A DNA stretch of 41,359 nucleotides from positions 1 through 41,359 of the IMG/VR virus record IMGVR_UViG_3300034096_001100; one strand, written 5' to 3'. The stretch comes from a virus. Shown here in pieces: positions 1 to 41,359 of this stretch (position 1 is the first letter of the stretch; each line of letters opens with the position of its first letter). The notes under the pieces are model-generated. The model searched no databases, was not told the origin of the DNA, and saw only the letters and a program-made list of their open reading frames with translations. Both the position numbers and the translations under genes were made by a program.

Positions 1-2
1 CT

Positions 3-1223
3 GCGGAGATCGACCGGCTGAATCCTCCGGCGTCGTTCTTCTCCATGGACGGCTTCAACAACCTGGCCCAGGGATTCACCGACCTGACCCAGAACCCAGT
101 GCTTCAGACGATCGCTGGCCCCGGCGGCCTTCTCGGTACCAGCCTGCCGGCCGACGCCATCGCCCGTGAGCGAGCCATGGCAACCACCCCGGAACAGCTC
201 CGCATGATCCAGGCCCGCGAGGCTCAGGCCGGGATGCAGGGCGCGCTCCTCGACGCCCTTGGTGCTGGCGCCGCCATGCGGGGCAGTGCCGCCCCCAACA
301 TGACGGCCCCCGGCACCCGCGTCATCGACAACCCCACCCTCCGCGGCCAGACCCCGCCGACGTTCCGTGGACCTGGCGCAATGAACCCCAACGTGATGGA
401 TGTCACCCCAGGCCGTCCCGCCAAGCCTGTGACAGTGATCCCTGGAAACCCTGGCCAGGTCATGGACATGCCGGCGCCTCAGGCCATGCCGGGCGTCACG
501 CCCCGCGATCTGCCGACAAACACCGGTGGACCCCGCCAGGGACCAATGCGCCCCATCGGCCCTGTGCAGACGGCCGACGAAAGCTTCACGGCTCCGACCG
601 TCAGGGTCAAGAATGTTCCGGGGGACATCAACAACCCCACGGCCCAGCGCCGCACTGAGCAAGGCGGTCGTGTTCCGGCGTCTCCCACCGGAAGAGAGCA
701 GGGCCCAGGCACCGCTGCAACCGAAGGCCAGATGCGTGTCCGTAGGTCAGACGCCCGTGTTCGCGAGCTCCGGGAACAGGATCGAGTCACCGACATCATC
801 AACAACCTGATCGATCGCGGTGTTCTCCAGCCCAACCAGCCTGCCACCAGCACCCCCGAAGCCAAGCCCGCTACCGCCCCGGCTCCGGCCACCGAAACGG
901 CTCTTGCTCAAGTTGCCAAGCCGGCAACACCGAAACCGGCAGCTGAAGCTCCGATCCCGCTCGCTGAACCCAGCGGCACCACGGTCGGCCGCAACACGGT
1001 ACAGGCCACCACGGTCAAACCACGCGCTACCCCGGCTCCTGGCCAGAAGGCCCAGTCCCGCAAGTCCGTCACCGAGGCCCTCAAGGCCTACGGAACCAAG
1101 GTCGTCGAGGATACCCGTGCACTCCTTGCCAAGGACCGCAAGGGCCAGGTCACCGACTCCGACGTTCTTGAGTACCTGCAGGGCCTGCTCCCCACCAAGG
1201 AATCCAAGGCAAACCCTCAGTAG
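3..1223 (+). CDS. Pro/Ala-rich phage protein, 5' end outside window
   Basis: I do not recognise the family. The frame is open to the window's left edge: the codons before the ATG at 45 read AEIDRLNPPASFFS with no stop, so the gene probably starts upstream and the ATG at 45 is an internal Met. The visible part is about 406 residues. It has an N-terminal segment rich in Gly and Ala, a long low-complexity Pro/Thr/Ala middle, and a compact charged C-terminus (about the last 60 residues) that could be helical. The composition suggests a linker-rich virion or internal protein; this is inference from position beside structural genes. The TAG stop overlaps a GC-rich stem-loop. Confidence 0.75.
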   Translation, partial: AEIDRLNPPASFFSMDGFNNLAQGFTDLTQNPVLQTIAGPGGLLGTSLPADAIARERAMATTPEQLRMIQAREAQAGMQGALLDALGAGAAMRGSAAPNMTAPGTRVIDNPTLRGQTPPTFRGPGAMNPNVMDVTPGRPAKPVTVIPGNPGQVMDMPAPQAMPGVTPRDLPTNTGGPRQGPMRPIGPVQTADESFTAPTVRVKNVPGDINNPTAQRRTEQGGRVPASPTGREQGPGTAATEGQMRVRRSDARVRELREQDRVTDIINNLIDRGVLQPNQPATSTPEAKPATAPAPATETALAQVAKPATPKPAAEAPIPLAEPSGTTVGRNTVQATTVKPRATPAPGQKAQSRKSVTEALKAYGTKVVEDTRALLAKDRKGQVTDSDVLEYLQGLLPTKESKANPQ

Positions 1224-1248
1224 GGGCTGGGTCCAACAGCCCAGCCCC
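1223..1248 (+). terminator. GC-rich stem-loop after the first gene, no U tract
   Basis: GGGGCTGGG (1223-1231) pairs perfectly with CCCAGCCCC (1240-1248) around an 8-nt loop, beginning at the last base of the stop codon. No T run follows, so it is at best a weak or factor-dependent terminator, or an RNA-stabilising hairpin. Confidence 0.35.
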
Positions 1249-1276
1249 CGTACCTAAGGAAGCCTCCCAGATACCT

Positions 1277-1675
1277 TTGACCATCCCGCTTCCGCAAGGT
1301 TTCAAAGCGGTTCGCATGATGGGTACGCCGGAAGCCCGTGCCGAAGGAATGCTGGCTTACGGTGTCGTCAATCCAGAGACCGGAAAAATGGGGGGGCAGA
1401 TTGTTTTTGTGTGGAACCCAGCCAACAGGATGTACCAGCCTTCTTGGCCAGGGGTGAACCTGTACCATTACGAACAGAACAAAGGTCTTTACCCGGCATT
1501 CTTGAAGGAGGTCTCCAAGTATGTCGACATCGGATCCTCGGGGACATCCAAGGAAGCAGGGTCCATGCCGAACGCACTCAAGGTCTGGCGCAAGCTCGGT
1601 GCTGTTGAAGAGCAGGTGGTAGAGAATGAGTCCCTGAGTGGTCCACGAGCCTTTGTGCTGCGGAGGAAGAAGTGA
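1277..1675 (+). CDS. Hypothetical protein, 132 aa
   Basis: A small protein of unknown family. The longest frame starts at a TTG (1277), giving MTIPLPQGFKAV; ATG codons at 1316 and 1319 are alternatives, and neither choice has a strong ribosome-binding site. The middle part looks globular (AYGVVNPETGKMGGQIVFVWNP) and the C-terminus is basic (RAFVLRRKK). The alternating hydrophobic strand and helix pattern, ending in a 'VWRKLGAVEE' helix, faintly recalls GNAT-type acetyltransferase folds, but no CoA-binding loop is identifiable, so I assign no function. The stop overlaps the next GTG start (GTGA), implying translational coupling. Confidence 0.6.
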   Translation: MTIPLPQGFKAVRMMGTPEARAEGMLAYGVVNPETGKMGGQIVFVWNPANRMYQPSWPGVNLYHYEQNKGLYPAFLKEVSKYVDIGSSGTSKEAGSMPNALKVWRKLGAVEEQVVENESLSGPRAFVLRRKK

Positions 1676-2115
1676 GCAAGAAGCGCAAGGGCATGTCCTT
1701 CAGCCTCGGCGGCGGACTCCGGTGGGTCCATGAGTCTCGGTTCTGTGACGAGCTCCAGATGACTCCGAAGGGGTTCCGTCGCCTGTGCCGGCAGCTGGGC
1801 GTACCCATGCTGCACATCCACGAGGACTGGCTCGTGAACCTCCACATGTTCCGGATCGGCATGTGGGCCGCTTGCCGCTTCGGCCAACCGGACTTCCTCG
1901 TGCCGGGCTGCGAGCAGATCTCGAAGGGCCGAAAGCCCGCCCGTCACCAGGCAACTTCCGTGACCCGCGAGTACATCGAGAAGAATCTCCCGATGCTTAT
2001 CGAGGAGATCAACAAGGCCCGCGTCATGGACGGCATCGAACTCGAGCAGCGCACCATCGACGAGTCCCGTGACGCCGCCCGCCGTATGCTCAACCTCCTC
2101 AACCCCAGGACCTGA
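1672..2115 (+). CDS. Small basic protein, possible HTH DNA-binding protein, 147 aa
   Basis: Starts at a GTG in a GTGA overlap with the preceding stop and has a strong GGAGGAAG ribosome-binding site within the end of the upstream gene. The N-terminus is basic (SKKRKG). A segment near residues 24-50 (FCDELQMTPKGFRRLCRQLGV) resembles the helix-turn-helix of excisionase or MerR-like small proteins, with 'MTPKGFRRLCRQLGVP' as possible turn and recognition helix. The C-terminal third is predicted helical and charged. A role in DNA binding, such as control or packaging, is inference. It stands at the head of a run of very short genes. Confidence 0.65.
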   Translation: MSKKRKGMSFSLGGGLRWVHESRFCDELQMTPKGFRRLCRQLGVPMLHIHEDWLVNLHMFRIGMWAACRFGQPDFLVPGCEQISKGRKPARHQATSVTREYIEKNLPMLIEEINKARVMDGIELEQRTIDESRDAARRMLNLLNPRT

Positions 2116-2116
2116 C

Positions 2117-2248
2117 ATGCCGTTCAAGTCGAAGGCCCAGCAGGGCTACATGTTCTCGAAGATGCCGAAGACCGCCAAGAAGTGGGCGAAGGAAACGCCC
2201 AACATGAAGTCCCTCCCGAAGAAGGCCCCCAAGAAGCGGAGCAAGTGA
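2117..2248 (+). CDS. Short basic phage protein of the MPFKSKAQQ type, 43 aa
   Basis: Encodes 43 residues beginning MPFKSKAQQGYMFSK and ending in a Lys-rich tail (PKKAPKKRSK). Short phage proteins starting MPFKSKAQQ and containing an AKKWAKETP-like segment recur in many tailed phages, to my knowledge without a known function. The ATG follows the previous TGA by one base, and its own TGA overlaps the next ATG (TGATG region, 2246-2250). The net positive charge suggests contact with nucleic acid, but that is speculative. Confidence 0.75.
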   Translation: MPFKSKAQQGYMFSKMPKTAKKWAKETPNMKSLPKKAPKKRSK

Positions 2249-2502
2249 TGGCTGCAAAGAAGAAGCGGTTCGACTTCAAGGCGGTCCACAAGAACCCAAA
2301 GGGCGGGCTCAGCGAGGCCGGCCGGTCGGCCTACAACAAGGCGACCGGCGGCAACCTCAAGGCGCCGCAGCCCGAGGGCGGCCCCCGGCGCAACAGCTTC
2401 TGCGCCCGAATGCGCGGCATGAAGAAGAAGCTCACGAGCTCCAAGACCGCGAACGATCCGAACTCCCGCATCAACAAGAGCCTTCGGGCCTGGAACTGCT
2501 GA
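2248..2502 (+). CDS. DUF6321-like protein, 84 aa
   Basis: Matches from memory the DUF6321 pattern: a basic start, GGLSEAGRSAYNKATGGNLKAP, then RRNSFCARMRGMKKKLT, then NDPNSRINKSLRAWNC at the C-terminus. The ordered blocks G-L-x3-GR-x-AYN, SFCARM-x-GMK and NDPNSRINK-x-LRxW are the family's conserved parts. Members occur in many phages and have no established function that I know of. I chose ATG 2248, which overlaps the preceding stop, over a longer in-frame start at 2182 that would run through the upstream gene. The protein is strongly basic. Confidence 0.85.
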   Translation: MAAKKKRFDFKAVHKNPKGGLSEAGRSAYNKATGGNLKAPQPEGGPRRNSFCARMRGMKKKLTSSKTANDPNSRINKSLRAWNC

Positions 2503-2503
2503 C

Positions 2504-2701
2504 ATGCTACCCCCACTGAATGCGAAGCCGAAGAAGCCTTCCAAGTACGCGCCCAAGAAGTGCCCTGAGTGCGGCGAGAAGCTGGACGAGGAGGGCGAGT
2601 GCGAGGAGTGCGGCTACGGTTGCGAGGAGTGCGAGGCCGAGAAGGAAGCCGCGAAGCAGATGGAGATCAAGTTGTCGATCTTGCTTCCCGGCGGAGACTA
2701 G
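2504..2701 (+). CDS. Small Cys-rich, acidic zinc-ribbon-like protein, 65 aa
   Basis: Starts at the ATG one base after the preceding stop. Residues 20-45 contain CPECGEKLDEEGECEECG followed by CEEC, that is three CxxC knuckles able to hold a zinc ion, flanked by a Lys/Pro-rich N-terminus and an acidic Glu-rich middle. This looks like a minimal zinc ribbon, with a likely protein- or nucleic-acid-binding role. One copy of the genome-wide CAGTGGGGGT word, antisense, lies at codons 3-6, where it encodes PPL. No specific function is assignable. Confidence 0.7.
   Translation: MLPPLNAKPKKPSKYAPKKCPECGEKLDEEGECEECGYGCEECEAEKEAAKQMEIKLSILLPGGD
2509..2518 (-). repeat. CAGTGGGGGT motif copy 1
   Basis: Exact 10-mer on the - strand, with T before it, inside the zinc-ribbon-like gene (encodes PPL). 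Confidence 0.85.
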
Positions 2702-2708
2702 TTACAAT
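2681..2708 (+). promoter_or_regulatory. Weak candidate sigma70-type promoter
   Basis: TTGCTT (2681-2686) and TACAAT (2703-2708) are separated by 16 bases, ahead of the 2755 gene. The -10 is a good match and the -35 is partial. It overlaps the end of the upstream gene and is followed by a 7-bp hairpin (GTTCCGC 2720-2726 with GCGGAAC 2732-2738). Confidence 0.25.
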
Positions 2709-2754
2709 CTGATCAACATGTTCCGCCTGTTGCGGAACCAACCAGGAGAGTGTC

Positions 2755-2871
2755 ATGAAGAACAAGATGATGATGAAGGCCGCAGCCAAGGGCAAGCCGT
2801 CCAAGGGCGCCGCCAAGAAGAACCCGTTCGCCGCCATGCGCGCCAAGGCGAAGCCCGCCCCCAAGAAGTGA
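2755..2871 (+). CDS. Tiny Lys/Ala-rich basic protein, 38 aa
   Basis: ATG 2755 follows a clear AGGAGAG ribosome-binding site (about 2743-2749). The 38-residue product is nearly all Lys, Ala, Met, Pro and Gly (starts MKNKMMMKAAAK, ends AKPAPKK), with no acidic residue. This composition resembles histone-tail or nucleoid-binding peptides, so a DNA-condensing or capsid-internal role is conceivable but unproven. It is too short to be found by length filters. The 53-bp gap before it is one of the few non-coding stretches here and holds a 7-bp stem-loop. Confidence 0.65.
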   Translation: MKNKMMMKAAAKGKPSKGAAKKNPFAAMRAKAKPAPKK

Positions 2872-2880
2872 GGGTGACCC

Positions 2881-4404
2881 ATGGCCGAACCGGATGATCT
2901 GAATCAGCTATCGCTTGATCGTCCGGTTCGGCCGGGGGAGATGTTCCTCCCCAAGGAGGGTTTCAAGTACCCCAATCCGCAGCTCCTCCGCAGGCAGGCG
3001 CGCACGAAGGCAACCACCTTGCTGCCGGAGCTGGAACAGAACTTCCAGTATGCCCTAGATGTGACGCCGATGTCCAGGTCCGGTTTCGGACAGGGCACTC
3101 GGATCAAGCTTGATCCGGACCTTCCGATCCTGGAATCGCGGATCGTCCCGTGGTTCGGGCGCGTCGACAGCCCCGAGTACATGGACGAGTTGCGCCGCAC
3201 TCAGGACAGCCTGGAGAAGGCTCGCGCGGCCATGCCAGCTCTCAAGCAGCGCCATGCCCGAGAGTTCGAGCGGCAGGTCTCGACCCTGGGTCACGCCCTG
3301 CGCCAGTTCGGAACCCAAGGACTTGGCACGACCATTCGGATGGGCCTGGCAAATCCAAACGTCGCCACCTCAGAGCTCAATGTCCGTGATGCCCACATGA
3401 TCATGGCTTACCTGATGGGCCGCAATCTGCCGCCGGAATCCGCGTCCATGGACCTCACCCGCCAGGTAGCTGACCGTTCCGTCGGTCGCCACGCTGCGCG
3501 CCTGGGTCTTCAGGTGGCCCGTCCAGACCCAGCGTACGTGATGGGTGCACCACTATCCGAGCACGTCCGTGGACTTGAGCTTGGCTTTGGAACCAAGGGC
3601 CAGGGTCACTTGCTCGCCGGCCTCGGCCTCAAGAGCGACACCGACATCTTCGGGGTCCAGTTCGAGGAGCAGTTCATCAACAAGGGTCAGCCTCTCAACC
3701 CGTTCAGCCGCAAGCTGGTCGAGGGGGTGATGGCTGACCGCGAGCGTGTCGCCCAATCAGAGTTGCAACTGGCCAAGGCCACGTCTTCCAAGGCTAAGTT
3801 CCGCGAAGCATCAGTGGCTTATCGCAACGCGCTTGAAAGCTTCCTCGACGATGTCTTCAATCAGGATCCTCCGAGCCAGACTCCTGGGCTCAAGATGCCC
3901 AAGATCAATGTGCCCAAGGACGTGATCCAGGAGTCCGTGAACAACTCCTTCAAGAAGACGTTCCGCCAGGGTATGGAGCCGTTCGGAACTCGGCATCTGG
4001 ACGCAGTTCGCAAGGACATTCGCGAAACGGCTCTCAGTGCGATCAAAGACGGACATCCTCGGGCGGAGTACGTTCGCCTGCGCTTCCAAGACATGAAGCG
4101 AGGCGTTGACGAATACTTGATCCAGTGGGTCCGGAGCCAGAAGACCTTCCAAGCCCCGAGACGGGCATCGAAGGCGACGCTTGCTGCGGAGGGCGGAGTC
4201 AAGAGCGTGGTCAATCCTGTGACCAAGACCATGAGCGAGGGAGTGCCCGCGCGCGCGACGAACCTCAAGCGGCTGGAGCAGGGAACCGCTCAAGTGTTGA
4301 AGCAGCTGGGACGCACTGCGCCAAATATTCCGATGTTCCTGGTAACAGCACTGGCCGCCGGCCTTGCAGTCACCGGGTTCACGAGAGAGGATTCAGATGT
4401 CTAA
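2881..4404 (+). CDS. Hypothetical virion-associated protein with C-terminal membrane segment, 507 aa
   Basis: No family recognised. The protein is largely charged and probably helical, with a central region (about residues 200-330) of mixed composition and a C-terminal hydrophobic stretch at about 479-498 (NIPMFLVTALAAGLAVTGF) suited to one membrane span just before the end. A single C-terminal span on a large soluble protein would fit a virion protein that touches the host membrane, but this is inference. The start ATG follows an AGGGTGA ribosome-binding site. The end overlaps the next gene by 8 nt (ATG at 4397). Confidence 0.75.
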   Translation: MAEPDDLNQLSLDRPVRPGEMFLPKEGFKYPNPQLLRRQARTKATTLLPELEQNFQYALDVTPMSRSGFGQGTRIKLDPDLPILESRIVPWFGRVDSPEYMDELRRTQDSLEKARAAMPALKQRHAREFERQVSTLGHALRQFGTQGLGTTIRMGLANPNVATSELNVRDAHMIMAYLMGRNLPPESASMDLTRQVADRSVGRHAARLGLQVARPDPAYVMGAPLSEHVRGLELGFGTKGQGHLLAGLGLKSDTDIFGVQFEEQFINKGQPLNPFSRKLVEGVMADRERVAQSELQLAKATSSKAKFREASVAYRNALESFLDDVFNQDPPSQTPGLKMPKINVPKDVIQESVNNSFKKTFRQGMEPFGTRHLDAVRKDIRETALSAIKDGHPRAEYVRLRFQDMKRGVDEYLIQWVRSQKTFQAPRRASKATLAAEGGVKSVVNPVTKTMSEGVPARATNLKRLEQGTAQVLKQLGRTAPNIPMFLVTALAAGLAVTGFTREDSDV

Positions 4405-4813
4405 GCCCAAGGAACAGATCGAGAACGGCGAGGACGTGATCCGTTCGATGTTCTCGATCGACGGGGCGGCTGCGGCCATCAGGCGATCGGGATTCGACAT
4501 CGAGGAGGAGTTCGCGATGTACATCGACATCGCCCGCAACTCGCTCGAGGACAACACGAGACTTGCCGCCCTGCAAAGATTGCATAGGCGTACACGAGAA
4601 ATTGCGGAAGTGAACGGCATGATCTCGACCGGATCGGTTAGAATGGTATCCCATGAAGAAGACGGAACCCTCATCGAGCAGACCCGCTCAGAATCCCGGC
4701 TCCTCTCCCAGGTCCGAGGATTCAACCTCCCCGGCAATTCGGGGATCGCGAAACGGGTCCTTCCACCCGCAGACCCTGGATCATCTGGAGCAGCGCCTGC
4801 AGCAGATGCGTAA
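4397..4813 (+). CDS. Hypothetical protein, possible small terminase subunit, 138 aa
   Basis: Start chosen at ATG 4397, preceded by GAGAGG; a longer in-frame start at 4364 lies inside the previous gene. The helical core (EEFAMYIDIARNSLEDNTRLAALQRLHRRTREIAEVNGMI, about residues 36-76, quoted only in part elsewhere) has the shape of small-terminase helices that bind pac DNA. The gene lies about 0.8 kb upstream of the large terminase, where such a gene is usual. This is a position-plus-pattern guess, not a recognised domain. The C-terminal 50 residues are Pro/Ala-rich and overlap the next frame by 161 nt. Confidence 0.6.
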   Translation: MSKPKEQIENGEDVIRSMFSIDGAAAAIRRSGFDIEEEFAMYIDIARNSLEDNTRLAALQRLHRRTREIAEVNGMISTGSVRMVSHEEDGTLIEQTRSESRLLSQVRGFNLPGNSGIAKRVLPPADPGSSGAAPAADA

Positions 4814-5096
4814 CGAGGACTTCGCTTCGTGGGGGGCGATTCCGCTGGAGGACATCGGCATCATCGAGCTTGACCGCGTGGTTGGACGGGCGTCCGACTT
4901 CGGACGCGAGATCCGCAATGAACTCTGCGTCTCCGACGGGTCCCGGCTCAAGGAGAAGTGGCGCGAGGTGGCTTCCCGCCTCTGGGTCCATTCCCCCGCC
5001 GCCGTCAATCCCACCAACCTGTTTGCGGCGCTCTGCTTCCTGGCGTCATCGCAGCTCTACGCAGAGGGGGCCATCCGTGCCTCGGGCCCCCAGTAG
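4653..5096 (+). CDS. Hypothetical protein, uncertain start, 147 aa or shorter
   Basis: No family recognised. The C-terminal 97 residues (from MRNEDFASWG, ATG at 4806) look like a folded helical protein containing a WREVASRLWVHSPAAVNPTNLF-type segment. The first 50 residues, if translated from ATG 4653, overlap the preceding gene by 161 nt and lack a ribosome-binding site. Their HPQTLDHLEQRLQQ stretch nevertheless reads as a good amphipathic helix. Both starts are possible; 4806 gives only an 8-nt overlap. The end overlaps the GTG of the next gene by 20 nt. Confidence 0.6.
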   Translation: MKKTEPSSSRPAQNPGSSPRSEDSTSPAIRGSRNGSFHPQTLDHLEQRLQQMRNEDFASWGAIPLEDIGIIELDRVVGRASDFGREIRNELCVSDGSRLKEKWREVASRLWVHSPAAVNPTNLFAALCFLASSQLYAEGAIRASGPQ

Positions 5097-5301
5097 GACC
5101 CTGAGGGTCGACGAGCAAACCCATCGGGATCTGCGGTCGCTCTGCGCCAAGTACAGCGATTCCACCGGTCGTTACCACAGTCTCGCCGACATGGTCCGCA
5201 TCGGGCTGACACTATCAACCATTGATCTCGAGAGGAGGGAACATGCCCGTGGGAGACATCGAACACCGCCTGGAAGTGATGAGGGAGTACTACCCGTCTG
5301 A
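5077..5301 (+). CDS. Ribbon-helix-helix-like small protein, GTG start, 74 aa
   Basis: The reading frame is open further upstream, but GTG 5077 with an AGAGGGGG ribosome-binding site 5 bases before it is the sensible start. Residues 8-45 (RTLRVDEQTHRDLRSLCAKY, then YHSLADMVRIGLTL) match the strand-helix-helix layout of Arc/MetJ-type or CopG-type DNA-binding proteins: a basic strand, then a 'D..TH..L' helix, then an 'S.ADMVR.GL' helix. Such a protein could repress transcription or help recognise phage DNA for packaging. The C-terminus overlaps the next gene by 59 nt. Confidence 0.6.
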   Translation: MPRAPSRTLRVDEQTHRDLRSLCAKYSDSTGRYHSLADMVRIGLTLSTIDLERREHARGRHRTPPGSDEGVLPV

Positions 5302-5632
5302 CGACCATTCGACCATCGACGAGGCCATCGAGACGATCAAGCGTCTCCGCCAGATGATCCGAAAGGTCTCGTACGTTCCCGCCATCAAGGAAGAGATCGA
5401 GAACATCAACCCGGCCGCGATGTTCATCGACGGCATGGACGACGCCATCATCGGCTACGCGATTCAGTGGGGGTCTCCCGCCCTGGTCGTGTACGACGCC
5501 GAGCGCATCATCGAGATCCTGTCGAAGGACATGGGCTACGAGGACGCCTCCGAGTTCTTCAGCTTCAACATCGAGTGCGCCTACGTCGGCCCCGGGACTC
5601 CGCTGATCCTGTACCGGCCGGAGCCCGAGTGA
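5243..5632 (+). CDS. Hypothetical acidic protein, 129 aa
   Basis: ATG 5243 follows an excellent AGGAGGG site; an in-frame ATG at 5222 is possible but less likely. The product is acidic (PSDDHSTIDEAIETIKRLRQ, then NINPAAMFIDGMDDAIIGYAIQWGSPALVVYDAERIIEIL). The 'INPAAMFIDGMDDAIIGYA' and 'YDAERIIEIL' blocks recur, as I remember, in small phage proteins described only as hypothetical. Its TGA overlaps the terminase start (TGATG). A CAGTGGGGGT word at 5465 encodes the QWGS of this protein. Confidence 0.75.
   Translation: MPVGDIEHRLEVMREYYPSDDHSTIDEAIETIKRLRQMIRKVSYVPAIKEEIENINPAAMFIDGMDDAIIGYAIQWGSPALVVYDAERIIEILSKDMGYEDASEFFSFNIECAYVGPGTPLILYRPEPE
5465..5474 (+). repeat. CAGTGGGGGT motif copy 2
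   Basis: Exact 10-mer in sequence GATTCAGTGGGGGTCTCC; encodes QWGS in the 129-residue gene. Confidence 0.85.
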
Positions 5633-7593
5633 TGGAGATCAAGCGGATCCAGAGCCGGGAGCAAGGCAACGACAACTACCCGCTACCGCCGGACTACGAC
5701 ACCCTCACCAAGGATGGTCAGCGTCTGGCTCGGGTCAACGCTTGCCGCCAGTGGCTTCTTCACGAGGACGATCTCGAGGTCCGTGGCAACAACCTCGTGG
5801 CTTCCGTGTGGTGGTTCGACCGCTACTACCTCTGGCCCGATGACGACGCCGACTTCAACCCGCTCTTCTACGACGACACGCCCCTGGAGACCCCGGACTT
5901 CCACTGGGTGCTGCTGCGGCAGTGGGCCTCGTACCGCTTGACGGCGGCCGTCGCTCCCCGTGGTTCCGCGAAATCCTACCTGAACTGCAAGGACATGCTG
6001 CTCCGCCTGATCACGCGGCCGGCCTACTCCTTCGTGTACGCGACCTCCACGCACCCGAACGCGCGCGAGGTCGGTGAGCGCATCAAGCGCCAGCTGATTC
6101 ACAACCAGCGGATCCACGACGACTTCTCACCCGAGTTCGATGGGCGCATCGTTCCACGCCGCGGCGAAGGCTCCTTCAGCACCGAGCACATGATCCTCAA
6201 CAACGGGTCCTGGCTCCGGCTCCTGAGTGCCTCGTCGAAGCAGCGTGGTGGCCGTCCCCGTCGCTACCGGCTGGACGACCCCGAGTACGATCCCAAGTCC
6301 TCGACTCCGATGTCGGTGCTCCGCGCCTACATGGACGAGCTCCTCTTCAAGATCGTGATCCCGATGGTCACGCGCCCTGACACCGGCGTGGACTGGGTCG
6401 GCACGTTCGTGTCGAAGCGCCACTACCTGTGGCATGCGATGCAGACCGAAGATACCCCCGAAGGCCTTCTTGCCAAGGACGCCCGCTTCAACCGCTGGGC
6501 CCGTCTCGTGATCCCCGCTGCGATCGAGGACGATGGCAAGCTGATGTCGTGCTGGCCGGACATGTGGCCCACCTCCCGGGAGGAGCGTCTCGAGAAAGCC
6601 AAGACCCGCCCCCGCTTCAAGGAGGCCCTGTCGCTGGAGGAGATCCGCGAGACCATCGGTAGCTCCAACTTCGCCTCCGAGTACATGGCGTCCCCCGGCG
6701 ACGGCACCGACTCGTTCTTCGGCGAACTCGACCAGCAGAAGCACGGCTGGTGGTACGAGGAGATCGACGACCATCTCGATCAGCCGCTGTCCTCCACTAC
6801 GCACATCTGCTGGTACGAGCGGAACGGCGAGAACCACGAGCTTCGGAGGATGCCGATCCAGGACTTCCTTAGGTCCTACTGCCGCACCTTCATGACCTCG
6901 GACACCTCGCACACGTCCGGCAGCGACTCCGACTTCAAGGTCGTGTGCCTGATGGCCGTCACCCCGCAGAACGACCTGTTCGTCCTCGACCTCTGGGCCC
7001 GCCAGGGCCAGGAGTCTGAGCTGGTCCGGGCCACCTTCGAGATGGCTGACCGCTGGCGCTGCCCCACTGTACACCCCGAGGCCATCCGCCAGGGCGTCTC
7101 GCTCTACAACGCGCTCCAGTCCATCGTCTCCACCCGCGCCAACGACATGGCCGGCGTGGCCCACCTGCCCAAGATCGTCAAGCTGAACCCCGGCATGGCG
7201 GAGAAGCAGGACAAGATCGCCGGCCTCCAGTTCCGGTTCGAGCACGGCAAGATCAAGTTGCCCCTTTGGCGCCGGTCCCAGCTGCCGTGGCGCCACCTCT
7301 TCGACCAGGTGGAGTCGTTCAACCCCGAGGCCCAGGACGGCGGCCTTGAGAAGGACGACTGCATCGACGCCGTCGCCATGTCCCAGTTCGTCCTGCGGGG
7401 CCGTCTGGCCAAGCCCCCAGGAGCCGCAGCCGACAAGAGCCTGTTCGAGCGCCTGCGGGACGGCGACTTCTTCGACAACGGCCGGCACATCGGCGAAGGC
7501 CTCAATATCGACAGCCTGACCGCCCAGCAGATCCACGAGATCTTGGATGCACGAACCCCACACCCAACAACCACAAAGACAAACAAGATCTGA
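5632..7593 (+). CDS. terL: Terminase large subunit
   Basis: 653 residues from ATG 5632. The N-terminal ATPase domain has a Walker A-like APRGSAKS (residues 108-115) and a candidate Walker B in the RLDD region (213-216) or the AYMDE region (232-236). The C-terminal nuclease domain shows the RNase H-like acidic pattern: D424 in FMTSDTS, an acidic residue near E483, and D579 in KDDCIDAVAMS. The enzyme would translocate DNA into the prohead and cut it, docking on the portal encoded 305 bp downstream. The longer open frame to 5467 reads through the upstream gene and was rejected. The short C-terminal tail (PHPTTTKTNKI) is Thr/Lys-rich. Confidence 0.93.
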   Translation: MEIKRIQSREQGNDNYPLPPDYDTLTKDGQRLARVNACRQWLLHEDDLEVRGNNLVASVWWFDRYYLWPDDDADFNPLFYDDTPLETPDFHWVLLRQWASYRLTAAVAPRGSAKSYLNCKDMLLRLITRPAYSFVYATSTHPNAREVGERIKRQLIHNQRIHDDFSPEFDGRIVPRRGEGSFSTEHMILNNGSWLRLLSASSKQRGGRPRRYRLDDPEYDPKSSTPMSVLRAYMDELLFKIVIPMVTRPDTGVDWVGTFVSKRHYLWHAMQTEDTPEGLLAKDARFNRWARLVIPAAIEDDGKLMSCWPDMWPTSREERLEKAKTRPRFKEALSLEEIRETIGSSNFASEYMASPGDGTDSFFGELDQQKHGWWYEEIDDHLDQPLSSTTHICWYERNGENHELRRMPIQDFLRSYCRTFMTSDTSHTSGSDSDFKVVCLMAVTPQNDLFVLDLWARQGQESELVRATFEMADRWRCPTVHPEAIRQGVSLYNALQSIVSTRANDMAGVAHLPKIVKLNPGMAEKQDKIAGLQFRFEHGKIKLPLWRRSQLPWRHLFDQVESFNPEAQDGGLEKDDCIDAVAMSQFVLRGRLAKPPGAAADKSLFERLRDGDFFDNGRHIGEGLNIDSLTAQQIHEILDARTPHPTTTKTNKI

Positions 7594-8050
7594 GAACACG
7601 GTCTCCCAGTCCCTGTTCGACGCGATGGCCCGCTGGTACTTCGGCGCTTCCGTCGAGAAGGAACCGCCGTTGGATCGCGGGGTGGGTCAGACCGTCACAA
7701 TCTCCGATTCTTGGTTAGGGATCCTCTGCCTCTCCTACTACGGCAACGGTCCCCGGCATCCCTCCGTCCAGGTCCGCCCACTCGATTCAGTGGGGGTGGA
7801 CACGCCGGCCCGTGATACCGTCGTGCAGTATGTTCCCGTCAAGGAATCCGTCCGCATGATCCCTGGTGGATATGCGGCCAAGAAGGCCCAGGTAAAACAT
7901 GTCAACCGACCCGATCAAGCTGACCAAAGACCCGATGATGCTGGCTCGGATCATCGACGAGCACTGCGAACGGGAGCAGAACCGCCTGTCGTACCGCCGG
8001 GCGACGTGGCTGGTGGCCCTGTACTACATGATGGGGGCCCGTCAGTTTGA
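7547..8050 (+). CDS. Possible gene between terminase and portal, up to 167 aa
   Basis: The stretch between terminase and portal (7594-7898) is open in frame 2, with the high-GC third positions typical of genes here. The best-looking part is MARWYFGASVEKEPPLDRG (ATG 7625) through VRMIPGGYAAKKAQVKHV. If translated to its stop it overlaps the portal gene by 152 nt, and the last 50 residues there read like an out-of-frame shadow. No ribosome-binding site is evident at ATG 7547 or 7625. It may be a real small gene with a run-over end, or a decayed one. It carries a CAGTGGGGGT copy at 7788. Confidence 0.4.
   Translation: MHEPHTQQPQRQTRSENTVSQSLFDAMARWYFGASVEKEPPLDRGVGQTVTISDSWLGILCLSYYGNGPRHPSVQVRPLDSVGVDTPARDTVVQYVPVKESVRMIPGGYAAKKAQVKHVNRPDQADQRPDDAGSDHRRALRTGAEPPVVPPGDVAGGPVLHDGGPSV
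7788..7797 (+). repeat. CAGTGGGGGT motif copy 3
   Basis: Exact 10-mer within CGATTCAGTGGGGGTGG, between the terminase and portal genes. Confidence 0.85.
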
Positions 8051-9902
8051 TGTCTTCGATCCGGTCAGCGGCACCGTCCGCTACTCGTACCTCGACGACG
8101 AGGAGAAGATGGAGTTCCAGTCCTCGGAGCTCCTGAGCGCGGTCGACAAGATCTCCGGCCGCCTGTCTTCGCTGGACTACAGGCCGCTGGTGCAGCGCGT
8201 CGGGTCCTCGCTGAGCTCGATCCGCCAGCGGTCGATCGCGCAGATCATGCTGGACCAGGTGGTCTCGGAGCACCAGCTCCAGCGCGTGGTCCCGCAGTTC
8301 AATCACATCTTCGCGCTCCTGGGCTCCTGCGGCATCACCGGCCACATGGTCAACCACCCCACGGTAGGCATGACCGCCGACCTTGAGGTCGTGCACCCGA
8401 TGGAGTTGTTCCCGTTCCCGAGCCTGACCCAGGACTACACGAAGCAGCGCGGCCTCCTGCGCCAGCGCATGGTCTCCATGGAGTACCTGAAGGACGTGTT
8501 CGGCCCGAAGGTGACCCGCAACAAGGACCGCCTGGAGTACTTCACGATCAAGCCGGGCGAGACCTTCGAGCAGCAGACCGCCAACGAGTACACCATGGGT
8601 TCCAACGTGGAGTACTCCGACAGCAAGGTCGTGGGCTCGGATCCGAAGTACGACGCGATCGAGGTCGTCAAGGTCCGCGAGCTCTGGCTCAAGGGACCCC
8701 GCGACACCGTGACCCGCTACGTCGTGACGAGCGGCGAGTACGTGATCCACGACGAGGACCTGGAGGGCCGGGAGGTCTACTGCCCGATTGGGTTCGCCAG
8801 GTTCATGGAGAACGGCACGTTCCACGGCGCCGGTGTCTTCGACCTGCTGTTCCCGCTGTGCCGCGAAGCCGAGAAGCTTCAGAAGCAGCTCTTCAAGAAC
8901 GTGCACGACATCGACCGTTACGGCGTCCTCGTGCTGCCGCACGGCTCGTTCAACGCGAACACGATGCTGCGCGACGTGGGCAAGGGGCTCCGGGTGTTCC
9001 CGTGGGAACCGGATCCGATCAGCGAGGGCTTCCGTCCCTTCAACATCACGCCGTTCAACTCCGGCGACGTGCCCGGCAAGATCAGCGCATTCGCGGTCCA
9101 GCAGATCGACCGCCTCAACCCGATCCGCGATCTGATCGCGGAGAAGGGCCGCGTCGACTCCGCCACGGGCCTGCAGTTCCTGGACGAGCAGGTGAACCGC
9201 GCCATGAACACCCCCACTGCCGGTGTGCAGCAGGCGTGGGGCGATTGCTACCGGGCGGTGCTGGCCGGCACGGTGCGCGAGGTTGTGTTCAGCCCGAAGA
9301 CGTTCACGGTGGACCAGCTGACCCTGGACCTCGCGGGCGTCGTGGTTGACCCCGAGACCATGGCCGTCAGCTTCGAGCAGAATCCGCTGCCGTCGCTCGG
9401 GCAGCTGTCGTTCAAGATCAAGGACATCAACCCCCGGAGCAAGGTGGCCCGCAAGCAGGAGGCCCTCCAGCTCCAGCAGCAGTTCCAGATCGACCCGGAC
9501 ACCTTCATGCTCTTTGCGCTGAAGGAGGGCCTGGACTTCGCGATGTGGACCGACGAGCACCAGTCGGCCTACGAGTCGGTTGTGCGGAACTGCCTGCTCC
9601 TGTACGGTGACGGCAAGAGCCCGGGGCAGGTGGTGCTGACGCCGCAGACCACGAAGCCCGAGATGCAGATCCGGGTGCTCAACTCCTTCATGGCGGGACC
9701 GACGATGGCGGTTGCATCGGCCGAGGTGCAGAACGCCTTCATCGAGTACCACAAGACGCTGATGAGCTTTATGGGCTTGGTACTTCCGAACGCCCTTCCC
9801 AATCCAGACGATATGGCTATGCTGGGGCGGCTGGATCAGCAGATGGCCCAGCTCCAGGGGATGCAGCAGCAGGCTCCTGGCCCACAGATGCAAGGGATGT
9901 AA
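7899..9902 (+). CDS. Portal (head-tail connector) protein
   Basis: 667 residues. Size, position directly after terminase and before scaffold and capsid genes, and sequence style all fit a podovirus-type portal. It has an N-terminal helical region, a wing and stem region with VVHPMELFPFPS and RELWLKGPRDTVTRYVV, a long segment AEKLQKQLFKNVHDIDRYGVL matching portal stem helices, and a Gln/Met-rich C-terminal tail (LQGMQQQAPGPQMQGM) like portal barrels. Twelve copies would form the DNA channel at one capsid vertex. The start is ATG 7899 with a weak AGG site. An antisense motif copy at 9210 encodes NTPTAG. Confidence 0.9.
   Translation: MSTDPIKLTKDPMMLARIIDEHCEREQNRLSYRRATWLVALYYMMGARQFDVFDPVSGTVRYSYLDDEEKMEFQSSELLSAVDKISGRLSSLDYRPLVQRVGSSLSSIRQRSIAQIMLDQVVSEHQLQRVVPQFNHIFALLGSCGITGHMVNHPTVGMTADLEVVHPMELFPFPSLTQDYTKQRGLLRQRMVSMEYLKDVFGPKVTRNKDRLEYFTIKPGETFEQQTANEYTMGSNVEYSDSKVVGSDPKYDAIEVVKVRELWLKGPRDTVTRYVVTSGEYVIHDEDLEGREVYCPIGFARFMENGTFHGAGVFDLLFPLCREAEKLQKQLFKNVHDIDRYGVLVLPHGSFNANTMLRDVGKGLRVFPWEPDPISEGFRPFNITPFNSGDVPGKISAFAVQQIDRLNPIRDLIAEKGRVDSATGLQFLDEQVNRAMNTPTAGVQQAWGDCYRAVLAGTVREVVFSPKTFTVDQLTLDLAGVVVDPETMAVSFEQNPLPSLGQLSFKIKDINPRSKVARKQEALQLQQQFQIDPDTFMLFALKEGLDFAMWTDEHQSAYESVVRNCLLLYGDGKSPGQVVLTPQTTKPEMQIRVLNSFMAGPTMAVASAEVQNAFIEYHKTLMSFMGLVLPNALPNPDDMAMLGRLDQQMAQLQGMQQQAPGPQMQGM
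9210..9219 (-). repeat. CAGTGGGGGT motif copy 4
   Basis: Exact 10-mer on the - strand in the portal gene (TPT codons). Confidence 0.8.
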
Positions 9903-10811
9903 ATGGACCCCACGACGAAGATCACGCTCGAAGACGGAACCGAGGTCACGCTGGCGGATCTCATGCAGAACCGGAAGGACCTGCAGGAGGCCGTCGAGAT
10001 CAACGACACCCTGCAGAAGGATCTGCAGGAGGTCGGCGTCTTGTTCCAGGCGGGCATCACCCAGGACCGCCGCGAGAACGCAATCCGCAACGTGCTCGAG
10101 AACCTGGGCTACGAAGACGAACAGATCGGCAAGTACCTGGAGGCCACCCGCCAGGCACCCACCCCGAAACCGGAACCGGAGGAAGTCGAGGAGATCGAGC
10201 TTCCCGACCTGCCGGACGAGAACGACGACATCGAAGATTCCAGTGGGGGTGAACAAGAGGACACCATGACCGCAGAACGTGAACAGATCCTTCGGCAGGA
10301 GCTCGAGGCCCAGCGGGCTGAGCTCCACAAGATGCGGGTGCGCGAGCTCCGCGAAAACCTGAACCGCCAACTGGATACCGCGTTGAAAAGCAATGCGGAC
10401 TTCCAGAGGCTTATCGAGAGCGCCCGCAGTACTCGGGGCGACGAAGGCGTGAAGCAGGCAGAGCAGACGCTTCGAGCACAACTCGAGCAGCGCGCTCTGG
10501 AGCGCATGCAGGCTCGTCGTGCCACTGCGGGAACCTTCGAGGACTCATGGATGTCCGAGGAGGTCGAGAAGGCAGTAGAGCCCGTCGTGGGCACATTCCG
10601 GTCGGTAATCGGCGACATCGACAAGCTCGGTCGGTCGTCGGAAACGGTCACTGGACTCGACGCGCAGGAGATTCTGCGCTCCAAGCCAATCCCCGCTCCA
10701 GAGTACAAGGCTGGGATGTCCTTGACCGACGTTGAGTCGGATGTCAAGGCATTCGCCTCGGACACCATCAAGCGGGCCTTGGCGTCGTCTCCCGGTGAAT
10801 CCGCAATCTGA
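9903..10811 (+). CDS. Capsid scaffold protein
   Basis: 302 residues, directly after portal and before the major capsid gene, as usual for scaffolds. It is strongly acidic in the middle (EPEEVEEIELPDLPDENDD, about 83-110) and then coiled-coil (LRQELEAQRAELHKMRVREL and following). The last 60 residues would be the capsid-binding tail. An in-frame ATG at 10266 follows a GAGG site and lies 16 bases after a CAGTGGGGGT copy at 10241. Initiation there would give a 181-residue scaffold core without the acidic N-terminus. No protease signature is visible. Confidence 0.82.
   Translation: MDPTTKITLEDGTEVTLADLMQNRKDLQEAVEINDTLQKDLQEVGVLFQAGITQDRRENAIRNVLENLGYEDEQIGKYLEATRQAPTPKPEPEEVEEIELPDLPDENDDIEDSSGGEQEDTMTAEREQILRQELEAQRAELHKMRVRELRENLNRQLDTALKSNADFQRLIESARSTRGDEGVKQAEQTLRAQLEQRALERMQARRATAGTFEDSWMSEEVEKAVEPVVGTFRSVIGDIDKLGRSSETVTGLDAQEILRSKPIPAPEYKAGMSLTDVESDVKAFASDTIKRALASSPGESAI
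10241..10250 (+). repeat. CAGTGGGGGT motif copy 5
   Basis: Exact 10-mer in the scaffold gene (SSGGE), 16 bases before an internal in-frame ATG. Confidence 0.85.
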
Positions 10812-10828
10812 AATAAAGGGCAACACAC

Positions 10829-12502
10829 ATGCCATTCGCAACAACCGGCTCGATCTTCGACCGGCAGTCCAACCGCATTCAGGAAGTCCTCAACAAGTCC
10901 CTCAAGGTGTTCCTTGCGGGCCTCGACCCGGTCTGGCGTGACAGCGTCGTCACCAGCCAGGGCGTCGGCAACTCCGGCGACATGGGACGTGACCTCAAGA
11001 TCACCAAGCTCTTCATGGGCAGCCTGACCGGCGTCATCGATCCGGGTCGTCCATACGGCGAGCAGGATCTCTACGGTGACACCACGACCTCGCTCGGCCA
11101 GCTGATGCACACCCAGAACACGAACCAGGCGTACCCGAGCCCGCGCGAGGGTCCGAACGCCACCGCGTACCGGCTTGCGATTCCGATGAAGTCGCTCGTC
11201 ACCAACCTGATGATCACCCTCGGTGAGAAGCAGGCTGACGCGACCCCGGCGCTCATCGATCAGGTCGTCGCCCCGAAGCTGACGGCGTTCGCCCGCAACA
11301 TGGCGCACACCCTCTGCAACTACTGGTACCTGAGCCAGAACAGCTCGTACCGGCTCTGCACCACCTCGAACGCCGAAGTGATCCGAGTCGCGAGTGCGGG
11401 AAACGTGGCGACCCACTGGAAGATCCGCTTCAATCCGGCGAACTTCGAGACCCACCGGTTCACCCGTGGCCAGCGCGTGGACCTCATCGTTCCGGCGACT
11501 GGCGTCCGCTCCAATGATTCCACCGGAACCATCGGTTCTCAGACCCGCACCAGCCGTCGTCAGCTGATCGTGGAGAACGTGGATGCGCTGCAGAACCGCG
11601 TCACCCTTGTCACCCCCAACGATGTCTACACCGATTTCTTCGACAAGTCTGCTTCGCCGGCGGCGGTCGGCTCGGGCGCAGTTCCGACCAGCTGGACGGC
11701 AGAGACCGACTTTGACTCGATGGCGGTCGTGTACGCGAACACCACGATCAACGGCAGCAATGCCGGATCGAACACGTTCTCGGGCATCGCCGGCATCAAC
11801 AGCTGGCTCAAGAACGGCAACGAGACCAATACGGACGGAGCCAAGCTGCTGGGCGCAGAGGCTGACTCGGTCGACTTCATCGACGTGAACGAGCGTCCGG
11901 AGTTCAAGAGCTTCAAGTACGACGTGGCCGGCGTGCTCACGGAGTACAACCTCAAGCGCTACCTCCAGCGCGTTCACTCGGCGTTCGAGCCGAACGGCAA
12001 CACCATCGACACGCTCATCGCCAGCGAGGGCGTGTGGACGGCGTACGAGGCGCAGAAGATCGGTCAGTACCGCATCGACCGCACCAACCGCGCTGCCTCG
12101 ATCACCAACGAGGGCCAGGCCGACGGCTTCAGCTTCAGCTTCGAGGGCAAGACCTACAAGGGTTCGACCTCGCGCTACGTCGAGGGCGGCACCCTCTACG
12201 GCATCAAGCTGGGCGGCAAGAACTGGAAGAAGTACATCCCGCCGAGCCCGGCTGGACTGTCCAAGATGAGCCAGGCGGACGCCTACGTTCCGTTCGAGTT
12301 CGTCGCGGGCGCCATCACCGGCACCAGCACCAACCAGCTGCCGATGTTCGCCATCAGCGGCTCTGACAACCTGGTGACCCAGGCCAGCCAGATGCCGGGC
12401 CGCATCCGCATGCAGCTCGTCCCCGATCAGGTCAACGGCATGAAGCTCGTTGGCATCACGGAGGATCGCGTGTACATGCCGACCTCCGGCAACATCGCCT
12501 GA
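10829..12502 (+). CDS. Major capsid protein
   Basis: 557 residues, preceded by scaffold and followed by a strong terminator, which suits a highly expressed product. The sequence is Gly/Asn/Thr-rich with HK97-like features: an N-terminal helix (RQSNRIQEVLNKSL), an extended loop and P-domain region (LMHTQNTNQAYPSPREGPNATAYRLAIPMKSL), and a C-terminal beta-rich part ending in GMKLVGITEDRVYMPTSGNIA. It would form the icosahedral shell. The AAAGGG site is about 9 bases before ATG 10829. No motif copies fall in this gene, unlike most of its large neighbours. Confidence 0.9.
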   Translation: MPFATTGSIFDRQSNRIQEVLNKSLKVFLAGLDPVWRDSVVTSQGVGNSGDMGRDLKITKLFMGSLTGVIDPGRPYGEQDLYGDTTTSLGQLMHTQNTNQAYPSPREGPNATAYRLAIPMKSLVTNLMITLGEKQADATPALIDQVVAPKLTAFARNMAHTLCNYWYLSQNSSYRLCTTSNAEVIRVASAGNVATHWKIRFNPANFETHRFTRGQRVDLIVPATGVRSNDSTGTIGSQTRTSRRQLIVENVDALQNRVTLVTPNDVYTDFFDKSASPAAVGSGAVPTSWTAETDFDSMAVVYANTTINGSNAGSNTFSGIAGINSWLKNGNETNTDGAKLLGAEADSVDFIDVNERPEFKSFKYDVAGVLTEYNLKRYLQRVHSAFEPNGNTIDTLIASEGVWTAYEAQKIGQYRIDRTNRAASITNEGQADGFSFSFEGKTYKGSTSRYVEGGTLYGIKLGGKNWKKYIPPSPAGLSKMSQADAYVPFEFVAGAITGTSTNQLPMFAISGSDNLVTQASQMPGRIRMQLVPDQVNGMKLVGITEDRVYMPTSGNIA

Positions 12503-12523
12503 TCCTGAGCCAGACGGTACAAT

Positions 12524-12559
12524 GGGGCCATCCCGTAAATGGGGTGGCCCCTATTCTTT
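12524..12559 (+). terminator. Rho-independent terminator after the major capsid gene
   Basis: GGGGCCATCCC (12524-12534) pairs with GGGGTGGCCCC (12541-12551) around GTAAAT, an 11-bp stem with one G-T wobble, followed by TATTCTTT. The next gene starts only 11 bases later, so it probably reduces rather than blocks expression of tail genes. Confidence 0.9.
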
Positions 12560-12569
12560 GGAGTGAACC

Positions 12570-13121
12570 ATGTCGATGTCGGAAGCTGAGATTTCGGCGG
12601 CTCTACTGTTCGGAACCGAGATGTCGGCCGAGCGGTTCGAGTTGGTACCCCCGTGCCCCTGGCTGTCGGCCCTGAAGCAGAAGACAGGGATGGACGACCT
12701 GTTCGTGTACCGGCACCGCAAGACCGGGAAGTTCGGTCTGGCGCAGTGGTCGATCAAGCCGAAGGTGTTCGGTCAGGGAATGGCGGTGGCCACTGAGCTC
12801 TGCATCTTCTCCGGTCCTCCAGGACAGAACCCGCCGGATCTTCCGGAGATGGAGTGGCTGCTGTGGCGCTGCAAGCCGGAGGCGGAGATGATTGACGAGA
12901 TGAAGCGCAACCGGCTTAAGAAGTACAGTGACAAGCAGTCGGCGCTGCTGGATCGGAAGACCATGCTGGATGACATGGAGAAGGTGCTTCGGACCAGGGG
13001 ACTGGACGAGGCCGCTGACAAACTGAGTCTTGAGGATGTACCGGACGAGGGACCCGAGCTGGACCAGATGCGCGAACTGCTGACCTGGGCCGCTTCCGGC
13101 AAGATCATCTCCACGAGCTGA
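12570..13121 (+). CDS. Hypothetical head-proximal protein, 183 aa
   Basis: No family recognised. It lies between the major capsid gene's terminator and the adaptor gene, so a head-completion or capsid-associated role is possible. The N-terminal half is globular (FELVPPCPWLSALKQKTGMDDLFVYRHRKTGKFGLAQW). The C-terminal half is a charged helical rod (MIDEMKRNRLKKYSDKQSALLDRKTMLDDMEKVLR). The start ATG has a GGAG site that lies right after the terminator stem and U tract. Confidence 0.75.
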   Translation: MSMSEAEISAALLFGTEMSAERFELVPPCPWLSALKQKTGMDDLFVYRHRKTGKFGLAQWSIKPKVFGQGMAVATELCIFSGPPGQNPPDLPEMEWLLWRCKPEAEMIDEMKRNRLKKYSDKQSALLDRKTMLDDMEKVLRTRGLDEAADKLSLEDVPDEGPELDQMRELLTWAASGKIISTS

Positions 13122-13124
13122 ACC

Positions 13125-14186
13125 ATGCACTCATCAGGCTCCATCATCAAGACGTACTGCGAGAAGGTCCGGCATTACCTCGACGATCCGGATCTCGACG
13201 CCAAGTACGACGACAACTACCTGGTGCGGTTCTTCCTGCCGAGCGCGATGACCGACGTGATGTCGCGCGTCTCGCAGATGTCGGAAGCCCAGATCCTTTC
13301 GTCCTTCGACATCACGGTCACCCCCGGAACAACGCACTACCGGCTCCCGCCAGCGGTCGCGCAGGTCATCCGCATCGGAGTCGTGGAAGCGGTCACCGGT
13401 CTGTTCGTGGAGGACCTCCGGCCCCGAAACCAGTTCAACCTGCATGGTCCGAACTGGTCCATCCAGGGCAACGCCATCGTGTTCCAGCCGGCCATTGATT
13501 CGACCCGGACATTCACGGTGGTGTTCGTGCCGAGCGGCGACGTGATGTGCCACTACTGTTCGACGCTCACGGGTTCCCTGAACTCGAACGGCACGTTCAC
13601 GATGGACACGACGCCGACGCTCGGCAGCATCGACAAGCGCCCGAACTCCTACCAGGGTTGCTACGTCCGCGTGTTCGGCAACGTGACCGACGAAATCACC
13701 ATCCGCAACCACGACTCCACCCTGCAGGTGCTGACGCCCAACATCGCGTTCCTCAACGCAGCTGGCCTCTACAGCTACGAGGTGGTTCCGTTCCTGCTGG
13801 AACCGATGATCGACGCGGTCTCAATCAGCGCGGCCATGCGCGCGGGCGTGGGCCGCAAGATCAACCAGGCCCACATGCAGTCGTTGATGCTGGCGTACAA
13901 GCAGGCGATCAAAACGTCGCACGACACGCTGGCCAACATGAATGGCCGCACCGGCAAGTACTTCGCCAGCCCGACCATCGACACCCATCCGGCCTTCTAC
14001 GTCGGACCTGCTGCCGCCACCAGCACACCCACGATCGGCGGCGGAGTCGGAGGCACTGCGGCCTGCGACTGCGAGGACGTGGCCAGCCAGACCACCCAGG
14101 CCCAGATCCTCGCGCTCCTCGAAAGCCTCGAGACCAACGTGGAAGCTTTGGCGACCGGGGGAATCGACGGAGGAACCTGGAGCTAA
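13125..14186 (+). CDS. Head-tail adaptor-like protein, 353 aa
   Basis: The N-terminal helical part (DPDLDAKYDDNYLVRFFLPSAM) is followed by beta segments PGTTHYRLPPAVAQVIRIGVVE and NWSIQGNAIVFQPAIDSTRTFTVVFVPSG. This is the layout I know from tail tubular A-like or gp6-type adaptor proteins of short-tailed phages. It would bind the portal and prepare the tail interface. Residues near 285-320 are Gly-rich with CDC, then a short coiled coil at the C-terminus. Stop and next start overlap (TAATG). The assignment rests on pattern and gene order only. Confidence 0.6.
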   Translation: MHSSGSIIKTYCEKVRHYLDDPDLDAKYDDNYLVRFFLPSAMTDVMSRVSQMSEAQILSSFDITVTPGTTHYRLPPAVAQVIRIGVVEAVTGLFVEDLRPRNQFNLHGPNWSIQGNAIVFQPAIDSTRTFTVVFVPSGDVMCHYCSTLTGSLNSNGTFTMDTTPTLGSIDKRPNSYQGCYVRVFGNVTDEITIRNHDSTLQVLTPNIAFLNAAGLYSYEVVPFLLEPMIDAVSISAAMRAGVGRKINQAHMQSLMLAYKQAIKTSHDTLANMNGRTGKYFASPTIDTHPAFYVGPAAATSTPTIGGGVGGTAACDCEDVASQTTQAQILALLESLETNVEALATGGIDGGTWS

Positions 14187-15268
14187 TGGCTCTCATCGGC
14201 TACCCATACTCGGCGGCTTCCCAGGATCTCTGGCTCTACGGGCCTGAGACCATCGTGCACAGCGGTGGCTCCACCGTGGTCGAAAGCCCGATTGCCTGGA
14301 ACCCAGGATCACCGCTGTACGGCTACCGCCGGTCACTGCAGGGCATCTCTCTGCGGAAGCGATACGCCTCCAACATCAACCTGAGCGCCTCCTACTTCCA
14401 GTACAACGACCCGAACGATCCCGCCAACAAGTGGGTCTACAACAACTGCTACCCGATGGCGTTCCTGGCCATCACCCGCAAGCACTTGTTCACCTGTGCC
14501 CACTGTTACGGCCGCACCGTGTCTGCAGTCCGCAATCCCGCACAGAAATGGTCCGGGACTGTGTGGACGCCCAACAACCTGAACGACAAGCTGACGGCGT
14601 TCAAGTGGATGGACGCCAACAACAACATCTCCGACTCCTTCGAGACCACCCAGGTCATTGCACCGTACGGCGTCAACACCACACCCCCACTGTCTACGGA
14701 TGCGGACGTTCTCCTGTCGGAGCTCGAAGGAACCCTCTCGTTCGAGCCGCTGCAGGTCGTGGACTTCCTGAACCTGGCGCCGAACGCCACGATGTGGCTG
14801 ATCGACTCCACGATGAAGATCATCAGGATGAAGACCGTTTCGTCGAGCGTCGGCTACTCCTCCGTGTCCGGGACATCCCAGGAGCGCCTTACGGTCCAGT
14901 CGATGCTGCCCGACGGATCAGCCACCGCGATCGTGCAGTTCTTCCTCCACGATTCCGGAAGCTTCCTCCTCGCCGAGATCAGGCCTCCGTCAAGCCCTGC
15001 GGCCGGCGACGGGATCATGGGCCTGGTGGCGTCCCACGTCTACACGGGCGGATCGTTCTACTCCCCCGCCGGGTTCTACGGAGAGCTCTCGGCACCAGGT
15101 CAGTGGGGGTCTGCACCGAACCCGATCAACATCCGCCAGTACACCGAGGCCACTGGCTTCGAGATGAAGCCGTTGGTCCACGCCAAGCGCCAGCACACCG
15201 ACCTCGTCCTTGTCAACGAGATGGACCGCCTGCTCGAGCGGGTCCAGGCCATCCAGCTCCCGGAGTGA
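14186..15268 (+). CDS. Tail-region protein with a trypsin-like peptidase signature, 360 aa
   Basis: The ordered signature of chymotrypsin-fold (S1/PA clan) peptidases is visible. AITRKHLFTCAHCYG (95-109) is an equivalent of 'VLTAAHC', with H106. STDADVLLSELEGTL (170-184) resembles the 'D.ALL.L' block, with D172 or D174. HDSGSFLLAEI (255-265) corresponds to 'GDSGSPL', with S257, followed by GDGIMGLVASHVY (274-286) where trypsin-like enzymes have their substrate-binding strand. H255 replaces the usual Gly, and S259 is where GDSGSP enzymes have the next Ser. It sits between adaptor and fibre genes, so it may process tail proteins or cut host surface protein. Catalysis is inferred, not shown. Confidence 0.6.
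   Translation: MALIGYPYSAASQDLWLYGPETIVHSGGSTVVESPIAWNPGSPLYGYRRSLQGISLRKRYASNINLSASYFQYNDPNDPANKWVYNNCYPMAFLAITRKHLFTCAHCYGRTVSAVRNPAQKWSGTVWTPNNLNDKLTAFKWMDANNNISDSFETTQVIAPYGVNTTPPLSTDADVLLSELEGTLSFEPLQVVDFLNLAPNATMWLIDSTMKIIRMKTVSSSVGYSSVSGTSQERLTVQSMLPDGSATAIVQFFLHDSGSFLLAEIRPPSSPAAGDGIMGLVASHVYTGGSFYSPAGFYGELSAPGQWGSAPNPINIRQYTEATGFEMKPLVHAKRQHTDLVLVNEMDRLLERVQAIQLPE
14683..14692 (-). repeat. CAGTGGGGGT motif copy 6
   Basis: Exact 10-mer on the - strand in the trypsin-like gene (encodes TPPL, just before its DADVLL block). Confidence 0.8.
15101..15110 (+). repeat. CAGTGGGGGT motif copy 7
   Basis: Exact 10-mer, preceded by T, in the trypsin-like gene (encodes QWGS). Confidence 0.85.
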
Positions 15269-15272
15269 CATC

Positions 15273-16322
15273 ATGACCATCGAAGGCCCGATCATCCCCA
15301 AGAAGTTCACGCCTGCAACGACGGCTGCGCCGACCCCGACGGTCGCCTCCAGCGTTGCCGGAGAGATCATCACGTGCACGAACACCGGCAGGATGTGGGT
15401 CAACAACCGCGACCTGACCATGGTCCCCGTCCGCCCCGAGTTCACCTTCACCAACCTCTTGAGTGAAACGGTTGGGGGAATCCGAAGCACCCTCTTTGGC
15501 ACATTCCCATTCCAATCAGTGGGGGTGGAGATCTACGGGTCAGGACTTCGGGTCGGTGCCATCGATGCCACTGGGCCGATCACCACGACCGGATCTCTGA
15601 GTTCGGCAGGTCTTTCCGTGAACTCGGCCAGCGCCATCACGGTGTCGACAACAGCGACGGCTGGAAACCCGATCAACCTGACGAGCATCAAGCCGACGAT
15701 GTCGAACCAGAACCACGCGACGGGCGCCGGTCTGTACTGGTTCAGCGTCACCAAGGACCTGGGCTGCGAGTTCGGCGACAGCGGAGGCGCGGCGAATAGC
15801 TACAGGCTCAACGCCTTGATCAGCGGAACCAAGGCTCAGTTCGAGCGAGTGGTCGAGGCCAACGACGGCGTGAAGATCACCGATCTGCCGTCCAGCTACC
15901 TGCTGGGAACCGACGCAACAGGCCTTGTTCAAAGCACCGGTTTGACAAGAGGCCAAACGGTCCTCACGTCCCCCGTCGCATTGACGGCTAACAGCGATAC
16001 AACTCTGACTGATCTCACTGCCGCTCCTGGTAGTGCGGGCACATACCTCATCACGGTTCAAGTGGTGGCCAACCACAACGGTAATTACGCCTTGACGGCA
16101 ACTCTTCGGGATCATGGTGTTGCAGGAATCTCCCACGCTAAGACGAGCGGCAACGGGTTCGTCACCCTGACGCTGACGGCCATCTATACAGCTGCCTCTG
16201 CCCCCAATTTCCGCGTGGCCTGCCTTTCGTCGCACACCGCCACTATTCAAGTCGAAACCGGGGATGGTACTTTCCCGACGGCCGATCTGGCCACGCACCT
16301 TAGCTGGGTGCGGTTGGCGTGA
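15273..16322 (+). CDS. Fibre-like protein with C-terminal jelly-roll-like domain, 349 aa
   Basis: Start chosen at ATG 15273 with a GGAG site; a longer in-frame start at 15210 lies in the previous gene. The middle is Thr/Ser/Gly-rich, repetitive and probably beta-helical (TGPITTTGSLSSAGLSVNSAS). The last 115 residues (from SPVALTANSDTTLTDL, through GTYLITVQVVANHNGNYALTATL, to ATHLSWVRLA) resemble the TNF/C1q-type jelly-roll heads at the ends of phage receptor-binding fibres. A role in host binding is likely but inferred. A CAGTGGGGGT copy at 15517 encodes QSVGVE. The end overlaps the next GTG by 4 nt (GTGA). Confidence 0.65.
   Translation: MTIEGPIIPKKFTPATTAAPTPTVASSVAGEIITCTNTGRMWVNNRDLTMVPVRPEFTFTNLLSETVGGIRSTLFGTFPFQSVGVEIYGSGLRVGAIDATGPITTTGSLSSAGLSVNSASAITVSTTATAGNPINLTSIKPTMSNQNHATGAGLYWFSVTKDLGCEFGDSGGAANSYRLNALISGTKAQFERVVEANDGVKITDLPSSYLLGTDATGLVQSTGLTRGQTVLTSPVALTANSDTTLTDLTAAPGSAGTYLITVQVVANHNGNYALTATLRDHGVAGISHAKTSGNGFVTLTLTAIYTAASAPNFRVACLSSHTATIQVETGDGTFPTADLATHLSWVRLA
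15517..15526 (+). repeat. CAGTGGGGGT motif copy 8
   Basis: Exact 10-mer within AATCAGTGGGGGTGG in the fibre-like gene (QSVGVE). Confidence 0.85.
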
Positions 16323-17086
16323 GCGGCAACCCGGAACAACTGAATGACGCGAACCGCGAGTTCGAGTTGATCCTCCCGAGCTTCGCGGGACCGGTCACGC
16401 AGCGGTTCATCGAAGGCTTCCAGGTCCGCACGGTCGTGCCGGGAATGCGGATGATCGGCGCTACGGCGTACTCGTCGCCCGGGGATGCGTCGGCACAGAC
16501 CGGGCCGTCTCCTGCCACCAACACGTTCCTGATGGGCCCGAATGGACTCGGCGACCCAGGGGCGATGATCTTCAACCTGATCTCGAATCCGCCCACCCCC
16601 ACTGTTCCCAATCCGGGGACCGAGCCGCCGGTTGGCCCGGAGGAGAGGCTCAGGTACTCGTGCGTGAGCGGCAAGTGCCTGCAGGATCCAAACGGCCAGT
16701 ACTACGGGATCGACGAGTGCCTTGCGGATTCGTGCGGAGTCACCGAGCCTGGGGGCGGGGGCAAGGGCTGCGACTGCGGATACGGGTTGTCGCACAGCGT
16801 CTTCAAGGCGGAGATCGTGAACGCCGCTGGGCCGAGCACGGTGCCAGCCAACGGAAGAAAGTACTGGCTTTACACCTTTAACGAGGTGGGAGGGGCCGGA
16901 CGGTCGGGAACGATGTACAATGAGTACGAGTTCACCGTGCCCAACAACGGCGGGAACATCGGCCCGGCGGGTGCAGTGATCCAGAGGCTGGGAATCCCCA
17001 ACCTGGAGATCGTGCCCGTGTACATCGATGAGGCAGGACTGTACTGGTTCCATGAGCAGAATCCCCTCCAGGTCACCTGTCCATGA
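16319..17086 (+). CDS. Hypothetical tail-region protein with 4-Cys motif, 255 aa
   Basis: Starts at GTG 16319 in a GTGA overlap. Residues about 112-137 carry a compact YSCVSGKCLQDPNGQYYGIDECLADSC block. Similar C-x4-C-x(n)-G-x-Y-x(n)-C-x3-C segments occur in proteins of marine phages, where I take them as small disulfide or metal-bound modules. A second patch, KGCDCGYG, follows. The C-terminus is beta-rich (IPNLEIVPVYIDEAGLYWFHEQNPLQVTCP). No family name is known to me. Antisense motif copy at 16595 encodes PTPTVP. Confidence 0.65.
   Translation: MSGNPEQLNDANREFELILPSFAGPVTQRFIEGFQVRTVVPGMRMIGATAYSSPGDASAQTGPSPATNTFLMGPNGLGDPGAMIFNLISNPPTPTVPNPGTEPPVGPEERLRYSCVSGKCLQDPNGQYYGIDECLADSCGVTEPGGGGKGCDCGYGLSHSVFKAEIVNAAGPSTVPANGRKYWLYTFNEVGGAGRSGTMYNEYEFTVPNNGGNIGPAGAVIQRLGIPNLEIVPVYIDEAGLYWFHEQNPLQVTCP
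16595..16604 (-). repeat. CAGTGGGGGT motif copy 9
   Basis: Exact 10-mer on the - strand in the 255-residue gene (PTPTVP). Confidence 0.8.
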
Positions 17087-18447
17087 GTAGCGGAATCGTC
17101 ACGGCTGGTTGCTGCTGCGGTCCCTGTACGACGTGCTGCAGCTGGTGGTCCGCCTCGCCTGCGGGCCCGGTCGACATCGTGCTCACGTACTACCAGAACC
17201 AGACGCTGGAGATCGGGCCTGGCGGTCAGTTCATGCAGCTGGGCTACACGGCCTGGACCATCACGGCCACGCTGACCAAGAGCGGCAGCTGCTGCGACTA
17301 CAACACCTGTGGTCCCACCTACGCCAACCTCACCAGGTACACGGCGGATGTCTGTGAGGTCTCGGCCACCCGGGTCTCCAACATCTACACGTACGGGTTC
17401 CCGCGCAGGAGCTGCCGCGAGGAGGACGTGGCTGCCTGTCTTGGATTACCCAACTGCTACTGCACGATTGACCCCAAGGGCTGCAACCAGATTGTGGTCG
17501 GGGGGATTACGCCTCCCCCTCTGTACACCGGTGGTAACACCTATGACGGACTGCTGAACTGCACCGTCCCCTGCACCAACTTCAACTATCCGTATTCTGG
17601 GCTCTACCCCGCGGGTTACCAGTTGGCCGATCCGTGCAGGGGTTGGAACTGCAAGAAGTGCAACTTCATCCAAGGGCTCGGCGACTGCGAGTGCGAGTGC
17701 AAGACCGTGCCGGAGCTGCTGTGGAAGAAGATGTACGAGGAGACCCACAACTACACGGCCACCGTGTTCGGGACAGGCACCGGTCCTGGTGCGTGTGCGT
17801 ACGGAGGAAAGCCGGCACAGGCAGGTGCGAACGCGGTGATCACGGTGTACTGCGGACCCAACCCCTGCGGTGGAACTTGCTTCGTGCCGAGGCTGCTGTT
17901 TACGCCGAGGGACCAGGCACTGGTGTCTAACGTCCGGGTCTATGACGCCACGATGAACCCGTGCTGCCCCAACGGCTACTGCCCTGGACAGAGGCCGTAC
18001 CCCTCGAGCATTCCGTGGGGGTCCTGCTACTCGACCACGACCACTGTGACACCGCATTGCCTGCCGGAGTTCTCGCTCGTGGGCAAGGGTACGTCGTTCA
18101 ATAGCGCCACCTTCTCGAATCCGATTCCTGCGTCCACGTTCGACATCACGCTCGGGTTCGGTATCCAGACGGGCACCGTGGAGTGGGGCATGGGGACCAA
18201 CGTGACGAACGCCAATGCGTGTGAGACGGTGGACAAGACGGCTGTGTGCACCAAGTACTCTTGGGACCACAGCACCGAGCTCAACCCGTCGGGGTCCCCG
18301 TACTTCCCCGTGTACTGTGGCAACGAAAGACTCTCCCCGCTTGGCAACAACAAGGGCTGCGATACCAACGCCTCTCGTTGTTACGGGCCAAGTTGGAACG
18401 AGAGGTACTGCATGGCCACCAGGTCTCTTACTGCGACTGTCACATGA
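17083..18447 (+). CDS. Extremely Cys-rich protein, 454 aa
   Basis: By my count about 38 of 454 residues are Cys (roughly 8%), beginning with GCCCGPCTTCC at residues 9-19 and continuing through CYC, CRGWNCKKC, CECEC and CCPNGYC clusters. Between them lie Thr/Tyr/Gly-rich, probably beta-structured stretches. There is no signal peptide and no recognised domain. Such density is unusual for a virion protein. The clusters could bind metals or form disulfides after virion release. Its position between tail genes, with ATGA overlaps at both ends, makes it a probable tail or appendage component. Confidence 0.7.
   Translation: MSSGIVTAGCCCGPCTTCCSWWSASPAGPVDIVLTYYQNQTLEIGPGGQFMQLGYTAWTITATLTKSGSCCDYNTCGPTYANLTRYTADVCEVSATRVSNIYTYGFPRRSCREEDVAACLGLPNCYCTIDPKGCNQIVVGGITPPPLYTGGNTYDGLLNCTVPCTNFNYPYSGLYPAGYQLADPCRGWNCKKCNFIQGLGDCECECKTVPELLWKKMYEETHNYTATVFGTGTGPGACAYGGKPAQAGANAVITVYCGPNPCGGTCFVPRLLFTPRDQALVSNVRVYDATMNPCCPNGYCPGQRPYPSSIPWGSCYSTTTTVTPHCLPEFSLVGKGTSFNSATFSNPIPASTFDITLGFGIQTGTVEWGMGTNVTNANACETVDKTAVCTKYSWDHSTELNPSGSPYFPVYCGNERLSPLGNNKGCDTNASRCYGPSWNERYCMATRSLTATVT
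18013..18022 (+). repeat. Motif variant CCGTGGGGGT
   Basis: One mismatch to the 10-mer, in the Cys-rich gene; may be chance. Confidence 0.3.
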
Positions 18448-18944
18448 AATGCTTCTGGGATAACAACGGTACCTGCAAGCACCCCTTGATGGGCGGCGTC
18501 GACGCCACCGAGGAGCGCTGCCGGCAATGTTCCTTCTTCTCCAGGGCCTCGAAGGAGGCCAACCAGGATCCAGCCACACACGAGGAGATGCTGAAGAAGC
18601 AGGCCCTCTGGGAGCAGGACCAGCGGCACCAGCGGGAGGAGGAGCGCAAGCAGTCGCTGCTGGACATGGCGGCGAGCTGGGTCAAGGCGGAGGTCAGCCA
18701 GGTCATAAGGGGGCCCGTCGACGACGAGACCTACCGCATGAGGCTGGAGACTTGCAACGCCTGCTTCCGGCTCGAGCGCGCGCCCGACGCCGCCCTCGGC
18801 TTCTGCAAGGCCTGTGGCTGCGGCAACAACGCCCGGGCGGAGCTGACCGTCAAGGCCCGAATGCCGGAGGCCAAGTGCCCCATCGGGGCATGGGGCGAAC
18901 CCGCTGCGCCCAGGGCTCCTTTGCCCGATACTTTCGGTAGGTGA
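18444..18944 (+). CDS. Zinc-finger-like protein with CPIGxW box, 166 aa
   Basis: Start taken at ATG 18444, overlapping the previous stop; the longer open frame is the shadow of the upstream gene. Possible zinc ligands are C-x2-C at RCRQC (about 26-29) and then a second set: CNAC (about 97-100), CKACGCGN (about 117-124) and KCPIGAW (about 145-151). The end pattern 'C..CGC ... CPIG.W' resembles small zinc-binding phage proteins. A charged coiled coil (KKQALWEQDQRHQREEERKQ) lies between the two sets. It is the third Cys-rich gene in a row. Function unknown; possibly an assembly factor for the Cys-rich neighbours. Confidence 0.65.
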   Translation: MKCFWDNNGTCKHPLMGGVDATEERCRQCSFFSRASKEANQDPATHEEMLKKQALWEQDQRHQREEERKQSLLDMAASWVKAEVSQVIRGPVDDETYRMRLETCNACFRLERAPDAALGFCKACGCGNNARAELTVKARMPEAKCPIGAWGEPAAPRAPLPDTFGR

Positions 18945-18947
18945 ACC

Positions 18948-21900
18948 ATGCCGGACATCAAGACAGACTGGCCGTACCCCCTGATGGAGACCACGCTGGA
19001 CAAGAGGCTCGAAAGGCCTGGGGTCCAGCGTGGCTACTCTGCGGAGCTCACGGGTGTGGACGGCCGCAGCGAGGGCGGGCTCAAGCCGTTCCCCGGCTTC
19101 AAGAAGATCCATGTCCTGAACGAGCTGAAGAACCAGGCCAACCACGGCGTGGGCTCCCGGATCGTGGACTTCAAGGCGATCGACTTCCGCATCGGCTCGG
19201 AGTACTACGGCTACGGCTTCGTGTACCGGGCCCGTCGTCCGGCAAGCAGCACCTGCGACGTGTTCATCGACTACTGGGATTCGGTGAACCAGGCGTGGAC
19301 CAGGTGCGTCAAGCTGATGGACGCCGTCAGCTTGTCCGCTCAGTTCGACGTGCAGGTCGCCGGCCGGTTCGTGTACACGTTCGCGAGTGGTCGCTCTCCG
19401 GCCCTGTTCTACATCGAGGCCACCCGGTCCAAGACCTACGAGGCCGAGGCCGACGCATCGATCACGAGCTCGACGCCCACCACCAACGTAGGCACGGCGC
19501 AGACCCTTGAGGTCCGCACGGTCACCAACCTTCTGCTCCGGTTCAACACGGCCGCCGAGGCCAACAAGACCGTCGAGAGCGCGCAGCTCAACTTCACGGT
19601 GTCCGGCAACGACCTGGTGTCTGCTGCCACACTCACCATCAATCCGCTCACGGATCCCGGCGCCAACGACGGCGACTGGATCGAGTCCGAGGTCACCTGG
19701 AACAACCGCAAGTCCGCCGCAGCGTGGACCACCCCAGGCGGCGACTACAACGCCGGCGTCTCCGCCACGGTACCAGTGGGGGTGGGCTTCCTCGGCAGGG
19801 TCACGGTCGACCTGAAGACCATGGTGCAGGGCGGGCTGAACTCGACGTACAACGCGAACTCCGACAAGGTCGATCTGGTGGTCCGCAGCAACCAGGTCCC
19901 CAAGGTGTACCTGGCGGCCAGGAACCAGGCCAACTTCTCGATCCGTCCGCAGCTGACGGTGACCTACGTCGACAAGGTGTTCCTGAACCAGGTGATCGTG
20001 GGCGCCTCTGGAAGCGGGACCGTGCCTGGGCCGGGCAAGCAGCCTGTGCTGACGAGCCCGGAGCGCGGCATCTCCGCAGGCACCTACACGGTTGTCGACA
20101 ACGATAGGCCGGCAAGTGCACAGGTGGTGCTGGTCTCCGATGACCCCTACGCCAACGAGAACAACTTCCCGGATCAGACCTCCGGTCTTTGCCCCCAGGA
20201 CACCTTCCCGGCGGCAGGTGCGGCCGTCAACCCGGGCACCCCGGGATCGTGCCATCCGAACCCTGCGGTCGGACTTTGCAGCGCCACGCCAGACGGGAAG
20301 ACCGCGGACAACCTGGTGATCCAGCTGCTCACGCCGGCGAATCGGCAGACGAGCGTCAGCGTGACGCCGAAGCTGGACTGGACCGCGTACTACACCGACG
20401 GCGACTCGCTGTCGGCGAACATGTTGTTCGACGTGTACCTGGTGCAGGACGGCCGCGGATCCCTCGTGGAGCACCGGGTCGCCACTGACATCACCGCCAG
20501 CTCCTTCGAGCCTGCAAGCCTCTGGCCCCAGGCCCGGATGCCGTACGGCAAGAAGTTCCTGTGGAAGGTGGTCGCGCACCGCGTCGACTGCAGCGACTTC
20601 TGCGTGTCGAGCATCGTCGGTTCCTTCACCACCGAGAACCGGTACCTGTCCCGCAAGTTCGAGCCGGGCGACTACAGCTTCAGCTACGTGCTCGTGGACT
20701 CGAAGACCGGACGAAGGAGCGCGCTGAGCTCCGTGGCCCAGGTCCGCAGCGAGGACTTCGTGGTGACGCGGACCCAGGGCGGCAACAGCATCAGCGTCAA
20801 GCAGGACCAGTACATGGGCATCGAGATCGTGTACGACTCGGGCAAGTACGACCTGCTGTATGCGTACCGCAGCGTCAAGATCCAGGATGCCGGCGGCACG
20901 ATGGTGGCCGGTCTCCCGTTCCTGGACGCGGTCGTGAGGCTCGAGGATTACCACACTTGCAAGAATGGCACGGGCCGTACCTTCGACCCGGCGACCACCT
21001 CGAACCGGCATGCGATGTACTTCTACGAACTGGAGGACAAGCAGCTGGTGTACCAGAGCCCGTACGTGGACCGCAGCGTCTTCGACGAGGACATGCCCTA
21101 CGGCGGCACGGCAGCCTTCTACCAGAACACGATGCTGGTCTCGCGCATCAAGAACCCCATCGAGTCCACCAGCGACGAGGATCGCATCGACGACCCGCAC
21201 CGCGGACTCGGGGAGATGCGCTGGTCGAGCCTGATGGAGATGAGCCCCGAGCTCTTCCCGCCGTTCAACCGGTACAACCCCACGGTGCCGAGCAACGAGG
21301 TGATCTGCTTCTCCAAGGTCGGCGGCAACGTGGTCGGCATCAGCCGCGACAAGGTGTACCACCTGCGGAAGAGCGGGCCGTACGTCAAGGTCACGGAGAT
21401 GCACGAGGGCTACGGCATAGTGAACCACCGTGCCGTGGACTCGGTCGGCAGCGCGGCCTTCTACGTCACGAGCCACGGATTGAAGAGCGTGGACATGCAG
21501 GGCCAGCTTGACGAGCTGCGAAACCTGAACAGCGTGTTCGTTCGGGAGTGGCGCAACGATCTTTCCGAGGTGCAGGTTGCGTACGACCCGTTCATGAACT
21601 GCCTGTTCGTCCACAACCCGGTGCAGGAGGAGGCGTACGTCCTGTGGTTCTCGTCCGGAAAGACGACGAAGATCGAGGATGCCAGCTTCAACCTGGTGTG
21701 CCAGGGCTCCTGGCCCATCAACTTCACCGGGGCCCAGTTTGGAAACGACCTGTGCCGCCGGGCCTTCTTCCTCCAGGACAACCAGGAGACCCGGGCCAAT
21801 GGCACAGGATTCGATCAGTTCGACGGACCCGCGATCTTCATCGTGGACCAGGCTGCGTCGCGCACGATCAGTGGGGGTAGCGCCTCCTGGAACGGATCGC

Positions 21901-22637
21901 GCCGGATCACGACGCTGGATTTCAACGGAGATTCGCGATTCGTGGCGTCTGCGGCTTGGACGAGTGATCGGATCCCCGTCTCTACTGCGACTGGTACGGT
22001 GGTGCCTGCTGATGCGTGGAAGTTCGCGTATGCGTACCTTTCATCCTCGACCGTGAACCAGGCCAACATCGGGCGCAAGTTCAAGGTGATGCACAACACG
22101 ACGACCGGCGTCTACGTGGACACGGCCGTGTACCCGTGGGTCACGAGCACGGTTGCCGGCGACGTGTTCGTGGTGAGCCCGGTGCCGTTCGAGTGGGTCG
22201 GACATCCGCTCGGGCTTGCGACGGAGCAGGGCATGGTGTTCTCGAACGCCGACCTGTTCCGCATGAAGGTGGTGAGCAGCGTCGGGGCGGCGTTCACCGA
22301 CGTGTCGGGACCTCCGGTCAACGACTCGATCACGGACACGAAACCGCTGGACAGGTACACCGGGCTGGTGTACTCGGGCACGGCTGCTGCGCCGGTGGCC
22401 ACAGCCCAGACCAAGGATACGAATGGAAATCTCTATGCGTCTGTGGAGGATGACGAAGGCGTGGTGTACGCTGCCTTTGGATCTGATGCTTCCGACGGAC
22501 GGTACGGTGTCAAGGGCACCTCGCTCAACCCGGGAATCCGGATCCTGTGTCCCGACCTGGACTTCAGGTTGCTGGGTTGCATCGTGCGGGGCAGCATTAC
22601 GTCGGTGGAACGGACCACGAACATCAGAGGTAGTTGA
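18948..22637 (+). CDS. Large tail protein with DNRLRE/CBM96-like and Fn3-like domains, 1229 aa
   Basis: The N-terminal (about 1-160) and C-terminal thirds look like a tail tube or nozzle protein: RPGVQRGYSAELTGVDGRSEGGLKPFPGFKK opens it, and RLGxMRWSS-like and SKVGGNVVGISRDKVYHLRK blocks recall beta-propeller nozzle proteins of short-tailed phages. Residues about 162-345 match a DNRLRE/CBM96-type module: TTNVGTAQTLEVRTVTN, LLLRFNTAAEANKTVESAQL, then WIESEVTWNNRKSAAAW and a YLAARN segment. Residues about 455-565 look Fn3-like. This suggests a short-tail tip protein with glycan-binding insertions. Motif copies at 19774 and 21869 lie within it. Confidence 0.75.
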   Translation: MPDIKTDWPYPLMETTLDKRLERPGVQRGYSAELTGVDGRSEGGLKPFPGFKKIHVLNELKNQANHGVGSRIVDFKAIDFRIGSEYYGYGFVYRARRPASSTCDVFIDYWDSVNQAWTRCVKLMDAVSLSAQFDVQVAGRFVYTFASGRSPALFYIEATRSKTYEAEADASITSSTPTTNVGTAQTLEVRTVTNLLLRFNTAAEANKTVESAQLNFTVSGNDLVSAATLTINPLTDPGANDGDWIESEVTWNNRKSAAAWTTPGGDYNAGVSATVPVGVGFLGRVTVDLKTMVQGGLNSTYNANSDKVDLVVRSNQVPKVYLAARNQANFSIRPQLTVTYVDKVFLNQVIVGASGSGTVPGPGKQPVLTSPERGISAGTYTVVDNDRPASAQVVLVSDDPYANENNFPDQTSGLCPQDTFPAAGAAVNPGTPGSCHPNPAVGLCSATPDGKTADNLVIQLLTPANRQTSVSVTPKLDWTAYYTDGDSLSANMLFDVYLVQDGRGSLVEHRVATDITASSFEPASLWPQARMPYGKKFLWKVVAHRVDCSDFCVSSIVGSFTTENRYLSRKFEPGDYSFSYVLVDSKTGRRSALSSVAQVRSEDFVVTRTQGGNSISVKQDQYMGIEIVYDSGKYDLLYAYRSVKIQDAGGTMVAGLPFLDAVVRLEDYHTCKNGTGRTFDPATTSNRHAMYFYELEDKQLVYQSPYVDRSVFDEDMPYGGTAAFYQNTMLVSRIKNPIESTSDEDRIDDPHRGLGEMRWSSLMEMSPELFPPFNRYNPTVPSNEVICFSKVGGNVVGISRDKVYHLRKSGPYVKVTEMHEGYGIVNHRAVDSVGSAAFYVTSHGLKSVDMQGQLDELRNLNSVFVREWRNDLSEVQVAYDPFMNCLFVHNPVQEEAYVLWFSSGKTTKIEDASFNLVCQGSWPINFTGAQFGNDLCRRAFFLQDNQETRANGTGFDQFDGPAIFIVDQAASRTISGGSASWNGSRRITTLDFNGDSRFVASAAWTSDRIPVSTATGTVVPADAWKFAYAYLSSSTVNQANIGRKFKVMHNTTTGVYVDTAVYPWVTSTVAGDVFVVSPVPFEWVGHPLGLATEQGMVFSNADLFRMKVVSSVGAAFTDVSGPPVNDSITDTKPLDRYTGLVYSGTAAAPVATAQTKDTNGNLYASVEDDEGVVYAAFGSDASDGRYGVKGTSLNPGIRILCPDLDFRLLGCIVRGSITSVERTTNIRGS
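19774..19783 (+). repeat. CAGTGGGGGT motif copy 10
   Basis: Exact 10-mer in the CBM96-like part of the large tail gene (VPVGVG). Confidence 0.8.
21869..21878 (+). repeat. CAGTGGGGGT motif copy 11
   Basis: Exact 10-mer within GATCAGTGGGGGTAGC in the large tail gene (TISGGS). Confidence 0.85.
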
Positions 22638-23815
22638 TGAGCCAGTTCAACGGCAACTTCGGAAACTTCGGACCCGGGTCCTACGACCCCGTGTCGTCCC
22701 TTCTCCCCAACTCCCCGATGCAGGGAGCGCAGCCTCAGCGTCAGCCCCGAAGGGCGGGCCAGCAGGTCTCGATGCAGCAGCCCCAGGGCACCAGAACCAA
22801 CCGGCAGTGGCAGCCCTACACCGGCGGCATGACTGCCCAGCAGCCCGGCAATCCCTATCGCTCGTCGAACGGTCCAGCCCGTCAGATCGGCCAGAGCAGG
22901 ATTGACCAGGGCTTCCTGAACTGGGACCAGGCGCTGGCTGGCGCGATGGGCCAGGACATGGCGAACCAGCAGGGCGCGATGAACCAGCAGTTCAACCAGA
23001 TGAGCGGGCAGATCGGCCAGTACGAAGACGCTCTGCAGCGCGGCATCGGGACCATGCAATCAGTGGGGGTGCAGCAGCGTGACGCGCTCCAGGGTCTCGC
23101 GGGCGGCCTTGAGCAGCAGGGCCAGAAGGGCTTCGACGAGTTCAAGGCGTTCCGCGACCAGCAGATGGGGCGGGTCGATCAGGACATCTCGAAGGCGAAC
23201 CAGTTCGCGGCCCAGGCAACCCAGAACTACGAGCAGGCCATCGGCGAGTTCAAGGACACCAGCGCCCAGGACGCGGCGAATGCGGCGTTCGGGATGCGTC
23301 GGAACGCGCAGGAGCAGATGTCGCAGATCGACATGCTCGATGTGGATCCGGGACAGAAGGCGGCGCTGAAGCAGACGATGATGCAGGACGTGAGCAACCA
23401 GGTCACGCAGACGGTGACCGGCATCTACAGCAACATGAACCAGACCATGGCGTCGATGCGCGGGAACCTGTCGAGCCTGATGGGTGCACAGTCGCAGACG
23501 GCGATGGCCGGCGGCCAGCTCCGGGGGCAGATGGGTACCAGCTTCGGAGCCCAGACGCTGCAGTCCCAGCAGATGAACCAGCAGATGATGGAGCTGGGGA
23601 CGAACGTCCGGATGATGGGTGAGCAGGCGTACGCAAGCGCGATGCAGCAGTCGGTGGTCTTGGAGCTTCAGGGTCGGACCACGGTGGCCCAGATGATCCA
23701 GGAGAACCCACGGCAGTTCGTCAGCATGTTCGCCGGGTTGACCGGATACCTCGCGGGCGCGACCACGCCGGGCATCAACCAGATCAGTGTGCCTAACTTC
23801 GGAGCCATCTCATGA
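22637..23815 (+). CDS. Gln/Met-rich coiled-coil virion protein, 392 aa
   Basis: Start chosen at ATG 22637, sharing a base with the upstream TGA and preceded by AGAGG; a TTG three bases earlier is in frame. Residues 1-85 are disordered and Gln/Pro/Gly-rich (AQPQRQPRRAGQQV). The rest is a long Gln/Met/Asp-rich helix series (MANQQGAMNQQFNQMSGQIG). The last 25 residues are hydrophobic and Gly-rich (MFAGLTGYLAGATTPG). The pattern resembles internal or ejected proteins of short-tailed phages. No specific family recognised. Motif copy at 23061 encodes QSVGVQ. Confidence 0.7.
   Translation: MSQFNGNFGNFGPGSYDPVSSLLPNSPMQGAQPQRQPRRAGQQVSMQQPQGTRTNRQWQPYTGGMTAQQPGNPYRSSNGPARQIGQSRIDQGFLNWDQALAGAMGQDMANQQGAMNQQFNQMSGQIGQYEDALQRGIGTMQSVGVQQRDALQGLAGGLEQQGQKGFDEFKAFRDQQMGRVDQDISKANQFAAQATQNYEQAIGEFKDTSAQDAANAAFGMRRNAQEQMSQIDMLDVDPGQKAALKQTMMQDVSNQVTQTVTGIYSNMNQTMASMRGNLSSLMGAQSQTAMAGGQLRGQMGTSFGAQTLQSQQMNQQMMELGTNVRMMGEQAYASAMQQSVVLELQGRTTVAQMIQENPRQFVSMFAGLTGYLAGATTPGINQISVPNFGAIS
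23061..23070 (+). repeat. CAGTGGGGGT motif copy 12
   Basis: Exact 10-mer within CAATCAGTGGGGGTGCAG in the 392-residue gene (QSVGVQ). Confidence 0.85.
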
Positions 23816-25458
23816 GTCGGATGCCGTCGAACACAGAGCAGTTCCTTGGCGGGCTCGCGGCCTCGCAGGGTTTCCTGCAGCAGGCTGGTGCGAACCAGCG
23901 GGCCAAGATGGACTACCAGCTGGCTCAGCAGCAGATGGGTCTCGAGCAGCAGAAGATGCTGCAGCAGGGCCAGCAGTTCGAGCGCGGCCTTCAGGCCGAG
24001 TCGGAGAACTACCGGAAGCTGAACGAGAGCCGGGAGCGCATGGCCCAGGCCGAGATGGCGCAGCAGGGTTCCCAGTTCGGGCAGCGCATGGAGTTCGACC
24101 GGGAGCAGGCGAACCTGGAGCGGCTGGTCGGACTGAAGATGCAGCAGCTCGAGATGGATATGCGCCGCAACGAAGCCGAGATCGCGGCGATGGTCGACAA
24201 CGATCCCCGTCTTGTGGAAGCCCGGCTCCGTCGCCGCCAGATGCGCGGCGATATGGTCAACCTGGAGCAGATGCTCGGTGCCAGCGAACAGGCCCAGCAG
24301 ATGGCCCGTGGCCTCAAGGACGACCGGGTGGCCGAAATCGACGCCCGGCTCAACGCATACAAGGAATCAGTGGGGGTGCGCCGATCGCAGGCCGAAGCCG
24401 CGATGAAGGCGGGACTCGACTACGCGGTGCTCAAGGATGCCCGTGAGGGCGGCTTCATCCCGGAGTTGGCCCGCGTGGCAGCCGACCAGTTCGGTCCAGG
24501 TGTCGCTGCGGGAGGGCCGGTCGGAGCAGGAGCAGCAGGAATCGCGGCCGTCCGGATCCTCGGTGACAACCTGGTGAAGTGGGCAACCGGCGTCGGAAGC
24601 CCCGAGCTGGCGGAGACCAAGGCCACCGCCTTCATGAAGAACGGTGGCGTGATGGCGGTTCAGGTTGCGAACAACGCGATCGAACTCAACGGGGATGCGT
24701 TCGGCCTTCAGCCTGGAAAGCGCGAGGAGGCGGCACGTGTCATGTCGGACATTGTGTCTAAGGGTGCGATCCTGGCAAGCCTGGATCCGCAGGCGCGGTC
24801 GTCAAACGGTGCAAGCCAGCAGCAGCTGAAGCAGGAGATCGCGCAGGGCGTGGCTCAGCTGCGGCAGGCGGGCATGGGCGACGAGCAGATCGCGGCGGTC
24901 TTCGACGGCCTCGAGTCGATGAGCGAGAACCGGGCGGGACTCCTGCAGCAGTACGCGGAGATGGATCCGCGGTCGGCAGAAGCGGGAATCCTGGAGGAGA
25001 GCCTTGCAGGTGTCGGCAGGATCCAGGATGCGATCGAAGGCGTCGTCGGCGATCAGCAGACCATGCGTCAGTTCGGCGGCAAGCTTGTCGATCACAGCAA
25101 GTACGACTGGGTTGGAGTCAGCCGCAATGCACGGTTGGCGTACGGCATGGGCCAGAGCGCCGAGCTGCAGCAGTTGATGGGCGACCTTGATTCGATGGGC
25201 ATGACCGACGAGGAGCTGAACCAGATCGGCCGGCTCTTGACGGAGAGCGATCCGAACCTGCAGTACCTGCGGCCCGAGGACTTCACCTCGATGATGCGCG
25301 GCATCAGTGGGCGCATGGGTTCGCTGTCGTTGGGCATCGAGGACATCGGGGAAGACATCGGTCAGATCCAGGGTCAGGCAGTTGCGCGTGGACGCCTGCA
25401 GGGCTTGAACGAAGCGGACCAGCGACTGGCTGATCTCATCGGCCGGGTGGGAGGCTAA
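23812..25458 (+). CDS. Helical internal/ejection-type virion protein, 548 aa
   Basis: ATGA overlap with the previous gene. The first 200 residues form a nearly continuous Gln/Glu/Arg-rich coiled coil (MDYQLAQQQMGLEQQKMLQQ and onward). A Gly/Ala-rich patch follows at about 219-258 (GPGVAAGGPVGAGAAGIAAV), able to insert into membrane, and then a helical C-terminal half. This resembles internal core proteins ejected with DNA. It forms a set with its neighbours of 392, 966 and 1144 residues. A motif copy at 24368 encodes ESVGV. Confidence 0.7.
   Translation: MSRMPSNTEQFLGGLAASQGFLQQAGANQRAKMDYQLAQQQMGLEQQKMLQQGQQFERGLQAESENYRKLNESRERMAQAEMAQQGSQFGQRMEFDREQANLERLVGLKMQQLEMDMRRNEAEIAAMVDNDPRLVEARLRRRQMRGDMVNLEQMLGASEQAQQMARGLKDDRVAEIDARLNAYKESVGVRRSQAEAAMKAGLDYAVLKDAREGGFIPELARVAADQFGPGVAAGGPVGAGAAGIAAVRILGDNLVKWATGVGSPELAETKATAFMKNGGVMAVQVANNAIELNGDAFGLQPGKREEAARVMSDIVSKGAILASLDPQARSSNGASQQQLKQEIAQGVAQLRQAGMGDEQIAAVFDGLESMSENRAGLLQQYAEMDPRSAEAGILEESLAGVGRIQDAIEGVVGDQQTMRQFGGKLVDHSKYDWVGVSRNARLAYGMGQSAELQQLMGDLDSMGMTDEELNQIGRLLTESDPNLQYLRPEDFTSMMRGISGRMGSLSLGIEDIGEDIGQIQGQAVARGRLQGLNEADQRLADLIGRVGG
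24368..24377 (+). repeat. CAGTGGGGGT motif copy 13
   Basis: Exact 10-mer within GAATCAGTGGGGGTGCG in the 548-residue gene (ESVGVRR). Confidence 0.85.
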
Positions 25459-25460
25459 CC

Positions 25461-28361
25461 ATGGCAAAGCTTAGTTTGAAGGCTGCCAAGAATCGGCAGA
25501 TCGGCCTGAAGACGAAGATCCAGGCGGTCAAGGATCCCACGCTTCGAGAGCAGTTGATGGAGATGTTGAACGAGGTCAACCTTCGGGAGGCCGAGGATGT
25601 CGACTTCAAGGCAATCGAAGAAGGTCTGAAGGCGGCGCCGGCAATGCCCGCAGATTCTCCGGTTCCCGCGCCTGAGCGCGAGGCCACGCCCGATGATCTT
25701 GAGGCTGCGAAGAAGAATCTGGAGGGTGGCGCTGCGAAGCCGGCTCCCGCGCCCGAAGCACCGAAGAAGAGGACTCGGGGTCCCAAGACTTCGGCTGACC
25801 GCCTGACGTTCCAGCCGAACACCGAGGGTGTGTTCGCCTACGTTCGTGGTACCAGGCCTGGTAAAGACGGGAAGACTGAAGTGGTCAGCATCGTGCTCAA
25901 CGGCACGGATCAGGCTGATCTGCTTCGCGTTGCTCAGGACTACATGAAGAAGGAGGGCATCAGTTCTGGCGGCGAGGTCGCTGGACAGCCCGGTGTCTTC
26001 AAGAACATCTACGTTCAGACCATTCCCAATCCGACAACTGGGAACTTCAATCCGGTTGATGCCCGCAACCTCGCGGACTCGCACGAGGCCAACTACCGGG
26101 TGGCCCGCAACGACGCGCTGGCCAAGGTTCGTGAAGCTCGTCGGCAGGGCAAGACCGTTGAAGAGATCAAGGCGCTGGACGATGCGGTTCCGCCGGCACT
26201 GATGACGGTTTCCGAGACGCAGGCCTACGAGGCTGCCGACGCAGCCCGCAAGGAGGCCCGTGGGACTCGCCGATCTCAGAAGGCGACCAAGGACGAGGCC
26301 AAGTCTGCACAGGGCAGGAGTGTCGAGCTGCTGGAGAAAGAAGCCAAAGATTCGCAGCGCTCTGTTGCGGACAGCTTTCTTACTCGTGGTGGCGCTAAGC
26401 CCTACTTTGAAACGACTGCCAAAGGTTCCAACCAAGTCGGGTTCATTACTGAGGACGAGACGTTCATCAGCTTTGAACAGCGTGACCGCCTTGCGGAAAG
26501 ACTGGGGTTGAGCCAGGCGGAGATCGATCAGCTCACGGAGCCGGAGAAGGCGGCTCTGGCGAAGATGAAGAACCAGCTCAGTAACGGCAACTTCAAGGAG
26601 GCGCTGCAGACGGCTTCGGCGATTCCAGCTGGGTCTGTCGAGAAGGTGATGCGCGGTGAGCGGCCGGCGAACGTGCCTGAAGAAGCGCGTCCTGGTGTCG
26701 CCAAGGATCGGTGGAGCGATCCGCCGGAGCTCGAGCAGAAGCTCAAGGCTGCTGGTCTCAAGTCGAACGCCAAGGGCGCCAAGGCCCGGGAGATCCGCGT
26801 TCGGCACATGTTCGAGACGGGCATGTTCAACGTGATGGGCGACGATCGCACCGGCTGGATCGACGACAACCCCGAGGGTTGGGCCAAGATCCGGGGCAAC
26901 GCCAACGCGATGGATTACCTCGAGACCGTAGGTAAGAACCGCGACATCGCGATGACCAAGGTTACGGCGGAGGCCTTTGAGTCGGGCGTGTTGGTCCCCC
27001 TCAACGTCGGCATCGGCCGTATGGGTGAGCCTGGTGCGGATGTCACCAAGAACATCGTGACCCTGGCCGAGAGGACGAAGTCTCGAGTCTTCCGGAACGG
27101 CCAGCTCAAGAAGGGATTCGGCAACGTCGACGCGCAGGTTGGCAAGGCTGCAGCAATGCAGGACACCTTTACCCGAAGCAGAGATCAGGATCGCTTGGCG
27201 TACATGGAAAACCAGGGTTGGACCGAGGCGTCCCTGGACAAGAAGATCGGCAACTACCGCGAGGAGATGTCCAAGAAGCAGGAGAAGGGCAAGCTCGATC
27301 CTGGGGCGAAGGCTACGTACGAGCGTCGCATCCGCCAGGCTGAGGCGGACAAGGCTCTTCTTGCCGGCCGTCGTGAGCGACGAGCTGCTGTGGAGAAGGC
27401 TGCTCTTGAGGGTGGTCGTGTTCCGGCGACTCCCTATCGTGCAACCAGGCGATCCTTCGAGGAACAGCTTGCGGCCGTGGAGACCAAGATCACCCGCCTC
27501 AAGAACGGCTTTCATCCGGACGCCGTTTACGGTCCTGGCGCCAATGAAGGCAAGCCGAAGAAGATCCCGTACGCCAAGAAGGACAAGGAAGGCAATGTCT
27601 TCCTGACCGAAGGCTGGAAGAAGAGGCTTGCCACCTTTGAGGAAACCCGCGATAAGCTGAAGGCAAGGATCGCCGGGCAGGCATTGACCGAGGCTTCCCC
27701 CGAGGGAGTCCGCGTCGTCAATCCCACACCAACGCCTGCAGCTGTTGGCCCGGCTGCACCCTCTGCGGAAGCAACTGCGGTCGATGAAGTGCTCGGGGCT
27801 AAGGCTCCTCCGACACCTTCGGCGGCTGGTGCAACAACGGGTGCGGCGGCGCAGGCTGCGGCCGGCGGACTGCCTAATCCGTACGGAACCAAGGGCAAGG
27901 GCAAGGGTCCTTGGAAGCCAAACCCCAATCGGGATACTGCGATGCTCAAAGAACGTGCCAAGAAGATGGGCGTCAAGGGCGCCAAGGGCATCGGCAAGGC
28001 GGCCGGGGTGATGCGGTTCCTTGGGCCGCTGGCAGCTGTGTACGGTGGCTACGAGCTGCTGAACACACTGAAGGGTGGCACGGTTGACGAGGCCGATGAG
28101 CGCCGGATCCAGGCCATCCGGGCACTGGGTGCCGTGGGCGGCGGCATGGAGCAGGACATGGCCATGAAGGAACAGATCCGCGGCATGCAGCGGATGGTGG
28201 ACCTTGCGGCGATCCAGCGGCAGCAGGCCCTTGACCAGATGCGAAATCAGTACACTGGCAACCAGGCGCTGGATGCGCTGGTTCGTGGCCAGCAGGCCAG
28301 CCTGGCGGCATTGGCCCAGCCCAGCCGGCCGAGCATCGCGGAGATGATGGCGAGGATGTAA
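25461..28361 (+). CDS. Giant helical internal virion protein candidate, 966 aa
   Basis: ATG 25461 has a GGAGG site. The protein is mostly charged helix with two Pro/Ala-rich linkers (about 57-115 and 750-830). One hydrophobic segment at about 848-868 (GVMRFLGPLAAVYGGYELL) lies near the C-terminus and is followed by a Met/Gln-rich helix. No transglycosylase or protease motif was found by eye, although large proteins of this sort in other phages often carry such domains. Long length, membrane segment and gene order favour an ejected internal protein. Its TAA overlaps the next ATG. No copy of the motif was seen across its 2.9 kb. Confidence 0.7.
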   Translation: MAKLSLKAAKNRQIGLKTKIQAVKDPTLREQLMEMLNEVNLREAEDVDFKAIEEGLKAAPAMPADSPVPAPEREATPDDLEAAKKNLEGGAAKPAPAPEAPKKRTRGPKTSADRLTFQPNTEGVFAYVRGTRPGKDGKTEVVSIVLNGTDQADLLRVAQDYMKKEGISSGGEVAGQPGVFKNIYVQTIPNPTTGNFNPVDARNLADSHEANYRVARNDALAKVREARRQGKTVEEIKALDDAVPPALMTVSETQAYEAADAARKEARGTRRSQKATKDEAKSAQGRSVELLEKEAKDSQRSVADSFLTRGGAKPYFETTAKGSNQVGFITEDETFISFEQRDRLAERLGLSQAEIDQLTEPEKAALAKMKNQLSNGNFKEALQTASAIPAGSVEKVMRGERPANVPEEARPGVAKDRWSDPPELEQKLKAAGLKSNAKGAKAREIRVRHMFETGMFNVMGDDRTGWIDDNPEGWAKIRGNANAMDYLETVGKNRDIAMTKVTAEAFESGVLVPLNVGIGRMGEPGADVTKNIVTLAERTKSRVFRNGQLKKGFGNVDAQVGKAAAMQDTFTRSRDQDRLAYMENQGWTEASLDKKIGNYREEMSKKQEKGKLDPGAKATYERRIRQAEADKALLAGRRERRAAVEKAALEGGRVPATPYRATRRSFEEQLAAVETKITRLKNGFHPDAVYGPGANEGKPKKIPYAKKDKEGNVFLTEGWKKRLATFEETRDKLKARIAGQALTEASPEGVRVVNPTPTPAAVGPAAPSAEATAVDEVLGAKAPPTPSAAGATTGAAAQAAAGGLPNPYGTKGKGKGPWKPNPNRDTAMLKERAKKMGVKGAKGIGKAAGVMRFLGPLAAVYGGYELLNTLKGGTVDEADERRIQAIRALGAVGGGMEQDMAMKEQIRGMQRMVDLAAIQRQQALDQMRNQYTGNQALDALVRGQQASLAALAQPSRPSIAEMMARM

Positions 28362-28723
28362 TGGTTCAGATCGACGACGTGAAGCAGCTCTCGCACGAGA
28401 TCGTCGGGTCTCACAATGCCCGCGGGTTCTCCCTTGTCAAGATCACCCCCACTGATAGCGGGTCAGTGGGGGTGCTACTGAACGTGACGAAGACGCCGCT
28501 GGTGGTCAAGGGGCGGGAGCTGAAGGCGAAGGCGGATGTGCGGCGGTTCCTGTGGGACCAGAGCCGGACCACCCGGATGCGAAGGAAGGACCGGACGTTC
28601 GTGTGGACCCGGTACATGAAGGACGAGGACGTGAGTGTGGTGGGGCTGGCCACGGTGGTCAGTCGCGAGGTGGCTGAGCGGATGGCGCGGCTGGATTACC
28701 AGTGGATCGAGGTGCAGTCATGA
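28361..28723 (+). CDS. Small basic protein, 120 aa
   Basis: No family recognised. The ATG overlaps the upstream TAA. The protein begins acidic (MVQIDDVKQLSHEIVGSHNARGFSL) and becomes strongly basic in the middle (VRRFLWDQSRTTRMRRKDRTFVWTRYM), which would suit nucleic-acid or DNA-core binding. Its codons 29-38 hold both arms of a perfect 12-bp inverted repeat made from two CAGTGGGGGT copies (28444-28474), encoding ITPTDSGSVGV. The two halves of the palindrome are read in different registers, so the symmetry is not explained by protein needs. Confidence 0.7.
   Translation: MVQIDDVKQLSHEIVGSHNARGFSLVKITPTDSGSVGVLLNVTKTPLVVKGRELKAKADVRRFLWDQSRTTRMRRKDRTFVWTRYMKDEDVSVVGLATVVSREVAERMARLDYQWIEVQS
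28445..28454 (-). repeat. CAGTGGGGGT motif copy 14 (left arm of the inverted pair)
   Basis: Exact 10-mer on the - strand; head-to-head with copy 15. Confidence 0.9.
28464..28473 (+). repeat. CAGTGGGGGT motif copy 15 (right arm of the inverted pair)
   Basis: Exact 10-mer on the + strand, 9 bases from copy 14. Confidence 0.9.
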
Positions 28724-29214
28724 GCCGATTTGCAGGAGCATTCAAGGGCTTGGCGGATCTGGTGAAGCCGGTGGCCAAGGGCGCGAAGGCGGTCGGCATG
28801 GACTTCTCGAGTCCTTCCATGGCGCTGGGCGCAGGCGTCCCGCTTGGGTTGCTGGCGGCTGGTGGTGTCCGGGAAGGGGTCAAGGCCGTGAAGGAGGAGT
28901 TCACCGGGTTCGACAAGGACCTGAAGGCCGAGGCTCGGCGGATGCGGTACCAGGCTTCGCAGCAGATGAAGGCGCAGAGACTGCAGCGGGCGATGGCGGA
29001 CAACATGGTGAGGCTGGCGGCCGCGAACCCCCAGCTGTACAATCAGCTGTTGGCGGGACGACCCTTGCCCAACGGGGCAGTCGTGATCGGCGGTGGACAG
29101 AGGAGTGATTTCCTGGAGAGCGTGGCGTACCAGATGGCCACGGGTGGGTTTGGAAACCCCCAGGGAACCCCCGATTCTCCCGACGTGATGCAGTCGCTCG
29201 TCAACTCCTACTGA
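28720..29214 (+). CDS. Small protein with hydrophobic N-terminal region, 164 aa
   Basis: Start chosen at ATG 28720 (ATGA overlap, GAGG site); an in-frame start at 28702 lies in the previous gene. Residues about 27-51 (MDFSSPSMALGAGVPLGLLAAGGVR) could form one membrane span. It is flanked by a Lys-rich amphipathic start (GAFKGLADLVKPVAKGAKAV) and a helical basic middle (ARRMRYQASQQMKAQRLQRAM). It is probably a small membrane-active virion or ejection component, given its place among internal protein genes. No family recognised. Confidence 0.65.
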   Translation: MSRFAGAFKGLADLVKPVAKGAKAVGMDFSSPSMALGAGVPLGLLAAGGVREGVKAVKEEFTGFDKDLKAEARRMRYQASQQMKAQRLQRAMADNMVRLAAANPQLYNQLLAGRPLPNGAVVIGGGQRSDFLESVAYQMATGGFGNPQGTPDSPDVMQSLVNSY

Positions 29215-29222
29215 GGTGAACC

Positions 29223-29660
29223 ATGGCCGGCCAGATCCCGCTCGATACCAAGTACTACCCGTCCGATTTCCACGTGACCAACGTGACCGTCACTCCTGGC
29301 ACGACCGAGCAGTTCATCCCGATCCTGTACTTCGACCGCCTCTCGGTGGTCGACTCGATCGTGGCGTACTTCGGTGATGCGCCGAGTGCGGACGAGACTC
29401 TCCGGTTCTGCAAGGTGACTTCGGATGCGCTGCCGACCGACGCCGGCATTCCGGCTCAGACGAACATCACGGCGGCGAAGGCGTTGGCTGCAGCGGGCAC
29501 GTTCCCGGCGCGTTGGATCTCGGGAACCACCTCGGGGTTCACGATCCAGACCGCGAACAACCTGATGGAGGCCGGGTCCACGCTGTGGCTCGTGGGCGCA
29601 AGCGCGCTGGCGGGCATCAACGGATTCCAGATCCAGGTGCGCTGGCGCAGCCAGGTCTGA
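29223..29660 (+). CDS. Small beta-rich virion protein, 145 aa
   Basis: ATG 29223 follows a GAGGTGA site. The sequence is beta-rich, short and has few charges (DFHVTNVTVTPGTTEQFIPILYFDRLSVVDSIVAYFG, then GSTLWLVGASALAGINGFQIQVRWRSQV). Its size and composition would suit a capsid decoration or tail-tube-like structural protein; that is inference. A strong terminator follows 27 bases after the stop, closing the long rightward transcript and suggesting high-level expression, as for the capsid gene. Confidence 0.65.
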   Translation: MAGQIPLDTKYYPSDFHVTNVTVTPGTTEQFIPILYFDRLSVVDSIVAYFGDAPSADETLRFCKVTSDALPTDAGIPAQTNITAAKALAAAGTFPARWISGTTSGFTIQTANNLMEAGSTLWLVGASALAGINGFQIQVRWRSQV

Positions 29661-29686
29661 TCAACAAGCATCTTTTCCCCCTGCGA

Positions 29687-29720
29687 AGGGCCACCTGTCA
29701 TGGGTGGCCCTTTGTCTTTG
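29687..29720 (+). terminator. Rho-independent terminator
   Basis: AGGGCCACC (29687-29695) pairs perfectly with GGTGGCCCT (29703-29711) around TGTCATG, followed by TTTGTCTTTG. The stem is closely similar to that of the terminator after the capsid gene (GGGCCA/TGGCCC core). Confidence 0.9.
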
Positions 29721-29736
29721 GTGATACTCTGAGTAG

Positions 29737-32700
29737 ATGAGCCAGGTACCGATGAACCTACCGTTCGAGCAGCTGGCGAGTTACGACAAGCCGCAGCTCC
29801 TGTTGACGCAGGCGTTGGACAACGAGTTGACGGTGCGTGGTGCGCTGCAGACGCTGGTGGATGTGGATGGGTTGAGCCCGAACGAACGGGACCTGTTCAC
29901 CACCAGGCTGAAGGAGCGGGTCGGAAGGAACTCGGTCACTGATGCGGCCATCGATGTGCTCACGAATCCGTTCGTGCTGCTGATGGCGGTGACCAGTCCG
30001 GTGGCTGGCCAGGCGCTGAGCCGGACGGGCCGAGCGATCTTTGACATGAGCGAGCGGTTCAGTCCGTTCGTCAAGGAGCAGGGTGGGTTGCTCGGGTCGC
30101 TTGGGTTCCTGGCGCCGATGCAGCTGTTCCGGGGCACGGCGCTGACGCCGGCGGTCCAAGCGTTCACGAAGGGCGTGGACGAGATGGAGAAGGAGATGCT
30201 GGGCAGGGTGGGCCCGGCGCTTCAGAAGGTGCTGGAGAAGCACGGGCTTGAGTCGCTGAACCCGGAGAAGGTGCAGGGTGCGGCCCTGAAGAAGAAGGCG
30301 GAGGATCTCAACGATCTGTTGTGGGCGTCGTTGAGCGGTGCGGACAAGAAGACGAAGCAGGAGATGTGGCGGATCAGGACGTACGACAAGGCGGGCAATC
30401 CGTTCAAGGGCACGAAGAAGGAGCGGCTGGAGAACGGCGTGTTCCGGCTGGAGAAGGTGAAGACCAAGGAGCAGGGCGCACTGGTGTCGGCCGACATCGA
30501 GAAGATGCTGGCGCAGAACGGGCTCACGGATCTGCGGGATGCGTACCGGGGTGCCATGGATCAGCGGCGCATGAGGTTGTTCGGGAACGAGGCGGAGAGC
30601 GCAGCCAAGGGCGTGTTCGTGGCAGACGAGCAGAAGCTGCTGCGGATGTGGGACGGGCTGCGGATGGGGCTGAGCGGCAAGGGTGCGCTGAGTGGAACTG
30701 GTGCCGAGATGGCGGCCACGCTGATGGGCCCGGAGCTGGCGGCGCAGATCGCGTCCGGCCGGGTGCCGAAGGAGGATGTGCTCAAGGCACTTCGGCAGAT
30801 GGTCGAGGGTCAGGATGCGAGCTCGTACTTGCCGAGGAACCTGATCGACATGAAGGGGACCAGCGATGTGGCGCGGCTGATGGAGCAGCGCAGGAGCCGG
30901 GCGCTGGTGGCTACGGGCTCGAGCCTGAACAGAATCAGCTCGGCCGGCCGCTTCGATCCCGACGACCTGAAGCGGGTGTTCGGCAAGTACGGCGCAACCG
31001 ATGAAGGGCTCAAGGTCCTGAAGGGTGCGGAGCGGAAAGTGCAGACCCTGATTGCGAAGGGCGAGACGGCGCGGGTCTACAAGATCAACGCGCAGGAGTC
31101 GCTGGCCCGGCACTTCCGGGACACGGGCGTGACGCACTCGATGTTCGTGCGGACCACCGACCAGATGCCGAGGCTGAGCCAGGCGGTCCAGGATTCGATG
31201 CGGCTGGCGAACCCCGAGAAGCTGAAGCAGCTCGACGAATCGTTCAAGCGGACCTCGCTGATGACGGGCGGCCAGTCGCTGGCCGAGCTGTTTCACCGGC
31301 AGCACTTCCTGCTGGAGGACGATGCCGCGAAGGAAGCGCTCGAAGTGATGTTGCGCGGAGCAGTGGGGGTGCAGAAGGTCGAGCATGTGGCCACGCACAT
31401 GGCGCTGATCCGGGGCAAGCAGGGGTTGAGGGCGGTGCTGGATTCACCGGTTGGTGCGGCGATGAAGGGCGCCGGCAAGTGGGGCCAGGGCATGTACGAC
31501 CGGCTCGACGAGATGGCGAACGCCAAGCTCACGTTCGGCGAGGCCAAGGGCATGAGCGGCCAGCTGGCGAAGTACTTCTATGTGACGCACCTCGGCCTGA
31601 ACCTGAGCAGCGTGACGATGAACCTGATGCAGCCGCTCCTGTATGCGAGCGTGTACGGCGGACTCGGCAACGTGATGAAGGCGTACGGCTCGGCGTTCAA
31701 GGAGATGGGCGAGTACGTCACGGAGCGCGTCGGGAAGTACGGGGTGCGGGCGCTGAGCGAGGATGAGCAGCAGGGCCTGATCCGGAAGCACTTCAAGTTC
31801 TCCAACATGGAGGGCGAGAACCTGGTGCAGATCGGACGGGACACGTTCTCGACGCTCGACACGATCTCGTTCCAGAGTGACAAGCTGGGTAGGGTGGGAA
31901 GGCGAGAGAGCTACTTCTTCGATTACCCGATGAAGATGTTTGAGAAGGCCGAGTGGATGAACCGCAACGTGGCGGCCCATGCGGTCGAGAACATCTACCG
32001 GGGTGCGAAGATCGATGTGAAGCCCGGGTCGGCCGGGTACTACCGGATGATCGGGGATGTGGACGAGATGGTGAGCGCAACGCAGTTCGGCGGCAACACG
32101 CTGAACACGCCGCTGGCGTTCCAGGGGGCAGGCCCGTTCGGTCGGTTGGCAAACAACCCGCTGTTCCGCCAGTTCCTCAGCTTCCCGCTGCGGTCGGTCA
32201 CGACGCTGGCGTACGACAGCCCGAGGCTCGGTGGCCGCGGTGTCTTCAAGGGAATCGGGCAGGACTTCCTGCGGGGCATGGGCATCAGTGCGGTCTTCTA
32301 CGAGATGGGGAAGAACACCTTCGGCGTGGACCTGAGCCCCGGTTTGTTCGGGGCCAGCTTGACGCAGGCGGTCGGAGGCGACCGGTTCTTCCAGGACGGG
32401 AACGAGTACGTGCCGATCCCGCCGGTGGTGGACATCCCGATGAACCTGATCCGGGGTGCGCTGGATCCTGGGCAGCGGGACCTGATCCAGAACAACCTGC
32501 CGAGGTTGGTGCCGGGTGGGATTGCGGCGGCCCGGGTGATGGGCATGATGCCGAACCTGATGGAGGGTCCGCTGTTCGGGCTGCCGGGCTCCCTGCAGAA
32601 GACCTACGTGGACTTCAAGACGAAGACAGAGGATGGGCGGGTGCCGGTGTACAAGGCGGACGGAACCCTGATCGATTACCAGGGCACGGGCCAGATCTTC

Positions 32701-33171
32701 GCGAAGGCGCTGGGTGTCGACTTCGGTACGTTCAAGCAGACGGCGGACTTCGATGCGTTCCTGCTGAAGAACCGGGACCAGATCGTGGAGTACCGGCGGC
32801 GGGCGATTGCGGCGCTGCTGGCGAACGAGATCCCGAAGATGCAGGGGGTCAAGCAGGAGTTCAAGCGGCGGTTCGGGATCGAGCTGACCATCAGCAAGGA
32901 CCAGCTGGACGAGGCGATGAAGAACCGGCTGGTGCCCAGGACGGAGCGCATCCTTGAGCGGATCCCCCCGGAGCTCCGAGGTCAGTTCCAGCAGCTGGCG
33001 GCCAGCAGGGCACCGGAGCTGGGTGTGTCGGCGGAGGCCATCATGGGGGCGGACACGGCCCGCCAGAGGATGCAGTCTCGTCAGATCGGGACGCTGCCGC
33101 TGACGGCAGAGCAGCAGGCTGTGATGGCACAGGAGACGGGGAAACCGTTCGAGAGCTTCGGCTCGTTCTAG
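29737..33171 (+). CDS. Giant internal/ejection virion protein candidate, 1144 aa
   Basis: The last rightward gene, isolated behind a terminator, so it needs its own promoter or readthrough; none is clear. ATG 29737 has only a weak GAG site. The protein is helical with a hydrophobic patch at about 77-98 (NPFVLLMAVTSPVAGQAL), a Gly-rich LLGSLGFLAPMQLF patch at about 118-131, and an AKYFYVTHLGLNLSSVTMNLMQPLLYASVY region in its centre. Membrane-active segments in a very large protein fit a gp16-like ejected core protein. No lysozyme-like active site was seen. A motif copy at 31361 encodes AVGVQK. Its TAG overlaps the stop of the opposing gene by 4 nt. Confidence 0.7.
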   Translation: MSQVPMNLPFEQLASYDKPQLLLTQALDNELTVRGALQTLVDVDGLSPNERDLFTTRLKERVGRNSVTDAAIDVLTNPFVLLMAVTSPVAGQALSRTGRAIFDMSERFSPFVKEQGGLLGSLGFLAPMQLFRGTALTPAVQAFTKGVDEMEKEMLGRVGPALQKVLEKHGLESLNPEKVQGAALKKKAEDLNDLLWASLSGADKKTKQEMWRIRTYDKAGNPFKGTKKERLENGVFRLEKVKTKEQGALVSADIEKMLAQNGLTDLRDAYRGAMDQRRMRLFGNEAESAAKGVFVADEQKLLRMWDGLRMGLSGKGALSGTGAEMAATLMGPELAAQIASGRVPKEDVLKALRQMVEGQDASSYLPRNLIDMKGTSDVARLMEQRRSRALVATGSSLNRISSAGRFDPDDLKRVFGKYGATDEGLKVLKGAERKVQTLIAKGETARVYKINAQESLARHFRDTGVTHSMFVRTTDQMPRLSQAVQDSMRLANPEKLKQLDESFKRTSLMTGGQSLAELFHRQHFLLEDDAAKEALEVMLRGAVGVQKVEHVATHMALIRGKQGLRAVLDSPVGAAMKGAGKWGQGMYDRLDEMANAKLTFGEAKGMSGQLAKYFYVTHLGLNLSSVTMNLMQPLLYASVYGGLGNVMKAYGSAFKEMGEYVTERVGKYGVRALSEDEQQGLIRKHFKFSNMEGENLVQIGRDTFSTLDTISFQSDKLGRVGRRESYFFDYPMKMFEKAEWMNRNVAAHAVENIYRGAKIDVKPGSAGYYRMIGDVDEMVSATQFGGNTLNTPLAFQGAGPFGRLANNPLFRQFLSFPLRSVTTLAYDSPRLGGRGVFKGIGQDFLRGMGISAVFYEMGKNTFGVDLSPGLFGASLTQAVGGDRFFQDGNEYVPIPPVVDIPMNLIRGALDPGQRDLIQNNLPRLVPGGIAAARVMGMMPNLMEGPLFGLPGSLQKTYVDFKTKTEDGRVPVYKADGTLIDYQGTGQIFAKALGVDFGTFKQTADFDAFLLKNRDQIVEYRRRAIAALLANEIPKMQGVKQEFKRRFGIELTISKDQLDEAMKNRLVPRTERILERIPPELRGQFQQLAASRAPELGVSAEAIMGADTARQRMQSRQIGTLPLTAEQQAVMAQETGKPFESFGSF
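31361..31370 (+). repeat. CAGTGGGGGT motif copy 16
   Basis: Exact 10-mer within GGAGCAGTGGGGGTGCAG in the 1144-residue gene (AVGVQK). Confidence 0.8.
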
Positions 33172-33707
33172 ATGGCGGCCCAGAACTGAAGGCAGCCCTG
33201 CTGGCGGTACCACCGGACGGCGCCCAGGCAGAAGCGAGGGAGCAGGCGCACCAGGATCCTGGACTCGGGCTCACGATCCAGGACCCTGGCGGCCATGCCC
33301 TTCAGGGTGGCCCTGGTGATATCGACGTTGATCATGTAGGCCTTCCCCGCAGAGGAGAAGGTCATGTGCCCCTTGCAGAGGGCCCCATCCACGCGAGTGT
33401 GGGGCGGCTCATTGGCAAACGGATCGTCGGGGATGGATCCGTCCGGCAGGGCCAACGTCGTAACCAGCCAGTGGCGTCCACCTGGGTATGTCAGCAGGTG
33501 GGGTGTTCCCAGTAACGGGAGGGTGAAACACCCAGGGTGGGTGGTGGGGGGAACGGGTGCTGTCACCCCCATCTCCTTGAACCCCGAGTGTCTCACCCTC
33601 AGCGGCACTGGAAGACTCCAGAGGCGGGGTGTCGACACCTGATCCGTCAATCGGGCGTTGGTTGTGTGTTCCTCGTAGTTGGCCGGGGGCTCGTGCAAAC
33701 GATCCAT
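33168..33707 (-). CDS. Hypothetical protein, 179 aa, last leftward gene
   Basis: No family recognised. It converges tail-to-tail with the 1144-residue gene; the two stop codons overlap. The longest start is ATG 33707 with no clear ribosome-binding site. A later ATG (MTFSSAGKAYMINVD, about 33366) would give only the C-terminal 67 residues, where third positions are most GC-rich. The C-terminus has VLDREPESRILVRLLPRFCLGAVRWYRQQGC. The middle shows HLLTYPGGRHWLVTTLALPDGSIPDDPF. Function unknown. Confidence 0.6.
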   Translation of the reverse strand: MDRLHEPPANYEEHTTNARLTDQVSTPRLWSLPVPLRVRHSGFKEMGVTAPVPPTTHPGCFTLPLLGTPHLLTYPGGRHWLVTTLALPDGSIPDDPFANEPPHTRVDGALCKGHMTFSSAGKAYMINVDITRATLKGMAARVLDREPESRILVRLLPRFCLGAVRWYRQQGCLQFWAAI

Positions 33708-33795
33708 CGCTGCGCTTTCAAGTGGAGACAGTCACACTTGCCCGGTAAGGGAGGCGCGGATGCACCCCCGGCCACTACGTGAGGAGGACTGTGTG

Positions 33796-33827
33796 GAGGG
33801 GGTGGAGCTTGTAGGCCCCACCCCCTC
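33796..33827 (-). terminator. Strong stem-loop downstream of the 33846-34409 gene, no U tract
   Basis: GAGGGGGTGGAGC (33796-33808) pairs with GCCCCACCCCCTC (33815-33827) around TTGTAG, a 13-bp stem with one mismatch on the + strand that becomes a G-T wobble on the - strand. Neither side has a T run. The CACCCCC of its right arm can instead pair with GGGGGTG of the adjacent motif copy (33831-33840), giving an alternative hairpin. Confidence 0.5.
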
Positions 33828-33830
33828 GAT

Positions 33831-33840
33831 CAGTGGGGGT
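33831..33840 (+). repeat. CAGTGGGGGT motif copy 17, the only clearly intergenic copy
   Basis: Exact 10-mer within GATCAGTGGGGGTGCG, 3 bases beyond the 33796-33827 stem-loop and 5 bases past the stop of the candidate SSB gene. Confidence 0.9.
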
Positions 33841-33845
33841 GCGTG

Positions 33846-34409
33846 TTAGGCGGACAGGAGCTTCTGCAGGAACTCGGTCTTGTAGACCTTGGTCGCGGCG
33901 TTGCCCTTGCCCTTGCGGTACTGGCACCGGACGGTGCACACCACCTGCTTGTCCGAGCCGAGGAGGTTGGAGACCTTCTCGATCGCGTCGGCCACGTCGA
34001 GACCATCAGCCGTTCCCACCTTGGTTCCAAGGACGGTGCTGAGATGGCCGCAGAAGCGGTTGCGCTCGATCTGCAGGCCGGTGCGACGGCCCTCTGCGGT
34101 GACGGCGCCGGCGTTGTCCGGGAAGGTGAACGGTGCGCCGCCCCAGACGAGCGGGTTGTCCGGGTTGACCTGGTCGTTCAGGAGCTGGTAGCGGAAGCGG
34201 AACTCGGTGGCCGAGAGCTCGACCTGCTGACCCTGATCGGTGGTGAACCGGTAGGTGGCCTTCTCGTTGATCTCGAGACCGAGCACGTAGCAGTCGTGCT
34301 CACCCTCGGTGGGCCACTCGCCGAGACCGCCGACGCCGGTGTCCGGATTGGCGTCACCGAAGGCCTGCTTCTGGGCTGCGAACATTGCGCTGATCTTGCT
34401 GTTTGCCAT
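33846..34409 (-). CDS. Candidate single-stranded-DNA-binding protein, 187 aa
   Basis: ATG 34409 with an AGGAG site. The globular part (EWPTEGEHDCYVLGLEINEKATYRF, then VELSATEFRFRYQLLND) has the alternating strands of an OB-like fold, and the C-terminal QVVCTVRCQYRKGKGNAATKVYKTEFLQ is basic. It sits directly downstream of the RecA-like ATPase, where many phages place an ssDNA-binding partner. No recognised SSB signature or acidic C-terminal tail is present, so the name is positional inference. Confidence 0.5.
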   Translation of the reverse strand: MANSKISAMFAAQKQAFGDANPDTGVGGLGEWPTEGEHDCYVLGLEINEKATYRFTTDQGQQVELSATEFRFRYQLLNDQVNPDNPLVWGGAPFTFPDNAGAVTAEGRRTGLQIERNRFCGHLSTVLGTKVGTADGLDVADAIEKVSNLLGSDKQVVCTVRCQYRKGKGNAATKVYKTEFLQKLLSA

Positions 34410-34441
34410 GACTCTGACACTCCTGAAAGGGTTGACTGGGG

Positions 34442-35338
34442 TTACGCCCCAGCATTGGTGTTGTACTTGCGAACGAACTCGGCCCAGCCGTACGACTCGG
34501 GCAACTCGAACTCTGCCTCCATCTTGACCCGGTGCTTCGTGATCCCCGAGAGGGTCTCGGAGTCGACGGAGAACAGGTGGCGCTTGCGCTTCTCGGTCAC
34601 CACCTTGGGCTTGAGCTGAACGGTCTTGCCGTCCTTGACGATGGCGGGCTGCTGGATCTCACGCTGCTCGGTGACCCACTCCGAGGACACGGCAGCGACC
34701 AACTCGAACAGCGGGTAGAGCCGCTTGTAGAAGCCGTCGGTGATCGTGAGCTCGGGCTTGAAGACGTACCGGTCGTCGCCCAGGGGGATCTTGGCGTTGA
34801 CCACGTGACACACAATGTACACGCCGTAACCGTACCGGCGCAAGGTGAGGCACGAATCGATCACCATGTCGTAGAGCTGGTCCCACGAGCGGCGGCCGTC
34901 CATCTCGCGCCAGTCCTTCTTGTCGTTGGACCGGGTGATCCAGTCCTTGAGGACGGGGATCCACGTGCCGAGCGAGTCGAAGAACACGGTGGCCGGCCGG
35001 GGCTGGTTGTTCTTGGCGAGGTTGCAGAGCAGGTCGATCTTCGTCTGGATGGCTTCCCACGTGAGGACGAGGGGCTCTCCATTCACGTCGATCGGCTGAC
35101 CCTGCGGGTTGATGCCCGGCCACACGCATGCCTGGGGATCCCCGAGCGTGGACGTGCAGTCCATGTTGCACACCCATGCGTCCGGGTGGCTCTGGATGAA
35201 CTGCGACTTGCCCTCGCCGGGCAGCCCACAGATCAGGCCGAAGAGCTTCTCCGGCGGATGGACCATCTTGATGCCTTGGAATCCAAGGCCCGAGTACCGC
35301 TGCTGCGGTAGCTTTCCTGCTGCTGTCGTGACTGACAT
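34442..35338 (-). CDS. RecA-fold (Sak4-like) recombination ATPase, 298 aa
   Basis: Walker A GLPGEGKS (residues 38-45, K44) and Walker B ATVFFDSLG (116-124, D121) are clear, and a central WREMDGRRSWDQLYDMV helix follows. The size and arrangement match phage Sak4-type single-strand annealing or recombination ATPases, which are RecA-core proteins that work with an SSB partner. The flanking nuclease, helix-turn-helix and candidate SSB genes support a recombination or replication-fork role. GAGGAG site before ATG 35338. An alternative is a related AAA family ATPase of phage replication modules. Confidence 0.75.
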   Translation of the reverse strand: MSVTTAAGKLPQQRYSGLGFQGIKMVHPPEKLFGLICGLPGEGKSQFIQSHPDAWVCNMDCTSTLGDPQACVWPGINPQGQPIDVNGEPLVLTWEAIQTKIDLLCNLAKNNQPRPATVFFDSLGTWIPVLKDWITRSNDKKDWREMDGRRSWDQLYDMVIDSCLTLRRYGYGVYIVCHVVNAKIPLGDDRYVFKPELTITDGFYKRLYPLFELVAAVSSEWVTEQREIQQPAIVKDGKTVQLKPKVVTEKRKRHLFSVDSETLSGITKHRVKMEAEFELPESYGWAEFVRKYNTNAGA

Positions 35339-35341
35339 GGC

Positions 35342-35689
35342 TTACTCCTCGAAGCCCGGCATGCGTACGTTGCTAAAGACAGACGTAGGTGCCGGGAAGT
35401 TGAATGACTGCTGGCGGTGCACGGTCTCGAACGTGTCGTACTCGCTGCGCTGCGCGGGCACAGGCGCGGGCGCGGGCGGGCGCTTCATGTTCGGCCGGTC
35501 GATCTGCACGGTGCGGGTCACCCGGTAGCCGATGGCCTTGAGCCACTCGGTGATGCGGGACTTCGACACCTTGCACTCGAACACCTTGTTGAACTTGGCG
35601 GTGAGATCCCCGATGGACTCGACGCCGTCCTCCAGGACCAAGTCGATCTTCGGCTTGATCACGAGGCGGACGTACTCGTCCTCGAACAT
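35342..35689 (-). CDS. Helix-turn-helix DNA-binding protein, 115 aa
   Basis: Start chosen at ATG 35689, which shares its A with the TGA of the nuclease gene; the longer frame is a shadow of that gene. Residues about 20-48 (ESIGDLTAKFNKVFECKVSKSRITEWLKAIGYRV) form a helix-turn-helix-like unit with 'SKSRITEWLKAIG' as recognition helix. The C-terminal half is Pro-rich and probably disordered (MKRPPAPAPVPAQR). It may be a transcription regulator or a DNA-binding partner of the nuclease-ATPase pair. Confidence 0.65.
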   Translation of the reverse strand: MFEDEYVRLVIKPKIDLVLEDGVESIGDLTAKFNKVFECKVSKSRITEWLKAIGYRVTRTVQIDRPNMKRPPAPAPVPAQRSEYDTFETVHRQQSFNFPAPTSVFSNVRMPGFEE

Positions 35690-37113
35690 CACGTGAGGTG
35701 TTCGGGTTCGAGGCTCTCGATCATCCCGTCGAACTCGTGCGGTTCCGGTTCGCTTGGCAGTTCGCCCGCGTCCCGATGGGCGACGAGGAACTGCTGCGTC
35801 TGGACCAGCGCCGGCCAGTCCTTCGGCTCGGTCAGGTAGAACGGGCTGTAGTTCGCCAGCTTCGACCCCATCCGGATTGCGTCGATGTTCTTCAGGAAGT
35901 TGCATGGGTTCGCCTCTTGGGTTGCCAGGTTGTAGATCATGGCAACACGGGAAAGGTAGTCGATGCGCCAATCCTTGTCAAGCATCACCGACGAATGAGT
36001 GTACGAAATATTGATCGGGGGGTCGTTCACGAAATCCGGAGCCTTGTCAAGGTATTCAAGTTCACCCCGGTACCAGCGCATGCACCTGGCCATGTAGTTC
36101 GTGAGCGACGGTTCGCCCTGGTAGATCTTCTCAGGCTTCTTGCCGGTGACCTGGTGCAGCACGTTGAGGCACTCTTCCATCGTGCCGCAGCACGGCTCCG
36201 GGCTGGGCTGGTTCTTGGTCCACTTGATCACGTACTCGCCGAACTCCTGCAGGTGGACGGGGGACCGCATGATGCGGCCGGAGACGCCGGTGCGCTTGCC
36301 GTCGGACTCCCAGTGGAAGTCGCGGTCGGACTGCCCGAACTGGATCGACGGCTTGAGGATAGCCATGTGCATCATGCCGCCGAGCTGCACGTCCTGTGCC
36401 AGGTTGTACTGCTTGTGAAGCAGGCCCCGGGCAAAGAACCACTCGAGGGCGTGGAGGTAATGCATGGTCTGGAACTCCTCCTTCACCGTCGACAACCGGA
36501 TCAGTGGGGGTGACGCGGTCGTCTTCGCGTCCACGATCCAGAGCTTGTTGGTCTTGCGGTTGAGCAGGAGCAGGTCGAACTGCGCGACCTGGCGGGTCTT
36601 CGGGAACCGCTCGTCGATCCACGTGAGCCGGACCTCGGCGCCGAGCTTGACGAAGTTGTCGGAGAGGGTGTCGAGCGCGCTCTGGTTGTTGATGCAGGGC
36701 AGGTTCTCGAAGGCGTTGTACCAGGCGGAGGCGTAGGCCTGGTCGATCTGCTCGTTCTGGATCGCGTCGGCCCGGTGGGATTCGGCGATCCGCAGCTCCT
36801 TGCAGATGTTGTTGATCTCGGCAAGGCGGGCAGAGCACTGGCGCTTGAAGATCTGCCAGCGATCATCGCGGTCGTAGAGGGCGAACAGGGTGTGGAAGTA
36901 GGAGCCCCGCGACAGGGCCTCGGAGTAGGAGAGCGCGGGGATCAGGCCGAGCCGGCGGCGGATGTAGTAGCCGAAGGGATCGGAGAGGGCGGAGCTGTAG
37001 TCGGATGAGCGGATGGAGGGAATCCGGGGCACGAGGCCTTCGGACTCGAGGTACTGCCGGGCGCTTCTGGCACGGTCAGTCGGGAGGGGGAGCGGTGTCG
37101 TTTCGGGTGGCAT
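35689..37113 (-). CDS. PD-(D/E)XK (RecB/Cas4-like) nuclease, 474 aa
   Basis: The nuclease core is visible: H74 in GSYFHTLFALYD, E160 in GAEVRL, D180 in VAQFDLLLL and the D195-x-K197 of LWIVDAKTT. This is the order H, E, D and D-x-K typical of RecB-family nucleases. No iron-sulfur cysteine cluster of the Cas4 type is evident. It would process DNA ends for the adjacent recombination ATPase. The start ATG 37113 has an AGGA site and overlaps the sigma-like gene by 38 nt. A CAGTGGGGGT copy (36502, antisense) lies at ASPPLIRL just after the active site. Confidence 0.8.
   Translation of the reverse strand: MPPETTPLPLPTDRARSARQYLESEGLVPRIPSIRSSDYSSALSDPFGYYIRRRLGLIPALSYSEALSRGSYFHTLFALYDRDDRWQIFKRQCSARLAEINNICKELRIAESHRADAIQNEQIDQAYASAWYNAFENLPCINNQSALDTLSDNFVKLGAEVRLTWIDERFPKTRQVAQFDLLLLNRKTNKLWIVDAKTTASPPLIRLSTVKEEFQTMHYLHALEWFFARGLLHKQYNLAQDVQLGGMMHMAILKPSIQFGQSDRDFHWESDGKRTGVSGRIMRSPVHLQEFGEYVIKWTKNQPSPEPCCGTMEECLNVLHQVTGKKPEKIYQGEPSLTNYMARCMRWYRGELEYLDKAPDFVNDPPINISYTHSSVMLDKDWRIDYLSRVAMIYNLATQEANPCNFLKNIDAIRMGSKLANYSPFYLTEPKDWPALVQTQQFLVAHRDAGELPSEPEPHEFDGMIESLEPEHLT
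36502..36511 (+). repeat. CAGTGGGGGT motif copy 18
   Basis: Exact 10-mer within GGATCAGTGGGGGTGACG, antisense to the leftward nuclease gene. Confidence 0.85.
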
Positions 37114-37612
37114 CTTGTTCCTGTCCTGTGAACTTGTCCCTGATCTTGACGAGTCGGTTGTACACGGATTGCGGGGACTTCAATCCGAGGACCGATGCAA
37201 TGCGGGTCATGGTGTACCCGTCATGGCGTAGACGTATGATGGTCCATTCCTCCTCGGTCAGGTCGGGGATCTCCAGACGGTGCATCCGAACCTCGACCGA
37301 GATGTCTTCACAAAGTGTATCAGTTGTCACGGGGATCTTCAAGCGAGGTCCCGACGACGTGAACCGGAATCCGTTCGAGGTCCAGTAGCTGTAGTGGACG
37401 GCGCCCCAAAGGAACGACTTGAGGAAGGTGACGACCGTGGATTTGGATGGGTCGTAGACCGTGGCCAGGAGCCGGTCGGTATGGAGGTAGGCTTCGCTCA
37501 GGATCTCGTGCTTGTCCCAGAGGGGGAAGCGCTTCTTGCGATGGGCGTCGTAGGCCCACATCGTGAGGAAGCCCATGTGGTCCCGCGCATCCCGGCTCCG
37601 GTTGATCTCCAC
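37076..37612 (-). CDS. Sigma-factor-like transcription regulator, 178 aa
   Basis: Starts at GTG 37612 behind an AGGAGGA site. Residues about 36-77 (HEILSEAYLHTDRLLATVYDPSKSTVVTFLKSFL) resemble sigma region 2, with the 'YDPSKS...F' element. Residues 118-160 (LTEEEWTIIRLRHDGYTMTRIASVLGLKSPQSVYNRLVKIRDKF) are a sigma region 4 helix-turn-helix. It could redirect host RNA polymerase to late phage genes. The acidic and Pro-rich tail is disordered. Alternatives are other HTH regulators, but the two-domain layout favours a sigma factor. Confidence 0.65.
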   Translation of the reverse strand: MEINRSRDARDHMGFLTMWAYDAHRKKRFPLWDKHEILSEAYLHTDRLLATVYDPSKSTVVTFLKSFLWGAVHYSYWTSNGFRFTSSGPRLKIPVTTDTLCEDISVEVRMHRLEIPDLTEEEWTIIRLRHDGYTMTRIASVLGLKSPQSVYNRLVKIRDKFTGQEQDATRNDTAPPPD

Positions 37613-37621
37613 CTCATCCTC

Positions 37622-37846
37622 CTACTCCTTCACGAAGCTTGGAGGAACAAGGTACCAACCTTCTGGAATCGTGATCCGGTTCTGGGACAAGGTCCACTCA
37701 CCGTTGATCCGGTGGTACACCTTGATCGCGCTGTTGGGTCCCGTCCGCATCGGAGACTCTTCCGGCACGAAGACGGTCCTGCTGCTGCATCCAGTCACGA
37801 ATGCGCTGACCGCCACGAGCAAGAGTGTCCCGGTCAGGATCAGCAT
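37622..37846 (-). CDS. Small lipoprotein, candidate outer-membrane spanin, embedded out of frame, 74 aa
   Basis: ATG 37846 gives MLILTGTLLLVAVSAFVTGCSSRT, a lipoprotein signal with lipobox VTGC and acylated Cys20. The mature part is about 55 residues. Most of the gene lies in another frame inside the 37698-37931 gene, as in overlapping spanin gene pairs. The longer frame back to GTG 37972, which overlaps the holin-like stop as GTGA, would place 42 residues before the signal and is less likely. A partner spanin may be the 38166-38435 protein. The ribosome-binding site is weak. Confidence 0.55.
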   Translation of the reverse strand: MLILTGTLLLVAVSAFVTGCSSRTVFVPEESPMRTGPNSAIKVYHRINGEWTLSQNRITIPEGWYLVPPSFVKE

Positions 37847-37931
37847 CAACCGCACTGTTGCCAGCTTGGATTCGACGGTCCAGCCACGAGATAAGGGCAA
37901 TCGTGATCTGTGCGACGATGCGTTCGAGCAC
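37698..37931 (-). CDS. Small conserved phage protein of the lysis region, 77 aa
   Basis: Starts at GTG 37931 with a GGAG site about 9 bases away. An amphipathic N-terminal helix (LERIVAQITIALISWLDRRIQ) is followed by a 'AVDADPDRDTLARGGQRIRDWM' block. I remember similar short proteins with '-VDAD.D...L..AG.RI..WM-' beside holin genes in several phages, with no proven function. A peripheral membrane protein of the lysis cassette is plausible. The lipoprotein gene overlaps its C-terminal two-thirds in another frame. Confidence 0.65.
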   Translation of the reverse strand: MLERIVAQITIALISWLDRRIQAGNSAVDADPDRDTLARGGQRIRDWMQQQDRLRAGRVSDADGTQQRDQGVPPDQR

Positions 37932-37968
37932 GGGGAGTTCTCCGAGTACCAGTCGTCGTAACCCTGGG

Positions 37969-38169
37969 TCACTTGGCCCCCACTGCCTCGCTGCTCACGT
38001 TGTTGTCCCGGGCGAAGAACCCGATGCCAGCCACGCCAAGCGCAGCGAACACAGCCTGCAGGTTGAACACGGTCTCGGGATCGGTGTCAAGCAGGTACGA
38101 GACCTGGGTCGCGATGATGCCGATGGCGGTGAGGATTCCGACGGCGGTGGTCTTCCAGCTGCCCTTCAT
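37969..38169 (-). CDS. Holin-like two-TM protein, 66 aa
   Basis: Two hydrophobic segments, about residues 7-27 and 36-52, separated by a short DTDPETV loop, with an Asp/Asn-rich tail (ARDNNVSSEAVGAK). I know this tail (ARDNNVSSE) from many small phage proteins near lysis genes that are annotated as putative holins. It would make membrane lesions to start lysis. ATGA overlap with the upstream gene. A one-mismatch variant of the genome-wide motif (37976-37985) lies in its last codons. Confidence 0.75.
   Translation of the reverse strand: MKGSWKTTAVGILTAIGIIATQVSYLLDTDPETVFNLQAVFAALGVAGIGFFARDNNVSSEAVGAK
37976..37985 (-). repeat. Motif variant CAGTGGGGGC
   Basis: One mismatch (last base), sense to the holin-like gene. 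Confidence 0.4.
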
Positions 38170-38435
38170 TGCTTGCTCCGTTCGAGGCGGTCAAGACGGG
38201 CGGCAAGGTCACGCAACCTTTCGTCCGTCTGTTGGTCTTTCATGGTACTCACGACCTGGGCCTTGGCCAAGTCCGAGACGATGCTGCTCAGCTCCTTGAC
38301 CTGCTCGGTGGTTGTCTCGAGCTGCTGATCCTTCTTCCCCATGTGGAGGAGGATGGTCCCGATGCCGATGCAGATCGCGACGAACTGTGCCCATGAGGCG
38401 ACCAGTTGCGAGGATTGCTTCGTCTCCGGTGTCAT
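38166..38435 (-). CDS. Single-TM coiled-coil protein, candidate inner-membrane spanin, 89 aa
   Basis: Start taken at ATG 38435, in a 4-nt overlap with the upstream gene; the longer frame is a shadow. One membrane span at about 12-32 (VASWAQFVAICIGIGTILLH) follows a short N-terminus. The remaining 57 residues are a charged coiled coil (QLETTTEQVKELSSIV, then DERLRDLAARLDRLERSKQ). This is the topology of Rz-type i-spanins. It pairs in position with a nearby lipoprotein gene. It could instead be one of the TM-plus-coiled-coil proteins often found with holins. Confidence 0.6.
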   Translation of the reverse strand: MTPETKQSSQLVASWAQFVAICIGIGTILLHMGKKDQQLETTTEQVKELSSIVSDLAKAQVVSTMKDQQTDERLRDLAARLDRLERSKQ

Positions 38436-38830
38436 CCGAGGATCTCCCCCTTGCGCTGCTCGGTGAGGAGACCGGCGGACACGAGGTAGTCCATGCCGGC
38501 CACGGTCTGCGGATCGTTGCTCACGATCTCCTGTGCGGCAGTGGCCAGCGTGAGGAACCGCCAGGTGATGGGGTCCGTGTTCGCCGCCGTGCGAATCCCA
38601 AGGAGCTCGGCCTCGGTGAACCGCAGCAGGAACTGGTACGCAGTCCACACGCGGGGAACAACGGGCGGCTTGAATCGGGGGGTCTCACCGGGCGCGTAGG
38701 TCCAGCCCTTGTCCGGGAACTCGTCGGCCTGAAGCTCGATCTTGTGCGGAGCCGGAGTCGGGGGGACATCGTGTTCCCGAACAAAAAGAACGACGTTCTC
38801 AGTCAGGTTGACGTATGCGTACCAACTCAT
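38432..38830 (-). CDS. Tail-fibre-associated or assembly protein, 132 aa
   Basis: The C-terminal two-thirds has a pattern seen in phage tail-fibre assembly or appendage proteins: PPVVPRVWTAYQFLLRFTEAEL, then DPITWRFLTLATAAQEIVSNDPQTVAGMDYLVSAGLLTEQRKGEIL. The N-terminus is a short beta domain (SWYAYVNLTENVVLFVREHD). It lies between the fibre gene and the lysis genes, with ATGA overlaps at both ends. A chaperone-like role for the adjacent fibre is inferred. Confidence 0.6.
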   Translation of the reverse strand: MSWYAYVNLTENVVLFVREHDVPPTPAPHKIELQADEFPDKGWTYAPGETPRFKPPVVPRVWTAYQFLLRFTEAELLGIRTAANTDPITWRFLTLATAAQEIVSNDPQTVAGMDYLVSAGLLTEQRKGEILG

Positions 38831-39726
38831 CGCGTGACCTCCGTCAAGATGCTGAGATGATCGACTTCGACTCGTCCTGCGCCACCGTTGCCGCCGGAAC
38901 GGATGCAGACATGGGGCGCGAAGAAGCTAGAGGAGGTCATGTCGATGTTGTAGGTGGTCATTAGGGTTACGGTCGTAATGGTGTGTACCGTTGCCCCACC
39001 GATCTTGATGGTGTAGGTAATCACACCCGCATTGTATTGCGTGAGGATCTGGATCGTGCGCCACGCCGCGTTCTTGAGGACACCAGTGCTGAAGTCGACG
39101 TAACTGATGGTTGACATCTCGGCATCAACCCCTGTGTATCGAACGGTCCAGTTGGAAAGATCCTTGGTCATGTAGACCGCGATGCCTGTAACTCCGTACC
39201 CAGAGACCTGAGAGTGGAAGTCGGCGCCATCTCCGAAGCAGACACCCACTTCAAATGGGTTTCCTGCTGTAGGAAGGGTAGGCACACGAACCACGGCAGT
39301 GACAGTGTTTACCAACTGCTGCGAAGCGGCGCATCGGTAGTTCATACCGTCGATGCGCGTGAAGCCGCCGAGGCTGGCGGTGTTGGTGGATGAGATTCCA
39401 AATCCACCGACAGCCGTGGCGGTAAGCCCAACGTCCAGAGCTCCGGCGCGATCAACGTACGCCCCGTAAGTCTGAGAGGTCACGGGGCGTACGTATGCAG
39501 CTCCTTGGATGTAGCTTTGGAAATCGCCGAGACCGTAGCCTTCGGTAACTGCGTATGCCTGAGTGATCGGTGGAACTCCGCCGCCGCCGCCGACCTCGAC
39601 GCCGCCGGCGGTGGTGCCGTCGCCGATGTACAGCTTCTTGGTGTCGGTGGCGAAGATCGGCTCGCCCTGTAAGGGAGTAAGCGCGAGTCGATCGTTGTTG
39701 TTTCCACGACGGATCTGTAGAGGCAT
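38827..39726 (-). CDS. Tail fibre with Mtd-like N-terminal domain, 299 aa
   Basis: Residues 1-45 (MPLQIRRGNNNDRLALTPLQ, then GEPIFATDTKKLYIGDGTTAGGVEV) match the N-terminal attachment domain found in Mtd-type and many other phage fibres: an RRG start, GEP, atDtkkLYiGDG and GG. The rest is beta-rich, with a possible C-terminal lectin- or jelly-roll-like part (NWTVRYTGVDAEMSTISYVDF). It probably joins a fibre to the tail and binds the host. AAGGA site before ATG 39726. Confidence 0.75.
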   Translation of the reverse strand: MPLQIRRGNNNDRLALTPLQGEPIFATDTKKLYIGDGTTAGGVEVGGGGGVPPITQAYAVTEGYGLGDFQSYIQGAAYVRPVTSQTYGAYVDRAGALDVGLTATAVGGFGISSTNTASLGGFTRIDGMNYRCAASQQLVNTVTAVVRVPTLPTAGNPFEVGVCFGDGADFHSQVSGYGVTGIAVYMTKDLSNWTVRYTGVDAEMSTISYVDFSTGVLKNAAWRTIQILTQYNAGVITYTIKIGGATVHTITTVTLMTTYNIDMTSSSFFAPHVCIRSGGNGGAGRVEVDHLSILTEVTR

Positions 39727-39735
39727 GGTTGATCC

Positions 39736-40311
39736 TTAGAGGACGTTGAAGTCTTCGTTGAAGGCAGCAGGAGAAGTGAAGGTTCCGTAATCTCGGTTGG
39801 TTCCAAGAGGATAGAAGATAAATCCGTAGTCCCAGCCCGCTGGCAACATCTGCAGCGTGAACGTGTTGAGCACGATGTTGGCATCGGAGACGTTCTGGAT
39901 CTGGTAGACGTTCGCGCCAGGGACGGAAAGGTCGGCCGCGAATCCGAAGTTGTAGTTGTCCGGGACCGTGATGGTCGCGCTTGTGTTCAGCGTGAAGTTG
40001 AGAACAGTCCACGAACCTGGGTTGACCGAGTAATCCCCTGGGTTCAGGCGACCCGAGCTGATCTTGTAGTACACCGTTGCCGCAACACCAGAGGTCTGCA
40101 CCAACCGGATGTCGATCGACGAATCAACACCCGTGATCTTCATCGTGTTGCTGTGCGGGTTAGTTCCCTCGTAGTACGAGAGCGTCGAGTCGGAGTAGAT
40201 ATAGAACGGGTCGGGTGTAAAGTCACCGACCGGAAGCGACGGCACAATCCTGGGGCGGTAGCTCCGCACCGTGATCCACGCCATGGGCTGTGCTCGAGAT
40301 CGTCGCCTCAT
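39736..40311 (-). CDS. Hypothetical beta-rich appendage protein, 191 aa
   Basis: No family recognised. A basic N-terminus (MRRRSRAQPMAWITVRSYRPR) is followed by an all-beta stretch (YIYSDSTLSYYEGTN, then NFTLNTSATITVPDNYNFGF) typical of appendage or fibre-related proteins. The gene lies between two other probable tail genes on the same strand. The spacing to both neighbours is short (9 bp downstream, 3 bp upstream). A structural role is inferred from position. Confidence 0.65.
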   Translation of the reverse strand: MRRRSRAQPMAWITVRSYRPRIVPSLPVGDFTPDPFYIYSDSTLSYYEGTNPHSNTMKITGVDSSIDIRLVQTSGVAATVYYKISSGRLNPGDYSVNPGSWTVLNFTLNTSATITVPDNYNFGFAADLSVPGANVYQIQNVSDANIVLNTFTLQMLPAGWDYGFIFYPLGTNRDYGTFTSPAAFNEDFNVL

Positions 40312-40314
40312 GAT

Positions 40315-41241
40315 TCACCCCAGGAAAACACCAACCAGGAAGTAGTGGATCTTGCCGCTGCCAACGGATGATGCGCCAGTCTGTGCATCCATTGTCACGA
40401 CGGGCAAGTTCGTTGCCGAAGCCAAGTGGCTGACAACGATCTCTTCGCAACCCATGGTCGAGAACTCGAGGCCCGCGCCAACGAAGACCGAGCTTGCCGA
40501 ATTGAGGGTTGCAGCGAAAACGCTAGCGGCGTTTGTAACGGCACTGCCTGCCGTGGTGTTGGCACCAACGGAAAGATCCGGAGGAAGTTGGTATCCGGCA
40601 CCGATTCCGACTGCGCTTGCCGTGCTTCGGGGAGTGGAGACGGGGGCTCCAAAGCTACCAACCGTCGTAGCAAGAGCGTTGTTGGTGGGCCAAAAGGTCG
40701 CGTAGGGCGGAAGCGCAGTCCAGATTCCTTCGTTCGAGAAGTCCGGAGTAGTAGACGCGCTGGGGGTTTCCTTCAGGATGAGGTCTCGAGGTAGGCAACG
40801 AATCGTGGAAGGCCCAACCGGAGAGTTGTCCTTGCTCTGCGGGAACCTACCGAACGGCATCACGATTGGAGCCGTGTAGCCGGTGGGCCAGGAGGCAGTG
40901 CTAAAGGACGTGGGAACTGATTCGCCCGACAGCACGAAGTTGGTGGTGGAAACCACGTACATCGGGAAGACGTAGAGCCGGTCGTAGGCGTTCGGAACCT
41001 TGACCGGGAAGTGGTTGTCCTGATTGCGGATGGTCCACGGTTGGAACCTCGAAGCAAGCAGGGGGGTCGTGAGCGAGGGGGCAGTGATAACTGTGGTACC
41101 GGAGGTCGAACCGTTGGTTCGAGCTTGTCCAGCGTTGCCGTAGTACAGGACGAACGGCTGCGAGGCAAGGGTGGCAATCGCGCCGAATCCCCAGTTGGCT
41201 GGTTCAACTGCACGGAATGTCTGAATCGGGTTGTTCGGCAT
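40315..41241 (-). CDS. Hypothetical beta-rich tail-appendage protein, 308 aa
   Basis: No family recognised. It is Thr/Ser/Pro/Ala-rich, with an N-terminus FRAVEPANWGFGAIATLASQPF and beta-like segments (NAYDRLYVFPMYVVSTTNFVLSG). The last 100 residues (NAASVFAATLNSASSVFVGAGLEFST, then GSGKIHYFLVGVFLG) look like a strand-rich cap, and this whole domain could be the terminal part of an appendage. A GGAG site precedes ATG 41241. A role in the virion is inferred from its neighbours. Confidence 0.65.
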   Translation of the reverse strand: MPNNPIQTFRAVEPANWGFGAIATLASQPFVLYYGNAGQARTNGSTSGTTVITAPSLTTPLLASRFQPWTIRNQDNHFPVKVPNAYDRLYVFPMYVVSTTNFVLSGESVPTSFSTASWPTGYTAPIVMPFGRFPQSKDNSPVGPSTIRCLPRDLILKETPSASTTPDFSNEGIWTALPPYATFWPTNNALATTVGSFGAPVSTPRSTASAVGIGAGYQLPPDLSVGANTTAGSAVTNAASVFAATLNSASSVFVGAGLEFSTMGCEEIVVSHLASATNLPVVTMDAQTGASSVGSGKIHYFLVGVFLG

Positions 41242-41259
41242 GGGTGATGGCTCCGTTGA

Positions 41260-41359
41260 TCAGGAGTCTTGCGACTTCTTCCCCCACTGATCTGCGCTGT
41301 TCGGGGGTGGCGGCTGGAAGGTAGAGGATCTGGATGTGGCGTTCAAGACAGATGCGGTG
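41260..41359 (-). CDS. C-terminal end of a leftward gene, cut by the window edge
   Basis: Two frames are open from the right edge. One ends at TGA 41260-41262 and reads TASVLNATSRSSTFQPPPPN...WGKKSQDS. It leaves room for the GGAG site of the next gene, so I prefer it. The other ends at 41204 and reads ERHIQILYLPAATPEQRRSV..., overlapping the next gene by 38 nt. The identity is unknown. A motif variant at 41280 lies here. Confidence 0.4.
   Translation of the reverse strand, partial: TASVLNATSRSSTFQPPPPNSADQWGKKSQDS
41280..41289 (-). repeat. Motif variant CAGTGGGGGA
   Basis: One mismatch (last base) but with the preferred GAT flank, GATCAGTGGGGGA, sense to the cut gene at the right edge. Confidence 0.5.

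Follow-up and report, generated by a model that had tools for sequence, protein, structure and literature searches.

A strict, dispersed 10-bp word with branch-specific dialects in a family of uncultured tailed phages, a candidate Chi-like signal

The 10-bp word CAGTGGGGGT occurs in 18 exact copies in the window, the whole 41,359-nucleotide stretch of viral DNA analysed here (IMG/VR record IMGVR_UViG_3300034096_001100). The word is selected at the DNA level inside genes, and its positions are fixed within a dialect. Distant relatives carry dialects of their own, one of which contains a bacterial Chi sequence, which makes a role as a read-out signal in DNA-end processing and recombination more probable than chance. 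The explanation that we prefer, with slightly less than even confidence, is that the window carries, in CAGTGGGGGT, the local dialect of a family-specific, Chi-like signal read by DNA-end-processing or recombination machinery.

An earlier note on this DNA, made from the sequence alone, gave every coordinate and strand of the 18 copies correctly and described the T that tends to precede them and the G that tends to follow as we find them. It expected about 0.2 copies; dinucleotide shuffles gave 0.16 (maximum 2). CAGTGGGGGT is the commonest 10-mer in the window, and Markov models predict 0.06-0.14 copies at orders 1-4, 1.1 at order 5, and 6.0 at order 6, such that low-order models fail to account for the observed number. 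Higher-order models (order 6-7) were dismissed as an explanation of the count, since a 10-mer present 18 times within 41 kb itself fixes the 7-mer and 8-mer counts, which makes these figures circular. The 9-mer CAGTGGGGG, without the following T, occurs at two extra places, 37977(-) and 41281(-). The copies of CAGTGGGGGT are located as follows.

2509..2518, - strand: 7 nt past a stop codon, outside gene models; exact in relative L003, with 1-2 mismatches in L008 and L009
5465..5474, + strand: in the ORF preceding the terminase gene, where it reads QWG; 7 of 10 relatives have it exactly, with flanks 73-82% identical
7788..7797, + strand: towards the 5' side of the putative portal gene, within a possible ORF at 7547-8050; exact in L008 and L028, absent (at least 3 mismatches or an indel) in most other relatives
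9210..9219, - strand: in 7899-9902 (TPT); synonymous changes alone can separate carriers from non-carriers
10241..10250, + strand: in 9903-10811 (SGG); the best conserved of all sites, exact in 14 of 17 relatives (flanks 67-85% identical), with differences in the remainder confined to position 10 or later
14683..14692, - strand: in 14431-15276, a poorly conserved gene
15101..15110, + strand: in 14431-15276
15517..15526, + strand: in 15210-16322
16595..16604, - strand: in 16319-17086; exact in L028, one mismatch in L008
19774..19783, + strand: in 18948-22637
21869..21878, + strand: in 18948-22637 (ISGG); exact in 4 of 8 relatives
23061..23070, + strand: in 22634-23815; exact in L032 and L033
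24368..24377, + strand: in 23812-25458
28445..28454, - strand: left arm of an inverted pair, in 28361-28723; exact in 9 of 12 relatives
28464..28473, + strand: right arm of the inverted pair, in 28361-28723; exact in 10 of 12 relatives
31361..31370, + strand: in 29737-33171; exact in 4 of 11 relatives
33831..33840, + strand: between two - strand genes, outside gene models; exact in 9 of 9 relatives (one with an insertion after the site)
36502..36511, + strand: within the exonuclease gene, antisense; exact in 5 of 7 relatives, the others differing only at position 10; present in all 14 dialect-A exonuclease genes

The window is a fragment, because it matches bases 4323-45681 of a 54,059-bp record at 99.92% identity. 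Relatives were collected via the terminase, and the carriers are a family of uncultured tailed phages with genomes of roughly 50-56 kb. No tRNAs were found, nor were isolate relatives of TerL, portal, Sak4, or exonuclease. An alternative genetic code in L015 was ruled out, as the stops sit upstream of the true start. CAGTGGGGGT is the top over-represented 10-mer in the terminase-found relatives too, and its enrichment is not peculiar to one genome. Across relatives, 313 exact copies compare with 0-3 of any single-mismatch form (positions 1-9), and the word is strict over 9-10 bases. It is spread genome-wide at about 0.5 per kb; in long records, the density of 0.4-0.9 per kb is at least 7-fold above the order-3/4 expectation in 6 of 6 cases.

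Fifteen copies in the window are within + strand gene models, the copy at 36502 is in a - strand gene, and those at 2509 and 33831 fall outside the models used; hence, the layout is not intergenic. A link of the 5465 site to a start codon was ruled out, because the true terminase start is at about 5632 and the site lies within the preceding gene. Sites hold their gene positions through synonymous codons, even where flanks are down to ~65-75% identity: among same-amino-acid codons inside sites, 207 of 260 are identical, compared to an expectation of 104 based on matching codon types outside them. Free drift of the sites at synonymous positions is thus not observed in relatives. Protein constraint, which the earlier note had set aside because the copies use many reading registers, is not supported here either. 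A dispersed site that is putatively recognised by a protein, and is not the result of composition or protein constraint, is supported. An artefact of composition, codon usage, or repeats, to which a G-rich word on the G-rich strand could point, is extremely improbable, given that Markov orders 1-4 expect about 0.1 copies, that synonymous codons are kept, and that phages of similar GC have nearly exclusive dialects, as described below.

Parallels in layout named in the earlier note were L5-type repressor stoperators, the localised nick sites of T5- and phiKMV-like phages, and Chi-like sites. The stoperators of L5-like mycobacteriophages are also dispersed, asymmetric phage sites, and lie mainly in short intergenic stretches along transcription. 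By contrast, the sites found here are mostly inside genes, their orientation is independent of transcription (in the - gene arm they are mostly antisense to genes), and the word is extremely strict, with almost no degenerate copies. Moreover, no repressor or integrase was recognised among the proteins scanned. One-strand nick sites share the dispersed, asymmetric layout but conflict with the use of both strands (13:5 in the window and 133:70 over six records). Stoperators or nick sites are thus very improbable, and the Chi-like parallel is favored, because distant relatives have dialects that include GNTGGTGGGG together with a recombination cassette.

The 13:5 bias toward the + strand that had been reported is real, but equals the prediction from the strand's own base composition: over six records, the terminase-sense strand carries 133 of 203 sites, compared to 133.7 expected. 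The bias as a sign of a polar enzyme was therefore ruled out, and it gives no evidence of polarity. Gaps between sites are ~2 kb and somewhat more even than chance (combined P 3e-4). This slight regularity would fit dispersed start points for lagging-strand priming by the phage primase-helicase at Okazaki-fragment spacing, as would the conservation of the primase-helicase in full-length dialect phages and a G-rich strand asymmetry that suggests a fixed leading strand. Nevertheless, we consider this role unlikely. Primases generally read about 3 bases, so a 10-base requirement would be exceptional, and lagging-strand priming should use one strand, whereas both are used in the proportion expected from composition.

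The copies are mostly single and asymmetric, as the earlier note held, except that 28445(-) and 28464(+), inverted relative to each other across a 9-bp spacer, make up a pair that most relatives retain. This pair, together with a strict double-stranded site present on both strands genome-wide, is consistent with binding of a phage protein of ParB, TerS, or nucleoid type that condenses, segregates, packages, or marks DNA. Such proteins usually bind palindromic or clustered sites, whereas those here are mostly single, asymmetric, and dispersed, and the proteins offer no strong DNA-binding-domain candidate, the sole HTH match being weak. We regard this role, too, as improbable.

Distant relatives use GTGGGGGGA, GAGTGGGGG, TAGTGGGGA, AGCGGGGAA, or GNTGGTGGGG, with a shared core of GTGGGG or GCGGGG. 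These dialects are nearly exclusive, with 4-12 copies per 10 kb in their own phages and mostly about 0-1.4 in others, and dialect tracks the exonuclease tree (9 changes compared to 30.8 in shuffles). Dialect G is the strict word GNTGGTGGGG, which includes Chi of E. coli, GCTGGTGG, and of H. influenzae, GNTGGTGG, and dialect E, AGCGGGGAA, includes AGCGG of B. subtilis (PMC8022716). The family word resembles bacterial Chi (GCTGGTGG, GNTGGTGG, AGCGG, and S. aureus GAAGCGG) in that one exact, short, asymmetric, G-rich word is strongly over-represented, strict, and dispersed within genes. It differs in being phage-borne and not enriched in sampled bacteria, in showing no polarisation along the replicon beyond base composition, and in that the window dialect CAGTGGGGGT is identical to no known Chi word. 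Two observations count against a Chi-like reading: at 9-10 bp, the word is longer than known Chi words, which are 5-8 bp, and strand composition accounts for its orientation bias, in contrast to the strong polarity of E. coli Chi. Non-polarised Chi candidates have been noted in Vibrio (PMC8022716).

The word could instead be the host's own Chi, read by RecBCD, AddAB, or AdnAB, with the dialects representing Chi variants of different hosts to which each branch has adapted. Both selection for Chi and selection against it are known among phages; host Chi is kept by phages without RecBCD inhibitors, and lambdoid phages carry it at ~0.2 per kb, ~3-fold enriched (PMC3784561). The bacterial Chi words inside dialects G and E are consistent with this interpretation (PMC8022716), and hosts may fall outside the genomes sampled. 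The lambdoid phages provide a likeness in that phage genomes select for a recombination word; here, however, 9-10 exact bases are required, the density and enrichment given above are higher, and there are several dialects per family. Furthermore, CAGTGGGGGT was enriched in none of about 650 bacterial genomes (398 Pseudomonadota, 119 Actinomycetota, 61 Bacteroidota, 59 Cyanobacteriota, and 14 others, with many phyla outside this sample), the highest count per genome being 23 copies. Likewise, 97 unrelated viral stretches with one extended copy were not enriched for the window's dialect. We therefore regard host Chi as doubtful, though a serious alternative. The inverted-pair pattern, used to find a host, gave 84 loci, of which the inspected ones resemble terminator hairpins, and no genome with many copies; a terminase search across 84,980 bacterial and archaeal species gave no match.

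The distant dialect relatives have in common a replication and recombination cassette, prim-UDG-PolA-ERCC4-exonuclease-Sak4-SSB. Genes of the window that bear on a reader of the word, together with the terminase gene, are as follows.

5632..7593, + strand: terminase large subunit (phrog_38), true start about 5632 by alignment
33846..34409, - strand: conserved protein of 187 aa that follows Sak4, termed SSB-like solely by gene order; no Pfam match
34442..35338, - strand: Sak4-like (RecA/RadB-related) annealing protein (phrog_124, PF13479)
35689..37113, - strand: RecB/AddB-type PD-(D/E)XK exonuclease (PF12705, phrog_1218)
37076..37612, - strand: 178-aa protein with a weak HTH match (PF13384, E=0.007)

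Sak4 and the exonuclease were assigned by profile and their gene order is conserved, whereas the SSB partner is named from gene order alone. The best PDB folds for the AF2 model of the exonuclease (pLDDT 88.7) are AddB of AddAB, the closest, and AdnA; its profile found no match in PDB by sequence, which leaves fold as the sole link to AddB, and PD-(D/E)XK folds are widely shared. Unlike AddB, the 474-aa exonuclease is without the helicase-like domain that reads Chi, as the match spans the nuclease domain only. In the 54-kb relative, a crude Walker-A scan yielded no convincing extra helicase candidate beside Sak4. No dependence of Sak4 on a sequence word is known. Sak4 followed by a conserved protein recalls the Sak4-SSB modules, as in HK620 (PMC5928155). 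The motif co-travels with the entire cassette, primase included, and therefore no single reader protein is isolated. Gene trees did not decide between candidate readers: in those of Sak4 and primase the two GTGGGGGGA branches fall together, in those of exonuclease, PolA, and UDG they weakly do not, and parsimony does not need this grouping.

Under the Chi-like explanation, a processive DNA-end-processing enzyme would read the word on phage DNA and there switch from degradation to recombination or protection, as RecBCD and AddAB do at Chi. Phage ends and concatemers would thereby be spared, or loaded with the phage Sak4 and its partner. The reader would more likely be a phage protein (exonuclease, Sak4, or partner) than a host enzyme alone, because the dialect is family-confined and is enriched in neither the sampled bacteria nor unrelated phages. 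A more tentative possibility is that these phages encode a Chi system of their own, in which the AddB-fold exonuclease, Sak4, and its partner read a self-marking phage word, and in which word and reader have diversified together, giving at least six dialects, of which one converges on bacterial Chi.

The DNA uptake sequence of Neisseriaceae is likewise a strict, dispersed word with lineage-specific dialects (PMC3630211). That sequence, however, is a chromosomal word of naturally transformable bacteria, with hundreds of copies per genome, whereas the phage word is enriched in none of the bacterial genomes sampled. To our knowledge, few Chi words have been described, and most are single short motifs, each from one bacterial group. 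Here, several words occur in one gene context, with sites fixed within branches and replaced between them, which would provide a natural series for the co-evolution of a DNA-end-processing machine and its signal. The dialect series also bears on the genome-wide swapping of a dispersed signal and on self-DNA marking by phages. Finally, the word may serve as a sequence test for hosts, in the form of a host with a matching Chi, and as a means of binning fragments of these phages from metagenomes.

The earlier note claimed 18 copies of the dispersed 10-bp word CAGTGGGGGT in the window, and each was confirmed in position and strand. By comparison, dinucleotide shuffles predict 0.16 copies and Markov models of orders 1-4 predict 0.06-0.14, and CAGTGGGGGT is the commonest 10-mer of the window. 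The window is an IMG/VR record and matches bases 4323-45681 of a longer related record of 54,059 bp (G010) at 99.92% identity. A terminase scan returned 30 loci of relatives (protein identity 73-100%), in nearly all of which CAGTGGGGGT is the top over-represented 10-mer. In loci L010, L011, and L027, whose terminases are about 74-84% identical, the form CAGTGGGGGG replaces CAGTGGGGGT, which is a shift of dialect, or branch-specific version of the word, at position 10. When relatives were pooled, exact copies numbered 313 compared with 0-3 for each single-mismatch form at positions 1-9, 76% of the 9-mers had T at position 10, and RAY was preferred 5' of the word. This sharpness is unlike the usual repressor site, and the word is a property of the phage lineage.

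Structural genes occupy the + strand, and replication and recombination genes the - strand. The following proteins were recognised:

Terminase (phrog_38)
Sak4-like annealing protein, PD-(D/E)XK exonuclease, and ERCC4 nuclease
Family A DNA polymerase, uracil-DNA glycosylase, and primase-helicase
38827-39726, - strand: Mtd_N-domain protein (major tropism determinant, N-terminal)

Searches of 50,697 phage records turned up nothing related to the terminase, portal, Sak4, or exonuclease, and none of 84,980 bacterial and archaeal species yielded a terminase relative.

Free synonymous drift, which the earlier note named as evidence against a function, was not what we found: site codons were identical in 207/260 cases compared with 104 expected after matching by codon type. 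Site 10241 is exact in 14/17 relatives with flanks 67-85% identical, site 33831 in 9/9, and site 36502 in 5/7, the remaining two differing at position 10 only. Relatives lacking a given site mostly show at least three base differences there. At site 9210, the codons are ACC CCC ACT in carriers and ACG CCG ACC, for example, in non-carriers, with the peptide unchanged. In record G006, with a GC content of about 49%, 19/22 site codons are identical compared with only 28-39% of same-amino-acid codons outside. An inverted pair (28445/28464, spanning 28445-28473 with a 9-bp spacer) lies inside gene 28361-28723 and is kept in most relatives; it was also noted for L031, L033, L035, and L046. Another conserved pair, with its two sites convergent and separated by 33 bp, occurs in L043 (5526-5567) and L040.

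A contig with the inverted pair, whose exonuclease, Sak4, and 187-aa protein (SSB-like by gene order) are only 32-35% identical, has AGTGGGGGGA as its top word. In more than 100 further loci from scans with exonuclease and polymerase alignments, the top words are the dialects GTGGGGGGA, GAGTGGGGG, TAGTGGGGA, AGCGGGGAA, and TGGTGGGG, nearly exclusive of one another. The strict form of the TGGTGGGG dialect, G-N-T-GGTGGGG, contains both E. coli Chi GCTGGTGG and H. influenzae Chi GNTGGTGG, and AGCGGGGAA contains AGCGG, the B. subtilis motif in a list of known motifs (PMC8022716). Dialect labels track the exonuclease tree (9 changes compared with 30.8 when shuffled). Five long records (49-56 kb), each from a different dialect, have a common architecture: terminase and portal lie on one strand, and the opposite strand carries primase, UDG, PolA, ERCC4, exonuclease, Sak4, and the 187-aa protein. 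Each record has 18-47 sites, at least 7-fold over order-3/4 expectation. Inside a dialect, the codon columns of sites are fixed, for example in exonuclease (14/14 in branch A, that of the window; 8/8 in C), Sak4 (12/12 in B2), and PolA (13/13 in G), and site columns of different dialects mostly do not coincide. In L331 and L360, and also in L257 and L273, another word, GCTGCGGTG, is over-represented as well (8-9 copies in L331 and L360 compared with about 0.3 expected). The top words of distant relatives L363 and L373, GGATGGGAC and GGCTTGGGC, are possibly further dialects without the GTGGGG core.

The strand bias of the earlier note is real, with 133 sites on the terminase-sense strand and 70 on the other in six records, whatever the gene strand; however, it is no evidence of polarity, because strand dinucleotide composition predicts 133.7. 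Sites are spaced a little more evenly than expected by chance (combined P 3e-4), most clearly in A and D and not in B2. That the word is a priming site seems quite improbable, and we judged a condensation/packaging site to be similarly doubtful. Third-position G-C skew, read on the + strand, is +0.34 for - strand genes and +0.02 for + strand genes in the window and L043; this asymmetry is independent of transcription and suggests one leading strand.

Enrichment of CAGTGGGGGT was absent from about 650 genomes (398 Pseudomonadota, 119 Actinomycetota, 61 Bacteroidota, 59 Cyanobacteriota, and 14 others; maximum 23 copies per genome), as was any phage-like excess over a reversed control pattern; its density in phage is about 435 per Mb. 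Among 97 matches listed, no unrelated viral stretch found by one extended copy held more than two 9-mers. The lack of enrichment favours a phage-family word, within a limited sample that may not include the host, and we consider it unlikely that the word is the Chi of the host. L308 (IMGVR_UViG_2775506758_000002), which uses the GTGGGGGGA dialect, has an identifier that is not of metagenome form, so it may be a single-cell or isolate assembly that could reveal a host.

The predicted structure of the exonuclease (pLDDT 88.7) has AddB of AddAB and then AdnA as nearest folds (E 1.6e-5 to 2e-4), with the match limited to the RecB-type nuclease domain. As modelled, the AddB match is evidence of related folds rather than of Chi reading. 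When G010 was scanned crudely for Walker-A motifs, no convincing candidate for a further helicase appeared beside Sak4, and gene trees picked out no single protein as reader.

All remaining listed readings together are very improbable, and a small reserve is left for some reading outside the list. A Chi-like signal fits best because the word is strict, G-rich, asymmetric, dispersed, and in genes, because the dialects include canonical Chi, and because these phages carry their own exonuclease-Sak4 module. Chi is gained or lost in phages according to their recombination functions (PMC3784561). Judging from sequence, we see close to an even chance that the word would have a Chi-like role with a family-specific reader, more likely one of the phage.
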